DNA from: Sporichthya polymorpha DSM 43042
GTDB taxonomy: Bacteria; Actinomycetota; Actinomycetes; Sporichthyales; Sporichthyaceae
NCBI RefSeq assembly: GCF_000384115.1
Contig: NZ_KB913029.1
Coordinates: 4,811,057 to 4,875,056 of the forward strand
Reading direction: 5' to 3'
DNA: 64,000 nucleotides
Shown here: one piece after another, positions 1 through 64,000 of the stretch
How positions within the stretch are numbered: position 1 is the stretch's first letter
How the letters are laid out: each line of letters opens with the position of its first letter
Made by a program: the position numbers and the translations under genes
The notes under the pieces: model-generated
The model's database searches: none
What the model was told of the DNA's origin: nothing
The model's input: only the letters and a program-made list of their open reading frames with translations

Positions 1-1158
1 GTCGTACCGCCAGCGCGCCGCGACCGCCGCCTGCAGCAGCCGGTCCGGGTTCGTACCGCCGCCACCCTCCATGCGCCAGATGCCGACGCGCAGCACATCG
101 TCGCTCCGCCGTGCACCGGCCGCCTCGACGGCGTCGGCGAGCTGACGTGCCATCACGCCGCGGCGCACCGCCGAGGTGTGTCGCCGGACCACGTCGGCGT
201 ACACCGGGTGGGCGACCCGTAGCTGCAGGCGGCGCTCGTCCCGCTCGCACACGACCAGGCCGTGCTGCTCCAGTGTCTCGACGGCGTCCAGCCCCCCGGC
301 CATCTCCAGCTCGCGGCTGCCGAGCGGCTCCGCGTACGCGGCGAGCCGGAGCAGGTCCAGGGCCGCGGGGTCGAGGTCACGGAGGCGTGCGTCGACGAGC
401 TCCACCAGGCGGTCGGACGGCGCCAGCGCGGCCCGCAGCCGCCAGAGGCCCTCCTCCGCGACGAGCGTCCCGTCGGCCAGGGCGCCGAGTACGAGCTCAC
501 GCAGGAACAGCACGTTGCCGCCGCTGCGCGTCGTGAACTCGACGACGGCGGCCGGGTCGACCGGCGCCCCCAGCGCGCCGGTGAGCAGGGCCTCGACCGC
601 CTCGTGCTCCAACTGCGCGAGCTGGACGCGGTCGGCGAGGTCGTCCTTCCAGAGCGAGGTCACGGCGTCCGGCAGACGCTCGCCGCTGCGGACGGTCGCC
701 ACCACGAGCACCGTGTCCGTGGCGACCAGTTGGTGGATCAACCCGGCCGACGGCTCGTCGAGCAGCTGCGCGTCGTCGACGAACAGCACCAGCGGGCGAC
801 CCTTCGCCCGTTCCACCAGCTGCACCGCCGCCCGCCGCAGGAGGTCCTGCAGGGTGTCGGTCGCGGCGGAGCCCACGGCATCCGGGAGCAGGGCCGCGAA
901 GACACCGAGCGGTGTGCGTGCGCTCGAGTGGGTCGCCGTCACCCAGAGCGTCGAACGGCCCACTCCTTCGGCCAGCCGGCGGGCCTCGCGGGCGAGCCGG
1001 GTCTTGCCGACACCCGCCGGGCCGACCAGGACGACGCTGCGAGCGCGCGGCCCGCGGAGGGCCTCACGCACCTTCTCGATCTCGCGATCGCGTCCGGAGA
1101 GCGGCCACGCCCGGCCGGCGAGGAGGTCGACGCGTGCCGCCTGCGGGTCCGTCGTCAC
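1..1158 (-). CDS. LuxR/MalT-like AAA ATPase regulator, 5' part only
   Basis: The first 386 codons read on the minus strand; the gene continues past base 1. The protein has a Walker A motif (VGPAGVGKTRLA, near residue 45), a Walker B motif (LVLFVDDAQLLD) and the following STAND-ATPase arrangement (SGGNVLFLREL, then a winged-helix-like stretch ending VAHPVYADVVRRH). This is the usual N-terminal half of large ATP-dependent LuxR-family (LAL) transcription regulators, whose C-terminal HTH would lie outside the window. The GTG start at 1158 follows GAGGAGG; a second GTG at 1161 is possible, and an in-frame TGA lies just upstream. It is divergent from the SCP2 gene, so it may control that group, but this is inference from position only. 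Confidence 0.8.
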   Translation of the reverse strand, partial: MTTDPQAARVDLLAGRAWPLSGRDREIEKVREALRGPRARSVVLVGPAGVGKTRLAREARRLAEGVGRSTLWVTATHSSARTPLGVFAALLPDAVGSAATDTLQDLLRRAAVQLVERAKGRPLVLFVDDAQLLDEPSAGLIHQLVATDTVLVVATVRSGERLPDAVTSLWKDDLADRVQLAQLEHEAVEALLTGALGAPVDPAAVVEFTTRSGGNVLFLRELVLGALADGTLVAEEGLWRLRAALAPSDRLVELVDARLRDLDPAALDLLRLAAYAEPLGSRELEMAGGLDAVETLEQHGLVVCERDERRLQLRVAHPVYADVVRRHTSAVRRGVMARQLADAVEAAGARRSDDVLRVGIWRMEGGGGTNPDRLLQAAVAARWRYD

Positions 1159-1305
1159 CACCTCCTCCTCGACCGCGCTGTCTGGCGAGAGTGCCGCCCG
1201 TCACTCGAGGGAGTAGTTCCTTACTCTCCCGCCTGCTCGGGCGCCCCGGAATTCTCTCACTCAGTCAGGCAGATGGCCCGCTACGACGACGGAAAGGGAA
1301 GCCCG

Positions 1306-1719
1306 ATGGCGGTCTTCAAGGACGCGGAAGAGGTCTACAAGTACATCGGCGGGGCGTTCACCGCCGCCGTCAACGACCCGAAGTTCGTCGAGGCGACGAA
1401 GGGCACCGGACTCGTGATCCGGTTGATCCAGACCGACCCCGACTGCGAGATGACGATCGACTGGGAAGGCCAGAAGGTTCTCACCGGCGCGGCCGCGGAC
1501 AGCGTCCCCCACAACGTGCAGCTGCGCATGTCCAGCGACAACAGCAACCGGTTCTGGCAGGGCAAGCTCAACTTCACCCTCGCCATGGCGCAGCGCAAGG
1601 TCAAGCTCGACGGCAAGCGCTCGGTCGCGCTCAAGCTGCTCCCCCTCACCGGCGGGATCTTCGAGACCTACCTCGCGACGCTTCAGGCGGACGGCCGCGA
1701 GGACCTGATCGTCGGCTGA
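1306..1719 (+). CDS. SCP2 sterol-carrier-domain protein
   Basis: A 137-residue protein made of a single SCP2-type domain, which in other proteins forms a hydrophobic tunnel binding sterols, fatty acids or acyl-CoA. The GKLNFTLAMAQRKVKLDGK and LLPLTGGIFETYLATL stretches are typical of the family in actinobacteria. The ATG at 1306 is chosen over one at 1273 because GGAAAGGG lies 7 bases upstream of it. It is followed after 56 bp by an acyl-CoA-dehydrogenase-like flavoprotein and then a cupin on the same strand, suggesting one transcription unit acting on a lipid-like substrate. No catalytic residues are expected; it may deliver substrate to its neighbour. Confidence 0.8.
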   Translation: MAVFKDAEEVYKYIGGAFTAAVNDPKFVEATKGTGLVIRLIQTDPDCEMTIDWEGQKVLTGAAADSVPHNVQLRMSSDNSNRFWQGKLNFTLAMAQRKVKLDGKRSVALKLLPLTGGIFETYLATLQADGREDLIVG

Positions 1720-1775
1720 CGCCCCCACACGCTCTTCCCCCCGCTCGCACGACACACTTTGATCGGAGACCCCCG

Positions 1776-3023
1776 ATGACTCTCGAGCACGGCCGCACCC
1801 TGTCGGACGAGGACTTCGAGCCCTGGTTCGCCAAGGCTCAGGAGCTTTCCGAGTACTTCCGTGAGATCGGCATGAAGTACGACGCCGAGAACACGTTCGC
1901 CTATCCGACGATCCCGCTGTTCAAGTCCTCGAAGCTCGGTTCCCTGATCGTCCCGCCGGCCTACGGCGGCCCCGGGGGCAACATCCTCCAGCTGTCCAAA
2001 GTCATCACCGAGATGTCGCGTGGCGACTCAGCGATCACCCTCGCCTACAACATGCACTTCATCACCCTCGGCATCGTCATGAGCAACATGGGCGAGGTCC
2101 AGATGAAGAAGTGGCTGGACAAGATCAACGAGGGCGCGATCATCTTCGGCCCGTGGTCCGAGCAGCGCGCCGGCTTCTCCGGTCTCGCCGACACCAAGGC
2201 CATCCCCCAGCCCGGCGGCGGTTGGAAGATCTACGGCAAGAAGATGTGGGGCACCCTCGGCGAGGCCGCCGACATCGTCGTCAGCAGCGCCACGATCACC
2301 GACGCCGACGGCAACATCCCGACGGACTTCGAAGAGCGCGTCGCCGCCGAGATGATGTACATCAACGACTTCGAGGTCGACGAGAACGGCATCGGGAACG
2401 GCGTCCGCATCGAGAAGACGTGGAACGCGCTCGGCATGCACGCCACCGGCACGCACGTCATCGTCTTCGACGGGTTCTACGTGCCCGAGGAGAACTACGT
2501 CTGCGAGAACCGCACCGGCCTGTTCTCCTCGCTCGAGTGGGCGTCGCTGCTCTTCGCGAGCATCTACTACGGCATGTCGCTGCGCATCCTCGAGGAGACC
2601 CGGGCGACGCTGGCGAAGAAGCACCTCGGCGCCGTGTTCGGCGCGATCGCCGCGTCGGACGTGAAGGTCGGTCAGGTCGGCCACATCATCGACGGTGTCG
2701 GCGACATGGCGGTCCGGGTCGAGCAGAACCGCCGCATCCTGTGGCAGACCTGCAACGACGTCATCGACGGCTACGACGAGGAGTGGCCGATCGAGCTCCG
2801 CGTGCCGTACATCGGTCTCGCGAAGACGACCATCGCGTCCAACACGACCTGGATGGCGCAGAAGGCCATGTCGATGGTCGGTGGGTCGGCGTTCCGCAAG
2901 GGCACGATCTTCGAGCGCTTCTACCGCGACTCCTGCGCGGCGCTCTACCAGCCCCTCAACGCCGACCAGACCTACAGCTTCATCGGCGAGTACATGCTCC
3001 AGCCGGACGAGCTGAACGACTGA
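1776..3023 (+). CDS. Acyl-CoA dehydrogenase-like flavoprotein lacking the usual catalytic Glu
   Basis: A 415-residue protein with acyl-CoA dehydrogenase layout: helical N-domain (IVPPAYGGPGGN, SRGDSAITLAYNMH), a beta middle domain (SEQRAGFSG, WKIYGKKMWGT) and a C-terminal helical domain (GGSAFRKGTIFERFYRD). In true acyl-CoA dehydrogenases the segment after the conserved RD carries Y-E-G-T, whose Glu removes the alpha proton. Here that place reads LYQPLN, with Gln392 where Glu is expected. Similar losses occur in family members that act as flavin monooxygenases or on non-CoA substrates, so the reaction is open. The ATG at 1776 has GGAG 7 bases upstream. It is flanked by SCP2 and cupin genes on the same strand. 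Confidence 0.72.
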   Translation: MTLEHGRTLSDEDFEPWFAKAQELSEYFREIGMKYDAENTFAYPTIPLFKSSKLGSLIVPPAYGGPGGNILQLSKVITEMSRGDSAITLAYNMHFITLGIVMSNMGEVQMKKWLDKINEGAIIFGPWSEQRAGFSGLADTKAIPQPGGGWKIYGKKMWGTLGEAADIVVSSATITDADGNIPTDFEERVAAEMMYINDFEVDENGIGNGVRIEKTWNALGMHATGTHVIVFDGFYVPEENYVCENRTGLFSSLEWASLLFASIYYGMSLRILEETRATLAKKHLGAVFGAIAASDVKVGQVGHIIDGVGDMAVRVEQNRRILWQTCNDVIDGYDEEWPIELRVPYIGLAKTTIASNTTWMAQKAMSMVGGSAFRKGTIFERFYRDSCAALYQPLNADQTYSFIGEYMLQPDELND

Positions 3024-3042
3024 CGTCGGAGACTGGACAAAC

Positions 3043-3387
3043 ATGGGACGCGCCACGGTCACCACCGTGCCGACGAGCCCCTCCGCGTCGATGCCCCGCC
3101 TCACCGGCGGGGCATCGGTGTCGGTGGACGGCATCACCGTCGGGGAATGGACGCTCACGCGCGCGGCCTTCACCGACCGGCACCAGCACGTCGAGATCAA
3201 CACCGTGCTGGAGGGCGAACTCCACGTCACCTGCGAGGGCGAGACGCACGTCGTCCGCCCGGGGCAGACGATCGTCGTCCCGGCCGGAAGCCGGGCGACC
3301 TACGCCGCCCCCGAGTACGCCCGCATGAGCTACGTCTACGGCCCCGGCACCCCGGGGATGACCGACGTCGCCTACGAGGAGTTCTGA
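3043..3387 (+). CDS. Small cupin-domain protein
   Basis: A 114-residue single-domain cupin. The first cupin motif is visible as RHQHVEINTVLEGEL, with His47, His49 and Glu51 as likely metal ligands, and the second as VRPGQTIVVPAGSRATY. The second motif lacks the histidine common in metal-dependent cupins, so metal binding may be incomplete. It starts 19 bp after the flavoprotein gene, with a weak GGAG 11 bases before the ATG, and is probably co-transcribed with it. It is convergent with the next gene, with 3 bp between stop codons. Function could be substrate binding, isomerisation or sensing; the sequence does not decide. Confidence 0.7.
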   Translation: MGRATVTTVPTSPSASMPRLTGGASVSVDGITVGEWTLTRAAFTDRHQHVEINTVLEGELHVTCEGETHVVRPGQTIVVPAGSRATYAAPEYARMSYVYGPGTPGMTDVAYEEF

Positions 3388-3390
3388 GGC

Positions 3391-3966
3391 TCAGTAGGAG
3401 ATCGGCGGGTCGGCGTCGGACTTGACGTCGGACCCGCCGTCGTCGGCACCGCTGTCCTCGCTGTCGGAGTCCTCGCTGTCGTCGGACGGCGAACCGCTCG
3501 ACGCCGACGGGGACGCGGAGGCGCCCGAGGCCGGGAACTTCTCCAGATAGTCCTCGCCGGCGTCCTCGACGACGTCGGCGGCCTCCTCGGCCTCGGCCTT
3601 GTCGGCGGAGCCCTGAGCCGACATCAGCGTCTTCAGTGCCGCGTCGGCGGTGTCGAAGGTCGCGGGGTCGTTGGCCTTCACCGAGCCGAGGATCGCTTCC
3701 CAGATCGTCAGCAACCGTTCCTGCAGCTCGGGCAGGGCCGCCTCGTCGGACCCGAGCTTGGCGACGACGTCGTCGGCGTAGCGCTCCAGCTCGCGCCAGC
3801 CGTCGGCCACCTCGGACGCCGAGGCGCGCACGTCCTCGGGCTTGAGGTTGCCGGTCTCGGTGCCCACCTCGACATCGCTGCCGACCGGGTCCTTGTCGTC
3901 TCCCCCGCACGCGGCCGCTCCGGTGAGCAGCGCCGCGGCCAGCACGATCCCCGCCAGTCTCCGCAT
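3391..3966 (-). CDS. Secreted lipoprotein of unknown function
   Basis: A 191-residue protein with a lipoprotein signal peptide ending LLTGAAAC, so Cys20 is the likely lipidated residue and the protein sits on the outer face of the membrane. After it comes a helical region (about residues 40-125) and then a low-complexity Ser/Asp/Glu tail (about 140-185). I recognise no family. The start has no Shine-Dalgarno sequence, but TACGCT ends 6 bases before the ATG, suggesting a leaderless transcript from a promoter in the end of uvrB, which lies 19 bp upstream on the same strand. Confidence 0.72.
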   Translation of the reverse strand: MRRLAGIVLAAALLTGAAACGGDDKDPVGSDVEVGTETGNLKPEDVRASASEVADGWRELERYADDVVAKLGSDEAALPELQERLLTIWEAILGSVKANDPATFDTADAALKTLMSAQGSADKAEAEEAADVVEDAGEDYLEKFPASGASASPSASSGSPSDDSEDSDSEDSGADDGGSDVKSDADPPISY

Positions 3967-3972
3967 TGGCGC

Positions 3973-3978
3973 AGCGTA
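3973..3978 (-). promoter_or_regulatory. -10 box for a leaderless lipoprotein transcript
   Basis: TACGCT on the minus strand ends 6 bases before the ATG at 3966, and there is no ribosome binding site between. The position fits an RNA that starts at or next to the A of the ATG. Confidence 0.45.
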
Positions 3979-3985
3979 CGACAGA

Positions 3986-6103
<2,118 letters not shown>

Positions 6104-6109
6104 CCGCCC

Positions 6110-6115
6110 ACGGTA
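6110..6115 (-). promoter_or_regulatory. -10 box of uvrB, leaderless type
   Basis: TACCGT on the minus strand is followed by 6 bases and the GTG start of uvrB. Only the G-rich GGGCGG lies between, so the RNA probably starts at the start codon. Confidence 0.42.
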
Positions 6116-6229
6116 CGTCCCGCCACCGACATCCGGCGGAGAAGCTCCTGGCCTGCAGGTTTGGGAGGTGCGACGGTGGGCACGTTTCGCCCACCCCACT
6201 CCATCGGCACGCCCGCCACGGAGGCCCCC

Positions 6230-6934
6230 ATGTCCCTGTCCATCCGCAGCTCCCGAGCCGGAGCGCTGCTCGTCTCGGCCGCCGTCTGCGGCGCGCCGCT
6301 CGTCCTGTCCGGCCCCGCCGCGGCGGTCGACGCTCCCGGCAACAACGGCACGATCAAGGTCCACGCCCCCGACACCCCGTTCGAACGACGCGCCAACGAG
6401 CCGCGACAGGTCTGCAGCTTCTACCTCGCGGGCTTCAACTTCGACTCGAACCAGGTCGTCGACTACCGCTTCTCCCTGCCTCCGGGCGGGCCCAACGGCG
6501 GCGAGCCGCGGGGCAACCCCGGGTCGTTCACGGTGGGCCCGGACAACGGCCGGCCGGCCGGCGACGGCCGGACCCCCGTGCTCGACCCCGACGAGCACGG
6601 TCTCGAGAACGGTCGTTACCGGGTGACCGCCACGACCGACGACGGCTCCAAGACCAAGGTGTTCCGGATCGCCTGCGACGACGACGGTGAGGTCGTCACC
6701 CCGACCCCCACGCCCGGCGGCGGGAGTGGCGGTGACGACGGCGACGACGGCGGCGTGGGCGGGGTCGGGACCCCGCAGGACGACGGTGAGCCCGGCGTCG
6801 GCGGCGTCGCCACCGGGGGCGGTGGCCTGAGCGGCACCTCCGCGGGCGCCGACGTCGCGTTCCCGCTGACGGTGCTCGCCCTCGGGGGACTCGCGGTCGG
6901 CACGCTCACCCTGCACCGGCGCCGCGCGGGGTGA
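6230..6934 (+). CDS. Secreted, C-terminally membrane-anchored surface protein
   Basis: A 234-residue protein with a Sec signal peptide (cleavage near AAAVDA, residue 34), an extracellular domain containing two cysteines that could pair (VCSFYL and RIACDD), a Gly/Asp-rich low-complexity spacer, a hydrophobic segment ([20 protein letters not shown]) and an RRR tail. This is the architecture of a sortase-anchored or tail-anchored wall protein, but no clear LPXTG or LAXTG is present before the hydrophobic segment; the nearest is LSGTS. GGAGG lies 5 bases before the ATG. Its stop overlaps the start of the sortase gene by 4 bp, so it is a natural candidate substrate. Confidence 0.75.
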
Positions 6935-7575
6935 CCACCGACCCCCTGACGAGGTCGACGTCGGCCGCCCACCGGTCCCGCCGGTGGGCGGCCGCCGCGG
7001 CGTGCGTCGCCCTGCTCGGCGGATGCGGCGGCGGCGGCGAGGGCCCCGCCGTCGCCGGCGTCAGCCTGCCTGCGCCCACTCCGGCGGCGGCTGCCGGGAC
7101 CGCACCTGCGGCAGCCGAGGATCGGCCCTATCCCGCGCGGGTCCGCCTCCCTCGGCTCGGGATCGACGCCGTCCTGCAACCGCTGCACCTCGGGAAGCAG
7201 AAGGAACTCGTCCCGCCGGAGTACGGCATGGCGGGCTGGTACGAGGCCGGTCCGGAGCCGGGCGAGATCGGCCGCGCCGTCGTCGCCGGCCACGTCGACT
7301 CCAGGACCGGCCCGGACGTGTTCGCCGCACTCGGCAAGGCCCGCCCCGGCGACCGCATCCATGTGCTCCTCCGCGACCGTTCCACGGTGACCTTCGTGGT
7401 GCAGAAGGTCGAGATCCACCCGCGCAACCGGTTCCCGACGTCGCGCGTCTACGGCACCGACGGCAAGCACGCCGACCTGCGCCTGATCACCTGCACCGGC
7501 CGCTACGACCGCGCCCGCGGCGGCTACCAGGACAACGTGGTCGTCTTCGCCCGCATGGCCCCCGGCAAGGCCTGA
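6931..7575 (+). CDS. Sortase (class E/F-like)
   Basis: A 214-residue sortase that would cleave a sorting motif and attach proteins to the cell wall. The catalytic set is visible: His121 in AGHVDSRTG, Cys188 in LITCTGRYD, and an Arg in RARGGYQDN (191-196 region). The N-terminus is hydrophobic and contains LLGGC (Cys32), which could act as a lipobox; sortases are normally held by a transmembrane helix, so this is unusual. The GTG start overlaps the stop of the surface-protein gene (GTGA), giving coupled translation. The short length and Pro/Ala spacer (residues 48-65) fit actinobacterial class F enzymes, but class assignment is tentative. Confidence 0.88.
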
Positions 7576-7615
7576 CGCGCCGTCACCCCCGCCCCGCCCG
7601 CCCCCCCCCCCTGTA

Positions 7616-7691
7616 CGCGCTTCACTCGCCGGGGACAGGCCTCACTCGCCAGGCCGGGCGAGTAAGGGCTGCTCCCGGCGAGTGAAGCGCG
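7616..7691. repeat. 75-bp inverted repeat, copy 1
   Basis: The outer arms CGCGCTTCACTCGCCGGG and its complement match perfectly over 18 bases, and an inner pair (CCTCACTCGCC / GGCGAGTAAGG) matches over 10 of 11. The element ends 113 bp before the AbiEi/DUF559 gene; a near-identical copy lies just after that gene. No open frame or transposase is present in it. A run of 11 C lies just before it (7601-7611). Confidence 0.85.
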
Positions 7692-7804
7692 ATTCGGCGA
7701 CGCCGAGGCGAGCGCGCGGCAGCGCGGCCTGTGGACAACTTCGCGGTCGGGGCGTGCGAATGGGCAAGAATCCCCGGGCAGACACGGCGAACCGGGGGGA
7801 CGTC

Positions 7805-8755
7805 ATGAAGCGACCGGACGACTGGGGAACGACGGCACCGCCGCGGCCGGGGGCGATCGAGCCGCTGATCCCGGCCGCGCGGGCGCGGGAGCTCGGGTAC
7901 ACCCGGGACGAGATCGAGCGCCTGCGCGTGGCCCGGGAGTGGGCGACGCTCCGCCGCGGCATCTACCAGCGGGGCGGACCGGAGCCGGACCCGCGCGATC
8001 AGCACGTCGCATGCGCCGGCGCGGCACTGCTCGCGGTGAGCTCCCCGGACGCGGTCGTCGCGCACCGGTCGGCCGGGGTGCTCTGGGGGCTGGACTTCCT
8101 CACGCCACCGGACCTCGACACCGTGTGGCTCGCGGTGCCGGAACTCGGCAAGGTGCGCACCTACCCGGGTCTGCGGCTCTGGCCGGCCCAGTTGCCGGCG
8201 GACCACGTCACGACCGGGCCGGGCGGCCTGCCGGTAACGACCGTGGCGCGGACGGTCGTCGACCTGGCGCGGCACCACAACTTCCGGCAGGGCGTCGTGC
8301 TGGCGGAATCGGCGCTGCGCCAGCAGCTCACGACGAAGCCGGAGATCGACCGGGTGCTGGCCGACTGCCGCGGGTGGCCGTACACCCGCCGCGCCGCCCG
8401 GGCGCTGGAGATCGCCGACGGCGACACCGAGTCCGTCGGCGAATCCTTCACCCGCGCCGTGCTCGCCGAGGCCGGCCTCCGACCCCAGGCACAGGTGAAC
8501 ATCTACCGCGACGACGGGACGAAGATCGCGCGGGTCGACTTCCTGTTCGCCGACGAGCGGGTGATCGTCGAGTTCGACGGCCGGGTCAAGTACGACGACC
8601 CCGACGCCCTCTGGAACGAGAAGCTCCGCGAGGACGCCCTCCGCGAGGCCGGCTATCAGGTGATCCGCGTGACGTGGGGTCAGCTGATGAACTCGGCCGA
8701 CGACTTCCTGCGCCGCGTCCGTGCTGCCCTCCGCCGCGGCCGCGCGCAGGGCTGA
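7805..8755 (+). CDS. AbiEi-type antitoxin / DUF559 nuclease-fold protein
   Basis: A 316-residue protein with two parts. The N-terminal ~60 residues (AARARELGYTRDEIERL, then WATLRRGIYQRGG) resemble the winged-helix start of AbiEi-family antitoxins of type IV toxin-antitoxin/abortive infection systems. The C-terminus (ARVDFLFADERVIVEFDG, then LREDALREAGYQVIRVTW) is a DUF559 domain, related to very-short-patch-repair endonucleases with the PD-(D/E)xK fold. No toxin (AbiEii nucleotidyltransferase) gene is adjacent, so it is an orphan. The ATG at 7805 has GGGGGGA 4 bases upstream; an in-frame ATG at 7760 lacks one. The gene is tightly bracketed by two copies of one inverted repeat. Target and role are unknown. 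Confidence 0.75.
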   Translation: MKRPDDWGTTAPPRPGAIEPLIPAARARELGYTRDEIERLRVAREWATLRRGIYQRGGPEPDPRDQHVACAGAALLAVSSPDAVVAHRSAGVLWGLDFLTPPDLDTVWLAVPELGKVRTYPGLRLWPAQLPADHVTTGPGGLPVTTVARTVVDLARHHNFRQGVVLAESALRQQLTTKPEIDRVLADCRGWPYTRRAARALEIADGDTESVGESFTRAVLAEAGLRPQAQVNIYRDDGTKIARVDFLFADERVIVEFDGRVKYDDPDALWNEKLREDALREAGYQVIRVTWGQLMNSADDFLRRVRAALRRGRAQG

Positions 8756-8761
8756 CAGACG

Positions 8762-8836
8762 CGCGCTTCACTCGCCGGCGACAGGCCTCACTCGCCCGAC
8801 CGGGCGAGTAGAGGCTGTTCCCAGCGAGTGAAGCGC
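8762..8836. repeat. 75-bp inverted repeat, copy 2
   Basis: Begins 6 bp after the stop of the AbiEi/DUF559 gene and matches copy 1 in arms (CGCGCTTCACTCGCCGG) and in the inner ACTCGCC pair, differing at only a few bases. It may also act as a terminator between this gene and the convergent serine-hydrolase gene, although there is no T-run. Confidence 0.85.
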
Positions 8837-8859
8837 AACCAGGGGCGAAGCGAGGCGCG

Positions 8860-10038
8860 TTACGCGATGCCGAGCTCGGCGTAGACGGCGGCTTCGAGGC
8901 CCATCGAGGTGGTGACGACGCCGGCGTCGAAGAACGGGAGCACCTGGGTCAGGATCATGCCGCCGACGCCGGTGGACCGGTCGATCCAGTAGTAGAGGTT
9001 GAAGATGCCGGCCCAGTCGCCGGTGCCGGCGCGGCGGGCGCCGGGGACGTCCTCGAGCACCAGGTGGAAGCCGAGGCCCCAGGACTCCGCGAACGGGAAC
9101 GGCGGGACGTCGTTGGTCAGCTCCGGGACGGTCGACACGATCCCCTCGGTCGGCATCGGGACGCCCTGCAGCTGATCGCTGAATGCGAGCTCCACGGTCT
9201 CCTGCTGCAGGACGCGGTTGCCCTCGAGCTCGCCGCCGCGCAGCATCGCGCGGAGAAAGCGGCCGTAGGCCTCGGCGGTGCCGTAGAGCCCGTGCCCGCC
9301 GGAGAAGTACTCGGGGTTCTCCGCCAGCTCGAGCGGGGTCTCGACCAGGCCGCCGTCCGGGGTGCGGGCGTGCACCGGCATCAACCGGGCGCGCTGCTCG
9401 GGCGTCGGGGAGAACGTCACGTCGGTCATCCCCAGCGGGCCGAGGACGTGCTCGTCCAGGTAGGCGTCGAACGGCTGTCCGCTGACCTGCTCGACGAGCA
9501 GCCCGAGCCAGTCGGTGTTGGTGCCGTAGTCCCAGATCTGGCCCGGGTCCCGGGCCAGCGGCACGTCGGTGAGCGCGGCCTTCTGCCCCGTCAGCACGTC
9601 CGGGGCGCCGGTGGCGGCGTGGAACTGCGCCATCGCGGCGTTGGTGAAGAAGTACGTCAGACCGGACGTGTGCGTCAGCAGCTCGCGCACCCGCGGCGAG
9701 CGTGCCGGCGGACGGAGGATCGGCTGCTCGCCGTCGAACCCGTCGAGCACCTGGAGCTTGGCGAACTCCGGCAGCAGCGCCGTCACCTCGTCGTCGAGCG
9801 ACATCCTCCCCTGCTCGACGAGCTGGAGAGCGGCCACGCTGGCGAGCGCCTTCGTGCACGAGGCGTACCGGAACATCGTCGACGCGCTGACGGCCTCACC
9901 GCCCGCGCGCACCGAGCCGGCGGCACCGGAGTACAGCGTGCCGTCGCGGTCGACGACGACAGCCGCTACGCCGGGGACGTGCCCCTCGGCGACGGCGTTG
10001 GCGAGGATGGCGTCAAGATTGCTCGCGTCGAAGGACAT
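8860..10038 (-). CDS. Serine beta-lactamase-fold hydrolase/esterase (class C-like)
   Basis: A 392-residue protein of the beta-lactamase/D-Ala-D-Ala-peptidase fold. The nucleophile motif S-x-x-K is SCTK (Ser60, Lys63), the second motif Tyr is in DYGTN (Tyr171), and the family stretches LLTHTSGLTYFF and LGPLGMTDV are clear. There is no signal peptide, so it is probably cytoplasmic, as in EstB-like esterases and small-molecule hydrolases rather than resistance enzymes. Its ATG lies within the last 26 bp of the lysyl-oxidase-like gene on the same strand, implying translational coupling. The substrate cannot be told from sequence. Confidence 0.85.
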   Translation of the reverse strand: MSFDASNLDAILANAVAEGHVPGVAAVVVDRDGTLYSGAAGSVRAGGEAVSASTMFRYASCTKALASVAALQLVEQGRMSLDDEVTALLPEFAKLQVLDGFDGEQPILRPPARSPRVRELLTHTSGLTYFFTNAAMAQFHAATGAPDVLTGQKAALTDVPLARDPGQIWDYGTNTDWLGLLVEQVSGQPFDAYLDEHVLGPLGMTDVTFSPTPEQRARLMPVHARTPDGGLVETPLELAENPEYFSGGHGLYGTAEAYGRFLRAMLRGGELEGNRVLQQETVELAFSDQLQGVPMPTEGIVSTVPELTNDVPPFPFAESWGLGFHLVLEDVPGARRAGTGDWAGIFNLYYWIDRSTGVGGMILTQVLPFFDAGVVTTSMGLEAAVYAELGIA

Positions 10039-11128
10039 GAGGCGTAGTCAACCGTCCCCGGCGCCGTGACGCCAGAGCTCGGACGGGTCGGGCCACGGTG
10101 GCCGCCGGCTCGGTCGAGTGCGAGTGACCGTCGTCGGGGTGGTCGGAGTTCTCCGAGTCGTCGTGCGACGAGACGTTCGCGACCGACTTCTCGGCGGGTC
10201 GGTAGCCCTTGCTCAGGACCTTGATCGACGCCTTGTCCTTGCGCCGGAGCTTGAACTCCATAAAAACGCCGTTGTTCTTGGTCTTCTGCTCGTAGAGCAC
10301 GCCCTCGGGGTTCGCCTCGCCGATCAGCGTGTAGGTGCCGGCGGGCAGCCCGGCCAGGCTGACGTACTGGCCGGGGAGGCGCCAGTGGTAGCGGTCGCCC
10401 CAGCCGACGGACAGGCCCATGAGCAGCTTGGTCGAGTTGCGGGCTCCGCAGCCATTCTCGCGGAACACCGGGTTCCGCGGCTGGCCCGGCCGCGCCGGCC
10501 GGCGCACGTTGTCGTAGATGCAGAAGCCGATCTTGCGGGCGCGGCGCTTGTCCTCCCGCACCAGGTTGCCGTCGGAGTCGACGAGGTACATCCGGTACCG
10601 GACGATGTCCTTCAGGTGCTGGTGGGTGTGGCCGTCACCGGCGTAAACGGTGCCGACCGGCAGCTGCCGCCAGGTCCAGTGGCCGTTCTTCAGCCGGATC
10701 CGCTGCGCGACCTTGAACTCCCCCCGCGCCTTCTTGCGCACGGCCCGGATCTTCAGCTCACGCGGACCGTAGTTCAGCAGCGTGCTGGTGAAGCGCAGCT
10801 GCAGGCTCTTGCTCGCCGTCCGCACCAGCCGCAGGTCCTCCACGCCGCCGAGCCGGAGATCGGGCAGAAACTTCGGGTCGGGCTCCTTACCCACGTCCTT
10901 CGGCTGGACCGGCGTCGGCGTCGGTGACGGCGTCGGGGTGGGGGTCGTGGCGTTCGGCAGCAGACCGCCGGGGGTCGGGCTGGGCGTCGGCGACGGTGAC
11001 GGCGTGGGCGACGGGTCGTCGACCGCTACCGACGGGAGGTCCGCCTCCCCCGCCAGCGCGCTCGGAGCGGTCAGCGCGAAGGCGAGGACGCCGACAGCAG
11101 TGGCGAAAGTACGACCCGGCCGAGACAT
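10013..11128 (-). CDS. Secreted lysyl-oxidase-like protein
   Basis: A 371-residue exported protein: signal peptide to about residue 27, a Ser/Pro/Thr-rich spacer (about 38-75), then a domain resembling bacterial lysyl oxidase-like proteins, with the copper-type histidine cluster GDGHTHQHLKD, several cysteines (GFCIYDN, NGCGARN) and a beta-sandwich end (GTYTLIGEANPEG). Animal lysyl oxidases oxidise lysine to aldehyde for cross-linking; the bacterial role is unknown. After the domain comes an Asp/His/Ser-rich tail (HDDSENSDHPDDGHSHS) that could bind metal. The ATG at 11128 has GGAG 8 bases upstream and is preferred over a GTG two codons earlier. It is followed by the overlapping hydrolase gene. 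Confidence 0.72.
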   Translation of the reverse strand: MSRPGRTFATAVGVLAFALTAPSALAGEADLPSVAVDDPSPTPSPSPTPSPTPGGLLPNATTPTPTPSPTPTPVQPKDVGKEPDPKFLPDLRLGGVEDLRLVRTASKSLQLRFTSTLLNYGPRELKIRAVRKKARGEFKVAQRIRLKNGHWTWRQLPVGTVYAGDGHTHQHLKDIVRYRMYLVDSDGNLVREDKRRARKIGFCIYDNVRRPARPGQPRNPVFRENGCGARNSTKLLMGLSVGWGDRYHWRLPGQYVSLAGLPAGTYTLIGEANPEGVLYEQKTKNNGVFMEFKLRRKDKASIKVLSKGYRPAEKSVANVSSHDDSENSDHPDDGHSHSTEPAATVARPVRALASRRRGRLTTPHVLRREQS

Positions 11129-11159
11129 GTGCACCGCTCCAAAGTTCGAGGCGGCCGTG

Positions 11160-12410
11160 TCACTGCGTGTCGGTGATCATCCCGGCGCCGACTGTCACGT
11201 TCGTTCCCTCGTCGATGAGGATAAATCCCCCGGTCGCCCGGTTCTTGCCGTAATCATCGACGAAGAGCGGGGCGGTTGTGCGCAGACGCACCCGTCCGAT
11301 GTCGTTCAGTCCGAGTTCGCCGGTGGTCTCGTCCCGGTGCAACGTGTTGATGTCCAGCCGGTACTGCAGATCCTTGACGAGCACCCGCGCGGACCGCGTC
11401 GTGTGCTTGATCGCGAGCTTCATCCCCGGACGCAGCGGCTCGGTCGCCATCCAGCAGACCATCGCGTCGATGTCCTGCGTCACCGTCGGCATGTTGTGCG
11501 GGCGGCAGATCATGTCGCCCCGGCTGACGTCGAGGTTGTCCTTCAGACGCACGACGACCGACATCGGCGAGAACGCCTGCTCCACCGGGCCGTGAAGGGA
11601 GTCGATCGCCTCGATCGTGGTCGAGAAACCGCTCGGCAGGACCGTCACGGTGTCACCGGGCTTGAGCACACCGCCGGCGACCTGGCCCGCGTAGCCGCGG
11701 TAGTCGTGGTGCTCCTTGGTCTGCGGCCGGATCACGTACTGCACGGGGAACCGGACGTCGATCAGGTTGCGGTCGCTGGCGACGTGGACGTTCTCCAGGT
11801 GGTGCAGCAGCGACGAGCCGCCGTACCAGGGCGAGGCGGACGAGCGCTCGACCACGTTGTCACCGTTGAGCGCCGACACCGGGATCGTCACCAGGTCGGG
11901 GATGCGCAGCCGCGCGGCGAACGAGGTGAACTCGGCGTGGATGCGGTCGTAGACCGCCTGGTCCCAGTCGACGAGGTCCATCTTGTTGATGGCGACGACG
12001 ACGTGCGGCACCTGCAGCAACGAGGCGAGGAACGCGTGCCGGCGCGACTGCTCGACCAGGCCGTTGCGCGCGTCGACGAGGATGATCGCGAGGTCCGCGG
12101 TCGACGCCCCCGTCACCATGTTGCGCGTGTACTGAATGTGCCCCGGGGTGTCCGCGATGATGAACTTCCGCTTCGGGGTGGCGAAATACCGGTACGCGAC
12201 GTCGATCGTGATGCCCTGCTCGCGCTCGGCGCGCAGGCCGTCGGTGAGCAGCGCGAGGTCGGTGTACTCGCGGCCCTTGTCGCGACTGACCTTCTCGACG
12301 TGCTCGAGCTGGTCCTCGAAGATCGATTTGGTGTCGTAGAGCAGCCGGCCGATCAGCGTCGACTTGCCGTCGTCGACGGAACCGGCGGTGGCGAACCGCA
12401 GAAGGTCCAT
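11160..12410 (-). CDS. cysN: Sulfate adenylyltransferase GTPase subunit
   Basis: A 416-residue EF-Tu-like GTPase that couples GTP hydrolysis to ATP sulfurylase, making adenylyl sulfate from sulfate. Motifs: G1 GSVDDGKSTL (residues 10-19), the activation step EREQGITIDVAYRYF, G3 DTPGH, G4 NKMD, followed by two beta-barrel domains. Length fits CysN alone; there is no fused APS-kinase (CysC) domain. Its ATG begins directly after the cysD stop with no spacer, so the two subunits are made together. No APS or PAPS reductase gene is visible in the window. Confidence 0.96.
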   Translation of the reverse strand: MDLLRFATAGSVDDGKSTLIGRLLYDTKSIFEDQLEHVEKVSRDKGREYTDLALLTDGLRAEREQGITIDVAYRYFATPKRKFIIADTPGHIQYTRNMVTGASTADLAIILVDARNGLVEQSRRHAFLASLLQVPHVVVAINKMDLVDWDQAVYDRIHAEFTSFAARLRIPDLVTIPVSALNGDNVVERSSASPWYGGSSLLHHLENVHVASDRNLIDVRFPVQYVIRPQTKEHHDYRGYAGQVAGGVLKPGDTVTVLPSGFSTTIEAIDSLHGPVEQAFSPMSVVVRLKDNLDVSRGDMICRPHNMPTVTQDIDAMVCWMATEPLRPGMKLAIKHTTRSARVLVKDLQYRLDINTLHRDETTGELGLNDIGRVRLRTTAPLFVDDYGKNRATGGFILIDEGTNVTVGAGMITDTQ

Positions 12411-13334
12411 TTAGAAGTAGCCCTCCTTCTTGCGGTCTTCCATTGCTGCCTCGGTCGCGCGGTCGTCACCGCGGGTCGCGCCGCGTTCGGTCTGCCGGGT
12501 GGCGCCGACCTCCTCGATGATCGCCTCGACGCTCGTGGCGTCCGACCGCACCGCAGCGGTCAGCGTGGCGTCACCGACGGTGCGGTAGCGCACCATCGCG
12601 GTGAAGGTCTCCTCGCCCTCGCGCGGACGGCAGAACTCGTTGTTCGCCATCAGCATCCCGTCGCGCAGGAACACCTCGCGCTCGTGGGCGTAGTAGATCG
12701 ACGGGAGCGCGACGTCCTCCTCGGCGATGTAGTGCCAGATGTCCAGCTCGGTCCAGTTCGACAGCGGGAAGACCCGGATCGACTCGCCGGCGTGGATGCG
12801 GCCGTTGTAGAGGCTCCACAGCTCGGGACGCTGGTTCTTCGGGTCCCACTGGCCGAACTCGTCGCGGAAGGAGAAGATCCGCTCCTTCGCCCGGGCACGC
12901 TCCTCGTCGCGGCGCGCGCCGCCGAACAGGGCGGTGAAGCGGTGCTTCTCGCAGGCCTCGAGCAGGACCGGCGTCTGGATGCGGTTGCGCGAGCCGTTCG
13001 GCTCCTCGCGGACCATCCCGCGCTCGATCGCCTCGGGCACCGAGGCCACGATCAGCTGGACGCCGAAGCGCTCGACCTCGGCGTCGCGGAACGCGAGCAC
13101 CTCGGGGAAGTTGTGGCCGGTGTCGACGTGCATCACCGGGAAGGGGATCTTCGCCGGGGCGAACGCCTTCGCGGCGATGTGCAGCATGACCGCGGAGTCC
13201 TTGCCACCGGAGAACAGCAGACAGGGCCGCTCCATCTCGGCCGCGACCTCGCGGATGATGTGCACCGACTCGGACTCCAGCACCCGCAACTGGCTCAGCT
13301 GGTAGTCGTTCGAGGCGATCGTCTTCTCGCTCAT
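12411..13334 (-). CDS. cysD: Sulfate adenylyltransferase catalytic subunit
   Basis: A 307-residue CysD, the ATP-pyrophosphatase-fold subunit of ATP sulfurylase. The PP-loop is LLFSGGKDSAVMLH (about 45-58), and HVDTGHNFPE, ALFGGARRDEE and FPLSNWTELDIW are typical. The ATG at 13334 has GGGAGAA 8 bases upstream; the long upstream open frame is antisense to cysQ and not coding. It lies 38 bp after cysQ on the same strand, so cysQ-cysD-cysN probably form a sulfate-assimilation operon. Confidence 0.96.
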   Translation of the reverse strand: MSEKTIASNDYQLSQLRVLESESVHIIREVAAEMERPCLLFSGGKDSAVMLHIAAKAFAPAKIPFPVMHVDTGHNFPEVLAFRDAEVERFGVQLIVASVPEAIERGMVREEPNGSRNRIQTPVLLEACEKHRFTALFGGARRDEERARAKERIFSFRDEFGQWDPKNQRPELWSLYNGRIHAGESIRVFPLSNWTELDIWHYIAEEDVALPSIYYAHEREVFLRDGMLMANNEFCRPREGEETFTAMVRYRTVGDATLTAAVRSDATSVEAIIEEVGATRQTERGATRGDDRATEAAMEDRKKEGYF

Positions 13335-13372
13335 GAGGCGAATTCTCCCGTGTCGGGCCCGGCGACGATCAC

Positions 13373-14161
13373 TCAGGTCGTGGACGCGGCGGCGATGGCG
13401 GCCAGAAGTGGCTCGGCCAGCTCGGCGCGCGCGATGACCAGGTCGGGCAGGAGCGGGTCCGGCCGGTTGTAGACCAGCGGCGATCCGTCGAGGCGGCTGG
13501 TGTGCACGCCGGCGGCGCGGGCGACCGCGACGGGCGCCGCGGAGTCCCACTCGTACTGACCTCCGCCGTGGACGTAGGCGTCGACCTCGCCGAGGACGAC
13601 CGCGGTGACCTTGTAGCCCGCCGAGCCCATCGGGACCAGCTCCGCGCCGAGCGCCTCCGCGACCGCCACGGCGACCGCGGGCGGGCGCGTGCGGCTGACC
13701 GCGATGCGGATCGGGCTGCCGTCCGCGGCCTCGGGCACGCGCTGCGCCCCGTCGGAGCAGAGCACCAGGCCCCGCCCGGGCAGGGCGACCGCGCCCACGG
13801 TCAGGTCCCCCGCGGCACCGGCGGAGCGCTCCCACAGGGCGACGTGGACGGCCCAGTCGTGGCGACCCTCGCCGAACTCGCGGGTGCCGTCGAGCGGATC
13901 GACGATCCAGACCCGGTCGGCGTCGAGCCGGATCGGGTTGTCCTTGGCCTCCTCGGACAGCACGGCGTCGTCCGGACGGGCCGTGGACAGGCGCGCGGCG
14001 AGCAGGTCCTGGGCGGCGGCGTCGCCGGCCTTGCGCAGGTCGGCCTCGTCACCCTCCCAGCCGGCGCGGAGCTCGGCCAGGCGCTCCCCGGCGGCCGCCG
14101 CGAGCTCCCGGGCGAGCGCGAGGTCGTCCAGCGCCTGTTCCGATCCAGCGTCGTACGCCAC
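13373..14161 (-). CDS. cysQ: 3'(2'),5'-bisphosphate nucleotidase
   Basis: A 262-residue member of the inositol monophosphatase superfamily. It would remove the 3' phosphate of PAP, the by-product of sulfate assimilation, or act on PAPS. The metal site is visible as VDPLDGTREF (Asp88, Asp91) and the C-terminal motif as YEWDSAAPVAVA; SEEAKDN supplies the first metal-binding Glu. The GTG start has GAGGGGAA 6 bases upstream. Being first in line before cysD-cysN supports the CysQ assignment over inositol phosphatase. Confidence 0.9.
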   Translation of the reverse strand: MAYDAGSEQALDDLALARELAAAAGERLAELRAGWEGDEADLRKAGDAAAQDLLAARLSTARPDDAVLSEEAKDNPIRLDADRVWIVDPLDGTREFGEGRHDWAVHVALWERSAGAAGDLTVGAVALPGRGLVLCSDGAQRVPEAADGSPIRIAVSRTRPPAVAVAVAEALGAELVPMGSAGYKVTAVVLGEVDAYVHGGGQYEWDSAAPVAVARAAGVHTSRLDGSPLVYNRPDPLLPDLVIARAELAEPLLAAIAAASTT

Positions 14162-14249
14162 GTGCGATTCCCCTCGTGAAGCGGCGGCCCGGGCGTCGCG
14201 CCGGGTCCGATCCGCCGATCAGCGTACGGGGCGGCCGGCGTGGGGGCAG

Positions 14250-15587
14250 TCACCGTGCGAGGCGGTCGGGGACGAAGGCCGCCGCGGCCAGGGCCGAGAC
14301 CACCGCCGCCGCGGCGGCGACCGCGAAGACCGGCCGGCCGGTCCCGCTGTCGACGAGCACGGCGAGCAGGCTCGTGCCGAGGATGCTGCCGAGGTACCGC
14401 GAGGACGAGGACACCCCCGCCGCGACCCCGGCCTGCGCCGCCGGCAGGGCCTCGGCCCCGGCGGTGACGATCGCGGACGTCGACAGCCCGAGCCCGACCC
14501 CGGCCAGACCGAGCAGGACCGCGGTGAGTACGACGTTCTCGTGCAGGTCGAGCGGCACCATGCCGCCCATCGCGAGCGCGAGCAGGACGCAGCCCCCCAT
14601 CGCCGGGGCGCGCCGGCCGTAGCGGTCCGCGAGGCGGCCGCCGATCGGGCTGAAGACGCCGGAGCCGACGAGCATCGGCGCGAGGATCACGCCCGCGCCC
14701 GCGCTGGAGGTGTGCCCTTCGATGAGCAGCGGCACGGCCAGCAGCACCAGGTACATCGCCAGGTTCGAGGCGCCGATCGCCAGCCCGGCCGCGGCGACGG
14801 CCCGCACGCGGAGCACGCCGAGGTCGAGGACGGGCTGCGGGTGCGCTCGCTCCTGGCGGGCGAACAGGAACGCGAACACGGTGGCCGCGGCCCCCAGGCC
14901 GACGAGCAGGGTCGCGGGGCGGTCGGTCGAGAGCTGGTTGACCAGGACCGCGGACAGCGACAGCGTCCCGAGCAGGAGCACCGAGCCGAGGATGTCGAAG
15001 CGCGAGCGGGACCTCGCGGGTTCGGCCGCCTCCCCCGCCGGCAGCCAGCGCAGCACCGTGATCAGCGCGAGCGCCACGAGCGGCAGGACGGCGAGGAACG
15101 TGCCGCGCCACCCGGCGGCGGCGACCGCGACGCCACCGACCGGAGGCCCGGCCGCGGCGGAGAGCGTCGCGGAGGCGCCGATCAGGCCGAAGGCCCGACC
15201 GCGTCGCTCGGCCGGCAGCACGGTGCGCACCGTTGCGGCCGCGTTGACCAGCGCGAGCGCGCCGCACACGGCCTGGATGCACCGGGCCGCGACGGCGATC
15301 TCGAACGTGGGCGCGGCCGCGCCGAGGATCGAGGCCGCGCCGAAGCCGACGATCCCGAACACGACCAGGCGGTGCCGGCCCAGGCGGTCGCCCAGACTCC
15401 CCGCGACCGGTTGGCCGGCGGCGGTCACGACGAGGTAGGAGCTGACCAGCCACACCGCCGCCGCCACGGACAGCCCGAAGTCCTCGCGGACGTCCGGCAG
15501 CGCGACCGCGATCATCGTCGAGCTGATCGGCACGAGCGTGGTGGTCAGGCAGGCGGCCGCGAGCAGCCGCCGCTCGACCGGGGACAT
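14250..15587 (-). CDS. MFS drug-efflux-type transporter
   Basis: A 445-residue membrane protein with about 12-14 hydrophobic segments. The MFS motif A loop is GSLGDRLGRHRL, repeated in the second half as GGRLADRYGRRAP, and LVSSYLVVTAAGQPVAGSL is typical of the DHA (drug:H+ antiporter) EmrB/QacA group. The ATG at 15587 (or the GTG directly before it) follows GAGG. Substrate unknown. It lies between cysQ and the PEP-domain gene, all on the minus strand; a functional link is not evident. Confidence 0.85.
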   Translation of the reverse strand: MSPVERRLLAAACLTTTLVPISSTMIAVALPDVREDFGLSVAAAVWLVSSYLVVTAAGQPVAGSLGDRLGRHRLVVFGIVGFGAASILGAAAPTFEIAVAARCIQAVCGALALVNAAATVRTVLPAERRGRAFGLIGASATLSAAAGPPVGGVAVAAAGWRGTFLAVLPLVALALITVLRWLPAGEAAEPARSRSRFDILGSVLLLGTLSLSAVLVNQLSTDRPATLLVGLGAAATVFAFLFARQERAHPQPVLDLGVLRVRAVAAAGLAIGASNLAMYLVLLAVPLLIEGHTSSAGAGVILAPMLVGSGVFSPIGGRLADRYGRRAPAMGGCVLLALAMGGMVPLDLHENVVLTAVLLGLAGVGLGLSTSAIVTAGAEALPAAQAGVAAGVSSSSRYLGSILGTSLLAVLVDSGTGRPVFAVAAAAAVVSALAAAAFVPDRLAR

Positions 15588-15642
15588 CACCAGGTTCGCC
15601 TCACCCGGTGCCTGGCCCGGTACCCCGCTCGTGCCGAGAGCA

Positions 15643-17373
15643 TCACAGCAGCGTGACCGTGCCCGCGTCGCCGTCGATGCGCACGCGCGCCCCGTCGGGG
15701 ATCGAGAGCGTCGCGATCGCGCAGCCCACGACCGCGGGCAGCGCGAACTCCCGCGCCACGATCGCGGCGTGGGAGAGCAGGCCACCGCGGTCGGTGACCA
15801 GACCCGCGAGCATCGGCAGCACGAGGTTGAACGCCGGGCCGGTGGAGGTCGTGACGAGGACGTCGCCCGGCTCGATGCGGTCGAGGTCGTCGGCGCCGCG
15901 CAGCACCTTCGCGATGCCCTCGCGCACCCCGCCGCCCACGGGCATCCCACGCACGACGCCGTCCTCGACCGCCGCGGTCGGGCCCACGTCGCCGAGCACG
16001 GCGTCGATGGCGAAGCCGAACGCGACGTGGATGCGCGCGGCCGCCGGCGGCAGCCACTCGGCCGGCAGCGGCGGGCCGGGGACCTCGCCGAAGATCGGCG
16101 GCAGCTCGCGGTAGTCCGCGCTCAGCCGCCAGAACACCCGGCGGGCGACCTCGGCGGGGTCGGGACCTACGCCGTCGCGCAGCAGGGCCGCCGCCTCGTC
16201 GTAGTCGAGGTCGACGGCGTGGTCCGGGGCGTCGAGCAACTGACGCTGCACCAGCCGGCGGCCCACCTCGAGCAGGGCGCGGCGGGTGACGGCGCCGACG
16301 GCCCGGTCGCCGTGGACGGCCCGCTCGTCCCGCATCCGGTACAGGAGGCGGGCCTCGGTCAGCAGGTCGTCGAACTCGGCCCGGTGCTCCGGCGGGACGG
16401 CCTCGCGGATCGCGGCGCAGGCAGCCTGGGCCGCGGTCTGCGCCGGGTCGACCGCGGGGGCGGCGAGCGCGGCGCGCAGCCGGCTGACCATCAGCTCGGG
16501 CTCCTCGATCGTGCACGGCATACCGATCGAGTCCTCGCCCTCGATCGCGAGGAAGCGGACGACGCGTTCGTAGGCGGCGAAGGCGGCGCCGACCGCCCCG
16601 CCCCAGCCGGCCAGGGCGTCGATGATCTCGGCCGGGTCGCGCTCGGCGGTGGCGAGCGCCTGCGCGCCCGGGTCGGTGCGGACCGCCGCGGCCAGGGCCG
16701 CCAGTTCCGGCCCGCCGCCCGAGGAGACCGGGCTGGTCCCGGCCAGCGCCATCAGCAGGTCGGAGGGCGAGCAGCCGGTCCAGCCCAGCGCGTGGACGAC
16801 GTAGTCGCCGACCGGGAGCAGGGCCGCGCCGTTGTACCGGTGATGGACGTACCAGCCCTCGATCACCTCGTCCCGGCAGATCGCGAGGTGCTCGAGCAGC
16901 TCCTCGTCGCTCAGGCTCGCGAGGTCGACCGCGTCGAGCGCGTCGCGGCGGGCGGCCCGGGCCGGCTTCTCCAGGGTGTCCCACCGCTCGAGGTCCTCGC
17001 GCCAGCGCCGCGTCGCCCACACGAGGTCGGCGGTCGCGAGCCGCTCCTGGTGGGGCGGCGAGCCCGCGAGGATCTGGTCGAAGATCTCCTTCGGCGGGTG
17101 GTTCACCGCCTCCGGCGGGGCGCCGAGGACGCGCAGTTGGTTGTAGATGAAGCCCCGGATGACGGCCACGTCCATGTGGTCGAGCAGGACGCCGTACCGG
17201 GCGAACGTCTCCCCGAAGCCGCGCTGGAACCCCGAGCGGAACAGCGGCGCGGCGAACCGGCACACGGGACGGGGACAGTGGCTGGCGTCGAGGACCCAGG
17301 TCCCGCTGCCCGGCGCAGCGATCTGGTCGTGGCTGATGGCGGTGACGACACGCTCTTCGACGAGCTCGCTCAT
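15643..17373 (-). CDS. PEP-utilising mobile-domain protein without an ATP-grasp domain
   Basis: A 576-residue protein ending in a phosphohistidine swivelling domain, with RGGLLSHAAIVAREF (His535) and PAVVG matching the mobile domain of PEP synthase, pyruvate phosphate dikinase and rifampicin phosphotransferase. The N-terminal ~450 residues are mostly helical and contain none of the ATP-grasp motifs I would expect, so it resembles only the substrate/swivel portion of such enzymes. The partner that phosphorylates His535 would have to be another protein, or the N-terminal part may bind a different donor. The ATG at 17373 has GAGG 5 bases upstream. It is divergent from the small gene at 17542. 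Confidence 0.72.
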   Translation of the reverse strand: MSELVEERVVTAISHDQIAAPGSGTWVLDASHCPRPVCRFAAPLFRSGFQRGFGETFARYGVLLDHMDVAVIRGFIYNQLRVLGAPPEAVNHPPKEIFDQILAGSPPHQERLATADLVWATRRWREDLERWDTLEKPARAARRDALDAVDLASLSDEELLEHLAICRDEVIEGWYVHHRYNGAALLPVGDYVVHALGWTGCSPSDLLMALAGTSPVSSGGGPELAALAAAVRTDPGAQALATAERDPAEIIDALAGWGGAVGAAFAAYERVVRFLAIEGEDSIGMPCTIEEPELMVSRLRAALAAPAVDPAQTAAQAACAAIREAVPPEHRAEFDDLLTEARLLYRMRDERAVHGDRAVGAVTRRALLEVGRRLVQRQLLDAPDHAVDLDYDEAAALLRDGVGPDPAEVARRVFWRLSADYRELPPIFGEVPGPPLPAEWLPPAAARIHVAFGFAIDAVLGDVGPTAAVEDGVVRGMPVGGGVREGIAKVLRGADDLDRIEPGDVLVTTSTGPAFNLVLPMLAGLVTDRGGLLSHAAIVAREFALPAVVGCAIATLSIPDGARVRIDGDAGTVTLL

Positions 17374-17503
17374 GGCTGCCTCGAGGGTCGAGGGTGGGCC
17401 CGCGGGGACAGGACGTGACCGGCGGGTGAAGCACGGGTGAACGCGGGTCGAAACTAAGGCACAACGGCCGTCTTGAGAATCGCGGAAGATCCTCCGGCCG
17501 CGA

Positions 17504-17534
17504 TTGACAACGCTCCGTCGTCGCCAGCGACAAT
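17504..17534 (+). promoter_or_regulatory. Promoter TTGACA...GACAAT for a leaderless gene
   Basis: TTGACA (17504-17509) and GACAAT (17529-17534) are separated by 19 bases, and the ATG at 17542 follows 7 bases after the -10 box. No Shine-Dalgarno is present, so the transcript probably begins at the ATG. The 19-base spacer is longer than the usual 17-18. Confidence 0.5.
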
Positions 17535-17541
17535 CGCCCGT

Positions 17542-17832
17542 ATGGCCGACGTCGTGCCGCTGCGCCGTCCCTCGCGCCCCGCGTTCGGACCGCCCGCCGC
17601 CTCGTTCTCCGACGTCGCCGACCCCGCCCAGGCCCTCAGCGTGGCCTGGTCCGCCGACGCCCGGACCGTGCGCCTGGGCATCGGCGCGACCGAGGGTCCG
17701 TTCGCCGCGCTCGTCCTCGATGCCGACGACGTGCTCGACCTGGTCCGCGCCCTCGTCGACGGCCTGCCGGCCCCCGGGGCCACGCCCCGGCCGCCGGCGC
17801 CGGTCCTGCCGCTGGTTCCGCGCGAGGACTGA
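17542..17832 (+). CDS. Small hypothetical protein
   Basis: A 96-residue protein that I do not recognise. It has a Pro/Arg-rich start, a central acidic amphipathic part (RLGIGATEGPFAALVLDADD, then VLDLVRALVDGL) and a Pro-rich end. There is no signal peptide or membrane segment. Support for it being real is codon bias, the well-formed promoter just upstream and the absence of another gene in this interval. The start at 17542 is chosen because the -10 box ends 7 bases before it. Confidence 0.5.
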   Translation: MADVVPLRRPSRPAFGPPAASFSDVADPAQALSVAWSADARTVRLGIGATEGPFAALVLDADDVLDLVRALVDGLPAPGATPRPPAPVLPLVPRED

Positions 17833-17872
17833 CCTCGCGAGCCCTCGCGGCCCGTCCGTCACAACAGAACCA

Positions 17873-17919
17873 GAAGTTTACTTCCGGTCATGTTTGTCCC
17901 TCAGGCATTGCCGGACAAA
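17873..17919. promoter_or_regulatory. Two inverted repeats upstream of the BY-kinase-like gene
   Basis: GAAGT-TT-ACTTC (17873-17884) and TTTGTCC...GGACAAA with a 13-base loop (17893-17919) lie in the AT-richer leader between 17832 and 18036. Either could be an operator for the polysaccharide-related gene that follows; no known regulator site was recognised. Confidence 0.35.
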
Positions 17920-18035
17920 ACGGACATCAGAAACGATCACGGTGCACAGGCACCACAGACGCATCGGGGGGGCTTCCGATCGCGTCGGGGTTCGCCGCGT
18001 GCCCGAGTCCACGAGTAGTGAGAAGGCGGTTGGCG

Positions 18036-19478
18036 ATGGGGAACTTCGGGGGGATCCGGTTCGGCCGGAGAGTCCTACGTCGGTGGTGGGTGGTCGCGGT
18101 CCTGATCGCGCTCGGGGCCGGACTGGCGGTCGCGACGGCGCCGTCCGCGGCCGAGCGTCTGCGGTCCTCGCCCGGCAGCGCGTCGACCGAGCTCGTCTTC
18201 TCCCCCGACGCCACGACCGCGTCGACCTCGCAGGCCCGGCAGCAGCTCGAGCTCGCTTCGCGGGTGGCCGCGCAGCCCGAGGTGGCCGACGCGGCCGCGG
18301 AGCGCAACATGCTCCTGCGCTCGGACCTGTTCTCCGACACGGTCACCGTCGCGCTCGACGAGGAGGCCGGCTCGATCGTCGTCACCGCGACGACCGGCGA
18401 CGACTCGCCGGCCGCCGTCGAGGTGGCCGCCGCGTACGCCCAGGCCGCCGCGGACTACATCGCCGCCACCACCGGGATCTCGCTGCGCCCGATCGGCACC
18501 CCGGTCGCGGCGCCGCGGACGACCGAGCGCATCCCGTCCGACCCGTACGAGCGCGGGGCGCTCGGCGCCCTCGCCGGCCTGGTGCTCGGCGTCCTGCTCG
18601 CGGGCACGATCGCGCCCGGCCGCGACGGGCGGCTGCACGACCGACGTTCGCTCGAGCGGGCGTACCGCAGCTCCGTGCTCATCGAGATCCCCCGCACCCG
18701 GGCCCGGGCGCGCTACGCGGGCTACGTCGCGTTCCTGGCCCGCCCCACCGGCACGGTCGCCGAGGCCTACCGCGTGCTGCGCTGCGCGGTGCTGAACCGC
18801 GGCAAGCAGGGCGAGGCCGCTCCCCGCGTCATCGCGGTGACGTCGCCGAACCGCGGCGACGGGCGCTCCAGCGTCGCGCGCAACCTGGCGGCGGCGCTGG
18901 CCGAGTCGGGCCGGCGCGTGCTGCTCGTCGACTGCGACTTCGGGCACCCCACCGCCCACTACGGCGTGGGCATCCAGCCCAACACCGGCCTGTCGGACCT
19001 GCTCGCCGCCGCCGACCCCGGCGCGCGGCTCGCGGAGGTCGTGCAGCAGACCGAGACCCCCGGGGTGCTCGTCCTCTCGATCGGGACGCGCGGCGGCCGT
19101 GAGCCCGGCCAGCTGGCCAGCGCGCTGCCGCAGGTGCTGACGGTGGCGCGGCGGCTCGTGGACGTCATCGTTCTCGACTCCGAACCGCTGGCCTGCGCCG
19201 GCGACGCGCTCGACGCGCTGGAGATCGCCGACGCGGTGCTGATCGTGGCCAAGGCGGGCCGGACCCACCGCGGCGCCGCCAAGCAGACCGCCGACCTGCT
19301 CGAGCGCTGCGGGACCGTGGACAAGGTCGCCGGGCTGGTGCTGATCGGCACCTCCCGCGAGACCGAGGTCCGCACCCCGTACCTGATCACCCGGCCCGCC
19401 GCCGAGTACGACAACGGCACGACGGCCGTCCCGGCGTGGGACGACTCCCCCGCCGAGCTGGTGGGCGGCCGCTCCTGA
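18036..19478 (+). CDS. Wzc/CapB-like polysaccharide chain-length protein with altered Walker A
   Basis: A 480-residue protein with two membrane segments (about 19-37 and 173-193) around an extracellular Wzz-like loop, followed by a cytoplasmic MinD-like ATPase domain: the layout of actinobacterial BY-kinases that control capsule or exopolysaccharide length. Walker A' (RRVLLVDCDFGHPT) and Walker B (DVIVLDSEPL) are present, but Walker A reads SPNRGDGRSS, with Arg277 where the phosphate-binding Lys is expected. The C-terminus has only scattered Tyr, not a cluster. It may be a scaffold rather than an active kinase. The ATG at 18036 follows AGAAGG by 9 bases; a GTG at 18018 is possible. Confidence 0.75.
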   Translation: MGNFGGIRFGRRVLRRWWVVAVLIALGAGLAVATAPSAAERLRSSPGSASTELVFSPDATTASTSQARQQLELASRVAAQPEVADAAAERNMLLRSDLFSDTVTVALDEEAGSIVVTATTGDDSPAAVEVAAAYAQAAADYIAATTGISLRPIGTPVAAPRTTERIPSDPYERGALGALAGLVLGVLLAGTIAPGRDGRLHDRRSLERAYRSSVLIEIPRTRARARYAGYVAFLARPTGTVAEAYRVLRCAVLNRGKQGEAAPRVIAVTSPNRGDGRSSVARNLAAALAESGRRVLLVDCDFGHPTAHYGVGIQPNTGLSDLLAAADPGARLAEVVQQTETPGVLVLSIGTRGGREPGQLASALPQVLTVARRLVDVIVLDSEPLACAGDALDALEIADAVLIVAKAGRTHRGAAKQTADLLERCGTVDKVAGLVLIGTSRETEVRTPYLITRPAAEYDNGTTAVPAWDDSPAELVGGRS

Positions 19479-19496
19479 CCAACGGCGCCGCACTGG

Positions 19497-19633
19497 TTGA
19501 CAAAGGGTGTCACCCCTTCTCGACACCCCCGTCGATAAAGGGTGTCACCCCTTCTCGACACCCCCGTCGATAAAGGGTGTCACCCCTTCTCGACACCCCC
19601 GTCGATAAGGGGTGTCACCCCTTGTCGACGGGG
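19497..19633. repeat. Four tandem 35-bp units of the GGGTGTCACCC palindrome family
   Basis: Units start at 19502, 19537, 19572 and 19607 with an exact 35-base period. Each holds the palindrome AAAGGGTGTCACCCCTT followed by CTCGACACCCCCGTCGAT; the first three units are identical and the fourth differs slightly so that its flanks (GTCGATAA, TTGTCGAC) form a longer hairpin. The array lies between the convergent ends of the BY-kinase-like gene and coaE. It has no unique spacers, so it is not a CRISPR. Confidence 0.9.
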
Positions 19634-19640
19634 TCGGGAC

Positions 19641-20246
19641 TCAGGGGCGGGCGCGGCGCTGCAGGTCCGCCCAAAGCCGATCCACCTGCGTCTCGAGGTG
19701 CGCGCGGTCCGCGGAGTTGTCGAGGACGACGTCGGCGATCGCGAGCCGTTCCTCCCTCGACGCCTGGGCCGCGATGCGAGCCCGGGCGTCCTCCTCGGTC
19801 ATCCCGCGCCAGGCGACGAGGCGCTGCACCGCGACCTCGGGGTCGACGTCGACGACCACGACGAGGTCGAAGTTCCCGCGCCCGGCGGTCTCGGCCAGCA
19901 GCGGGATCGCCTGCACGACGATCGACCCGGGCGGCGCGCCCTCGGTGAGCTCCTTCGACCGGGCCCGCACGAGCGGGTGCACGATGCCGTTCAGGCGGGC
20001 GCGGGCGTCCGGGTCGGCGAACGCGATGGCGGCCAGCCGGGGCCGGTCGAGCGCCCCGTCCGCGGCGAGGATCTCGGGGCCGAACGCCTCCACCAGTGCG
20101 GCCAGCCCCGGCGTTCCGGGTTCGACGACCTCCCGCGCGATCACGTCGGCGTCGACGATCACCGCGCCCTTCGCCTCGAGCAGGTCGGTGACGGTCGTCT
20201 TCCCGGAGCCGATGCCCCCGGTCACGGCAATGAGCACGCCGCGCAT
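19641..20246 (-). CDS. coaE: Dephospho-CoA kinase
   Basis: A 201-residue P-loop kinase for the last step of coenzyme A synthesis, phosphorylating the ribose 3'-OH of dephospho-CoA. Walker A is TGGIGSGKTT (residues 9-18); DADVIAREVVEPG, the VVQAIPLLAETAG lid region and WRGMTEEDARARIAAQ are typical. It is the single-domain form, without the extra C-terminal domain found in mycobacterial CoaE. The ATG at 20246 gives the usual N-terminus, but GAGAGG sits almost against it; a GTG at 20237 would have better spacing. It follows rpsA on the same strand with a terminator between. Confidence 0.95.
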   Translation of the reverse strand: MRGVLIAVTGGIGSGKTTVTDLLEAKGAVIVDADVIAREVVEPGTPGLAALVEAFGPEILAADGALDRPRLAAIAFADPDARARLNGIVHPLVRARSKELTEGAPPGSIVVQAIPLLAETAGRGNFDLVVVVDVDPEVAVQRLVAWRGMTEEDARARIAAQASREERLAIADVVLDNSADRAHLETQVDRLWADLQRRARP

Positions 20247-20294
20247 CCTCTCAGAGCGGCTGTGTCGTCGGACGCGGGCGTCCGGACACGCAGG

Positions 20295-20326
20295 AAGGCC
20301 CCGCCCGGCGAACCGGACGGGGCCTT
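20295..20326 (-). terminator. Rho-independent terminator of rpsA
   Basis: A stem of 14 base pairs (one G-T pair) made by AAGGCCCCGTCCGG and CCGGGCGGGGCCTT on the minus strand with a 4-base loop, followed by TTCCTG. It lies 46 bp after the rpsA stop. Just upstream of it is a further palindrome, GCTGACG-TAG-CGTCAGC (20328-20344). Confidence 0.8.
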
Positions 20327-20344
20327 GCTGACGCTACGTCAGCC

Positions 20345-20379
20345 GTTCAACAAAGGGTGACACCCCTTGTTTCACGAAC
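20345..20379. repeat. GGGTGTCACCC-family palindrome over the rpsA stop codon
   Basis: GTTC...GAAC-bounded palindrome with core CAAAGGGTGACACCCCTTG. The TGA of rpsA (20372-20374) lies inside the element, so the last two codons and the stop of the ribosomal protein gene are part of it or directly abut it. Confidence 0.8.
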
Positions 20380-21853
20380 GGCCGGTGAGCTTCTCGCGGA
20401 GGGCGGCGAGCGCCTCGTCGGAGGCGAGGGTGCCGCCGTCGGTGTCGGACGAGCCCTCCGAGGAGTAGGTCGACGGAGCCGCAGCGGCAGCGCCGGCCTC
20501 GGCGTCGGCCTCGGCGGCCGCACGCATCTGCTTGCGGTGCGCCTCGAAGCGCTCGCGGGCAGCGGCGTACTGCGCCTCCCACTTCTCGCGGGCCGCCTCG
20601 TGGCCCGGGAGCCACTCGTTGGTCTCCGGGTCGAAGCCCTCGGGGTAGACGTAGTTGCCCTGCTCGTCGTACTCGGCCGGCATGCCGTACTGCGCCGGGT
20701 CGAAGTGCTCGTCGTCGCCGATCGCGCCGGCGTTCTCGTTCGCCTGCTTCAGCGAGAGCGAGATGCGGCGACGCTCGAGGTCGATGTCGATGACCTTGAC
20801 GAAGATCTCGTCGCCGACCTGGACGACCTGCTCCGGGATCTCGACGTGGCGCTCGGCCAGCTCGGAGATGTGGACCAGACCCTCGATGCCCTCGTCCACG
20901 CGGACGAACGCACCGAACGGAACGAGCTTGGTGACGCGACCCGGAACGACCTGGCCGATCGCGTGAGTGCGCGCGAACTGCTGCCACGGGTCTTCCTGGG
21001 TCGCCTTCAGCGACAGGGAGACGCGCTCGCGGTCCATGTCGACGTCGAGGACCTCGACCGTGACCTCCTGGCCGACCTCGACGACCTCGGACGGGTGGTC
21101 GATGTGCTTCCAGGACAGCTCGGAGACGTGCACCAGACCGTCGACGCCACCGAGGTCGACGAACGCACCGAAGTTGACGATCGACGAGACGACACCGGAA
21201 CGGACCTGGCCCTTCTGAAGGGTCGTCAGGAACGTCTGGCGGACCTCGGACTGGGTCTGCTCGAGCCAGGCGCGGCGGGACAGGACCACGTTGTTGCGGT
21301 TCTTGTCCAGCTCGATGATCTTGGCCTCGAGCTCCTTGCCGACGTACGGCTGCAGGTCGCGGACGCGGCGCATCTCCACCAGCGAGGCGGGGAGGAAGCC
21401 ACGGAGGCCGATGTCCAGGATGAGACCACCCTTGACGACCTCGATCACCGTGCCGGTGACGATGCCGTCCTCCTCCTTGATCTTCTCGATCGTGCCCCAG
21501 GCGCGCTCGTACTGGGCGCGCTTCTTGGACAGGATCAGACGGCCTTCCTTGTCCTCCTTCTGGAGAACCAGGGCCTCGATCTCATCGCCGACGGAAACGA
21601 CCTCGGACGGGTCGACGTCGTGCTTGATGGAGAGTTCGCGGGAGGGGATGACGCCCTCGGTCTTGTAACCGATGTCGAGGAGAACCTCGTCCCGGTCGAC
21701 CTTGACGATGACGCCTTCGACGATGTCGCCATCGTTGAAGTACTTGATGGTCTCGTCGATCGCGGCGAGGAAGTCCTCAGCCGAACCGATGTCGTTGACC
21801 GCGACCTGGGGCGGGGTGTGCAGTGCGGGGTTGGCCTCGACGGTGCTCGTCAT
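20372..21853 (-). CDS. rpsA: 30S ribosomal protein S1
   Basis: A 493-residue S1 with four S1 RNA-binding repeats, the usual number in actinobacteria (E. coli has six). The repeats are visible at about 35-105 (GDIVEGVIVKVDRDEVLLDI), 120-190 (GTVIEVVKGGLILDIGLRGF), 205-275 (SGVVSSIVNFGAFVDLGG) and 290-360 (GRVTKLVPFGAFVRVDEG), followed by an Ala/Glu-rich tail. S1 brings structured or weak-leader mRNA to the ribosome. The ATG at 21853 matches the family N-terminus; GGAG is 11 bases upstream. It is divergent from the methyltransferase gene. Its stop lies in a repeat element and a strong terminator follows. Confidence 0.97.
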   Translation of the reverse strand: MTSTVEANPALHTPPQVAVNDIGSAEDFLAAIDETIKYFNDGDIVEGVIVKVDRDEVLLDIGYKTEGVIPSRELSIKHDVDPSEVVSVGDEIEALVLQKEDKEGRLILSKKRAQYERAWGTIEKIKEEDGIVTGTVIEVVKGGLILDIGLRGFLPASLVEMRRVRDLQPYVGKELEAKIIELDKNRNNVVLSRRAWLEQTQSEVRQTFLTTLQKGQVRSGVVSSIVNFGAFVDLGGVDGLVHVSELSWKHIDHPSEVVEVGQEVTVEVLDVDMDRERVSLSLKATQEDPWQQFARTHAIGQVVPGRVTKLVPFGAFVRVDEGIEGLVHISELAERHVEIPEQVVQVGDEIFVKVIDIDLERRRISLSLKQANENAGAIGDDEHFDPAQYGMPAEYDEQGNYVYPEGFDPETNEWLPGHEAAREKWEAQYAAARERFEAHRKQMRAAAEADAEAGAAAAAPSTYSSEGSSDTDGGTLASDEALAALREKLTGRS

Positions 21854-22121
21854 GTGGTGGGTTGCTCCGGATACGGATAATTGGTCGGGTGGTCTGCGAG
21901 CGGACGGCTCCCGCTGCCGACTACCGCTCGCCAATCCCCTGTCTACGCGACGACGTGAAGCGCAACCAAAGAACTACAACCGGAACGACCAACGGGCGTG
22001 CTCTCCCTATGTCCGGAGCGCACGAGCCCACACCGCGCCTGCCAGAATACGTCTTCGCCGGAAAGCCGGTCAATCACGCCCCGTATCGGGCCGTACCGGC
22101 GCCCCTACGCCGAGGAGCGGA

Positions 22122-22976
22122 ATGACCCACGACTCCGGCCTCGCCCCGGGGCCGGCCGGGCCCGAGGTCGCCTCCGTGGGGCGCACGGACTGTGACGAAC
22201 CGGCCTCCCGTTGGGCCAATCGGGGCTGGTGGGACCGGGTGGCCGCCGAGTACCAGGCCGAGCACGGGACGTTCCTCGGCGACGCCGAGTTCGTCTGGGG
22301 CCCGGAGGGCCTGTCCGAGGCGACCGCGGGGCTGCTGGGCCCGGTGGCCGGGCGCCGCGTGCTGGAGATCGGCGCCGGCGCGGCGCAGTGCTCCCGGTGG
22401 CTGGCCCGGGCCGGGGCGGACCCGGTCGCGCTCGACCTGTCGATCGAGCAGTTACGGCATTCGCGGGCGCTCGACCGCCGGACCGGGGCGCGGGTGCCGG
22501 TCGTGCAGGCCGACGCCGGGGCGCTCCCGTTCGCCGACGCCGCGTTCGACCTGGCCTGCTCGGCGTACGGGGCGCTCCCCTTCGTGGCGGACTCGGCGCG
22601 GGTGATGCGGGAGGTCGCCCGTGTGCTGCGCCCGGGCGGACGCTGGGTGTTCTCCGTGACCCACCCGATCCGCTGGGCGCTGCCCGACGACCCCGGGCCG
22701 GACGGGCTGGTCGTCCGCGACTCCTACTTCGACCGCCGCCCGTACGTGGAGACGGGGACCGACGGCCGCCCGGTCTACGCCGAGCACCACCGGACGCTCG
22801 GGGACCGGGTCCGCGAGATCGTCGGTGCCGGGCTGCGGCTCGTCGACCTCGTCGAGCCCGAGTGGCCGGACGGGCACGACCGTGTGTGGGGCGGGTGGAG
22901 CCCGCTGCGCGGCCGGCTGGTCCCGGGCACGGCGATCTTCTGCTGCACCAAGCCCGGCCCCGGCGAGGCCGCGTGA
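22122..22976 (+). CDS. Class I SAM-dependent methyltransferase
   Basis: A 284-residue methyltransferase with SAM motif I VLEIGAGAAQCSRWLA (about 76-91), motif II acidic end ALDLS, the post-motif PVVQADAGALPFADAAFD and EVARVLRPGGRWVFSVTHP, all of Methyltransf_11 type. GWWDRVAAEYQAEHG near the N-terminus is often seen in actinobacterial members of this group. The ATG at 22122 has GAGGAG 4 bases upstream. The stop overlaps the GTG of the flippase-like gene, so the two are co-translated. Substrate unknown; the neighbour hints at a glycan or lipid-linked sugar. Confidence 0.85.
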   Translation: MTHDSGLAPGPAGPEVASVGRTDCDEPASRWANRGWWDRVAAEYQAEHGTFLGDAEFVWGPEGLSEATAGLLGPVAGRRVLEIGAGAAQCSRWLARAGADPVALDLSIEQLRHSRALDRRTGARVPVVQADAGALPFADAAFDLACSAYGALPFVADSARVMREVARVLRPGGRWVFSVTHPIRWALPDDPGPDGLVVRDSYFDRRPYVETGTDGRPVYAEHHRTLGDRVREIVGAGLRLVDLVEPEWPDGHDRVWGGWSPLRGRLVPGTAIFCCTKPGPGEAA

Positions 22977-24322
22977 GCTCAGCGACCGGACCGGGCGTCG
23001 TCCGCGGCGGGGCCCTGCTGGCCGCGGGCCTCGCGGTGTCGAACGCGTTCGGCTACGCGCTCAACGTCGTCGCGTCCCGCGTGCTCGGGCCGGACGAGTT
23101 CGGCGCGTTCGCGTCGCTGATGGGGATCGTGCTCGTCGCGTACGTCGGGTCGCTCGCGCTGCAGTCGGTGACCGCGCGCCGCCTGGCGACCGACGGACCG
23201 GCCGCCGCGCCCGCCCTGCTCGCCCTCGGCCGCCGGGTCGCGTTCGGAATCGCCGGCGGACTGGCCCTGGCCGCGCCCGCGTTCTCGGCGTTTCTCCACC
23301 TCGACGCGACGCAGGTGCTCCTGGTCGCCGCGTCGCTGTTCCCGCTCACGCTCGTCGGCGCCCGGTTCGGCCTGGCCCAGGGCACCGAGCGGTTCGGGGC
23401 GCTCGCCGTCCTCTACATCGTCGTCGCCACCGGGCGGCTCGGTGGGACGCTCGTCGGCCTCGCGGTGCGCGACACCGTGACGGCGGGGCTGGTCGGGGCG
23501 CTGGTGGGCGCGACGGCCGCGGCAGTGGTGGCGGCCCGGATCGCGCCGGCGCCGCACCCGGTCATCGGGGTCGGTGAGCCGGGCGCCGCGCGGGAGTTCG
23601 CCGTCGCCGCGGGGGCGCTGTTCTCCTTCTTCGCGCTCACCAACGTCGACGTCCTGCTCGCGCGGCACCAGCTCGACGCCTCCGAGGCGGGGCTGTACGC
23701 GCTCGGCGCGGTCGTTGCGAAGGGGGCGTTCTGGTTCCCCGCGTTCATCGCGGTGCTGGCGTACCCGATGCTCGTCGACGAGGCCCGGCGCGGCGGCGCG
23801 ATGCGGGTCTCGCTGGCGCTGGTCGCGGCCTCGGGTGCGGTGCTGACGCTCGGGACGGCGTTGGTGCCCGATCTCGTCGTCGACCTGATCGGCGGCAACT
23901 CCTACGCCGAGCTCGGGAACGACGTGCCGCTGTTCGCGCTGGCGGGCTCGTTGTTCGCGGTCGCGCAGCTGCTCGTCTACGCCCGGCTCGCGCAGGGTGA
24001 CCCGCGGGCGGGGCTGCGCGTGGCGGCGGTGCTGGTCGGGCTGATCCTCACCGTCCAGCTGGTCGCGAACGACTCGGTGCGCGCGATCGTGCTCAGCGTG
24101 TGCGCGGCCGCGGCGACGCTGTCGCTGGCCGGGCTGGTGTCCGAGCGGCGGACGCTCGGCGAGCGGCCCGTCGGTCCGGTGGTCGGCTCAGGCGCCGGGC
24201 TCGGCGAAGAAGCCGACCGCGACGGAGTGACCGGCGGCGACCTCGACGTTCTCGAGACCCTGGCCGCCGAGGAGCCAGCCGGTCGCCGCGAGGACCCCGA
24301 GCGGCCGCAGCCCGCTCGGTAG
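22973..24322 (+). CDS. Polysaccharide flippase-like membrane protein
   Basis: A 449-residue multi-spanning protein resembling oligosaccharide flippases of the MOP/Wzx superfamily: ALNVVASRVLGPDEFGAFASL near the N-terminus is the family hallmark, followed by about 12 hydrophobic segments. It would move lipid-linked glycan across the membrane. The GTG start overlaps the methyltransferase stop (GTGA). The last 45 residues, after AGLVSERRTLGE, are not hydrophobic and lie antisense to the end of the lytic transglycosylase gene: the two genes overlap tail to tail by 135 bp (24188-24322). An unseen frameshift ending this gene earlier is possible. Confidence 0.75.
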   Translation: MSSATGPGVVRGGALLAAGLAVSNAFGYALNVVASRVLGPDEFGAFASLMGIVLVAYVGSLALQSVTARRLATDGPAAAPALLALGRRVAFGIAGGLALAAPAFSAFLHLDATQVLLVAASLFPLTLVGARFGLAQGTERFGALAVLYIVVATGRLGGTLVGLAVRDTVTAGLVGALVGATAAAVVAARIAPAPHPVIGVGEPGAAREFAVAAGALFSFFALTNVDVLLARHQLDASEAGLYALGAVVAKGAFWFPAFIAVLAYPMLVDEARRGGAMRVSLALVAASGAVLTLGTALVPDLVVDLIGGNSYAELGNDVPLFALAGSLFAVAQLLVYARLAQGDPRAGLRVAAVLVGLILTVQLVANDSVRAIVLSVCAAAATLSLAGLVSERRTLGERPVGPVVGSGAGLGEEADRDGVTGGDLDVLETLAAEEPAGRREDPERPQPAR

Positions 24323-25735
24323 CGTCGCGAGGCGCACCGAGTAGGTACCCGGGGCCAGTCCCGGCAGCAGGAACCGGCCCGCCGCGTCGGTCTCGACGGT
24401 CAGGTCGACCGCCTCGCCGGCGGCCGAGGTGCCGAAGATCCGCACCGTGGCTCCGACGACGGCGGTGTCGTCCTCGTCGTCGACGGTGTCGGTCTCGGTC
24501 CAGCCGTCCGCGTCGAGGAACACCCGGCCGCCGACGGTGGCGGTCGTCGGGGCCGGCGTGGGCTCGGGGGTCGGGTTGGTGCCGGGGTCGGCCGGCTCCG
24601 GGCTGGGCTCGGGGCTGGGGACCGGGCTGGGGACCGGGCTGGGCACCGGGCTGGGCACCGGCGTCGGCTGGGCCGGCGTGGCGGGCGTCGGCTTGGGCGT
24701 CGTCGGTGCGGGCGTCGGCTTCGGTTTGGCCGGCGTCGTCGGGCCGGTCGTGCCGGTGCCCTGGCCGCCCTTGCCGGGCTTCGCGCCGGCCTTGGCGTAG
24801 ACGCCGGCCCACGCGAGCACGTGCGAGACGTACTCCCACGAGCGGTTGTAGCGGAAGACCGCGGCGAGGAGGTCCTCGCGGTCACGCAGGTCTCCCCCGC
24901 CGAGGCAGAGGTAGGTCGCCGCGGCGAGGGCGGCGTCGGCGATGTTGTTCGGGTCGGCCTTGCCGTCGCCGTTGCCGTCGCGGCCGAGGCCGGCCCAGGT
25001 GCCGGGGAGGAACTGCATCGGGCCGACGGCGCGGTCGTAGACCTTGTCGCCGTCGAGCTTGCCGCCGTCGCTGTCGCGGATCAGCGCGAAGTTGCCCTCG
25101 CCGGTCAGCGCCGGGCCGAGGATCGGGCGCAGCGTGGTGCCCTTGGCGTCGACCTCACCGTTGCGGGCGTGGCCGGACTCGATGCGGCCGATGCCGGCGA
25201 GGATCGGCCAGGAGATGTGGCAGTCCGGGCGCTGCTGCCGCATGATCCGCGCCGCCGACTGGTACGCGGCGAGCACGCGCGCCGGGATCGCCTTCGAGCC
25301 GGGCGTCGTGAGCAGCGGCGCGGGCAGGTCGTCCGCCACGGGGGCGTTGAGGTTCAGGAGTTCGAACAGATCGGGCCCCGGCACCGGCCGCGGCACCTCG
25401 ACGTCGTAGGGCTGCAGCGGGACGTACGGCAGCAGGTCGTTGGCCGAGATGCCGCGCAGAACGTTCCCGTCCGCCCGGGTCGAGGCCATGAAGACCGATT
25501 CGCCCCCGCCCTCCCCGGTGCCGGGGACGATCGTGACGGTCCCGAGGATCGCGGACGACACCGCCGCCGCAGCCGCGACCATCGAGGTCGCGCCGGTCCC
25601 CGCGTCGGACCACGCCCGCTTCCGCGCGCCCGCGCGCGCTGCGTTCGTGCGCGCTGCGTCCGTGCGCGCTGCGGTCGAGGCCCCCGGAATCCGCTTCCGT
25701 CCCCGTGTCTTCTTCGGTGCACTGTGCCGGCCCAT
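24188..25735 (-). CDS. Lytic transglycosylase with SdrD-B-like C-terminal domain
   Basis: A 515-residue exported protein. After a basic N-terminus and one hydrophobic segment (about 50-70) comes an SLT-type lytic transglycosylase domain (about 145-310), with catalytic Glu in GIGRIESGHARNG, and GPMQFLPGTWAGLGRDGN and YNRSWEYV as in MltB-like enzymes that cut peptidoglycan. A Pro/Thr/Ser-rich linker with VPSP repeats (about 335-385) follows, then an SdrD-B-like beta domain (GGRVFLDADGW, ETDAAGRFLLPGLAPGTYSV) that may hold the enzyme at the surface. The start is the ATG at 25735 or the GTG just before it; there is no strong ribosome site. The 3' end overlaps the convergent flippase gene. Confidence 0.85.
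   Translation of the reverse strand: MGRHSAPKKTRGRKRIPGASTAARTDAARTNAARAGARKRAWSDAGTGATSMVAAAAAVSSAILGTVTIVPGTGEGGGESVFMASTRADGNVLRGISANDLLPYVPLQPYDVEVPRPVPGPDLFELLNLNAPVADDLPAPLLTTPGSKAIPARVLAAYQSAARIMRQQRPDCHISWPILAGIGRIESGHARNGEVDAKGTTLRPILGPALTGEGNFALIRDSDGGKLDGDKVYDRAVGPMQFLPGTWAGLGRDGNGDGKADPNNIADAALAAATYLCLGGGDLRDREDLLAAVFRYNRSWEYVSHVLAWAGVYAKAGAKPGKGGQGTGTTGPTTPAKPKPTPAPTTPKPTPATPAQPTPVPSPVPSPVPSPVPSPEPSPEPADPGTNPTPEPTPAPTTATVGGRVFLDADGWTETDTVDDEDDTAVVGATVRIFGTSAAGEAVDLTVETDAAGRFLLPGLAPGTYSVRLATLPSGLRPLGVLAATGWLLGGQGLENVEVAAGHSVAVGFFAEPGA
24605..24660. repeat. Tandem 12-bp repeats encoding the VPSP linker
   Basis: Four to five copies of ACCGGGCTGGGG (some with GGGC) in tandem encode alternating PVPS units in the linker of the lytic transglycosylase. 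The copy number could vary between strains without changing frame. Confidence 0.8.
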
Positions 25736-25807
25736 CACGCGCTCTATCGGCGCCCCCGCCGCAGGTCTTGACCCTTGTCGCGCGATTCACAGCCGCCCCG
25801 CCCTCAC

Positions 25808-25859
25808 CAGTGGGGGTGACACCCCCACTGCGTTCAACAAGGGGTGTCACCCCCACTGG
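25808..25859. repeat. Two GGGTGTCACCC-family palindromes downstream of polA
   Basis: The first is a perfect 23-base palindrome centred on GGGGGTGACACCCCC (25808-25830); the second (25832-25859) starts GTTCAACAAGGGGTGTCACC as in the rpsA copy and ends CCACTGG. They fill the gap between the stop of polA and the start of the lytic transglycosylase, on the same strand as both. Confidence 0.85.
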
Positions 25860-25894
25860 TACGGCTGGTACGGGTGGGGCGGGGGCGGGGAGGG

Positions 25895-28615
25895 TCAGTG
25901 GCCGGCGTCGTGCCAGGTGCGGCCGGTGCCGACGGAGACGTCGAGGGCGACGGAGAGGGGATAGGCCGCGCCCATCTGCTCGCGGACCAGGGCCTCGAGG
26001 GCCTCCTGCTCGCCCGGGGCGACCTCAAGGACGAGTTCGTCGTGGACCTGCAGGAGCATGCGGGACTTCATGCCGGAGCGGGCGAGGGCGTCGGCGACGC
26101 CGAGCATCGCGACCTTGATGATGTCCGCGGCGGAGCCCTGGATCGGGGCGTTGAGGGCCATGCGTTCGGCCATCTCGCGACGCTGCCGGTTGTCGCTGGT
26201 GAGGTCGGGGAGGTAGCGGCGCCGGCCGAGGATCGTGGAGGTGTAGCCCTCCATGCGGGCCTGGTCGACGACGGCACGCAGGTAGTCGCGCACGCCGCCG
26301 AAGCGCTCGAAGTACTCGTCCATCAGCTCGCGCGCCTCGTCGGTCGAGATGTTGAGCTGCTTGGACAGGCCGAACGGCGAGAGGCCGTACGCGAGGCCGT
26401 ACGACATCGCCTTGATCTTCGCGCGCATCTCGAGCGTGACGCCGTCGGCGGGGACGCCGAAGACGCGCGACGCGACGGTCGTGTGCAAATCCTCGCCGGA
26501 GGCGAAGGCCTCCTGCAGGCCCTCGTCCGCGGAGAGGTGAGCCATGATCCGCATCTCGATCTGGCTGTAGTCCGCGGTCATCAGCGCTTCGTAGCCCTCG
26601 CCGACGACGAAGGCGGTGCGGATGCGCCGGCCCTCCTCGGTACGGATCGGGATGTTCTGCAGATTCGGGTCGGTCGAGGACAGGCGCCCGGTCGCGGCGA
26701 TCATCTGGTTGAACGTCGTGTGGATGCGGTGGTGGTCGTCGAGCATCGGGATCAGACCGTCGACCGTGGACTTCAGCCGCGTGACGTCGCGGTGCCGCAG
26801 CAGCGCCTCGAGGAAGGGGTGCTCGGTCTTCGCGTAGAGGTCGGCGAGCGCGTCGGCGTCGGTCGTGTAGCCGGTCTTGATGCGCTTGGTCTTCGGCAGC
26901 GCCAGTTCGTCGAAGAGCACGACCTGCAACTGCTTCGGCGAGCCGAGGTTCACCTCGTGCCCGATCGCGGCGTACGCGGCCTGCTCGGCGGCCTTGACCT
27001 CGCCGCCGAAGTGGGCGGACAGGTGCGCGAGGTACTCGGCGTCGGCCGCGATGCCGATGCGTTCCATCTCCGCGAGGACGCCGACCAGCGGCAGCTCCAC
27101 CTCGGCCAGCAGCATCGCGCCACCGCGGGCGGTCAGCTCGCCGTCGAGGTGCTCGGCGAGGTCGATGACGGCCCGGGCGCGGACCATCGCCGCGTTCGCG
27201 GCCGCTTCCTCGTCGCCACCGTCGAAGGAGAGCTGGCCGCCGTCGGCGCTGTCGTTGCGCAACTCGCGGTGCAGGAAGCGCAGCGCGAGGTCGGACAGCT
27301 CGAACGACCGCTGCCCGGGCAGGGCGAGGTAGGCCGACAGCGCGGTGTCGGACGTGACGCCGGCGAGCGTCCACCCGTGCGCCGCGAACGCGAGCATCGG
27401 GCCCTTCGCGTCGTGCAGCGCCTTCGGCCGCGACGCGTCGGCGAGCCACGCGGCCAGCGCGGCGTCGTCCTCCGGGGAGATCGTCGCCGGGTCGAGGAAG
27501 CAGGCGGTGCCGTCGGCGGCCGCGAGGGCGATGCCGGTCAGCGTCCCGGTCCCCCGCCCCCACGTGCCGGTGACGTCGACGCCGGTGCGGCCCGCACCGC
27601 TCGCGTGCTCGGCCAGCCACTCGGCGAGCTCCCCGGAGGCGAGCACCTCGCCGGCGACCTCGAAGCCGGCCTCGGCCTCGGGTTCGGCGGACTCCAGCGT
27701 CGCCCACAGCCGCTCGCGCAGGACGCGGAACTGCAGGGTGTCGAAGACGCGGTGGACCTCGTCCCGGTCCCAGTTCTGCAGCGCGAGGTCGGCCGGGCGC
27801 ACCTCGAGGGGGACGTCGCGGACCAGCTCCGTGAGCTGGCTGTTGGTCATGACCTGGGTCAGGTGCGCGCGCAGCGCGTCGCCGGCCTTGCCCTTGACCT
27901 CGTCGGCGCGGTGAATCAGCTCCGCCAGCGAGCCGAACTCCCGGATCCACTTCGCGGCGGTCTTCTCGCCCACCGACGGGATCGACGGCAGGTTGTCCGA
28001 CGGGTCGCCGCGCAGCGCGGCGAAGTCCGGGTACTGCGCCGGGGTCAGCCCGTAGCGCTCCTCGACCGCGGCCGGGTCCATGCGGGAGAGCTCGGACACC
28101 CCGCGCTTGGGGTAGAGCACGGTGACGTGGTCGCTGACCAGCTGGAAGGAGTCCCGGTCGCCGGTGAGGATCAGCACCTCGAAGTTCTCGGCCTCGGCCT
28201 GGACCGCGAGGGTCGCGATGACGTCGTCGGCCTCGTAGCCCTCGGCGGTCACCACGGGGATCTTCAGCGCGTCGAGCACCTCGCGGATCAGGCTGACCTG
28301 GGGGCGGAACTCGTCGGGCGTCGAGGTGCGGTTCGCCTTGTACTCGGGGAAGGCCTCGCTGCGGAAGGTCGCGCGCGAGATGTCGAAGCACACGGCCAGG
28401 TGGGTGGGGGCCTCGTCGCGCAGCGTGTTGATGAGCATCGAGGTGAAGCCGTAGACCGCGTTGGTCGGCGACCCCGTCGTCGTGGAGAAGTTCTCGACCG
28501 GCAGCGCGTAGAACGCCCGATATGCGAGCGAATGCCCGTCGAGCAGCAGCAACCGGCCAGCACGTCCGCTTCCGGCACTTTGACCGGGGATCTGGCCGGG
28601 GATGTGGTCACTCAC
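25895..28615 (-). CDS. polA: DNA polymerase I
   Basis: A 906-residue DNA polymerase I used in repair and Okazaki fragment processing. The 5'-3' exonuclease domain is intact (LLLDGHSLAYRAFYALP at the N-terminus, AEGYEADDVIATLA, LILTGDRDSFQLV, LRGDPSDNLPSIPSVGEKTA). The middle domain lacks the D-x-E metal ligands of a proofreading exonuclease (the place reads GVDVTGTW), as in other actinobacteria. The polymerase domain has motif A (LMTADYSQIEMRIMAHLS), motif B (KAMSYGLAYGLSPFGL) and motif C (LLQVHDELVLEV). The GTG start at 28615 is preceded by TAGGTT at 6 bases and no Shine-Dalgarno, suggesting leaderless expression. Palindromic repeats follow the stop. Confidence 0.97.
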   Translation of the reverse strand: MSDHIPGQIPGQSAGSGRAGRLLLLDGHSLAYRAFYALPVENFSTTTGSPTNAVYGFTSMLINTLRDEAPTHLAVCFDISRATFRSEAFPEYKANRTSTPDEFRPQVSLIREVLDALKIPVVTAEGYEADDVIATLAVQAEAENFEVLILTGDRDSFQLVSDHVTVLYPKRGVSELSRMDPAAVEERYGLTPAQYPDFAALRGDPSDNLPSIPSVGEKTAAKWIREFGSLAELIHRADEVKGKAGDALRAHLTQVMTNSQLTELVRDVPLEVRPADLALQNWDRDEVHRVFDTLQFRVLRERLWATLESAEPEAEAGFEVAGEVLASGELAEWLAEHASGAGRTGVDVTGTWGRGTGTLTGIALAAADGTACFLDPATISPEDDAALAAWLADASRPKALHDAKGPMLAFAAHGWTLAGVTSDTALSAYLALPGQRSFELSDLALRFLHRELRNDSADGGQLSFDGGDEEAAANAAMVRARAVIDLAEHLDGELTARGGAMLLAEVELPLVGVLAEMERIGIAADAEYLAHLSAHFGGEVKAAEQAAYAAIGHEVNLGSPKQLQVVLFDELALPKTKRIKTGYTTDADALADLYAKTEHPFLEALLRHRDVTRLKSTVDGLIPMLDDHHRIHTTFNQMIAATGRLSSTDPNLQNIPIRTEEGRRIRTAFVVGEGYEALMTADYSQIEMRIMAHLSADEGLQEAFASGEDLHTTVASRVFGVPADGVTLEMRAKIKAMSYGLAYGLSPFGLSKQLNISTDEARELMDEYFERFGGVRDYLRAVVDQARMEGYTSTILGRRRYLPDLTSDNRQRREMAERMALNAPIQGSAADIIKVAMLGVADALARSGMKSRMLLQVHDELVLEVAPGEQEALEALVREQMGAAYPLSVALDVSVGTGRTWHDAGH

Positions 28616-28621
28616 CGTGCG

Positions 28622-28627
28622 AACCTA
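28622..28627 (-). promoter_or_regulatory. -10 box of polA, leaderless type
   Basis: TAGGTT on the minus strand is followed by CGCACG and the GTG start of polA; no ribosome binding site lies between. Confidence 0.45.
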
Positions 28628-28736
28628 CCGCGCGCCTCTGACGATTCCGGCCCCCCGCCCGCCTCGGGCGGGCATGATCGACTCCGACAATCAGCTCCGA
28701 CAAAACGTGACCGACGATCCCCAGGGAGGCGGGACG

Positions 28737-30008
28737 GTGTTCCGCAGGCTGGCCGGCGTGCTGGCGGCGTTCGTGCTCGCCCTCCTGGCCATACCCCTCC
28801 TCGCGAGCCCCGCCGCGGCCGAGGGCGAGGACGTGCACGGCCGACTGCGCAACGGCGACGCCGCGGTCGCGGACGTGCGCATCTTCGTCACCGACCCCGC
28901 CGGCAACCAGGTCGGGGAGGCCCGCAGCGACGGCGAGGGCAACTGGGCCGTCCCACTGCCCGGTCCCGGCGAGTACACGGTGACGCTCGACACCGAGACG
29001 CTGCCCGAGGACGTGAGCCTGCGGAATCCGGACAACACGAGCGTCACCCGCTCGATCGTCGGTGGCCAGGCGGCACCTCAGCTGTTCCCGCTCGGCGAGG
29101 GGCGGGCCGTCGCCAAGTCGGACACGATCGAGTGGGTACAGCTGACGGCCGAGGGACTGCGGTTCGGGCTGATCCTCGCGCTCGCGGCGGTCGGCCTGTC
29201 CCTGATCTACGGCACGACCGGGCTCGTCAACTTCTCGCACGGCGAGCTCGTGACGCTCGGCGCGATGGTCGCGTACTGGTTCAACGTCGAACTCGGGATA
29301 CAGCTGCTCCTCGCCGGGGCGCTGACGGTGCTCGTGTGCGGCGTGGCCGGCGGGGCCCAGGACGCCCTGTTCTGGGGACAGCTCCGCAAACGCAAGACCG
29401 GTCTGCTCGCGATGATGATCGTCTCGATCGGTCTCGCGCTGCTGGTCCGGTACGTCTACCAGTACCTGTTCGGCGGCGGCTTCTCCTCCTACGAGGACTA
29501 CCGGACCCAGCCCGCGCGCGAGCCGCTCAACCTCGGTTTCGCCCTCGCGCCCCGCGACTACTGGAGCATGGGCATCGCGGCGGTCGCCCTGGTCCTCGTG
29601 CTGTGGGCGCTGGTGGGCACGCGCCTCGGCAAGGCCACCCGCGCCGTCGCCGACAACCCGTCGCTCGCGGCGGCGTCCGGCATCGACGTCGACCGCGTCA
29701 TCCGCGTGGTGTGGGCCGTCGGCGCGGCCCTGGCCGCCCTGGCCGGCATCCTGCTCGGTCTGGCCCAGCAGGTGAACTTCGCGCTCGGGTTCAACATCCT
29801 GCTGCTGATGTTCGCCGCGGTGACCCTCGGCGGTCTCGGGTCGGCGACCGGCGCGGTGCTCGGCAGTCTGATCATCGGGTTGTTCATCCAGCTGTCGACG
29901 ATCTGGGTGTCCCCGGAGCTGAAGAACGTCGGCGCTCTCGGCGTCCTGATCGTGATCCTGCTCGTGCGCCCACAAGGCATCCTCGGCCGCCGGGAAAGGA
30001 TCGGTTGA
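28737..30008 (+). CDS. livH: Branched-chain amino-acid ABC permease LivH with fused exported N-terminal domain
   Basis: A 423-residue protein in two parts. Residues 1-29 form a signal peptide or first membrane segment (VLAAFVLALLAIPLLASPAAA) and 30-125 form a small beta domain like a carboxypeptidase-regulatory fold (GRLRNGDAAVADVRIFVTDP, DGEGNWAVPLPGPGEYTVTL). From about 140 it is a standard LivH permease: LSLIYGTTGLVNFSHGELV, and the loop GKATRAVADNPSLAAASGID that contacts the ATPase. The GTG start follows GGGAGG by 7 bases; in-frame codons further upstream lack a ribosome site. It heads livH-livM-livG-livF. Usual LivH is about 300 residues, so the extra ~125 residues are the odd feature. 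Confidence 0.92.
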   Translation: MFRRLAGVLAAFVLALLAIPLLASPAAAEGEDVHGRLRNGDAAVADVRIFVTDPAGNQVGEARSDGEGNWAVPLPGPGEYTVTLDTETLPEDVSLRNPDNTSVTRSIVGGQAAPQLFPLGEGRAVAKSDTIEWVQLTAEGLRFGLILALAAVGLSLIYGTTGLVNFSHGELVTLGAMVAYWFNVELGIQLLLAGALTVLVCGVAGGAQDALFWGQLRKRKTGLLAMMIVSIGLALLVRYVYQYLFGGGFSSYEDYRTQPAREPLNLGFALAPRDYWSMGIAAVALVLVLWALVGTRLGKATRAVADNPSLAAASGIDVDRVIRVVWAVGAALAALAGILLGLAQQVNFALGFNILLLMFAAVTLGGLGSATGAVLGSLIIGLFIQLSTIWVSPELKNVGALGVLIVILLVRPQGILGRRERIG

Positions 30009-30009
30009 G

Positions 30010-31005
30010 ATGGACTGGGGCCGCATCTTCTCCAACGCCATCGAGTCCGGGCTCGGCATCGACGGCGTGTACTTCGCGCTCGCCGCGATCGGGCTCAACA
30101 TCCACTTCGGCTACGCCGGACTGCTCAACTTCGGCCAGTCCGCGTTCATGGCCATGGGCGCCTACGGGCTGGCGGTCTCGGTCGCCAGCTACGGCCTGAA
30201 CTTCTGGGTCGGCATCGCGATCGGGCTCGGGCTCTCCGTCGTCCTCGCGATCCTGCTCGGCATACCCACACTCCGACTGCGCGCGGACTATCTGGCGATC
30301 GTGACGATCGCCGCGGCGGAGATCATCCGGTTGATCGTCCGCTCGGTCTCGCTCGAGGACAAGCTCGGCGGCACCGACGGTCTGCAGCAGTACTCGGCCG
30401 GCTTCTTCGACCTCAACCCCTACACGGACGGCAAGCAGTACGGCCTGCTGGGCATCGAGTTCAGCGCCCGCGACACCTGGGTCCTCACCGTCGGCTGGGT
30501 CCTCGTCGTGCTGTGCTGCCTCCTGGTCTGGACGCTGATGCGCAGCCCCTGGGGTCGTGTGCTCAAGGCCATCCGCGAGGACGAGGACGCCGTGCGCAGC
30601 CTCGGCAAGAACGTCTACGCCTACAAGATGCAGGCGCTCGTCCTCGGCGGAGTGATCGGCGCGCTCGGTGGCTTCATCGCGGCGCTCGGCCAGGGCTCGG
30701 TCGCCCCGGACCTCTACGGCTCGGAGACGACGTTCTTCCTCTACACCGCGCTGATCCTCGGCGGTGCCGCGCGCGTGTTCGGCCCGGTCGTCGGAGCGGT
30801 GATCTTCTGGTCGCTGCTCTCGTTCACCGACAACTTCCTCCGCGAGGCCATCGCGAACGACCACATCTCCGAGTCGGTGATGAACCCCAACCAGGTCGGG
30901 CAGGTCCGCTTCATGCTCGTCGGCCTGGGTCTGGTCCTGATGCTGTGCTTCCGCCCGCAGGGCATCTTCGGCGACCGGAAGGAGATCGCGCTCGATGCCC
31001 GATGA
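30010..31005 (+). CDS. livM: Branched-chain amino-acid ABC permease LivM
   Basis: A 331-residue multi-spanning permease, the partner of LivH in the channel. Family stretches are NIHFGYAGLLNFGQSAFMAMGAYG, split here as FGYAGLLNFGQ near residue 35, RLRADYLAIVTIAAAEIIRL, and the ATPase-contact loop GRVLKAIREDEDAVRSLGKN. It starts 1 bp after the livH stop region and its end overlaps livG by 11 bp, so all are translated together. The substrate may be branched-chain amino acids, but LivM-type transporters also carry urea, amides and aromatic compounds. Confidence 0.94.
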   Translation: MDWGRIFSNAIESGLGIDGVYFALAAIGLNIHFGYAGLLNFGQSAFMAMGAYGLAVSVASYGLNFWVGIAIGLGLSVVLAILLGIPTLRLRADYLAIVTIAAAEIIRLIVRSVSLEDKLGGTDGLQQYSAGFFDLNPYTDGKQYGLLGIEFSARDTWVLTVGWVLVVLCCLLVWTLMRSPWGRVLKAIREDEDAVRSLGKNVYAYKMQALVLGGVIGALGGFIAALGQGSVAPDLYGSETTFFLYTALILGGAARVFGPVVGAVIFWSLLSFTDNFLREAIANDHISESVMNPNQVGQVRFMLVGLGLVLMLCFRPQGIFGDRKEIALDAR

Positions 31006-32077
31006 CGCCCAGGACTTCCCGCCCTCCGGTCCCGAGTGGGACTTCCTCCGCGACCCCGACCCCATCGCGGCGCCGGTGCCCGGGGCACCGCCCGTGCCCG
31101 TGATGCCGGACGCCGCGCCCGCGGTGAAGTCGGAGCATCACGCGGTCGCGCTCGACGCGCTGTCGGGGACGGCAGCCGAGCCCGGGGCCGCGAAGCCGGA
31201 CCCGATCCTCGTCGCGGACGCCGTCGTCCGCCGGTTCGGCGGTCTGGTGGCGGTCGACGTTCATCACGTCGAGATCCAGCGGCACTCGATCACCGCGCTG
31301 ATCGGGCCGAACGGCGCCGGGAAGACGACGTTCTTCAACCTGCTCACCGGGTTCGACCGGCCCGAGGCCGGCGCGTGGACCTTCGAGGGCCGCGTCGTCA
31401 GCGGCCTGCCGCCGCACCGGGTGGCGCGGCGCGGCATGGTCCGCACGTTCCAGCTCACCAAGGCCCTGTCGAAGCTCACCGTGCTCGACAACATGCGCCT
31501 CGGCGCGCCCCAGCAGCGCGGGGAGGCCCTCTGGGCCGCCGTCGTCCCGCCGCTGTGGAAGCGGCAGGAGGCGGCCGTCACCGCCCGCGCCATGGAGCTG
31601 CTCGAGCGTTTCAAGCTCGCCGACAAGGCCGGCGACTTCGCGGGCAGCCTCTCCGGCGGTCAGCGCAAGCTGCTCGAGATGGCCCGCGCGCTGATGAGTT
31701 CGCCGCGGCTGGTCATGCTCGACGAGCCGATGGCCGGTGTGAACCCGGCCCTGACCCAGTCGCTGCTCGGCCACGTGCAGAGCCTGCGCGACGACGGCAT
31801 GACGGTCGTGTTCGTCGAGCACGACATGGACGTGGTCCGCCACATCGCGGACTGGGTCGTCGTTCTGGCGCAGGGTCAGGTCATCGCGGAGGGCCCGCCC
31901 GCATCGGTCATGTCCGACGACCGCGTCATCGACGCCTACCTCGGCTCCCACCACGACGCACCGCTGTCCGAGGAGGAGGAAGAGGCCCGCCTCGTCGAGG
32001 CCGAGGCCGAACTCGCCGAGGAGATCTCCCACCTGAGCGCCGCGGACCCGTCCACCGAAGGAGGCGCTGCGCCGTGA
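30995..32077 (+). CDS. livG: Branched-chain amino-acid ABC ATPase LivG
   Basis: A 360-residue ATPase. The ABC domain begins near residue 69 (DAVVRRFGGLVAVDVHHVEI) with Walker A GPNGAGKTTF, signature LSGGQRKLLEMARAL, Walker B LVMLDEPMAGVNP and the H-loop FVEHDMDVV. It carries a Pro/Ala-rich N-terminal extension of about 65 residues and an acidic C-terminal tail (SEEEEEARLVEAEAELAEE) that standard LivG (about 255 residues) lacks; both could mediate contacts. The ATG start lies inside the end of livM and the stop overlaps the GTG of livF. Confidence 0.93.
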   Translation: MPDDAQDFPPSGPEWDFLRDPDPIAAPVPGAPPVPVMPDAAPAVKSEHHAVALDALSGTAAEPGAAKPDPILVADAVVRRFGGLVAVDVHHVEIQRHSITALIGPNGAGKTTFFNLLTGFDRPEAGAWTFEGRVVSGLPPHRVARRGMVRTFQLTKALSKLTVLDNMRLGAPQQRGEALWAAVVPPLWKRQEAAVTARAMELLERFKLADKAGDFAGSLSGGQRKLLEMARALMSSPRLVMLDEPMAGVNPALTQSLLGHVQSLRDDGMTVVFVEHDMDVVRHIADWVVVLAQGQVIAEGPPASVMSDDRVIDAYLGSHHDAPLSEEEEEARLVEAEAELAEEISHLSAADPSTEGGAAP

Positions 32078-32871
32078 CCGAGCAGACTCCGCCCACGCCG
32101 CCCACCACTCCGCCGCCCACCACTCCGCCGGGCGTCCCGCCGCCCGCCCCCGAGGCCCTGTTGCGGGCGTCGAACCTCGTCGCCGGGTACGTGCCGGGGG
32201 TCGACATCCTCAACGGCTGCGACCTCCACGCCGCGCCCGGGGAGCTCGTCGCGATCATCGGCCCGAACGGCGCCGGCAAGTCCACGCTGCTCAAGGCGCT
32301 CTTCGGCCTCGTGCCGGTGCGCTCGGGCAACGTGACGCTGCGCGGGGAGGACATCACCGGCTTCAAGGCCAACAAGCTCGTCTCCCGCGGAGTCGGGTTC
32401 GTGCCGCAGACGAACAACGTCTTCGGGAACCTGACCATCGAGGAGAACCTCCAGATGGGGGTCTTCCAGCAGCCCAAGCGCTTCAAGGAGCGCTTCGCCT
32501 ACGTGTGCGACCTGTTCCCCACCCTCGGCGCCCGCAAGAACCAGCGGGCGGGCTCGTTGTCCGGCGGTGAGCGGCAGATGGTCGCGATGGGCCGGGCGCT
32601 GATGCTCGAGCCGTCGGTCCTGCTGCTCGACGAGCCGTCGGCCGGCCTCTCCCCCGCCCTGCAGGACGAGGTCTTCATCCGGACCAAGCAGATCAACCGC
32701 ACCGGCGTCACCGTCGTGATGGTCGAGCAGAACGCCCGCCGTTGCCTGCAGATCTGCCACCGCGGCTACGTCCTCGACCAGGGCCGCAACGCCTACACGG
32801 GCACCGGCAAGGCCCTGATCAACGACCCGAAGGTCATCGAGCTCTACCTCGGCACCCTCGCCAAGGCCTGA
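32074..32871 (+). CDS. livF: Branched-chain amino-acid ABC ATPase LivF
   Basis: A 265-residue ATPase, second of the pair. After a Pro/Thr-rich start (TEQTPPTPPTTPPPTTPP, coded by a repeated 15-bp unit) come Walker A GPNGAGKSTLL, the Q-loop FVPQTNNVF, signature LSGGERQMVAMGRAL, Walker B LLLDEPSAGLSP and MVEQNARRCLQI. The GTG at 32074 overlaps the livG stop and follows GAAGGAGG by 9 bases. It is the last gene of the transporter operon; a shared terminator separates it from the convergent binding-protein gene. Confidence 0.94.
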   Translation: MTEQTPPTPPTTPPPTTPPGVPPPAPEALLRASNLVAGYVPGVDILNGCDLHAAPGELVAIIGPNGAGKSTLLKALFGLVPVRSGNVTLRGEDITGFKANKLVSRGVGFVPQTNNVFGNLTIEENLQMGVFQQPKRFKERFAYVCDLFPTLGARKNQRAGSLSGGERQMVAMGRALMLEPSVLLLDEPSAGLSPALQDEVFIRTKQINRTGVTVVMVEQNARRCLQICHRGYVLDQGRNAYTGTGKALINDPKVIELYLGTLAKA

Positions 32872-32888
32872 CACCACGTCACTCCCCC

Positions 32889-32938
32889 GTAGCGTCAGCG
32901 AGATCGCGCGCCATAGCGCTCGTTCTCGCTGACGTTAC
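32889..32938. repeat. Imperfect inverted repeat after livF
   Basis: Arms GTAGCGTCAGCGAGA (32889-32903) and TCTCGCTGACGTTAC (32924-32938) match at 14 of 15 positions around a 20-base loop. The sequence GTAGCGTCAGC also occurs beside the rpsA terminator (20328-20344 region). It stands directly before the bidirectional terminator. Confidence 0.75.
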
Positions 32939-32948
32939 GCAAAAGAGA

Positions 32949-32976
32949 AAGGGCCCCACCTGACGGTGGGGCCCTT
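32949..32976. terminator. Bidirectional terminator between livF and the binding-protein gene
   Basis: A perfect 12-bp stem AAGGGCCCCACC / GGTGGGGCCCTT with loop TGAC. It is followed by TTCCTC on the plus strand and flanked by AAAAGAGAAA on the other side, giving a T-run for transcripts from either direction. Confidence 0.88.
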
Positions 32977-32987
32977 CCTCGTCGGTG

Positions 32988-34442
32988 TTACGGGGTCGAG
33001 GTGGCGGTGGCGCTGGGCGACGCCGACTCCTCCTCCTCCTCCTCGGCCTCGGAGGCCGAGCCGCTGGCGCTCTCGCTGCCGCTGGTCGCGGTCGCGGACG
33101 GCGACGCCGTGGCACCCGGCTTGGTGTCGTTGTCGGCCGACTCCGTGGTGGACGCGCCACCGGAGATCGGGCCGGTCACGAACTTCAGCGCCTTGTACTG
33201 GTTGTCGTTGCCGTACTGGTAGATACCCATCGAGGCAACGGTCGGGTTGCCGTTCGAGTCGAACTCGACGCGGCCGGACTGGCCGTCGTAGTCGATGTCC
33301 TTGTCCTCCTGCAGGAGCTTCACGCACTCGGCGAACGTGCCGCACTTCTCGCCGCCCGAGGAGACCTCGACCATCTTCTTGGCGATGTCGACACCCGCGT
33401 CGCTGTTGGCCGCCTCGGCCGCGAGCGCGACGAGGACGACGGCGTCGTAGGCCTCACCGGCGTAGCTGTAGTCCTTCAGGCTGGAGTCGAAGCCCTTCAG
33501 CTTGGCGACGAAGTCGTCCTGCGGCTTCGAGCCCGGGATGGTGCCCTTGACACCCTCCATCGTGCCCGCGGTCATCTTCGCGTAGCTGGCGTTCGACATG
33601 TTGCCGTCGACCATGTACATGGTCTTGCCGGACTTCAGCGGCAGGATGCCCTGCTTGACCATCTCATCGATGATCTTGCTGGACTCCTCGAAGCCGATCA
33701 GCGCGATCGCGTCGGGGTCCGCCGACTTCAGCTGGCCGACCTCGGCCGCGAACTCACTGGCCTTCGGGTCGTAGATCTTCTTGGAGACGACCTCGCCGCC
33801 GCCGTCCGTGAACGCCTTCTCGGCCTGGTCCGCGAGGCTGGTGCCGTACGCGTCCTGCAGCGCGAGGATGCCGAGGGTCTCGGCACCGTCGTCCAGCGCG
33901 GTCTGGCCCACGACGCGGCCCTGGTAGATGTCCGAGGGCGCGGTGCGGAAGTACAGACCCTTGTCCGGGTAGTCCGTCAGGGTCGTCGAGGTGTTGGCCG
34001 GCGAGATCTGGAGCACGCCGCTGCCGGTGATGCGGTCGATGACCTTCAGCGTCACCGACGAGGACGCGGCACCGATGATCGAGTCGACACCCGCGTCGAG
34101 CAGACGGTTCACCGACTGCGACGCGATGTCGGTCGAGGTGTCGCCGGAGTCCGCCTGCTCCAGCTCGACGTTCTTGCCGAGCACGCCGCCGGCGGCGTTG
34201 ATGTCCTGGACCGCGAGCTTCACGGCCGCGATCTCCGGCGGGCCCAGGATCTGCAGGTTGCCGGTCTCGGGCAGGAGCGTGCCGATCTTCAGCACGCCGT
34301 TGCCGGTGTTGACCTTGGTCGAGGCGCTGGCGGTCGCGTCCGCGTTCGCCTCGTCGTCGTCATCGTCACCGCAGGCGGACAGCGCGAGAGCGGCCGCGGC
34401 CACCAGCGCAAGCGCCTTGGCGGCGGGGAAGGCACGTGCCAT
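32988..34442 (-). CDS. Branched-chain amino-acid-type ABC substrate-binding lipoprotein
   Basis: A 484-residue lipoprotein: signal peptide with lipobox ALSAC (Cys24), then a Peripla_BP_6 / LivJ-like domain (about 50-410; VLKIGTLLPETGNLQILGPP, VKLAVQDINAAGGVLG, ISPANTSTTLTD, YFRTAPSD) and a Ser/Glu/Ala-rich tail from about 430. It captures the substrate outside the cell for the convergent livH-livM-livG-livF transporter. The Ser/Thr-binding residues SASSSVT resemble those that hold the amino-acid carboxylate. GGAGAAG lies 5-6 bases before the ATG. The acidic C-terminal tail is unusual and may span the wall. Confidence 0.92.
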   Translation of the reverse strand: MARAFPAAKALALVAAAALALSACGDDDDDEANADATASASTKVNTGNGVLKIGTLLPETGNLQILGPPEIAAVKLAVQDINAAGGVLGKNVELEQADSGDTSTDIASQSVNRLLDAGVDSIIGAASSSVTLKVIDRITGSGVLQISPANTSTTLTDYPDKGLYFRTAPSDIYQGRVVGQTALDDGAETLGILALQDAYGTSLADQAEKAFTDGGGEVVSKKIYDPKASEFAAEVGQLKSADPDAIALIGFEESSKIIDEMVKQGILPLKSGKTMYMVDGNMSNASYAKMTAGTMEGVKGTIPGSKPQDDFVAKLKGFDSSLKDYSYAGEAYDAVVLVALAAEAANSDAGVDIAKKMVEVSSGGEKCGTFAECVKLLQEDKDIDYDGQSGRVEFDSNGNPTVASMGIYQYGNDNQYKALKFVTGPISGGASTTESADNDTKPGATASPSATATSGSESASGSASEAEEEEEESASPSATATSTP

Positions 34443-34684
34443 GAGGAACTTCTCCTTCTCAACCAGTTCGCCGCTCCGACCACGAAGACGAGCGTCCTTC
34501 GCGTTGGTGAGGCACGGCGTTGTGGCTCGGAACTTAGTGGAGTGAGGGCAGCACCTCGGGTGACTTGCGGCAGGTCAGATCAAGCCGTGTCCGGTTCGTG
34601 ATCTTGAACTGCGACATTCGCCCGTTTTGGGCGGAACGACCGTGGCGAGCACCACGTCGGGCCCGCACTCCGACGGCGGGGTGA

Positions 34685-35314
34685 TCAGCCCTCGGGGGTC
34701 ACGATGGGCTGGGACGCGAAGTCCTCGATGATCACCTCGGCGACCTCTTTCATGGTCATCCGACGGTCCATCGACGCCTTCTGGATCCAGCGGAACGCCT
34801 CGGGCTCGCTCAGCCCGTACTTGGTCTGCAGGGCGCCCTTCGCGCGGTCCACGAGCTTGCGGATCTCCAGCCGCTCGGTGAGGCCGGAGACCTCCTGCTC
34901 GAGCGCGACGATCTCGGCGTGCCGGGAGACCGCCATCTCGATGGCCGGCAGCAGGTCGTTCTTCGTGAACGGCTTGACGACGTAGGCCATCACACCGGCG
35001 TCGCGGGCCCGGGCGACGAGCTCCTTCTGCGAGAAGGCGGTCAGCATGACCACGGCGGCACCGCGGGCGGCCACGATCTGCTCGGCCGCGGTGATGCCGT
35101 CGATCACGGGCATCTTGACATCGAGGATGACCAGGCCGGGCGCGTGCTTCGCGACGAGGTCGACGGCCTCCTGGCCGTTCGTGGCCTCGGCGACGACGTC
35201 GAAGCCCTCCTCCTGGAGCATCTCCGCCAGGTCCATGCGGATCAGGGCCTCGTCCTCGGCGATGACCACGCGACGGCTGTTGTCCACGGGGGGCGCGGCG
35301 CTGGGATCGGTCAC
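34685..35314 (-). CDS. pdtaR: ANTAR-domain response regulator, PdtaR-like
   Basis: A 209-residue response regulator. The receiver domain (about 15-130) has the acidic pocket AEDEALIRMDLA, phosphorylation site Asp65 in LVILDVKMP, Thr in MLTAFS and Lys in YVVKPFTK. The C-terminal ANTAR domain (about 140-200; LTERLEIRKLVDRAKGALQ, EAFRWIQKASMDRRM) binds paired hexaloop RNA hairpins and prevents termination. It matches PdtaR, the partner of histidine kinase PdtaS, in length and order; no kinase gene is adjacent. The GTG start has TAGGCT 6 bases upstream and no Shine-Dalgarno. Confidence 0.9.
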   Translation of the reverse strand: MTDPSAAPPVDNSRRVVIAEDEALIRMDLAEMLQEEGFDVVAEATNGQEAVDLVAKHAPGLVILDVKMPVIDGITAAEQIVAARGAAVVMLTAFSQKELVARARDAGVMAYVVKPFTKNDLLPAIEMAVSRHAEIVALEQEVSGLTERLEIRKLVDRAKGALQTKYGLSEPEAFRWIQKASMDRRMTMKEVAEVIIEDFASQPIVTPEG

Positions 35315-35708
35315 AGGGCGAGCCTAGTGCCCGCCGCCCACCCCACCGCCGAGTGCGCCGGACCTGTCCCGAATCGCCCCGAATGGACGCATCCGATTGC
35401 GACGGACCCTATCCCGAGAAAACCTCGGACCGTTCCGCCACACCGGTACGCACACGTCGTCACTGATAGCCCTGCGTCACGGGAGTCGTCCTGATGAGCA
35501 CACCTCGCCCCGCGGCCGGCGCCGCCACCCGGGAGTTCGTCGCCGCACTGCGGCCGGGGTCCGCCGATGCGGCGGCCCCGGCCCGGTTTCGCTCGCGACA
35601 CCCGAGGGGTGAGGCCGCGTGCTCGGTGACCGTGGAGGGGACGGCCGCTCGATGCGCAGGACCCGCCGTCCGGCGGTGCGGCCGCCCTCTAGGCTTGGCT
35701 CCGCACCG
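35315..35708. other. Intergenic region between the ANTAR regulator and tRNA-Leu
   Basis: This 394-bp stretch holds divergent promoters: the TAGGCT box of the regulator at its left end and TAGGCT at 35690-35695, 13 bases before the tRNA. A 109-codon frame from 35494 runs through the tRNA and is not convincing. I see no other gene, repeat or riboswitch. Confidence 0.5.
35321..35326 (-). promoter_or_regulatory. -10 box of the ANTAR regulator, leaderless type
   Basis: TAGGCT on the minus strand is followed by CGCCCT and the GTG start at 35314. The same hexamer appears 13 bases before the tRNA-Leu gene (35690-35695, plus strand). Confidence 0.48.
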
Positions 35709-35793
35709 GCCGGGGTGGCGGAATGGCAGACGCGGATGGCTCAAACCCATCTGTCCCCACAAGGACGTGCGGGTTCGAATCCCGCTCCCGGCA
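35709..35793 (+). tRNA. tRNA-Leu (anticodon CAA)
   Basis: An 85-base class II tRNA. The acceptor stem pairs GCCGGGG with TCCCGGC (last pair G-T), discriminator A. The anticodon stem GATGG/CCATC encloses the loop CTCAAAC, giving anticodon CAA, which reads the rare codon UUG. A long variable arm (TGTCCCCACAAGGACG) and T-arm GCGGG-TTCGAAT-CCCGC complete it. CCA is not encoded. The pyk stop codon, on the other strand, begins 1 base after its end. Confidence 0.96.
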
Positions 35794-35794
35794 C

Positions 35795-37237
35795 TCAGTC
35801 GTCGCCGTACGCCGGCACGATGAGGTTCACGGCGTCGCCCATGCGGTGGACCCGCATGGCGTTGGTGGAGCCCGGGATCCCGGGCGGGGAGCCGGCGATG
35901 ATGACGATGCGATCGCCGATCTCGACGCGGCCCAGCTGCAGGAGCGTGGCGTCGACCTGCTTGACCATCTCGTCCGTGTGGCGGACCTCGGGGACGAGGA
36001 ACGTCTCCACACCCCACGTCAGGGCCAGCTGGTTGCGCACCTCCGGCACGGGGGTGAACGCGAGCACGGGGATCGGTGAGCGGTACCGGGCCAGGCGGCG
36101 CGCGCTCTGACCGGACTGGGTGAACGCGACGAGGTACTTGGCCTCGGCGGCCTCGCCCACCTCGGTCGCGGCGCGTGCGATCGCTCCCCCGAGGGTGATC
36201 GGCGGGCCCAGCGGCGGGCCGAGGGCGAGGGTGTCCTCCTCGACGGCCTCGATGATCCGCGCCATCGTGCGGACCGCCGTCAGCGCGTGCTTCCCGACGC
36301 TCGTCTCGCCGGAGAGCATCAGCGCGTCGGCGCCGTCGAGCACGGCGTTCGCGACGTCGGACGTCTCGGCGCGGGTGGGCCGGGGATCCTCGATCATCGA
36401 GTCGAGCATCTGCGTCGCGACGATGACCGGCTTGGCCTTGATGCGGGTGGACAGGATCGCGTGCTTCTGCACGAGCGGGACGTCCTCGAGCGGCAGCTCC
36501 ACGCCGAGGTCACCGCGGGCGACCATGACGCCGTCGAAGGCCGCGATGATCTCCTCGAGGTTCTCGACGGCCTGCGGCTTCTCGAGCTTCGCGATGACCG
36601 GCAGCCGGACGCCGACCTCGTCCATGATCGCGTGCACCTGCTCGACGTCCTTCGCGTCGCGCACGAAGGACAGCGCGATGAGGTCCGCGCGCAGCTGCAG
36701 GGCCCAGCGCAGGTCGGCGACATCCTTCTCCGACAGCGCCGGCACACCGACGGCGACGCCCGGCAGGTTCAGGCCCTTGGAGTTGCTGACGGTGCCTCCG
36801 TCGACCACGACGGTGTGCACGTCGGTGCCGGTCGTCGACAGCACCTGCAGGCTGATGCGCCCGTCGTCGACGAGGATCGAATCACCGGGCTCGCAGTCGC
36901 GCGGCAGCCCCGGGTAGGTCGTCGAGACGACGTTCGCGTCGCCGGGGACGTCGCGGGTGGTGATCGTGAACGGGGCGCCCGCGACCAACTCCACCGGCCC
37001 GTCGGCGAAGCGACCGAGGCGGATCTTCGGCCCCTGCAGGTCGACGAGGATGCCGACCGCGCGACCCGCGGCGTCCGAGGCCGCGCGCACGCGGTGGTAC
37101 CGCGCCTCGTGCTCCTCATAGGAACCGTGACTGAGGTTCAGCCGGGCGATGTCCATCCCGGCGTCGACGAGGGCCCGGATCTGCTCCGCGGACTCGGTGG
37201 CCGGCCCCAGGGTGCAGATGATCTTCGCGCGGCGCAT
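35795..37237 (-). CDS. pyk: Pyruvate kinase
   Basis: A 480-residue pyruvate kinase, converting phosphoenolpyruvate and ADP to pyruvate and ATP. Motifs: RAKIICTLGPATES at the N-terminus, ARLNLSHGSYEEH, the active-site signature PVIAKLEKPQAVEN with catalytic Lys, MVARGDLGVELP, TQMLDSMIEDPRPTRAETSDVANAV, split across about 285-310, and the C-terminal effector domain. The ATG at 37237 gives the family N-terminus. TAGGGT lies 7 bases before it and there is no Shine-Dalgarno, fitting a leaderless mRNA. It lies 73 bp downstream of nothing but the gltD tail, on the same strand as gltD. Confidence 0.97.
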   Translation of the reverse strand: MRRAKIICTLGPATESAEQIRALVDAGMDIARLNLSHGSYEEHEARYHRVRAASDAAGRAVGILVDLQGPKIRLGRFADGPVELVAGAPFTITTRDVPGDANVVSTTYPGLPRDCEPGDSILVDDGRISLQVLSTTGTDVHTVVVDGGTVSNSKGLNLPGVAVGVPALSEKDVADLRWALQLRADLIALSFVRDAKDVEQVHAIMDEVGVRLPVIAKLEKPQAVENLEEIIAAFDGVMVARGDLGVELPLEDVPLVQKHAILSTRIKAKPVIVATQMLDSMIEDPRPTRAETSDVANAVLDGADALMLSGETSVGKHALTAVRTMARIIEAVEEDTLALGPPLGPPITLGGAIARAATEVGEAAEAKYLVAFTQSGQSARRLARYRSPIPVLAFTPVPEVRNQLALTWGVETFLVPEVRHTDEMVKQVDATLLQLGRVEIGDRIVIIAGSPPGIPGSTNAMRVHRMGDAVNLIVPAYGDD

Positions 37238-37244
37238 GAATCCG

Positions 37245-37250
37245 ACCCTA
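37245..37250 (-). promoter_or_regulatory. -10 box of pyk, leaderless type
   Basis: TAGGGT on the minus strand is followed by CGGATTC and the ATG start of pyk, without a ribosome binding site. Confidence 0.45.
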
Positions 37251-37310
37251 GAGCCCGCGCGTCCGGCCGACGGTGCTCGATACGCCACCGGCGGCCGGAC
37301 GCAACGGAGA

Positions 37311-38780
37311 TCACACGACGAGCGGGCGCGCCGAGGGCGGGATCGGGGCCGGCAGATTGGTGCTGCCGGTGAGGAAACGGTCGACGGCGGCCGCGCAGGC
37401 GCGGCCCTCCGCGATCGCCCAGACGATGAGCGACTGGCCGCGGCCGGCGTCGCCCGCGACGAACACGCCCTCGACGGAGGACATGTAGTCCTCGTCGCGA
37501 CGGACGTTGCCGCGCTCGTCGTACTCGACTCCGAGACCGGTGAGCAGCTCGCTCTTCTCGGGGCCGACGAAGCCCATCGCGAGGAACACGATGTCGGCCG
37601 GGATCTCGCGCTCGGTGCCGGGCACCTCTTCGAGCTTGCCGTCGACGAACTGGACCTCGGAGAGCACGAGCGCCTGAACGTTGCCGTTGCCGTCGTCGAC
37701 GAAGCGCTTGGTCGAGACCGAGTACACGCGCTCGCCACCCTCCTCGTGGGCGGAGGCGGTGCGCAGGATCATCGGGTACGTCGGCCAGGGCTGGTTCGCG
37801 GGCCGGTCCTCCGGCGGCGTGGGCAGGATCTCCAGCTGCGTGACCGAGAGCGCCTTCTGCCGGTGCGCGGTGCCGAGGCAGTCCGCGCCGGTGTCACCGC
37901 CACCGATGATGACGACGTGCTTGCCCTCGGCGGTGATCGGGAACTCGGTGATGTCCCCCTCGGCGAAGCGGTTCCCCCAGGGCAGGTACTCCATCGCCTG
38001 GTGGATGCCGTTCAGCTCGCGCCCGGGCACCGGAAGGTCGCGCCAGGCCGTCGCGCCGACGGCGATCACGACCGCGTCGTACTTCGCCTGCAGCTGCTCC
38101 GCCGTGATGTCCACGCCGACGTTCACGCCGGGCCGGAACTTGGTGCCCTCCTGCTTCATCTGGCGCAGGCGGCGGTCCAGGTACCGCTTCTCCATCTTGA
38201 ACTCGGGGATGCCGTAGCGCAGCAGGCCGCCGATGCGGTCGGCGCGCTCGTACACCGCCACGGTGTGGCCGACGCGGGTGAGCTGCTGCGCAGCGGCGAG
38301 GCCGGCCGGGCCGGAGCCGATGACCGCGACGGTCTTGGCCGACAGGCGGTCCGGCGGCTGCGGCGTGACGAGGCCGTCCGACCAGGCGCGGTCGATGATC
38401 GAGACCTCGACGTTCTTGATCGTCACCGGCTCGGAGTTGATGCCGAGCACGCAGGCCGGCTCGCACGGAGCCGGGCAGAGGCGACCGGTGAACTCCGGGA
38501 AGTTGTTGGTCGCGTGCAGCCGCTCGATGGCCTCGCGCCAGTCACCGCGCCACACCAGGTCGTTCCACTCCGGGATCAGGTTGCCCAGCGGGCAGCCGGA
38601 GTGGCAGAACGGGATGCCGCAGTCCATGCAGCGCCCGGCCTGCTTGGTGATGATCGGCAGCAGCGCGCGGCCCAGCCCCTCCTCGGGGTAGACCTCGTGC
38701 CAGTCGTTCAGCCGCTCGTCGACCGGACGCCGCTTCGCGACCTCCCGGCCCGTGGTGAGAAAGCCGCGGGGGTCAGCCAT
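37311..38780 (-). CDS. gltD: Glutamate synthase (NADPH) small subunit
   Basis: A 489-residue subunit that passes electrons from NADPH through FAD to GltB. The N-terminal cysteines that hold iron-sulfur clusters are present ([26 protein letters not shown]), as are the FAD fold [13 protein letters not shown], the NADPH fold [13 protein letters not shown] and the closing [17 protein letters not shown]. The start overlaps the gltB stop by 8 bp with GGAGG 6 bases upstream, so the two subunits are co-translated. Confidence 0.97.
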
Positions 38781-41700
38781 GGGACGCCTCCATCACACGC
38801 TTGACGACGTCGTCGCCGGTCAGTCCTTCGGCCTCGGCCGCCGCCGCGGCGGCGAGAACCCGCTTGTAGTCCCGCGGCATGACCTTGCTGAACCGCGCGA
38901 ACACGGCGTCCCCGTCGGCGAGCAGGGCCTGGGCGACGGCGGAACCCGTCTCCTCGGCGTGCCGGGCGATCGTCGTTCGCAGGAACTCGCGGTCGGCGTC
39001 GTCGAGCGGGTCGAGGTCGACCATCTCGCCGTTCACGTCGCTCGGGTCGAGGTCGAGGATGTACGCGATGCCGCCGGACATGCCGGCGCCGACGTTGCGA
39101 CCGGTCGCACCGAGGATCACGACGCGACCACCGGTCATGTACTCGCAGGCGTGGTCACCCACGCCCTCGACGACCGCGGTCACGCCGGAGTTGCGGACGC
39201 AGAACCGCTCGCCGACCACGCCGCGCAGGTAGATCTCCCCGGCCGTCGCGCCGTAGGCGATGACGTTGCCGGCGATCACGTTCTCCTCGGCCACGAACGG
39301 CGCGTTCCGGTCCGGGCGGACGACCAGGCGGCCGCCGGACAGGCCCTTGCCGAGGTAGTCGTTCGCGTCGCCCTCGAGCCGCAGCGTGATGCCGGCGGGC
39401 ACGAACGCGCCGAACGACTGACCGGCCGAACCGGTGAAGGTGATGTCGATCGTCCCGTCGGGCAGACCGGCACCGCCGTGACGCTTGGTCACTTCGTGGC
39501 CGAGCATCGTGCCGACGGTGCGGTTGACGTTGCGGATCGGGACCTGCGCGCGGACCGGCACCGAGCTCTCGATCGCGTCCCGGCAGATCTGGATCAGCTG
39601 GTTGTCCAGTGCCTTGTCCAGGCCGTGGTCCTGCGCGGTGACGCAGTACCGGGGGGTGCCCTCGGGCAGGTCCGGCACGTGCAGGATCGGGCTCAGGTCG
39701 AGACCGCTGGCCTTCCAGTGGTCTACCGCGGCCGAGGTGTCGAGGAACTCGGCGTGGCCGATCGCCTCGTCGAGGCTGCGGAAGCCAAGGGCGGCGAGGT
39801 ACTCGCGCACCTCCTGCGCCACGAACTCGAAGTAGTTCACGACGAAGTCGGCCTTGCCCGAGTAGCGCTCACGCAGGACGGGGTTCTGGGTCGCGATGCC
39901 GACCGGGCAGGTGTCCAGGTGACAGACGCGCATCATGATGCAGCCCGAGACCACGAGCGGCGCGGTCGCGAAGCCGTACTCCTCCGCACCGAGCAGCGCG
40001 GCGACGACGACGTCCCGGCCGGTCTTGAGCTGACCGTCGGTCTGGACCACGATCCGGTCGCGCAGGCCGTTGAGCAGCAGCGTCTGCTGGGTCTCGGCGA
40101 GGCCGAGCTCCCACGGACCGCCGGCGTGCTTGAGCGACGTCAGCGGCGAGGCGCCGGTGCCGCCGTCGTGACCGGAGATCAGGACGACGTCGGCGTGGGC
40201 CTTGGACACACCCGCCGCGACCGTGCCGACCCCGATCTCGGCGACGAGCTTCACGTGGATGCGCGCGGCCGGGTTCGAGTTCTTCAGGTCGTGGATGAGC
40301 TGGGCGAGGTCCTCGATCGAGTAGATGTCGTGGTGCGGGGGCGGCGAGATCAGGCCGACGCCGGGCGTCGAGTGCCGCGTCTTCGCGATCCACGGGTAGA
40401 CCTTCGGACCGGGCAGCTGGCCACCCTCGCCGGGCTTAGCGCCCTGCGCCATCTTGATCTGGATGTCGTCCGAGTTCGTCAGGTACTCGGCCGTGACGCC
40501 GAAGCGACCGGACGCGACCTGCTTGACCGCGGAGCGGCGCTCGGGATCGTGGAGGCGCTCGACGTCCTCGCCACCCTCACCGGTGTTGGAGCGACCGCCG
40601 AGGCGGTTCATCGCGATCGCGAGGGTCTCGTGCGCCTCCTGCGAGATCGAGCCGTAGCTCATCGCGCCGGTGTTGAAGCGCTTCACGATCTCGCTGACCG
40701 GCTCGACCTCGTCGATCGGCACCGGCGGGCGGACGCCCTCCTTGAGCGCGAACAGACCGCGCAGCGTCATGAGCCGCTTCGACTGCTCGTCGACGCGGTT
40801 CGAGTACTGCTTGAAGATGTCGTACCGCCGCGCGCGCGTGGAGTGCTGCAGGCGGAAGACCGTCTCCGGGTCGAACAGGTGCGGCTCGCCCTCGCGGCGC
40901 CACTGGTACTCGCCGCCGATCTCGAGCGTGCGGTGCGTCGGCGCGATCCCGTTCGGCGGGTACGCGACGCGGTGCCGACGCCGGACCTCCTCGGCGAGGA
41001 CGTCGAGACCGACGCCGCCGAGCTGGCTGGTGCAGCCGGTGAAGTACTTGTCGATCAGCTCCTGCGAGAGGCCGATCGCCTCGAAGATCTGCGCGCCGTG
41101 GTACGAGCCCACGGTCGAGACGCCCATCTTCGACATGACCTTGAGGACGCCCTTGCCGAGCGCCTTGACGAGGTTGCGGACCGCCTTCTCGGGCTCGATC
41201 TGCAGCAGCACCTCGGCGTTGGCGAGGTCCTCGACCGTCTCCATCGCCAGGTACGGGTTGACCGCGGAGGCGCCGAAGCCGATCAGGAGCGCGACATGGT
41301 GGACCTCGCGCACGTCGCCGGTCTCGACGACGAGGCCGACGCGGGTGCGGGTCTTCTCGCGGATCAGGTGGTGGTGCACGGCGCCGGTGAGGAGCAGCGA
41401 CGGGATCGGGGCGTGCTCGGCGTCCGAGTGCCGGTCCGAGAGCACGAGAATCCGGGCGCCGTCCGCGATCGCGGCCGAGACCTCGGCGCAGATCGCGTCG
41501 AGGCGCGCCTCGAGCGCGGCGCCGCCGCCGTCGACCTCGTAGAGGCCGGAGATGTTCACCGACTTCAGGCCGGGCTTGTCGCCGTCGGCGTTGATGTGGA
41601 CGAGCTTGGCCAGCTCGTCGTTGTCGATGACCGGGAACGGGAGCACCACCTGGCGGCAGTGGCTCGGCGTCGAGGACAGCAGGTTGACCTCGGGACCGAT

Positions 41701-43347
41701 CGACGTCGAGAGCGAGGTGACGAGCTCCTCGCGGATCGCGTCCAGCGGCGGGTTGGTGACCTGCGCGAACAGCTGGGTGAAGTAGTCGAACAGCAGCCGC
41801 GGCCGGGAGGACAGCACCGCGATCGGGGTGTCCGTACCCATGGAGCCGATCGGCTCCATCCCGGCGCGCGCCATCGGCACGAGCAGGACGCGCAGCTCCT
41901 CCTCGGTGTAGCCGAACGTCTGCTGACGCCGCGTCACCGAGGAGTGGGTGTGCACGATGTGCTCGCGCTCGGGGAGCTGGTCGAGCCGGATCAGGCCGGC
42001 GTGCAGCCACTCGTCGTACGGGTGTTCCGACGCGAGGCCGGCCTTGATCTCGGAGTCCTCGACGATGCGGTGCTCCTCGGTGTCGACGAGGAACATGCGG
42101 CCCGGCTGCAGGCGGCCCTTGCGGACCACCTTGTCCGGGTCGATGTCGAGGACGCCGACCTCGGAGGCGAGGACGACGAGACCGTCGTCGGTGACCCAGA
42201 AGCGCGAGGGGCGCAGACCGTTGCGGTCGAGCACCGCGCCGACGAGCTTGCCGTCGGTGAAGGTGACGCAGGCCGGGCCGTCCCAGGGCTCCATGACCGT
42301 GGAGTGGAACTCGTAGAACGCGCGTCGCGCGGACTCCATGCCCGCGTTGTTCTCCCAGGCCTCCGGGATCATCATCAGCACCGCGTGCGGCAGCGACCGG
42401 CCACCGAGGTGCAGCAGCTCGAGCACCTCGTCGAAACTCGCGGAGTCGCTCGCGCCGGCGGTGCAGATCGGGAAGATCCGCTCCAGGTCGCCGGGGATCA
42501 GGTCGGTGACGAGCTGCGACTCGCGCGCCCGCATCCAGTTCCGGTTCCCCTGGACGGTGTTGATCTCGCCGTTGTGCGCGATGTAGCGGTACGGGTGCGA
42601 GAGCTCCCAGGACGGGAACGTGTTCGTCGAGAACCGGGAGTGCACGAGCGCGATCGCCGTGGTGAAGCGCCGGTCGGACAGGTCCGGGAAGAAGGGCTCG
42701 AGCTGGCCGGTGGTCAGCATGCCCTTGTAGACGGTCGTGCGGGAGCTCAGGCTCGGGAAGTAGACCCCCGCCTCGCGCTCGGCGCGCTTGCGCAGCACGA
42801 ACGCCTGCCGCTCCAGGGCGAGGCCGTCGTCGCCGCCGAGCCACGCGGACGCGGCCCAGTCCTGCGCCGAGGCCACGAACAGCTGGCGGAAGACCGGCAC
42901 GGTGGCGCGGGAGCCGGCGCCGAGCAGGGCCGGGGTGACGGGCACGTCGCGCCACCCGAGGACGACCAGGCCCTCCTCCGGGGCCATCGCCTCGATGGCG
43001 GTCTCGGCCTGCGCCCGCGCGACCTTGTCGTGGGGCAGGAACGCCATGCCGACCGCGTACGTGCCGGGCTCGGGCAGCTCGAAGTCGACGACCTCCCGGA
43101 AGAAGGCGTCGGGGATCTGCGTGAGGATGCCGGCGCCGTCACCCGAGTCGGGGTCGGACCCCGCCGCACCCCGGTGCTCCAGGTTGCGGAGGGCGACCAG
43201 CGCCTTGGCGACGATGTCGTAGGAGGGGACCCCGGTCATGGTGGCGACGAACGCGACGCCGCAGGCGTCGTGCTCGTGGCGGCCGGTGTAGAGGCCTTGG
43301 GGAACCGGTCCGGAGCGGAACGGGCTCCCGGGTGCGGCCGCAGGCAT
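38773..43347 (-). CDS. gltB: Glutamate synthase (NADPH) large subunit
   Basis: A 1524-residue GltB, full length. It makes two glutamates from glutamine and 2-oxoglutarate in ammonium assimilation. The N-terminal amidotransferase nucleophile is Cys29 in [10 protein letters not shown], so a 28-residue propeptide is removed to expose it. Then follow the central domain, the FMN/synthase domain ([52 protein letters not shown], the 3Fe-4S cysteines in [13 protein letters not shown]) and the C-terminal beta-helix with repeating G-x-x-G-x-x-x-G. The ATG at 43347 has AGGAGT 5 bases upstream. Direct repeats lie about 70-110 bp upstream and may control it. Confidence 0.97.
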
Positions 43348-43415
43348 GAGCCACTCCTGATATCGAGTCCGGACGAGGGGCGAGCGTCGGGCGGACGGCT
43401 CGTCGGCGCTGCTGT

Positions 43416-43470
43416 GGTCGGCGCGCTTCGGTCCGCACGCCGGGTCGGCGCGCTTTGGTCGGCGCATCTG
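43416..43470. repeat. Direct repeats upstream of gltB
   Basis: GGTCGGCGCGCTTCGGTC (43416-43433) recurs as GGTCGGCGCGCTTTGGTC (43443-43460), 27 bases apart, and a partial third copy GGTCGGCGCATCT starts at 43457. They lie 69-123 bp before the gltB start codon. They could be regulator sites or leader elements; a nitrogen-control (GlnR) box was not recognised. Confidence 0.55.
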
Positions 43471-43626
43471 TGGCGCGCACACGGCCGAGAGGAAGCCGAG
43501 GGCGCAACCACTCTGTCGGGACGGCACTGGCCCAGCGGCGATGAGAAAGCCTACCTCACCTGGTGCGAGCGCCCTATGTGCAATTGTGCACGGGGCCTGC
43601 CCCACCTGGCACCGGGCAACCACGGG

Positions 43627-44469
43627 TCAGCGCTCGGTCAACTGCTCGACGCAGACCGTCGTCGCCGCGTTGACCCGCTGCTGGACCCCGGGCGGGGGCG
43701 CCGGGGCGCCGTCGGCCCCCATCCGCCGGATCTCGTCGTCGGTCACCGTCGTCCGCAGCCTGCGGATGGCGCAGTCCACGACCTCGCGGGGGACGTCCGC
43801 CCCGCGCAGGCCCTCCTCGAAGATCCGCCGCAACTCGGAGACGCCGCCCTCCTCGGTCCGGCCCTCGCCGTCGACGCACCCGAAGTACCAGCGCCGCACG
43901 GCGTCGTCCGCCGCCCGGGAGTCGCGGAGGATCTCGTGGGCGGTGGCGCGGAACTCGGGGTCGGCGAGGGACTGGAAGGCGGCGCTGATGCAGGCCCGGA
44001 CCTCCGGGTCCCGGAAGGGGTCGTCGTCCCCCGCGACCGTGTACGCGGGCCCGAACTGGGCGCGGAAGATCGAGCGCAGGTAGTCGGTCCGCCACTCGGC
44101 GACCCGCCACTCCCCCTCGCTGCGGGCGAAGACCCAGATTCCCCGGGCTCCGTCCGCGGACCCGCCCTGCGCGGTCACCGCCGCGGTGGCGCTGTCGCCG
44201 TCCACGGTGAGGTCGGCCACCGACACCCCGGTCGCCGTGTCCGCCGGGTCGGCGGCGGCACCGACCCGGGCGCAGGTCTCGGCGTCCCCGTAGACGGTCG
44301 TGACGAACTCCGGCGTGAACCACGCCTCGCACCGGGCCGCGCCGGGGGCGGCCGTGACCACGGTGCGCGCGAGCTCGCCGATCTCCTCGGCCTCCCCGCC
44401 CGCGCCGCCGCCCCCGCACCCGGCCAGCAGGAGTGCGGTCAGGACGGCTGCTCCGAGCCGCGGGGTCAC
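43627..44469 (-). CDS. Secreted lipoprotein of unknown function
   Basis: A 280-residue protein with lipobox LLAGC (Cys18) followed by a Gly-rich spacer and a domain with four or more cysteines (RCEAWFT, ETCARVG, RACISAAF, WYFGCVDG, VVDCAIRR, TVCVEQL) that may form disulfides. It has an NTF2-like feel in the middle (GIWVFARSEGEWRVAEWRTD) but I do not recognise the family. The GTG start overlaps the lgt stop by 4 bp, so it is the last gene of the trp-lgt transcription unit, and Lgt itself would lipidate it. Confidence 0.72.
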   Translation of the reverse strand: MTPRLGAAVLTALLLAGCGGGGAGGEAEEIGELARTVVTAAPGAARCEAWFTPEFVTTVYGDAETCARVGAAADPADTATGVSVADLTVDGDSATAAVTAQGGSADGARGIWVFARSEGEWRVAEWRTDYLRSIFRAQFGPAYTVAGDDDPFRDPEVRACISAAFQSLADPEFRATAHEILRDSRAADDAVRRWYFGCVDGEGRTEEGGVSELRRIFEEGLRGADVPREVVDCAIRRLRTTVTDDEIRRMGADGAPAPPPGVQQRVNAATTVCVEQLTER

Positions 44470-45386
44470 CGCTCGTCCGCCGCCGGACTCTCCGGGGCCG
44501 GAATCTCGGCGGCGGGGGTCTCGCTCGCCGCTTCACGCCCGACCCGGTACGGGGTGGGTTCGCGGCGGTCGCCGCGGCGGCGGGAGATCACCAGGAACGC
44601 GACCGCGGCGGCGAAGAGGAGGATCGAGGTCCAGTTGTTCAGGCGCATCCCGGCGAACTCGTGCGCGGTGTCGACGCGGAGCGCCTCGATCCAGAACCGG
44701 CCCGTGCAGTAGACCGCGACGTAGAGCGCGAACACCTGGCCGCGGCCGAGGTTGAAGCGCCGGTCGGCCCAGATCAGCAGCGCCGCGACGCCGATGCACC
44801 ACAGCGACTCGTAGAGGAACGTCGGGTGGTAGGTCGCGGCGTCGGGGGTCGCGGAGGGCCGGTGCTCGGGGTCGATCTCGAGGGCCCAGGGCAGGTCGGT
44901 GGGCTTGCCGTAGAGCTCCTGGTTGAACCAGTTGCCCCACCGGCCGGCGGCCTGCGCGAGGGCGATGCCGGGGACGACGGCGTCGGCGATCGGCGGCCAG
45001 GCCAGACCGGCCTGCCGGGCGCCGATCCAGGCGCCGACGCCGCCGAGGGCGATCGCGCCCCAGATGCCGAGGCCGCCCTCCCAGATCTTGACGGCGTCGA
45101 GGGGCTTCCCGCCGTCGCCGAAGTAGTCGTCGGGCGTCGTGATCACGTGGTAGATCCGGCCGCCGACGATGCCGAACGGCACGGCCCACATGGCGACGTC
45201 CGCGATCTGGCCGGGCTTCCCGCCGCGCGCCACGAAGCGCTTGTCGCCGACGACGATCGCGATCAGGATCCCGACGACGATGCAGAGCGCGTAGCCGCGG
45301 ATCGGGAACCCACCGACGTGCCACACGCCCTCGGACGGACTGGGGATCGAGGCGAGGATCACCGGCTCACCGCCCGGCGCGGACAC
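44466..45386 (-). CDS. lgt: Prolipoprotein diacylglyceryl transferase
   Basis: A 306-residue seven-helix membrane enzyme that attaches diacylglycerol to the lipobox cysteine of prolipoproteins. The signature GRWGNWFNQELYG lies at residues 148-160 with the essential Arg and Asn; IRGYALCIVVGI, GGRIYHVITTPDDY and GRFWIEALRVDT are further family blocks. The C-terminal tail (after residue 270) is Glu/Pro/Ala-rich. The GTG start overlaps trpA by 20 bp. Position after trpA is usual in actinobacteria. Confidence 0.95.
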   Translation of the reverse strand: MSAPGGEPVILASIPSPSEGVWHVGGFPIRGYALCIVVGILIAIVVGDKRFVARGGKPGQIADVAMWAVPFGIVGGRIYHVITTPDDYFGDGGKPLDAVKIWEGGLGIWGAIALGGVGAWIGARQAGLAWPPIADAVVPGIALAQAAGRWGNWFNQELYGKPTDLPWALEIDPEHRPSATPDAATYHPTFLYESLWCIGVAALLIWADRRFNLGRGQVFALYVAVYCTGRFWIEALRVDTAHEFAGMRLNNWTSILLFAAAVAFLVISRRRGDRREPTPYRVGREAASETPAAEIPAPESPAADER

Positions 45387-46182
45387 CCGCGGCGAGGTCG
45401 GCGGCCAGGTCCGCGCAGCCGGCCACGCCGGTGGCGACGTCGGGCGCGTCGAGCAGGCGGCGCACGAACGCCGAGCCGACGATGACGCCGTCGGCGTAGC
45501 TCGCGACCTCGGCGGCCTGCGCGCCGTTGGAGACCCCGAGCCCGACGCCGACGGGAAGCTCGACGCCGTTCTCCTCCATGACCGTCTGGATCCGCGCGAC
45601 CAGCGGCGGGGCCGCGTCCGAGGTCTGCTCGCGGGCGCCGGTGACGCCCATGACCGCGGTGGCGTAGACGAAACCGCGGCAGGCCTTCACCGTCATCGCG
45701 ATGCGCTCGGGCGAGGACGAGGGCGCGACGAGGAAGATCCGGTCGAGGTTGCAAGCGTCGGAGGCGGCGAGCCAGTCGGTGCCCGAGTCCGGCGTCAGGT
45801 CCGGGGTGATCAGGCCCGCTCCCCCGGCGGCGGCGAGGTCCGCGGCGAACCGCTCCACCCCGTAGCGCAGCACCGGGTTCCAGTAGGTCATGACGACGGT
45901 GGCCGCCCCGGTGGCCGCGACGGCCTCGACGGTCGCGAGCACGTCCTTGATGCGCGTCCCGCCCGCCAGCGCGCGGTCCGCGGCCTGCTGGATCGTCGGA
46001 CCGTCGAGCACCGGGTCGCTGTAGGGCAGCCCGACCTCGACGACGTCCACGCCGGCGGCCACCATCGCGGTAAACGCGTCGATGCCGCCCTGCTGCGTCG
46101 GGAAGCCCGCGGGCAGGTACCCGACGAGCGCGGCGCGGTTCTCCGCGGCCGCCTTCGCGAACGCCTCCGCCACTCTGCTCAT
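45367..46182 (-). CDS. trpA: Tryptophan synthase alpha subunit
   Basis: A 271-residue TIM barrel that splits indole-3-glycerol phosphate to indole and glyceraldehyde 3-phosphate. The catalytic pair Glu49 and Asp60 is in VVEVGLPYSDPVLDG, at the same numbers as in Salmonella TrpA. VGLGVSNGAQAAEVASYADGVIVGSA, shown here across residues 213-238, is the phosphate-binding end. It starts 30 bp after trpB and its end overlaps lgt. Confidence 0.97.
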   Translation of the reverse strand: MSRVAEAFAKAAAENRAALVGYLPAGFPTQQGGIDAFTAMVAAGVDVVEVGLPYSDPVLDGPTIQQAADRALAGGTRIKDVLATVEAVAATGAATVVMTYWNPVLRYGVERFAADLAAAGGAGLITPDLTPDSGTDWLAASDACNLDRIFLVAPSSSPERIAMTVKACRGFVYATAVMGVTGAREQTSDAAPPLVARIQTVMEENGVELPVGVGLGVSNGAQAAEVASYADGVIVGSAFVRRLLDAPDVATGVAGCADLAADLAAGVRAGR

Positions 46183-46212
46183 GACGGCCTGCTCGGAACT
46201 GCGACGCTCAAC

Positions 46213-47404
<1,192 letters not shown>

Positions 47405-47412
<8 letters not shown>

Positions 47413-48220
47413 AGTGCCGGCCCTTCTTCAACGCGGGATGCGCACCCGCTGCGACGAGGTCACGCACCGCGGCCTGCGGGTCCTGTCCGGTCACGAGGCT
47501 CTCGCCGACCAGCACCGCGTCCGCGCCCTGCCGGCCGTACTCGATGACGTCGTGCGGACCGCGCACGCCGGACTCGGCGATGGTGACGATGGAGTCCGGG
47601 ATCAGGGGGGCGAGGCGACCGAACGTGTCGCGGTCGACCTCGAGCGTCTTGAGGTTGCGCGCGTTGACGCCGATGAGCTTCGCTCCGGCGTCGACCGCGC
47701 GGTGCGTCTCCTCCTCGGTGTGCACCTCGACCAGCGGCGTCATGCCGAGGGACTCGGTGCGCTCGATGAGCGAGATCAACGCGTTCTGCTCGAGCGCGGC
47801 GACGATCAGCAGCACCAGGTCCGCGCCGTGCGCGCGGGCCTCCCACAGCTGGTAGCTGGAGAAGATGAAGTCCTTGCGCAGGATGGGCACGTCGACGCGA
47901 GCCCGCACCGCGGTGAGGTCGGCGAGCTCGCCACCGAAGCGACGCTTCTCGGTGAGGACACTGATCACGGCGGCGCCGCCGGCCTCGTAGTCCGCGGCCA
48001 GACGGGCCGGGTCGGCGATCGCGGCCAGCGCGCCCTTCGACGGGCTGGAGCGCTTGACCTCGGCGATGACACCGACGCCCGGCACCTGCAGAGCCGCCAG
48101 CCCGTCGCGCGGTTCGGCCATGCGCGCAACGCGTTCCTTGAGCGCGTCGAGGGTGACGACCTCCTGGCGCTGTGCCAGATCCTCGCGAACGCCGCTGAGG
48201 ATCTCTTCGAGCACGGACAC
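47405..48220 (-). CDS. trpC: Indole-3-glycerol-phosphate synthase
   Basis: A 271-residue TIM barrel closing the indole ring. Catalytic Lys is in [13 protein letters not shown], with [30 protein letters not shown] and [25 protein letters not shown] as family blocks. It is monofunctional, with no TrpF part fused. The GTG start has GGAGAGGGG about 9 bases upstream. 81 bp separate it from the membrane protein gene before it. Confidence 0.96.
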
Positions 48221-48301
48221 CAGGACGGTTCCCCTCTCCAGATCGGCTTCCGCCGGTCGCCGGAAAAGCGGCGGCGACGTTGAGCAGGATCGTAGTCCGC
48301 G

Positions 48302-48919
48302 TCACTCGGCGCTCTGGACCGGCCCATCGGTCGGGTCATGACCGCGGTCGATCGCACGCCACTGATCGAGCGCGGTGTCCGCCGTCCGGTTCGCTCGCGG
48401 CTGCGTCCGAGCGCTCGATTCCTCGTCCGCCACGGGACGCTCGTACCGCGACGACATCGCCGGCCACGCGCGCCCGCGCGCCGCGGTGGCGAGGCCGGCG
48501 GCGGCGATCAGCAACCCGCCGACGAGCGCGAGCCAGGGCCACGCGGTGCCGCCGCCGGCGGCCGTCGCGGTCGCGGTGCCGAGCGCGTCGCCGGCCCGGC
48601 GCGCGAGCTCGTCGGAGTCCGGATCCCGTTGTGTCAGCGCGGATCCGGCGACGACGAGGCCACAGAGCGCGACGACCGCGCCGACGACCGTGCGCGCCCA
48701 GCCGCGCGTCGCGAGGACGGCGAGGACGCCGGCGAGCGCGGCGAGCCCGAGCGCGGGGACGACCGGCACCAGCGAGCCGCCGCTGACCTCCAGGGGGGCG
48801 CGCAGCGTGCCCTGCACGGCCTGTCCGTCGGCCCAGGGGCGGCTGGCGGCGAACAGCGTCAGCACGGCGCCGCCGATGCCGCCGAGCAGGGCGAGCACGG
48901 CCTCCCGGCGTGAGTTCAC
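48302..48919 (-). CDS. Trp-operon-associated membrane protein
   Basis: A 205-residue protein with about four hydrophobic segments (LALLGGIGGAVLTLFAAS, VPALGLAALAGVLAVLA, VVGAVVALCGLVVAGSAL, WPWLALVGGLLIAAAGLA) and a hydrophilic C-terminus. It fits the conserved actinobacterial family always found between trpE and trpC (TIGR02234 type), whose role is unknown. The RPWADG stretch in the first loop is a family mark. The GTG start lies 10 bases after the trpE stop. Confidence 0.85.
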   Translation of the reverse strand: MNSRREAVLALLGGIGGAVLTLFAASRPWADGQAVQGTLRAPLEVSGGSLVPVVPALGLAALAGVLAVLATRGWARTVVGAVVALCGLVVAGSALTQRDPDSDELARRAGDALGTATATAAGGGTAWPWLALVGGLLIAAAGLATAARGRAWPAMSSRYERPVADEESSARTQPRANRTADTALDQWRAIDRGHDPTDGPVQSAE

Positions 48920-48929
48920 GGCGCCGCCC

Positions 48930-50486
48930 TCAGGTGACCGGTCGCAGCGTCTCCGCCGCCGCGACCGCCCGCAGCACCGCGGCCGCCTTGTTCCGGCACT
49001 CCTGGTCCTCGGTCGCCGGGTCGGAGTCGGCGACGATGCCCGCGCCCGCCTGCACGTACGCGACGCCGTCGCGGAGCAGCGCGGTGCGGATCGCGATCGC
49101 GGTGTCGAGGTCACCGGCGAAGTCCAGATAGCCGACGACGCCGCCGTAGAGCGCGCGCCGGGTCGGCTCGAGCTCCTCGATGATCTCCATCGCGCGCGGC
49201 TTCGGGGCGCCCGAGAGGGTGCCCGCCGGGAAGCACGCGGCCAGCACGTCGAAGGCGGTCTGGTCCTCGCTCGGCCGCCCGACCACCGTCGAGACGATGT
49301 GCATGATGTGCGAGTAGCGCTCGACCGACATGAAGTCGACGACCTCGACACTGCCGGGCGCGCACACCCGGCCCAGGTCGTTGCGGCCGAGGTCGACGAG
49401 CATCAGGTGCTCGGCGCGTTCCTTCGGGTCGGCCAGCAGTTCGACGCCGAGCTCGACGTCGTGCTCGGGCGTCGACCCGCGCGGGCGACTGCCGGCGATC
49501 GGGTGCATCATCGCCCGGCCCTCCTGCACCTTGACCAGCGCCTCGGGGCTGGACCCGACCACGTCGAAGCCGCCCTCGGCCCCGCCGTCCGGGCCCGGGA
49601 AGCGCAGCAGGTACAGGTACGGGCTCGGGTTCGTCAGGCGCAGCACGCGGTAGATGTCGAGCGCGCTCGCCGACGTCGGCATCGAGAACCGCTGGCTGAC
49701 GACGATCTGGAACGCCTCGCCGGCGTGGATCTCCTCGACCGCGCGCTCGACCGCGGCCATGTAGTCCTCGCGGGTCGTGTTCGACGTGTAGTCGACCGTG
49801 CCGTCCCAGTCGAGGTGCGCGGCGCTGGAGCCGACGGGACGGGCGAGGTCCGCGGTCATCGCCGCCAGCCGCTCGCACGCGGAGGAGTAGGCCGCGTCGA
49901 CCCCGGAGTCGCTGCCGTCCCAGTTGACGGCGTTCGCGATGAGCACCACCGAGCCGTCCTCGTGGTCGAGGACGGCGAGATCGGTCGCAAGCAGCATCGC
50001 GAGCTCGGGCAGGTGCAGGTCGTCGACCGCCTTCTCCGGCAGGCGTTCCAACCGCCGTACGGCGTCGTAACCGATGAACCCGACGAGTCCGCCGGTCAGC
50101 GGCGGGAGGTCGGGCCCGGACCCGGTGAACGCTGTGGTGGAACGCGTTCGCAACGCCTCGACCGTGCCGCGCAGGACCTGCAGCGGGTCGCCCTCGGTGG
50201 GGACGCCCGCCGGCGGACCGCCGACCCAGCGCGCGACGCCGTCGGACTCGGTCAGCATCGCGGGCGCCTGTACCCCGACGAAGGAGTACCGGCCCCACAC
50301 GCGACCGTGCTCGGCCGACTCGAGCAGGAACGTGCCCGGGCGTTCGGCCGCGAGCTTGCGGTACAGCCCGACCGGCGTCTCGCCGTCGGCGAGCAACCGG
50401 CGCGAGACCGGGATGACCTTCCGGTCGGCGGCGAGCGCGCGGAACGTGTCGAGGTCGGGCACGATCTCGCCGGTCAGGCGCGTCAC
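48930..50486 (-). CDS. trpE: Anthranilate synthase component I
   Basis: A 518-residue chorismate-utilising enzyme making anthranilate with an amidotransferase partner that is not in this window. Family blocks: [19 protein letters not shown] (tryptophan feedback site region), [59 protein letters not shown] and [14 protein letters not shown]. The GTG start overlaps the hisI stop (GTGA), so expression is coupled to histidine synthesis. No leader-peptide attenuator was recognised upstream. Confidence 0.97.
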
Positions 50487-50875
50487 GAGGCGACCTTCGG
50501 GCGCTCGTCGACGGGGATCGTCACCGCGGCGAGGGCCCGCGAGTCGTCGAAGCAGGTCCGGGTGCCGGTGTGGCACGCCGGCCCCTCCTGATCGACGCGG
50601 ACGAGCACGGTGTCGCCGTCGCAGTCGAGCGCGACGGAGTGCACCCACTGCCGGTGGCCGGACGTCTCGCCCTTCGTCCAGTACTCCTGCCGGCTGCGGC
50701 TGAAGTAGGTGACGCGGCCGGTGGTGAGCGTGCGGTGCAGTGCCTCGTCGTCCATCCAGCCGACCATGAGCACCTCCCCGGTGTCCCACTGCTGGGCCAC
50801 GGCGGGGAACAGGCCGGCGGCGTCGCGGCGCAGCACGGCGGCGACCGCGGGATCGAGAGCGGACTTCGAGGGCAT
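50483..50875 (-). CDS. hisI: Phosphoribosyl-AMP cyclohydrolase
   Basis: A 130-residue enzyme opening the adenine ring of PR-AMP in histidine synthesis. Metal ligands are visible: the acidic cluster [15 protein letters not shown] and the cysteines in [12 protein letters not shown] (Cys101, Cys108); [15 protein letters not shown] is the family signature. It is the monofunctional form without the HisE pyrophosphohydrolase domain. It heads the hisI-trpE-trpC-trpB-trpA-lgt unit. The ATG at 50875 fits the family N-terminus; the ribosome site is unclear. Confidence 0.96.
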
Positions 50876-51237
50876 GGGACCGAATTCTGCCCCGCCGCTC
50901 GTTTCGCCGTCGTTCCGGTTTCCCGTCACGCTCCGTGGACCGGTCATCACCGGGGCGATTCTGCGACCGGGAGACACACCCCGCGGCTTAGCCCGATTCG
51001 GGCTGTCCGAGATGTGAGCATGGTCCTCATCCGGCGTCCGCCGCCGCACGCGCGATTCGCCCACGCCCGTACATATCGCCCCGAACCTCCCGCGGAGGCG
51101 CTCGAATCATGGCCAGGCATCGCTTGGAGCCGCCCACAGAGTGGGACATTGCGTGGGATCATGCTTCGGTCTCGGTCGCGCTCAGTGACCAGACCCGAGG
51201 CAGGGGTGGGGACGATCCCACGGAGGGCGGTGCCGCG
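50876..51237. other. Divergent intergenic region between hisI and the ParA/MinD-like gene
   Basis: 362 bp with no convincing gene. It contains a perfect 15-base palindrome (50990-51004) and a GGAGG-like site near 51095 that could serve an alternative ATG at 51109 of the plus-strand gene. I recognise no T-box, riboswitch or trp leader peptide. Confidence 0.5.
50990..51004. promoter_or_regulatory. Perfect palindrome, possible operator of the hisI-trp operon
   Basis: AGCCCGATTCGGGCT is a perfect inverted repeat of 7 + 1 + 7 bases, 115 bp before hisI and 234 bp before the divergent ATPase gene. Size and symmetry suit a dimeric repressor, but no family consensus was recognised. Confidence 0.4.
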
Positions 51238-53034
51238 ATGACCACGCCGAGCGAGAACCCGGCGCAGCAGAACACGGCCAGGAACGAGGGCGCGAGCAAG
51301 AGCGCGCCCCCGGCCTCCGCTGCGGCGCCGTCGAACTCCGGCGGACCGGCGGGGGCGAGTTCGGGCACGGGCTCGAACACCGGCAAGGGCAGCGGTGCGG
51401 CGGCGGGTGCGCCGCGCACCTCGACCACGGACCTCCCGGCCCCGGGCGGTGAGCGGGACCCCAACGACAGCACCTGGATCTACGACCAGCTCGGGCTCTC
51501 GCCCGAGGAGTACAAGGGCGACCCGGCCCCCGACGCCACCGGTCTGCCGAGCAGCGCGGAGCTGCGCCGCCGCGCGGCCGCGCTCAACCTGGACTACGAC
51601 GCCCTGCGTCCCGGCGACCCGAACGCGTCCCCGTTCCCGCCCGGTTCGCTCGGGGGCGGCGGCATCGACCCGCCGACCCGCAAGTTCGAAGGCTTCCCGG
51701 CTCCGGGCTCCGGCCTGCCGAGCCAGGCCGAGGCCCCCGCCACCCCGGCCCCGCCGACCCCGCTCGCCGCCACCTCCCCGGCCGCGGTCCAGCCGCCGGC
51801 ACCGGCACCGGCTCCGGCTCCCGCACCGGCATCCCCGGCGCAGTCCCCGGCCGCGGCGGCTCCCCTGCCGAAGGCGCCGGTCAAGGGCGCGCGGCCGAAC
51901 CGTCCGGGGCGCAGCGCGCAGCCGACGGGCGAGCCGTTCAAGGACTACGACGCCAAGCAGGCGACCGGCGACATCCAGCTGCCGGTGCACAACCCGCCGC
52001 GGCCCGCGACGCGCACGGCGGCTCCCGCCGCGTCCGCGAACCGGCCCCCGGCGCGCAACCTGCCGGTGAGCACGGAGAAGCTGACCGCCGACAGCCTCAC
52101 CGCGGACAAGGTCCTCAAGCAGCGCAAGAAGCCGCCGGGCAAGGGCTGGCGCAAGGGTGTGCTCGCCGCGACCGGTGGCCTGGTCAACCTCGGGCCGGGG
52201 TCCAAGGAACGCGAGCAGATGGAGTTCGAGGAGCGCGTTCGCACCGAGATCCCGGGCTGCCACCGGCTCGCGGTCATCTCGCTCAAGGGCGGCGTCGGCA
52301 AGACGACGACCGCCGCCGCGCTCGGCTCGATGTTCGCCTCGCTGCGCCGGGACCGCGTCATCGCGATCGACGCGAACCCGGACCGCGGCACCCTCGGCGA
52401 CAAGATCGTGCCGGGCCAGGCGCGCACGACCGTCCGTGACTTCGTGGCCCGCAGCGCGCAGCTCGACCGGTACTCCGCGGTCCGCGAGTTCACCGCCCAG
52501 GCCGACTCGCGCCTCGAGGTGCTCGTCTCGGAGTCGGACCCCCTCGCCTCGCTGGCGTTCTCGGAGAACGACTACCGGATCATCAGCGACATCCTCGAGC
52601 GCTTCTACAACCTGATCCTCACCGACTGCGGCACCGGTCTGCTGCACTCGGCGATGGTCGGCGTGCTCGCCAAGGCCGACCAGGTCGTCATCGTCTCCTC
52701 CGCGTCGCTCGACGGTGCGCGCAGCGCGTCGGCGACCCTGGACTGGCTGGAGGCGCACAACTACGCCGAGCTCGCGCGCGAGTCCGTCACGGTCGTCACC
52801 TCGGTGCGGCCGCAGGCGGCGACCGTGCACCTGGACGAGATCATCAGCCACTTCGCCAAGCGGACCCGGGCCGTCGTCGCGGTCCCGTACGACCCGCACC
52901 TGGCCGAGGGTGGCCAGATCGACCTCTCCCAGCTCGGCAAGGGCGCGTACCAGGCCTACCTCGAGCTCGCCGCCGAGATCGCGGACCAGTTCCCCCGCCT
53001 CGGCATCGCGAAGAACGGCGAGCGCACGTTCTGA
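51238..53034 (+). CDS. MinD/ParA-like ATPase with long Pro/Ala-rich N-terminus
   Basis: A 598-residue protein. The first ~345 residues are low-complexity Pro/Ala/Ser/Gly with short conserved-looking islands (STWIYDQLGLSPEEYKG, ELRRRAAALNLDYDALRPGD). The rest is a deviant-Walker ATPase: ISLKGGVGKTTTAAALGS (about 346-363), Walker A' VIAIDANPDRG, and the ILTDCGTGLLHSAM switch region. This domain order occurs in actinobacterial type VII secretion-linked (EspI-like) and polar-growth MinD-like proteins; the island STWIYDQLGLSPEEYK is reminiscent of motifs there. No ParB or ESX genes are adjacent. The ATG at 51238 follows GGAGG by 11 bases; an ATG at 51109 is possible. Confidence 0.8.
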   Translation: MTTPSENPAQQNTARNEGASKSAPPASAAAPSNSGGPAGASSGTGSNTGKGSGAAAGAPRTSTTDLPAPGGERDPNDSTWIYDQLGLSPEEYKGDPAPDATGLPSSAELRRRAAALNLDYDALRPGDPNASPFPPGSLGGGGIDPPTRKFEGFPAPGSGLPSQAEAPATPAPPTPLAATSPAAVQPPAPAPAPAPAPASPAQSPAAAAPLPKAPVKGARPNRPGRSAQPTGEPFKDYDAKQATGDIQLPVHNPPRPATRTAAPAASANRPPARNLPVSTEKLTADSLTADKVLKQRKKPPGKGWRKGVLAATGGLVNLGPGSKEREQMEFEERVRTEIPGCHRLAVISLKGGVGKTTTAAALGSMFASLRRDRVIAIDANPDRGTLGDKIVPGQARTTVRDFVARSAQLDRYSAVREFTAQADSRLEVLVSESDPLASLAFSENDYRIISDILERFYNLILTDCGTGLLHSAMVGVLAKADQVVIVSSASLDGARSASATLDWLEAHNYAELARESVTVVTSVRPQAATVHLDEIISHFAKRTRAVVAVPYDPHLAEGGQIDLSQLGKGAYQAYLELAAEIADQFPRLGIAKNGERTF

Positions 53035-53051
53035 CGAGACGTCAGTCTCGT
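53034..53051 (+). terminator. Short hairpin at the end of the ATPase gene
   Basis: ACGAGAC-GTCA-GTCTCGT forms a perfect 7-bp stem starting at the stop codon of the plus-strand ATPase gene. There is no clear T-run, so its role as a terminator is uncertain. Confidence 0.35.
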
Positions 53052-53072
53052 TGACCTGACGGCGTTCCGGCG

Positions 53073-53095
53073 CCCGGTGCGGTCAGCGCACCGGG
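53073..53095 (-). terminator. Hairpin holding the hisF stop codon in its loop
   Basis: CCCGGTGCG and CGCACCGGG form a perfect 9-bp stem around a 5-base loop that overlaps the hisF stop (53083-53085). It lacks a T-run. It could stabilise the 3' end or slow ribosomes at termination. Confidence 0.4.
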
Positions 53096-53856
53096 TGGCC
53101 GGCGGAGCGAAGGGCGTCCTTGACCTCGCCGATCCGGAGGTCGCCGAAGTGGAACACACTGGCGGCGAGGACGGCGTCGGCGCCGGCGCCGACGGCGGGG
53201 GCGAAGTCCTCGATCTTGCCGGCTCCCCCACTGGCGATGACCGGGACGGTCACGATCTCGCGGACCTGACGGAGCATCTCGAGGTCGTAGCCGTCCTTGG
53301 TGCCGTCGGCGTCCATGGAGTTCAGCAGGATCTCGCCGGCGCCGAGCTCGGCGCCGCGGCGGCACCACTCGATCGCGTCGATGCCCGTGCCCTTCCGGCC
53401 CCCGTGGGTGGTGACCTCGAAGCCCGAGGGCGTCGGAGGGTCGCCGGGGAGGCAACGGCGCGCGTCGATCGAGAGCACGAGCACCTGGTTGCCAAAACGG
53501 TCGGCGATCTCGGCGATCAGCGCGGGGCGCGCGATGGCGGCGGTGTTGACGCCGATCTTGTCGGCGCCGGCGCGCAGGAGCTTGTCGACGTCCGCCGCCG
53601 TACGGACACCGCCGCCGACGGTCAGCGGGATGAAGACCTGCTCCGCGGTGCGGGACACGATCTCGTACGTCGTCGACCGGTCGCTGGAGGACGCGGTGAT
53701 GTCGAGGAACGTCAGCTCGTCGGCGCCCTCGGCGTCGTATCGCTTTGCGAGCTCGACGGGGTCACCGGCGTCGCGCAGATTCTGGAAGTTGACGCCCTTG
53801 ACCACGCGGCCGGCGTCGACGTCCAGACACGGGATGACCCGAACCGCGACTCCCAT
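53083..53856 (-). CDS. hisF: Imidazole glycerol phosphate synthase cyclase subunit
   Basis: A 257-residue TIM barrel that makes IGP and AICAR from PRFAR using ammonia from HisH. Catalytic Asp12 is in [16 protein letters not shown] and the second acid in [19 protein letters not shown] and LAASVFHFG are phosphate-binding blocks. The partner hisH is not in the window. The ATG at 53856 has AAGGAG 6 bases upstream, 26 bp after priA. Confidence 0.97.
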
Positions 53857-53882
53857 CTGACGCTCCTTCAGCTCTGGGAGGG

Positions 53883-54614
53883 TCAGACCGCGGCCACGGC
53901 GGCGAGCGCCTCTTCGAGGGTGAACGCCTGCGCGTAGAGCGCCTTGCCGACGATCGCGCCCTCGACGCCCAGCGGCACCAACGAGGCGATCGCGCGCAGG
54001 TCGTCCAGGCTGGAGACACCGCCGGAGGCGACCACCGGCTTGTCGGTGCGGGCGCACACCTCGCGGAGCAGGTCGAGGTTCGGGCCCTTCAGCGTCCCGT
54101 CCTTGGTGACGTCGGTGACGACGTAGCGGGCGCAGCCCTCGGAGTCGAGGCGGGCGAGCACCTCCCAGATGTCGCCGCCCTCCTTCGTCCAGCCGCGGGC
54201 GGCGAGGGTGGTGCCACGCACGTCGAGGCCGACCGCGACCCGGTCGCCCCACCGCGCGATCGCGCGGGCGCACCACTGCGGGTTCTCCAGCGCGGCGGTG
54301 CCGATGTTCACCCGGGCGCACCCGGTGGCCATGGCCGCCTCGAGGGACTCGTCGTCGCGGATGCCGCCGCTCATCTCGACCTTCACGTCGAGCTTGGCGA
54401 CCACCTCGTGCAGCAGTTCGCGGTTCGAGCCGCGGCCGAACGCGGCGTCGAGGTCGACCAGGTGGATCCACTCCGCGCCGGCGGACTGCCAGGCCAGCGC
54501 GGCGGCGAGGGGGTCGCCGTAGGAGGTCTCCGACCCGGCCTCACCCTGGACCAGACGGACGGCCTGGCCGTCGGCGACGTCGACGGCGGGCAGCAGTTCG
54601 AGGCGATCCGGCAT
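53883..54614 (-). CDS. priA: Bifunctional isomerase PriA (HisA/TrpF)
   Basis: A 243-residue TIM barrel that isomerises ProFAR in histidine synthesis. In actinobacteria this enzyme (PriA) also does the TrpF step on phosphoribosylanthranilate. Acid catalysts lie in [15 protein letters not shown] and [28 protein letters not shown] and [12 protein letters not shown] are typical. The trp genes in this window include no trpF, which agrees with the dual role. TACGCT lies 6 bases before the ATG with no Shine-Dalgarno, suggesting leaderless translation. The pair priA-hisF is co-transcribed. Confidence 0.94.
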
Positions 54615-54620
54615 GCCGGA

Positions 54621-54626
54621 AGCGTA
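54621..54626 (-). promoter_or_regulatory. -10 box of priA, leaderless type
   Basis: TACGCT on the minus strand is followed by TCCGGC and the ATG start of priA. The same hexamer and spacing stand before the lipoprotein gene at 3966. Confidence 0.45.
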
Positions 54627-54665
54627 ATGGCGCAGCGGGTGTGGCCCGGATCACGGTGCGGCCCG

Positions 54666-55817
54666 TCAGGTCTGGTCGGCGTTCCCGGCCTTCCACTTCT
54701 CCCAGGGCACGGTCCAGTCCGCCACGCGGTTGAGCAGGTCGTCGAACGGCCGGGAGGAGCCCACGACCACGACCGGGTCACCGACGATCGTGTTCTGGTA
54801 CAGCCACTCCGCGGCCTCGGGCAGCAGTCCGATGCACCCGTGCGAGGTGTTCGCCTCGCCGATGGTCCCCCGGTTCCAGGGGGCGTCGTGGAGAAACTCG
54901 CCGCTGTTGGTGATCCGCATGGCGTACTTGGACCTGTACTCGTAGTCCTCCGGGGCGTCGATCGCCTCGTCGGTCCACTTCTTGTTGCGTTCCTTGTCCA
55001 TGACGATCTTCGTGCCGGTGCGGGTTTCCCAGCCCTTCTTGCCCGTGGTGACGTCGTAGGTCTTCAGCGGCTTGCCGTCGCGCTCGACCGTCAGCTTGTG
55101 CTTGTCGACGTCGACGGTGATGATCTGCGCCCGGTCGACGGTGAACGTCGACCTGCGGTTGGCGCCGCCGAGGACGCCGTCGCCCGCCTGAATGTCCTTC
55201 AGCTTCGCGGCGAGCGTCACCTTCGTCCCGGCCGGCCAGAACTTCTCCGGGCGGTAGTCGACGGTGACGTCGTCGATCCAGTACCAGGCGCCCTCGACCC
55301 GCGGGGTGGTGCGGACCTGCAGTGCCTTCTGGACGATCTTGCGGTCCTCGACGGGCTGGTTGAACGTGACCATCAACGGGTGCCCGACGCCGACCTTGGC
55401 GCCGTTCTCCGGCTGGACCGACGCGATCTCCAGGGTGTCCGAGCGCTTCACGTCGGTCGTGGAGAAGCGGGTGATCTTCTCGACCGGGGCGCCGTCGGCG
55501 CCCTCGCCCCACGCGTGGACGGTGTAGCGCGTGCCGACCTTCACCGGCACGGTGGAGTTCCAGGCCGTCCGGTCGGGGGCGTACCTGCCGTCGAGCTGGT
55601 CGCTTTTCCCGTCGGTGACGCGGACCTCGGTGAGCCGGCCGTTCGAGCCGGTCACCTTCACCGTGGCGCCGGCGCCGACGTTGCGGGCGTCGGCGGCCGG
55701 CGTGACCGCGATCGACATCGGGCCCGACGACCCGGACGACGCCTCGTCGCCGCCGCACCCGGCGAGCAACCCGATCGCCAGCACCGGACTCGCGACCAGG
55801 GCGATAACCCGTCGCAC
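54666..55817 (-). CDS. L,D-transpeptidase lipoprotein
   Basis: A 383-residue protein with lipobox GLLAGC (Cys21), two Ig-like domains (about 35-130 and 130-230; VQPENGAKVGVGHPLMVTFNQ) and a YkuD catalytic domain (about 235-365) with nucleophile Cys328 in TSHGCIGL and the preceding His in GEFLHDAPW. This is the arrangement of mycobacterial LdtMt2, which forms 3-3 cross-links in peptidoglycan from outside the membrane. The C-terminal SRPFDDLLNRVADWTVPW matches the family's extension. It is downstream of the NRPS operon on the same strand, 52 bp after the PPTase gene, and probably has its own promoter. Confidence 0.95.
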   Translation of the reverse strand: MRRVIALVASPVLAIGLLAGCGGDEASSGSSGPMSIAVTPAADARNVGAGATVKVTGSNGRLTEVRVTDGKSDQLDGRYAPDRTAWNSTVPVKVGTRYTVHAWGEGADGAPVEKITRFSTTDVKRSDTLEIASVQPENGAKVGVGHPLMVTFNQPVEDRKIVQKALQVRTTPRVEGAWYWIDDVTVDYRPEKFWPAGTKVTLAAKLKDIQAGDGVLGGANRRSTFTVDRAQIITVDVDKHKLTVERDGKPLKTYDVTTGKKGWETRTGTKIVMDKERNKKWTDEAIDAPEDYEYRSKYAMRITNSGEFLHDAPWNRGTIGEANTSHGCIGLLPEAAEWLYQNTIVGDPVVVVGSSRPFDDLLNRVADWTVPWEKWKAGNADQT

Positions 55818-55869
55818 CGTTCACCCCCGTGTTCCGTCGCGGCGCCCCGTCGCCGCACCTGGACCGGCT

Positions 55870-56613
55870 CTACCCCGCCGGCGCGCCCGCGAACGTCGGG
55901 CGGCCGGACCACGCCCTGATCTCGACGTTCGGCGTGGTCGGCGCGAGGACGGCGACCGCCGCGATCCGTCCCGGCCCGAGGTCGACGTCGGCCAGCGCGA
56001 CGGGTCCGGGGTCGTCCTCCGCCCCCCAGGCCACCAGCGCCGGCGGTGCTCCGGGCGGGGCGAGTTCGACCCGGTCGGGCGGGACCGCGAGCCCGCGTCC
56101 GGTGGCCTTGAGGACGGCCTCCTTCCGGACCCAGGTCCGCAGGAGCGCGGCGGGCTGCTCCCCCGGCGGGAGCTCGCCGAGGGCCCGCCGCTCGGTCGGG
56201 GCGAGGGTGACCGCCGCGAACTCGGCGGGTTCGAGCGCGGCCCCCGCCGTCTCGACGTCGACCCCGACCGGCGCCCCCGCGACCGCGACCACCACCCGGT
56301 CCCCCGCGTGGCTGACGGAGAACTCCGGCCGACCGCTGTCAAGAAAGGGTGTCACCCCTTTTTGACGGAGGGCGGGCTTGCCGTGGGGGCCGCCGCAGGT
56401 GGCGCAGCGGTGGACGAAGGCCAGCGCCGCGGGGTCGGTGTCGAGGACCTCGCCGAGCACGAGCCGCGTGAGCGCGTGCGCGGCGAGGAACCGCTGCCGG
56501 TCCGCGGGCCGGAGCAGGGCGTCGTGCCGGGCCCGTTCCCCGGCGTCGAGCAGGCCCAGCAGCGACGCCGGGACCGCGGCCGGGTCGGCCCAGACGATCG
56601 AGACCGTCGTCAC
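55870..56613 (-). CDS. Sfp-type phosphopantetheinyl transferase carrying an in-frame palindrome
   Basis: A 247-residue enzyme that transfers the phosphopantetheine arm from CoA to carrier domains, here most likely those of the neighbouring NRPS. Mg-binding motif VGVDVE and motif WVRKEAVLKATGRGL are clear; HGKPAL and RPEFSVSHAGDRVVVAVA are the substrate-binding blocks. Between the last two sits RQKGVTPFLDSG, coded by a member of the GGGTGTCACCC palindrome family (56338-56366). Related enzymes usually have only a few residues there. The GTG start overlaps the formyltransferase stop by 4 bp. Because all motifs remain, activity may be kept. Confidence 0.9.
   Translation of the reverse strand: MTTVSIVWADPAAVPASLLGLLDAGERARHDALLRPADRQRFLAAHALTRLVLGEVLDTDPAALAFVHRCATCGGPHGKPALRQKGVTPFLDSGRPEFSVSHAGDRVVVAVAGAPVGVDVETAGAALEPAEFAAVTLAPTERRALGELPPGEQPAALLRTWVRKEAVLKATGRGLAVPPDRVELAPPGAPPALVAWGAEDDPGPVALADVDLGPGRIAAVAVLAPTTPNVEIRAWSGRPTFAGAPAG
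56338..56366. repeat. GGGTGTCACCC-family palindrome inside the PPTase gene
   Basis: GTCAAGAAAGGGTG and CACCCCTTTTTGAC form an imperfect 29-base palindrome matching the intergenic copies in core and flanks. It is read in frame as QKGVTPFLD without stops. Confidence 0.85.
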
Positions 56614-57575
56614 GGCCGGTCGGTGAGGTAGCCGCCCATCGCGGTGAAGTACTCGAGCGCGGGCAGCGTCTCCCCCGCCGCGGTGCGGACGGTCTCGATC
56701 ACCACGGCGGCGTTCTGCCCCCGCCGGGCCTCGGGACCGGCGACGATCGCCACGCCGGGGCCCTCCCGGAAGAAGATGCGGCCCGGCGTCCCGCCGTAGC
56801 GCTTCTCCGACACGGACGCCTTCAGCACCGAGAGCCGCTCCCCGCGGTGGTAGGTCCACGCGTTCGGGTACGGGTCGGGCTGCGCGCGGACCAGGTTGAC
56901 GATGTCCCGCGCCGGCCACGTCCAGTCGATGCGGTTGTCCTCGTCGGCCCGCTTGTGGAAGAACGTCGCCTGGCTCCGGTCCTGCGCCGGGAAGTCGGTG
57001 CGACCGCTCGCCATCAGATCCAGCCCCTGCACGGTGATCGGGCCGAACAGCTTCAGCGTCGCGTGGAACAGGTCGACGGCGGTGTCCTGCGCACCGACCG
57101 GCACCGCCCACTGCAGCACGATCGGGCCGGCGTCGAGCTCGGCGTCCATCAGATGGGCCGTCACGCCGACCTGCGTCTCGCCGTTGATCAGCGCCCAGTT
57201 CAGCGGTGCGAACCCGGCGTAGCGCGGCAGCAGCGAGTCGTGGACGTTCAGCGTCCCGAGCCGCGGCAGCGAGACGACCTCGGCCGGGATCAGCGTCCGC
57301 CAGTTGACCGCGACCATGACGTCGGGGTCCGCCTCCTTCAGGCGCACCTGCAGGTCGGCGTCGTCGGGCCGGTTGCGGAGCAGGACCGGCACGTCGACCG
57401 ACCGCGCGAGGTCCTCGACCGAGTCGTTCCAGATCCGTTCCCACGCTCCGTCACTCGGCGGGTGCGTGACGACGAGCACGACCTCGTGGTGCGAGTCGAG
57501 CAGCGCCTGCAGGGTGCGGGAACCCCAGGTGCCGAAACCGAAGAAGGCGACGCGCAGACCGGTGGAAGCCGCCAC
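56610..57575 (-). CDS. Formyltransferase of the methionyl-tRNA formyltransferase family
   Basis: A 321-residue enzyme with the formyl-tetrahydrofolate fold: RVAFFGFGTWGSRTLQALL, the catalytic Asn-His in LNVHDSLLPRYAGFAPLNWA, and Asp in AHLMDAELDAGPIV, followed by a C-terminal domain (RIDWTWPARDIVNLVRAQ). In an NRPS operon such enzymes formylate N5-hydroxyornithine or a peptide amine (as in coelichelin or rhodochelin pathways) rather than Met-tRNA. The GTG start lies 2 bp after mbtH and the stop overlaps the PPTase gene. No ornithine monooxygenase gene is seen in the window; it may lie beyond the right edge. Confidence 0.85.
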   Translation of the reverse strand: MAASTGLRVAFFGFGTWGSRTLQALLDSHHEVVLVVTHPPSDGAWERIWNDSVEDLARSVDVPVLLRNRPDDADLQVRLKEADPDVMVAVNWRTLIPAEVVSLPRLGTLNVHDSLLPRYAGFAPLNWALINGETQVGVTAHLMDAELDAGPIVLQWAVPVGAQDTAVDLFHATLKLFGPITVQGLDLMASGRTDFPAQDRSQATFFHKRADEDNRIDWTWPARDIVNLVRAQPDPYPNAWTYHRGERLSVLKASVSEKRYGGTPGRIFFREGPGVAIVAGPEARRGQNAAVVIETVRTAAGETLPALEYFTAMGGYLTDRP

Positions 57576-57577
57576 GC

Positions 57578-57787
57578 TCAGCCACCCATCGCACGGACGA
57601 GGCTCGCCGGACGCATGTCCGTCCACGACCGCTCGACGTAGTCGAGACACGCCGCGCGGGTGTCCGGGCCGAAGCGGGTCTCCCAGCCGGCGGGGACGTC
57701 GACGAAGTCCGGCCACAGGCTGTGCTGGCCCTCGTCGTTGACCAGGACGAGGAACGTGCCGTCCGGGTTGTCGAAGGGGTTGGTCAT
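57578..57787 (-). CDS. MbtH-like protein
   Basis: A 69-residue MbtH family protein that binds and activates NRPS adenylation domains. The signature is complete: [33 protein letters not shown], and the WTDMRPASL end. AAGGAG lies 7 bases before the ATG. It sits 53 bp after the NRPS stop, as usual for a dedicated partner. Confidence 0.95.
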
Positions 57788-57840
57788 CGCGGTTCTCCTT
57801 CTGTGCAGGGGTCTGTCGGGCGCGGTGCGTGGGTGCGGGG

Positions 57841-60800
57841 TCAGTCCCGCGGGGCCGCGGCGGCCAGCGCGGCGAGCGCGCGGAACCAGGTCTGGGCGAG
57901 GTCGACGACGGCGTCGGCGTCGAGGACGCCGTCCGGCCACGACCAGGTCGCGAGCAGGACGACGCCGTCCGGCCCCTCCTCGGCCACCGCGCCGAGGGAC
58001 AGCGCGTGCGCGAGCGGGAGGGAGGGGTCGAGTCCGAGGTCGGCGGCCGCCTCCTCCGGAGCGCTCGCCCAGTCGGCGTCCTCCGCACCGTCCACCCGGC
58101 CGAGGTAGTTGAACTCCAGCGGTGGCGGCGCGGACGCGCCGACGGCGGACGCGGCTTGGGCGCTCACCCGCACCCGGTCCAGCACGGCGGCCGCGGCCGC
58201 CGGGACTGACTCCACGTCAGCCAGCCGGACCGGACCCGGGTCGAGCAGAACCGGGACGCCGGTCGCGAACCGGCCCAGCGTGCGGGAGACGTCGAGGTCG
58301 CCCGCGCGCCCGTGGCCCTTGACGTCGACGAGCGTCGTCCCGCCCGCTTCATCGCCAGAGCTCGCGACGCCGCCGCGCCGGTCCCGCCAGTCGGCGACGG
58401 CGAGCGCGAGCGCCGCGAGCAGCACGTCGTCGACGCGCGCCCCGTACGCCGCGGGCACCGGGCCCAGCAGGGCCGTGGTGAGGCCGGTCGGGAGTGTCTC
58501 GCAATGGGTGCGCTCGGTCCCGACCACGTCGCGCGCCGGGTCGAGCGGGCGCCTCAGCGGCAGCGGGTCCCCACCGGCCCGGACGGTCTCCGCGACCGGG
58601 AGCCCGCCACGCTGGTGCGGAACCTGGGCGGTCAGCAACTGCGCGTGCCGGCGGAACGACGTGGTCACCGGCGGCAGGTCCCGACCCGCAGCGGCGGCCG
58701 CGAGGTCCTCGAGCAGGATGCGCCACGACATGGCGTCCATCACGAGGTGGTGCACGGTCAGCAGGAGCCGGCCGCGTTCACCGGGTCCGCCGTCGAACCA
58801 CACCGCGGCCCACATCACGCCGGCGTCGGGGTCGACGCGGTCCCGGGCCGCGCGGGCGTGCTCGGCGACGAGGGTCTCCAGGTCGCTTCCGCCCTTGGCA
58901 TCGACCCGCTCGAGGCGGACCGCCGCCTGCTCCGCGGGCGGAACCTCGAGCGTCCACGGCGTGCCCCGGACGAGCCGGGCCCGCAGGAGGTCGTGATGCA
59001 GGACCACCGCGGCGAGGGCCTGCCGCAGACCGTCCTTGGTCGTGCCGACCGGGGTGAGCACCAGGCTCGACTGCTGGATCGCGGCGACCGGGGTGTCGAC
59101 CTCGGACATCCAGACCATCGTCGGCGTCAGCGGAACCGTGCCGGTTCCGTCGTCGGCGGTGTCGGAGCCGTCGCTCGGAGTCGCGGCGGCCGCAATCGCG
59201 TCCAGCGTCCGCCCCGCCAGAATCTGCCGAGGCGTCACCTTCCAGTCCAGCGCGCGCAGCCGGCTGACCACCTGCATCGCGAGGATGCTGTCTCCGCCGA
59301 GGGCGAAGAAGTCGTCCTCGACCCCCGCGTCGATGCCGAGCAAGTCCCCGACGACCAGAACGACGGCCGCCTCGACCGCCGTGGCCGGCGGACGGGACGG
59401 GATGCGCTCGGCCTCCGGCGGCTCCGGCAGCGCGGCGCGGTTCAGCTTGCCGCCGGGCAGCACCGGGAGCGCGTCCAGCGAAACGAAGACCGTCGGGACC
59501 ATGTGGTCCGGCAGGGCGTCGGCGGCGAGCCGGCGCAGCTCCGCCGCAGGCGGCGCCGCGGCGCCCGGGCGCGGGACCACGTAGGCGACCAACCGCTCGA
59601 CCCCACCCGGGCCGGGGCGCACGACGACCACCGCCGCGGCGAGGTCGCCGTGGCGGCCGAGCACGGCCTCGATCTCCGCCGGCTCGATCCGGTAGCCGCG
59701 GAGCTTCACCTGGTCGTCCGACCGGCCGCGGTACTCCAGCCGGCCCGCCGCGTCGAACCGCGCGAGGTCGCCGGTGCGGTACATCCGCGTCCCGGGCCGG
59801 CCGAACGGATCGGCGACGAAGCGGTCGGCGGTCAAGCCGGCACGGTTCAGGTAGCCGCGGGCGAGACCGGCGCCGGACAGGTACAGCTCACCGGTGACGC
59901 CGGGCGGCACCGGGTGCAACGCGGCGTCGAGGACGCAGGCGCGCGCCCCGGCGACGGGCCGGCCCACCACCGGGGCCGGCGACTCGTCGACGAACGCGAC
60001 GAGCGAGTCGACGGTCGCCTCGGTCGGACCGTAGAGGTTGACCGCGTCGGTGCCCGCGAGCTCGCGCAGCTGCGTCCACACGCCCGGCGGCACCGCCTCA
60101 CCACCGAACCCGAGCAGGTGGAGCGGGCAGTGCGGCGTGCCGGTCGCGTCGCTGCGGACCAGACCGGCGGCCAGCAGCTGCGCGAGGAAGGACGGCGTCA
60201 CCTCGAGGAAGTCGAGGTCGCGCTCCCACACCGCGGCGACGAGCAGGTCGGCGTCGCGGCGGGTCTCGTCGTCGAGGACGTGCACCTCGTGCCCGCCGAG
60301 CAGCCAGAGCTGCGGCTGCCAGGAGGCGTCGAACGAGAACGACCACGCGTGCCCGACGCGCAGCCGGTCGCGGCCCGCCGCCGCGACCGCTCGCGCGTGC
60401 AGGTCGGCGGCGTGACTGGCGTACAGGTTCGCCACGGCCGCGTGCGGGACGACGACGCCCTTCGGCGTCCCCGTCGAGCCCGAGGTGTAGATCACGTACG
60501 CCGGGTGCGCCGGAGCGAGCGGCGCGAGCCGGTCGGCGTCGGTGAGGTCGCGGTCGTCCGCACTCGCCAGACGCGCGACGGTCGCCGGGTCGTCGACGAC
60601 GAGGACGGGGACCTCACCCCACTCGCCGGTCGCGCCCGCGACTCCGGACGACGTCACGACGACCACCGCGCCCGCGTCGGCGAACATCGCCGCGGTGCGG
60701 GTGGCCGGGGCGTCGGGCTCGGCCGGGACGTAGGGCGCCCCGGCCTTGGCCGCGGCGAGGATCGCGGTCATCGCGTGCGTCCGCGGCAGCACGAGGCCGA

Positions 60801-63800
60801 CCGGTCGCTCCGGCCCGGCGCCCGCGGCCACGAGCAGCCGCGCGAGCCGGTTGGCCTCGGCGTTGAGCTCGCCGAACGTCAGCCGTCGCTCCCCCACGAC
60901 CAGCGCGGGAGCGGCCGGGTCGCGGCGCACCTGCGCCTCGAACAGCGCCGGAACGGTCGCGGCGCCGCCGGCCGGAAGAGCGCCGGCCGGGAGAGCGCCG
61001 GCCGGTCGACCCCGACCCGCGGCGAGCGCAGCGTCGCGCTCGCCGCGGGCCAGGACGTCGATCCCGGCGACGGGCCGGTCGGGATCGGCGACCACGGCGC
61101 GCAGCAGCCGGAGCAGGCGGTCGGCCAGACCCGCCGCCGTGCTCTCGTCGAACAGGTCCGCCGCGTACTCGACGACGCCGGAGATCCCGCCGACCCCACC
61201 GTCGGTGGCGCGCTCGTCGACGAAGTCGAACGACAGGTCGAACTTCGCCACCGCGGCGTCGGCGTCGACCCGCGTCGTCTGCAGGCCCGGAAGTTCCGGA
61301 TCGCCGTCGGGCGCAGGCAGGTGAACCACCATCACCTGGAACAGCGGGTGCCGGGACGGCGAGCGGGCCGGGTTCACGGCCTCGACGACGCGGTCGAACG
61401 GCAGGTCCTGGTGCTCGTAGGCCGCGAGGTCGGTCTCGCGCACCCGGCGCAGCACGTCGGCGAAGCTGGGCCGCCCGGACAGGTCGGTGCGCAGGACGAT
61501 CGTGTTGAGGAAGTACCCGACGAGGTCGCCGAGCGCGAGGTCCGCGCGGCCGGTGATCGGGCTGCCGATCGGGATGTCGTCGCCGGCGCCGCTGCGGTGC
61601 AGCAGCGCGGCGACCGCCGCCTGCAGAACCATGAACGTGCTGACGTCGTGGGCGCGCCCGAGCGCCCGCAGCGCGGCCGCGAGCTCGGCGTCGATCGTCA
61701 CCGGCACGGTGCCGCCGCGGCCCGTCGCCACCGGCGGCCGCGGCCGGTCGGTCGGCAGCGCGAGCTCGACGGGCAGACCAATCAGCGCGTTGCGCCAGAA
61801 CCCGGTCTGCGCCCGCGCGAACTCGGTCGGCGTCCCGCGTTCGCCCAGCAGCGCGTGCTGCCACGCCGCGAAGTCCGCGTAGCGCGCGGGCAGCGAGGCG
61901 AACTCCGGCGCCCGGCCCGCCCGCCGCGCGGCGTAGGCCGTGGCCAGGTCGGTGACCAGCGGCGCGTCGGACCACTCGTCGGCCGCGATGTGATGCACCG
62001 TCAGCGCGAGGACGTGGTCCGTCGGGCCGAGCCGGAGCAGCTCGGCGCGCAGCGGCGGTTCCGTCTCCAGGTCGAAGGTGTGGAGCGCGGCCGCCCGCAG
62101 TCGGGCCGGGAGGTCGGCGGGCTCGATCGCACTCTCAACGACGCGGATCGCCTCCGCCGGCACGAGCCGCTGGTACGGCAAGCCGTCCCGTTCGACGACG
62201 ACGGTGCGCAGGGGCTCGTGGCGCTCGGCGAGGTCGCGCACCGCGGCGCAGAGCGCGGCGGCGTCGAGCTCCCCGGTCAGGCGCCAGGCGATCGGGATGT
62301 TGTAGGTCGGGCTCGGGCCGGCGATGCGGTCCAGGACCCAGAGCCCGTGCTGGGCCGGGGCGAGCGGGACCTCGGCGCCCGCCGGCACCGGCGTCAGCGC
62401 GGGGCGCACGGTCGCGGAAAGCGCGGTCGCGGACGACGCGGTCGCGAGCCGCGCGGCCAGCCGCTCGGGGGTCGGGGCGTCGAAGACCGTCCGCAGGGAC
62501 ACGTCGGCCCCGAGGTCGGCCCGCAGTCGCGCGACCAGGCGCATGGCGAGCAGGGAGTGCCCGCCGAGCGCGAAGAAGTCCGCGTCGGCCCCGGGCCGCT
62601 CCCCTCCGGGCAGCCCGAGCACCTCGGCGAACAGGGCGCAGACCTGCGCCTCGAGCGCCGTGGCCGGCGCCCGCCCGAGGGCGCTGCGTGGGTGGTCGAC
62701 CGGCGCCGGCAGCGCGGCGCGGTCGACCTTGCCCGCGACCGATCGCGGTAGCGCCGGCAACACGACGAACGCCGACGGCACCAGCGCCGCGGGCAGCGTC
62801 GCCGCGGCGGCGGCACGGAGCGCCTGGATGTCCGACGGGGTGTCTGACGGGGCGTCGGTTCGCCCGACCACGTACGCGACCAGACGCGGATCGCCCGGCC
62901 GGTCCTCGCGGACGACGACGGCCGCGTCGGCCGCACCGGCCGCGCGGAGGGCCGCCTCGATCTCCCCGGTCTCGATGCGCAGGCCGCGGAGCTTGACCTG
63001 GCCGTCGACGCGACCGAGGAAGTCGAGCTCGGAGTTCCCACGCCGGCGGACGAGGTCACCGGTGCGGTACATCCGCGCACCGGGCCGACCGAACGGGTCG
63101 GCGACGAAGCGGTCGGCGGTCAGGCCGGGACGGTTCAGGTAACCACGGGCGAGACCGGGGCCGGCGAGGTAGAGCTCGCCGGGGACACCGTCGGGCACCG
63201 GAGCGAGCCCGGCGTCGAGGATCCGGATCGCGAGGTTCGCGACGGCGCCGGCCCGGCGGTGGATCGTGTCACCGGTGCGGGCCGCGCTGCGGCCCCACGC
63301 GTCGACGGTGCACTCGGTCGGGCCGTAGAGGTCGTGGACCGCGACCAGCGGCCAGGAGGTCAGCTCGTCCCACAGGTCCGGCGGGGTCGCCTCGCCCCCG
63401 ACGACGAGGACCGCCGGCCGGACACCCTCCGGGCCGAGGCCCGCACGCATCAGCTCGCGCAGGAACGTCGGCGTCAGGTCGAGGTAGTCGATGCGCTCGG
63501 TGCCCAGGTACGCGACGACCGCGGCCGGGTCGAGCGCGCTCTCGTCGTCGAGGACGTGCAGTTCGTGTCCGGCGACCAGCCACAGCAGCGGGTCCCACGA
63601 CGCGTCGAAGGAGAACGAGGTCACGCAGCTCGCGCGCAGGACCTCCCGGCCGAGTGCCTGCGCGGCCGGGTCCATCACGGTGGCCCGCTGGGCGGTGAAG
63701 AGGTTCGTCAGCCCGCGGTGGATGCCGACCACGCCCTTGGGCGTGCCCGTCGACCCCGAGGTGAAGATGACGTAGGCGGGAGCGTCCGCCGGTAGTGCGA

Positions 63801-64000
63801 CCGGCGCGAACCGGTCGACAGCGGCGTCCGCCGGGAGGACGACGGACCGCACCCCCGCGGGCAGCCGGCCCGCCAGCTCCGCGGTCGTCAGCACGACCAC
63901 CGGCGCGGCCTCGGCGAACATCTGCTCCAGGCGCGCCGGCGGCTGGTTCGCGTCCACCGGCAGGTACGCCGCACCCGCGGCGAGAACGCCGAAGATCGCC
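57841..64000 (-). CDS. Nonribosomal peptide synthetase, 3' part: (A)-T-C-A-T-E
   Basis: The last 2053 residues of a large NRPS whose start is outside the window. Domains in fragment numbering: adenylation (from its GAAYLPVD motif at the edge; [16 protein letters not shown] near 75) to about 460; carrier [11 protein letters not shown] near 480; LCL-type condensation about 540-985 with HHIAADEWS and [10 protein letters not shown]; adenylation about 1010-1520 ([16 protein letters not shown]); carrier [11 protein letters not shown] near 1565; and epimerisation about 1620-2050 with [26 protein letters not shown] and EFNYLGRVD. It ends in the E domain with no thioesterase, so the chain passes to another synthetase or is released otherwise. 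At least one D-residue is expected. mbtH, a formyltransferase and a PPTase follow. Confidence 0.93.

What the first reader, a model, noticed from the sequence alone, without database searches (positions are those of the whole stretch)
19497..56366. A dispersed palindromic element (core AAGGGTGTCACCCCTT) in at least eight copies
The same short palindrome occurs at 19502-19633 (four units), 20345-20379, 25808-25830, 25832-25859 and 56338-56366. Flanks are related too (TTCAACAA or GTCAAGAA on one side, TTGTT or TTTTGAC on the other). Copies sit at gene ends and inside a gene, and on both sides of housekeeping genes. This looks like a proliferating repeat family similar in behaviour to REP or Rickettsia palindromic elements, not reported to my knowledge for this group.
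Basis: partly seen in the sequence, partly recalled or inferred. Interest (0 to 1): 0.75.

Follow-up and report, generated by a model that had tools for sequence, protein, structure and literature searches.

The report
Dispersed terminator-like palindromes in Sporichthya
Two related soil bacteria carry hundreds of copies of one small mirror-image DNA motif, mostly just after the ends of genes, where it can fold into a hairpin that probably stops transcription from both sides; near relatives lack it and how it spread is unknown.

Summary
In detail: the window has eight cores RGGGTGWCACCCY where shuffles give about none. The genome (genus Sporichthya, inferred) has 272 and a sister species (about 91% identical) 292. 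A third Sporichthya has 3, two genomes of another genus 2 and 0, and the other 340 genomes of the class sampled at most 6. Cores are mostly paired at exactly 27 bp, giving a stem of 17-20 bp with A-rich and T-rich tails. In contiguous blocks 39 of 66 clusters lie between convergent genes, 25 between tandem genes, 2 in a gene, 0 between divergent genes, a median 21-30 nt after a stop codon. Thirty of 36 comparable G000 clusters (one a decayed relic) and 30 of 31 G001 clusters have a counterpart at the same place. In 18 orthologous doubles the stem changed at 9 of 612 positions, the loop at 8 of 72. Best reading: a lineage-specific dispersed family working as ready-made bidirectional intrinsic terminators; one copy looks inserted in frame in a gene. 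REP/REPIN membership fails: no Y1 transposase found in three genomes, no constant GTAG/CGTC tag. Termination is untested. A second palindrome family with the same TGWCA centre was found in the same two genomes only.

The parts
19502..19628 (.). tandem array of four single-core palindromes, 35-bp step, between two convergent genes; absent at the same place in G001
20346..20372 (.). single palindrome downstream of the S1-domain (rpsA-like) gene; absent at the same place in G001
25808..25859 (.). double palindrome (cores 28 bp apart) downstream of polA; shared in position with G001 in another form, no core at the same place in G002
56338..56366 (.). single palindrome inside the phosphopantetheinyl transferase gene, in frame; shared with G001; the G003 and G004 homologues lack nine residues at or overlapping this place
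18036..19478 (+). ParA/CbiA-like ATPase gene whose stop codon precedes the array
19641..20246 (-). coaE (dephospho-CoA kinase), with an element on each side
20372..21853 (-). S1-domain protein gene (rpsA-like)
25895..28552 (-). polA (DNA polymerase I)
55870..56613 (-). 4'-phosphopantetheinyl transferase gene carrying the intragenic copy

Best explanation
The palindromes are a Sporichthya-specific dispersed family of bidirectional intrinsic transcription terminators (or, more weakly, 3'-end-protecting hairpins). One unit is a perfect or near-perfect inverted repeat. The commonest form reads A-rich tract, GGGTGACACCC, CTTACT, a 4-base loop, AGTAAG, GGGTGTCACCC, T-rich tract. Read from either strand it gives an RNA hairpin of 17 bp (core and linker) extended by about 3 A-U pairs and followed by a pyrimidine-rich tail, so one copy between two convergent genes would stop both transcripts. 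Shown: copy number, anatomy, position after stop codons, lineage restriction within the genomes searched, positional sharing and stem conservation between two species. Inferred: that RNA polymerase stops there; that the family spread in the common ancestor of the two species by insertion or by copying between gene ends; and that copies were kept because they work as terminators. The agent that spread it is unknown; a RAYT is unlikely because none was found.
For: Position: in 878 kb of G000 (35 clusters) 19 convergent, 15 tandem, 0 divergent, 1 intragenic; in 898 kb of G001 (31 clusters) 20, 10, 0, 1. Expected convergent/tandem/divergent by intergenic length: 5.2/18.4/10.5 and 5.1/16.2/8.6; p 3e-11 and 2e-12. 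Median distance from a stop codon to the core 23 and 29.5 nt (convergent), 21 and 23.5 nt (tandem). Of convergent gaps of 50-600 bp, 18 of 60 (G000) and 19 of 49 (G001) hold a core, against 0 of 98 and 0 of 105 divergent gaps. Structure: -49.7 and -46.3 kcal/mol on the two strands of one double, z about -10 and -9. Tails: 58 isolated doubles have a mean of 5.5 T in the first 10 bases after the core, both strands pooled, against 2.4 for 28 other perfect hairpins in convergent gaps of the same genomes. Conservation: in 18 orthologous doubles, core plus linker stem changed at 9 of 612 positions, loop at 8 of 72, flanks at 115 of 270 and 100 of 270 (Fisher stem against loop p 1e-4). In 18 isolated single cores the arms vary in sequence yet pair more than re-dealt arms (135 of 198 against a mean of 105, maximum 129 in 2000 shuffles). 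In doubles the outer ends do not pair beyond chance (142 of 248 against 147; 120 of 216 against 119), as expected if they act as tails and not as stem.
Against: No transcript data. REP-type elements also prefer such places merely because they do least harm there. The simple terminator scan called none of the seven cores in window 18000-27000, and single copies have short T tracts. The intragenic copy is not at a gene end. Two of 57 clusters of an earlier, overlapping set lie in divergent junctions. Stem conservation could be gene conversion among copies, and the 18 doubles were chosen by having recognisable cores in both species. The flank comparison is ungapped, so it overstates flank divergence. 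Rho is present in all five genomes of the order, so no loss of Rho explains a need for intrinsic terminators.
Confidence: 0.6

Rival explanations
1. A selfish, REPIN-like miniature mobile element whose 3'-end bias is only tolerance of insertion; termination is incidental.
For: Hundreds of copies in two genomes and background counts in the third Sporichthya. Doublets in inverted orientation are the main form (40 and 35 neighbouring pairs at 27 bp; cluster sizes 15/37/9/3 and 7/27/2/3 for 1/2/3/4 cores), as in REPINs. Presence/absence differences exist. One apparent in-frame gene insertion.
Against: No Y1 transposase found in G000-G002. GTAG/CGTC lie within 16 bases of only 17 and 46 of 207 cores. 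Most comparable copies are positionally shared and their stems are conserved. No target duplication was seen by eye at the 8 empty or relic sites aligned. T tails are richer than in other hairpins of the genomes.
Confidence: 0.22
2. A binding site for a dimeric DNA-binding protein (nucleoid or insulator protein) that recognises TGWCA-centred palindromes.
For: The 11-bp core is nearly constant and the 27-bp spacing exact. A second family with another stem has the same centre and, in the five genomes of the order, the same two-genome distribution.
Against: Absence from divergent junctions in the blocks and the tight distance to stop codons fit an RNA 3'-end function better. Arms outside the core pair in single copies.
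Confidence: 0.12
3. A DNA-uptake-type signal doubled into terminators, as in Neisseria and Pasteurellaceae.
For: Terminators built from a repeated short word are known there (PMC1852404, passages).
Against: Uptake words generally number 1000 or more per genome (same passages), whereas here 272-292 palindromes occur, 64 of 66 clusters in the blocks outside called genes. Competence genes were not sought.
Confidence: 0.03

Closest known systems
REP / BIME / REPIN elements with RAYT (PMC3116915: abstract and first part of one section read; PMC3733652: passages read)
   Same: short extragenic palindromes, hundreds per genome, doublets in inverted orientation forming hairpins, doublets the main unit
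   Different: no Y1 transposase found, no constant GTAG/CGTC tag, perfect palindromic core with a W centre, most comparable copies shared between species, T/A tails, none between divergent genes in the contiguous blocks
Rickettsia palindromic elements (RPE; seen in passages of PMC3733652)
   Same: one apparent in-frame insertion in a gene; a second palindrome family has several copies in called coding sequence
   Different: only 2 of 66 clusters in the contiguous blocks are intragenic and these are one orthologous copy; no letters of RPE were compared
Bidirectional intrinsic terminators (Streptomyces Term-seq: PMC8269248, PMC12207403, passages read)
   Same: long GC-rich stem, short loop, tails on both sides, between convergent genes
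   Different: ordinary terminators are not known to share one sequence (general knowledge); here one core is reused in 64 clusters in the 1.17 Mb of G000 examined, with A tracts that TERMITe calls virtually absent in Streptomyces
Uptake-sequence terminators of Neisseria/Haemophilus (PMC1852404, passages read)
   Same: a repeated word in inverted pairs reused as terminators
   Different: here the word is itself a palindrome, is rarer, and in the blocks is almost confined to intergenic DNA

Membership tests
REP/REPIN | high-copy extragenic palindromes | tested here: met
   272 and 292 cores; 64 of 66 clusters in the contiguous blocks outside called genes
REP/REPIN | inverted doublets as main unit | tested here: met
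   75 of 102 neighbouring pairs within 60 bp at exactly 27 bp; cluster size 2 commonest
REP/REPIN | cognate RAYT (Y1 transposase) | tested here: not met
   PF01797: 0 of 3 Sporichthya genomes; control found in 5 of 14 genomes
REP/REPIN | GTAG or CGTC tag next to the palindrome | tested here: not met
   GTAG near 17 and CGTC near 46 of 207 cores
bidirectional intrinsic terminator | stable GC-rich hairpin on both strands | tested here: met
   one double folded on both strands
bidirectional intrinsic terminator | U tract after the stem on both strands | tested here: met
   mean 5.5 T in 10 bases for 58 doubles, both strands pooled; weaker in single copies; a generic scan called none of seven window cores
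bidirectional intrinsic terminator | lies shortly after stop codons, between convergent genes | tested here: met
bidirectional intrinsic terminator | stops transcription | not testable with these tools
   no RNA data held
MITE of an insertion sequence | target-site duplication and parent element with the same ends | tested here: inconclusive
   no duplication seen by eye in 8 aligned empty or relic sites; no parent element sought systematically
RPE-like in-frame insertion | extra in-frame residues where homologues have none | tested here: met
   one gene only: nine residues absent at or overlapping the place in the G003 and G004 homologues, six or seven in the G002 match and two other transferases

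The most novel reading that the evidence does not exclude
Sporichthya carries a system, without RAYT, that copies short TGWCA-centred palindromes round the genome. One palindrome type has been taken over wholesale as a ready-made bidirectional terminator, so a large share of the organism's convergent gene ends now use one interchangeable, mobile terminator module. The second type (GGAGATGWCATCTCC) is moved by the same unknown agent.
Probability: 0.25. Interest if true: 0.78.

Novelty: new variant of a known kind. Interest (0 to 1): 0.55.

Why it matters
Terminators normally evolve one by one and share no sequence (general knowledge). A family that sits in 18 of 60 (G000) and 19 of 49 (G001) of the convergent gaps of 50-600 bp examined, is confined to two species of one genus in what was searched, and keeps its stem between them, would let one watch a repeat become working regulatory parts. 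Two palindrome families with the same centre in the same two genomes make a search for the agent that spread them possible, outside the RAYT paradigm.

Tried and rejected
Loss of Rho as the cause of the expansion: rejected, Rho is in 5 of 5 genomes of the order. RAYT: not found in three genomes. Phage, plasmid or viral source: a 68-base stretch holding a double had no match in plasmids or phages and a 19-mer none in viral contigs. Known RNA family: in the window and four small loci Rfam at gathering scores gave only one tRNA, at window 35709-35793. Published letters: none of the 9 papers holding any of four core strings has a fitting title; Sporichthya with palindrom (5 papers) and Sporichthya polymorpha with genome and repeat (7 papers) gave no fitting title; only listings were read. 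Searches on REP/RAYT, terminators and RPE were read as listings, and five papers were opened. Named genomes: a 43-base double found nothing in genome contigs, where the window's own or very near records may be left out. Pairing of the outer ends of doubles: tested and not found. More TGWCA palindromes beyond the two families: not enriched.

Limits. The gene calls are from a home-made codon-statistics caller, adequate for stop codons, less so for starts. The blocks of G000 and G001 were chosen partly because elements were known there, so densities are not unbiased; context shares use junctions of the same blocks. The 18 doubles come from 29 shared clusters; 11 that did not hold exactly one recognisable double in each species were dropped.
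Full report
What is there. In the 5.50-Mb one-contig genome (G000) the strict pattern RGGGTGWCACCCY occurs 272 times; the same pattern read backwards 0 times.

Whose genome. The third member of the genus in the search set (G002) has, at the place matching the window's polA region, a contig of 8,295 bases. A named genome search with the window's polA protein gave a 90% match on a contig of exactly that length of 'Sporichthya sp. isolate MGR_bin378'. So the genus is Sporichthya (Sporichthyales).

Where else. Genus and family: G001 292 (control 0), G002 3 (control 1), G003 2 (control 1), G004 0 (control 0); the order holds only these five in this set. Class: of 345 genomes, including these five, none outside G000 and G001 exceeds 6. 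Nothing in viral contigs, plasmids or phages. In what was searched, the expansion belongs to the two sister species. G002 is a draft assembled from a metagenome, 94% complete, so a few sites may be missing there, not hundreds.

Anatomy. In 1.17 Mb of G000 and 1.02 Mb of G001 there are 64 clusters with 128 cores and 39 clusters with 79 cores. Of 102 neighbouring pairs of cores within 60 bp, 40 in G000 and 35 in G001 are exactly 27 bp apart; all other spacings together make 27. The 16-base linker is itself a palindrome or nearly so, mostly CTTACTGCGCAGTAAG (38) or the same with another loop (CTTACTCCGCAGTAAG, 17); rarer linkers such as TTTCTGGCGCCAGAAA join cores into chains. The outer ends mostly read TGTC or TGTG followed inward by an A-rich tract, or CTGTGGAAAAGAAA. 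Single cores have varied arms (GTTGACAAG, GTCGACAAG, GTCAAGAAA, CCGACGAGG and others) that pair with their partner arm more than re-dealt arms do (18 isolated singles). In 31 and 27 isolated doubles the outer ends pair no better than re-dealt ends. Several loci are tandem arrays, including the window's own at 19505.

Position. With a home-made gene caller, in contiguous blocks, 39 of 66 clusters lie between convergent genes, 25 between tandem genes, 0 between divergent genes, and 2 inside a gene (the same orthologous copy in both species). An earlier, overlapping set of 57 G000 clusters that includes stretches fetched because they hold elements gave 37 convergent, 17 tandem, 2 divergent and 1 intragenic. 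In tandem junctions 12 of 15 and 9 of 10 are nearer to the stop codon of the upstream gene than to the next start (Wilcoxon p 0.055 and 0.037). By gaps of 50-600 bp, 18 of 60 and 19 of 49 convergent, 14 of 197 and 8 of 203 tandem, and 0 of 98 and 0 of 105 divergent gaps hold a core.

Two species compared. Of 64 G000 clusters, 36 could be placed in G001: 29 have the core there, 7 do not. One of the seven (G000 1480016) is a relic with a changed core in G001, so I count 30 shared and 6 absent; 28 had no counterpart in the fetched DNA. Of 39 G001 clusters 31 could be placed: 30 shared, 1 absent, 8 without counterpart. In the window, 19505 and 20355 are absent from G001, while 25814 and 56347 are shared. 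At shared sites the number of cores differs in 10 of 29, so the inner structure turns over. Where both species have one double (18 cases, chosen for recognisable cores), stem and core changed at 9 of 612 positions, loop at 8 of 72, A and T tracts at 10 and 11 of 72, the ends beyond them at 42 and 59 of 180, the next flanks at 115 and 100 of 270, compared without gaps (Fisher stem against loop p 1e-4). This fits selection on the hairpin; gene conversion is not excluded.

The copy inside a gene. The window copy at 56338-56366 is read in frame in a 4'-phosphopantetheinyl transferase. The G001 protein has it too; the closest homologues in G003 and G004 lack nine residues at or overlapping that place. 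The best G002 match and two further transferases (G000 1503110, G001 C45) lack six or seven residues there, but they are more distant and the stretch aligns loosely. The simplest reading is that this copy entered by insertion before the two species parted.

What it does. A long GC-rich stem with a 4-base loop, A tract on one side and T tract on the other, 20 to 30 nt after stop codons and mostly between convergent genes, is the known form of a bidirectional intrinsic terminator. Doubles have a mean of 5.5 T in the first ten bases after the core; 28 other perfect hairpins in convergent gaps of the same genomes have 2.4. Streptomyces terminators have 3-4 U in the first ten bases and virtually no A tracts according to TERMITe (PMC12207403, passages), though S. 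clavuligerus U-rich ends do show A tracts (PMC8269248, passages). The simple scan in this tool set called none of the seven cores in window 18000-27000. Transcription itself is untested.

How it spread. Unknown. Y1 transposase: 0 of 3 Sporichthya genomes. Rho is present in 5 of 5, so the family does not replace a lost Rho. A second palindrome family, GGAGATGWCATCTCC, occurs 62 times in G000, 122 in G001 and 0 in G002-G004. It has the same TGWCA centre and also lies in called coding sequence and in arrays. In non-coding DNA of the fetched stretches TGWCA is by far the commonest centre of perfect odd palindromes in both species (136 and 112), almost wholly due to the two families. A shared agent is an attractive but unproved reading.

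Verdict. The finding is real and, as far as my searches go, not described (listings only for Sporichthya and for the core letters). It behaves like REPINs in number and doublet form but fails two of their defining features. It is best read as a lineage-specific repeat family taken over as terminators.

Noticed in passing
G000 1071324-1071412 and 859660-859710 (L042, L031); G001 C15:32963-33088 (L052): Second palindrome family GGAGATGWCATCTCC: 62 and 122 copies in the same two genomes, 0 in three relatives. Same TGWCA centre, arrays with a step of about 27-41 bp, several copies within called coding sequence and shared between species.
   Followed up: partly
G000 1-5500153: The first 100 listed sites leave a poor stretch: only 4 of them lie between 131 kb and 840 kb.
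   Followed up: no
window 20297-20330: A second, ordinary GC-rich hairpin lies next to the palindrome at 20355 and is largely kept in G002.
   Followed up: no
G000 22913-22990 and 898374-898460 (L001, L022): A second-family palindrome or its relic, TTGTGGATAACC (DnaA-box-like, recalled) and the double lie in the same order at two loci.
   Followed up: no
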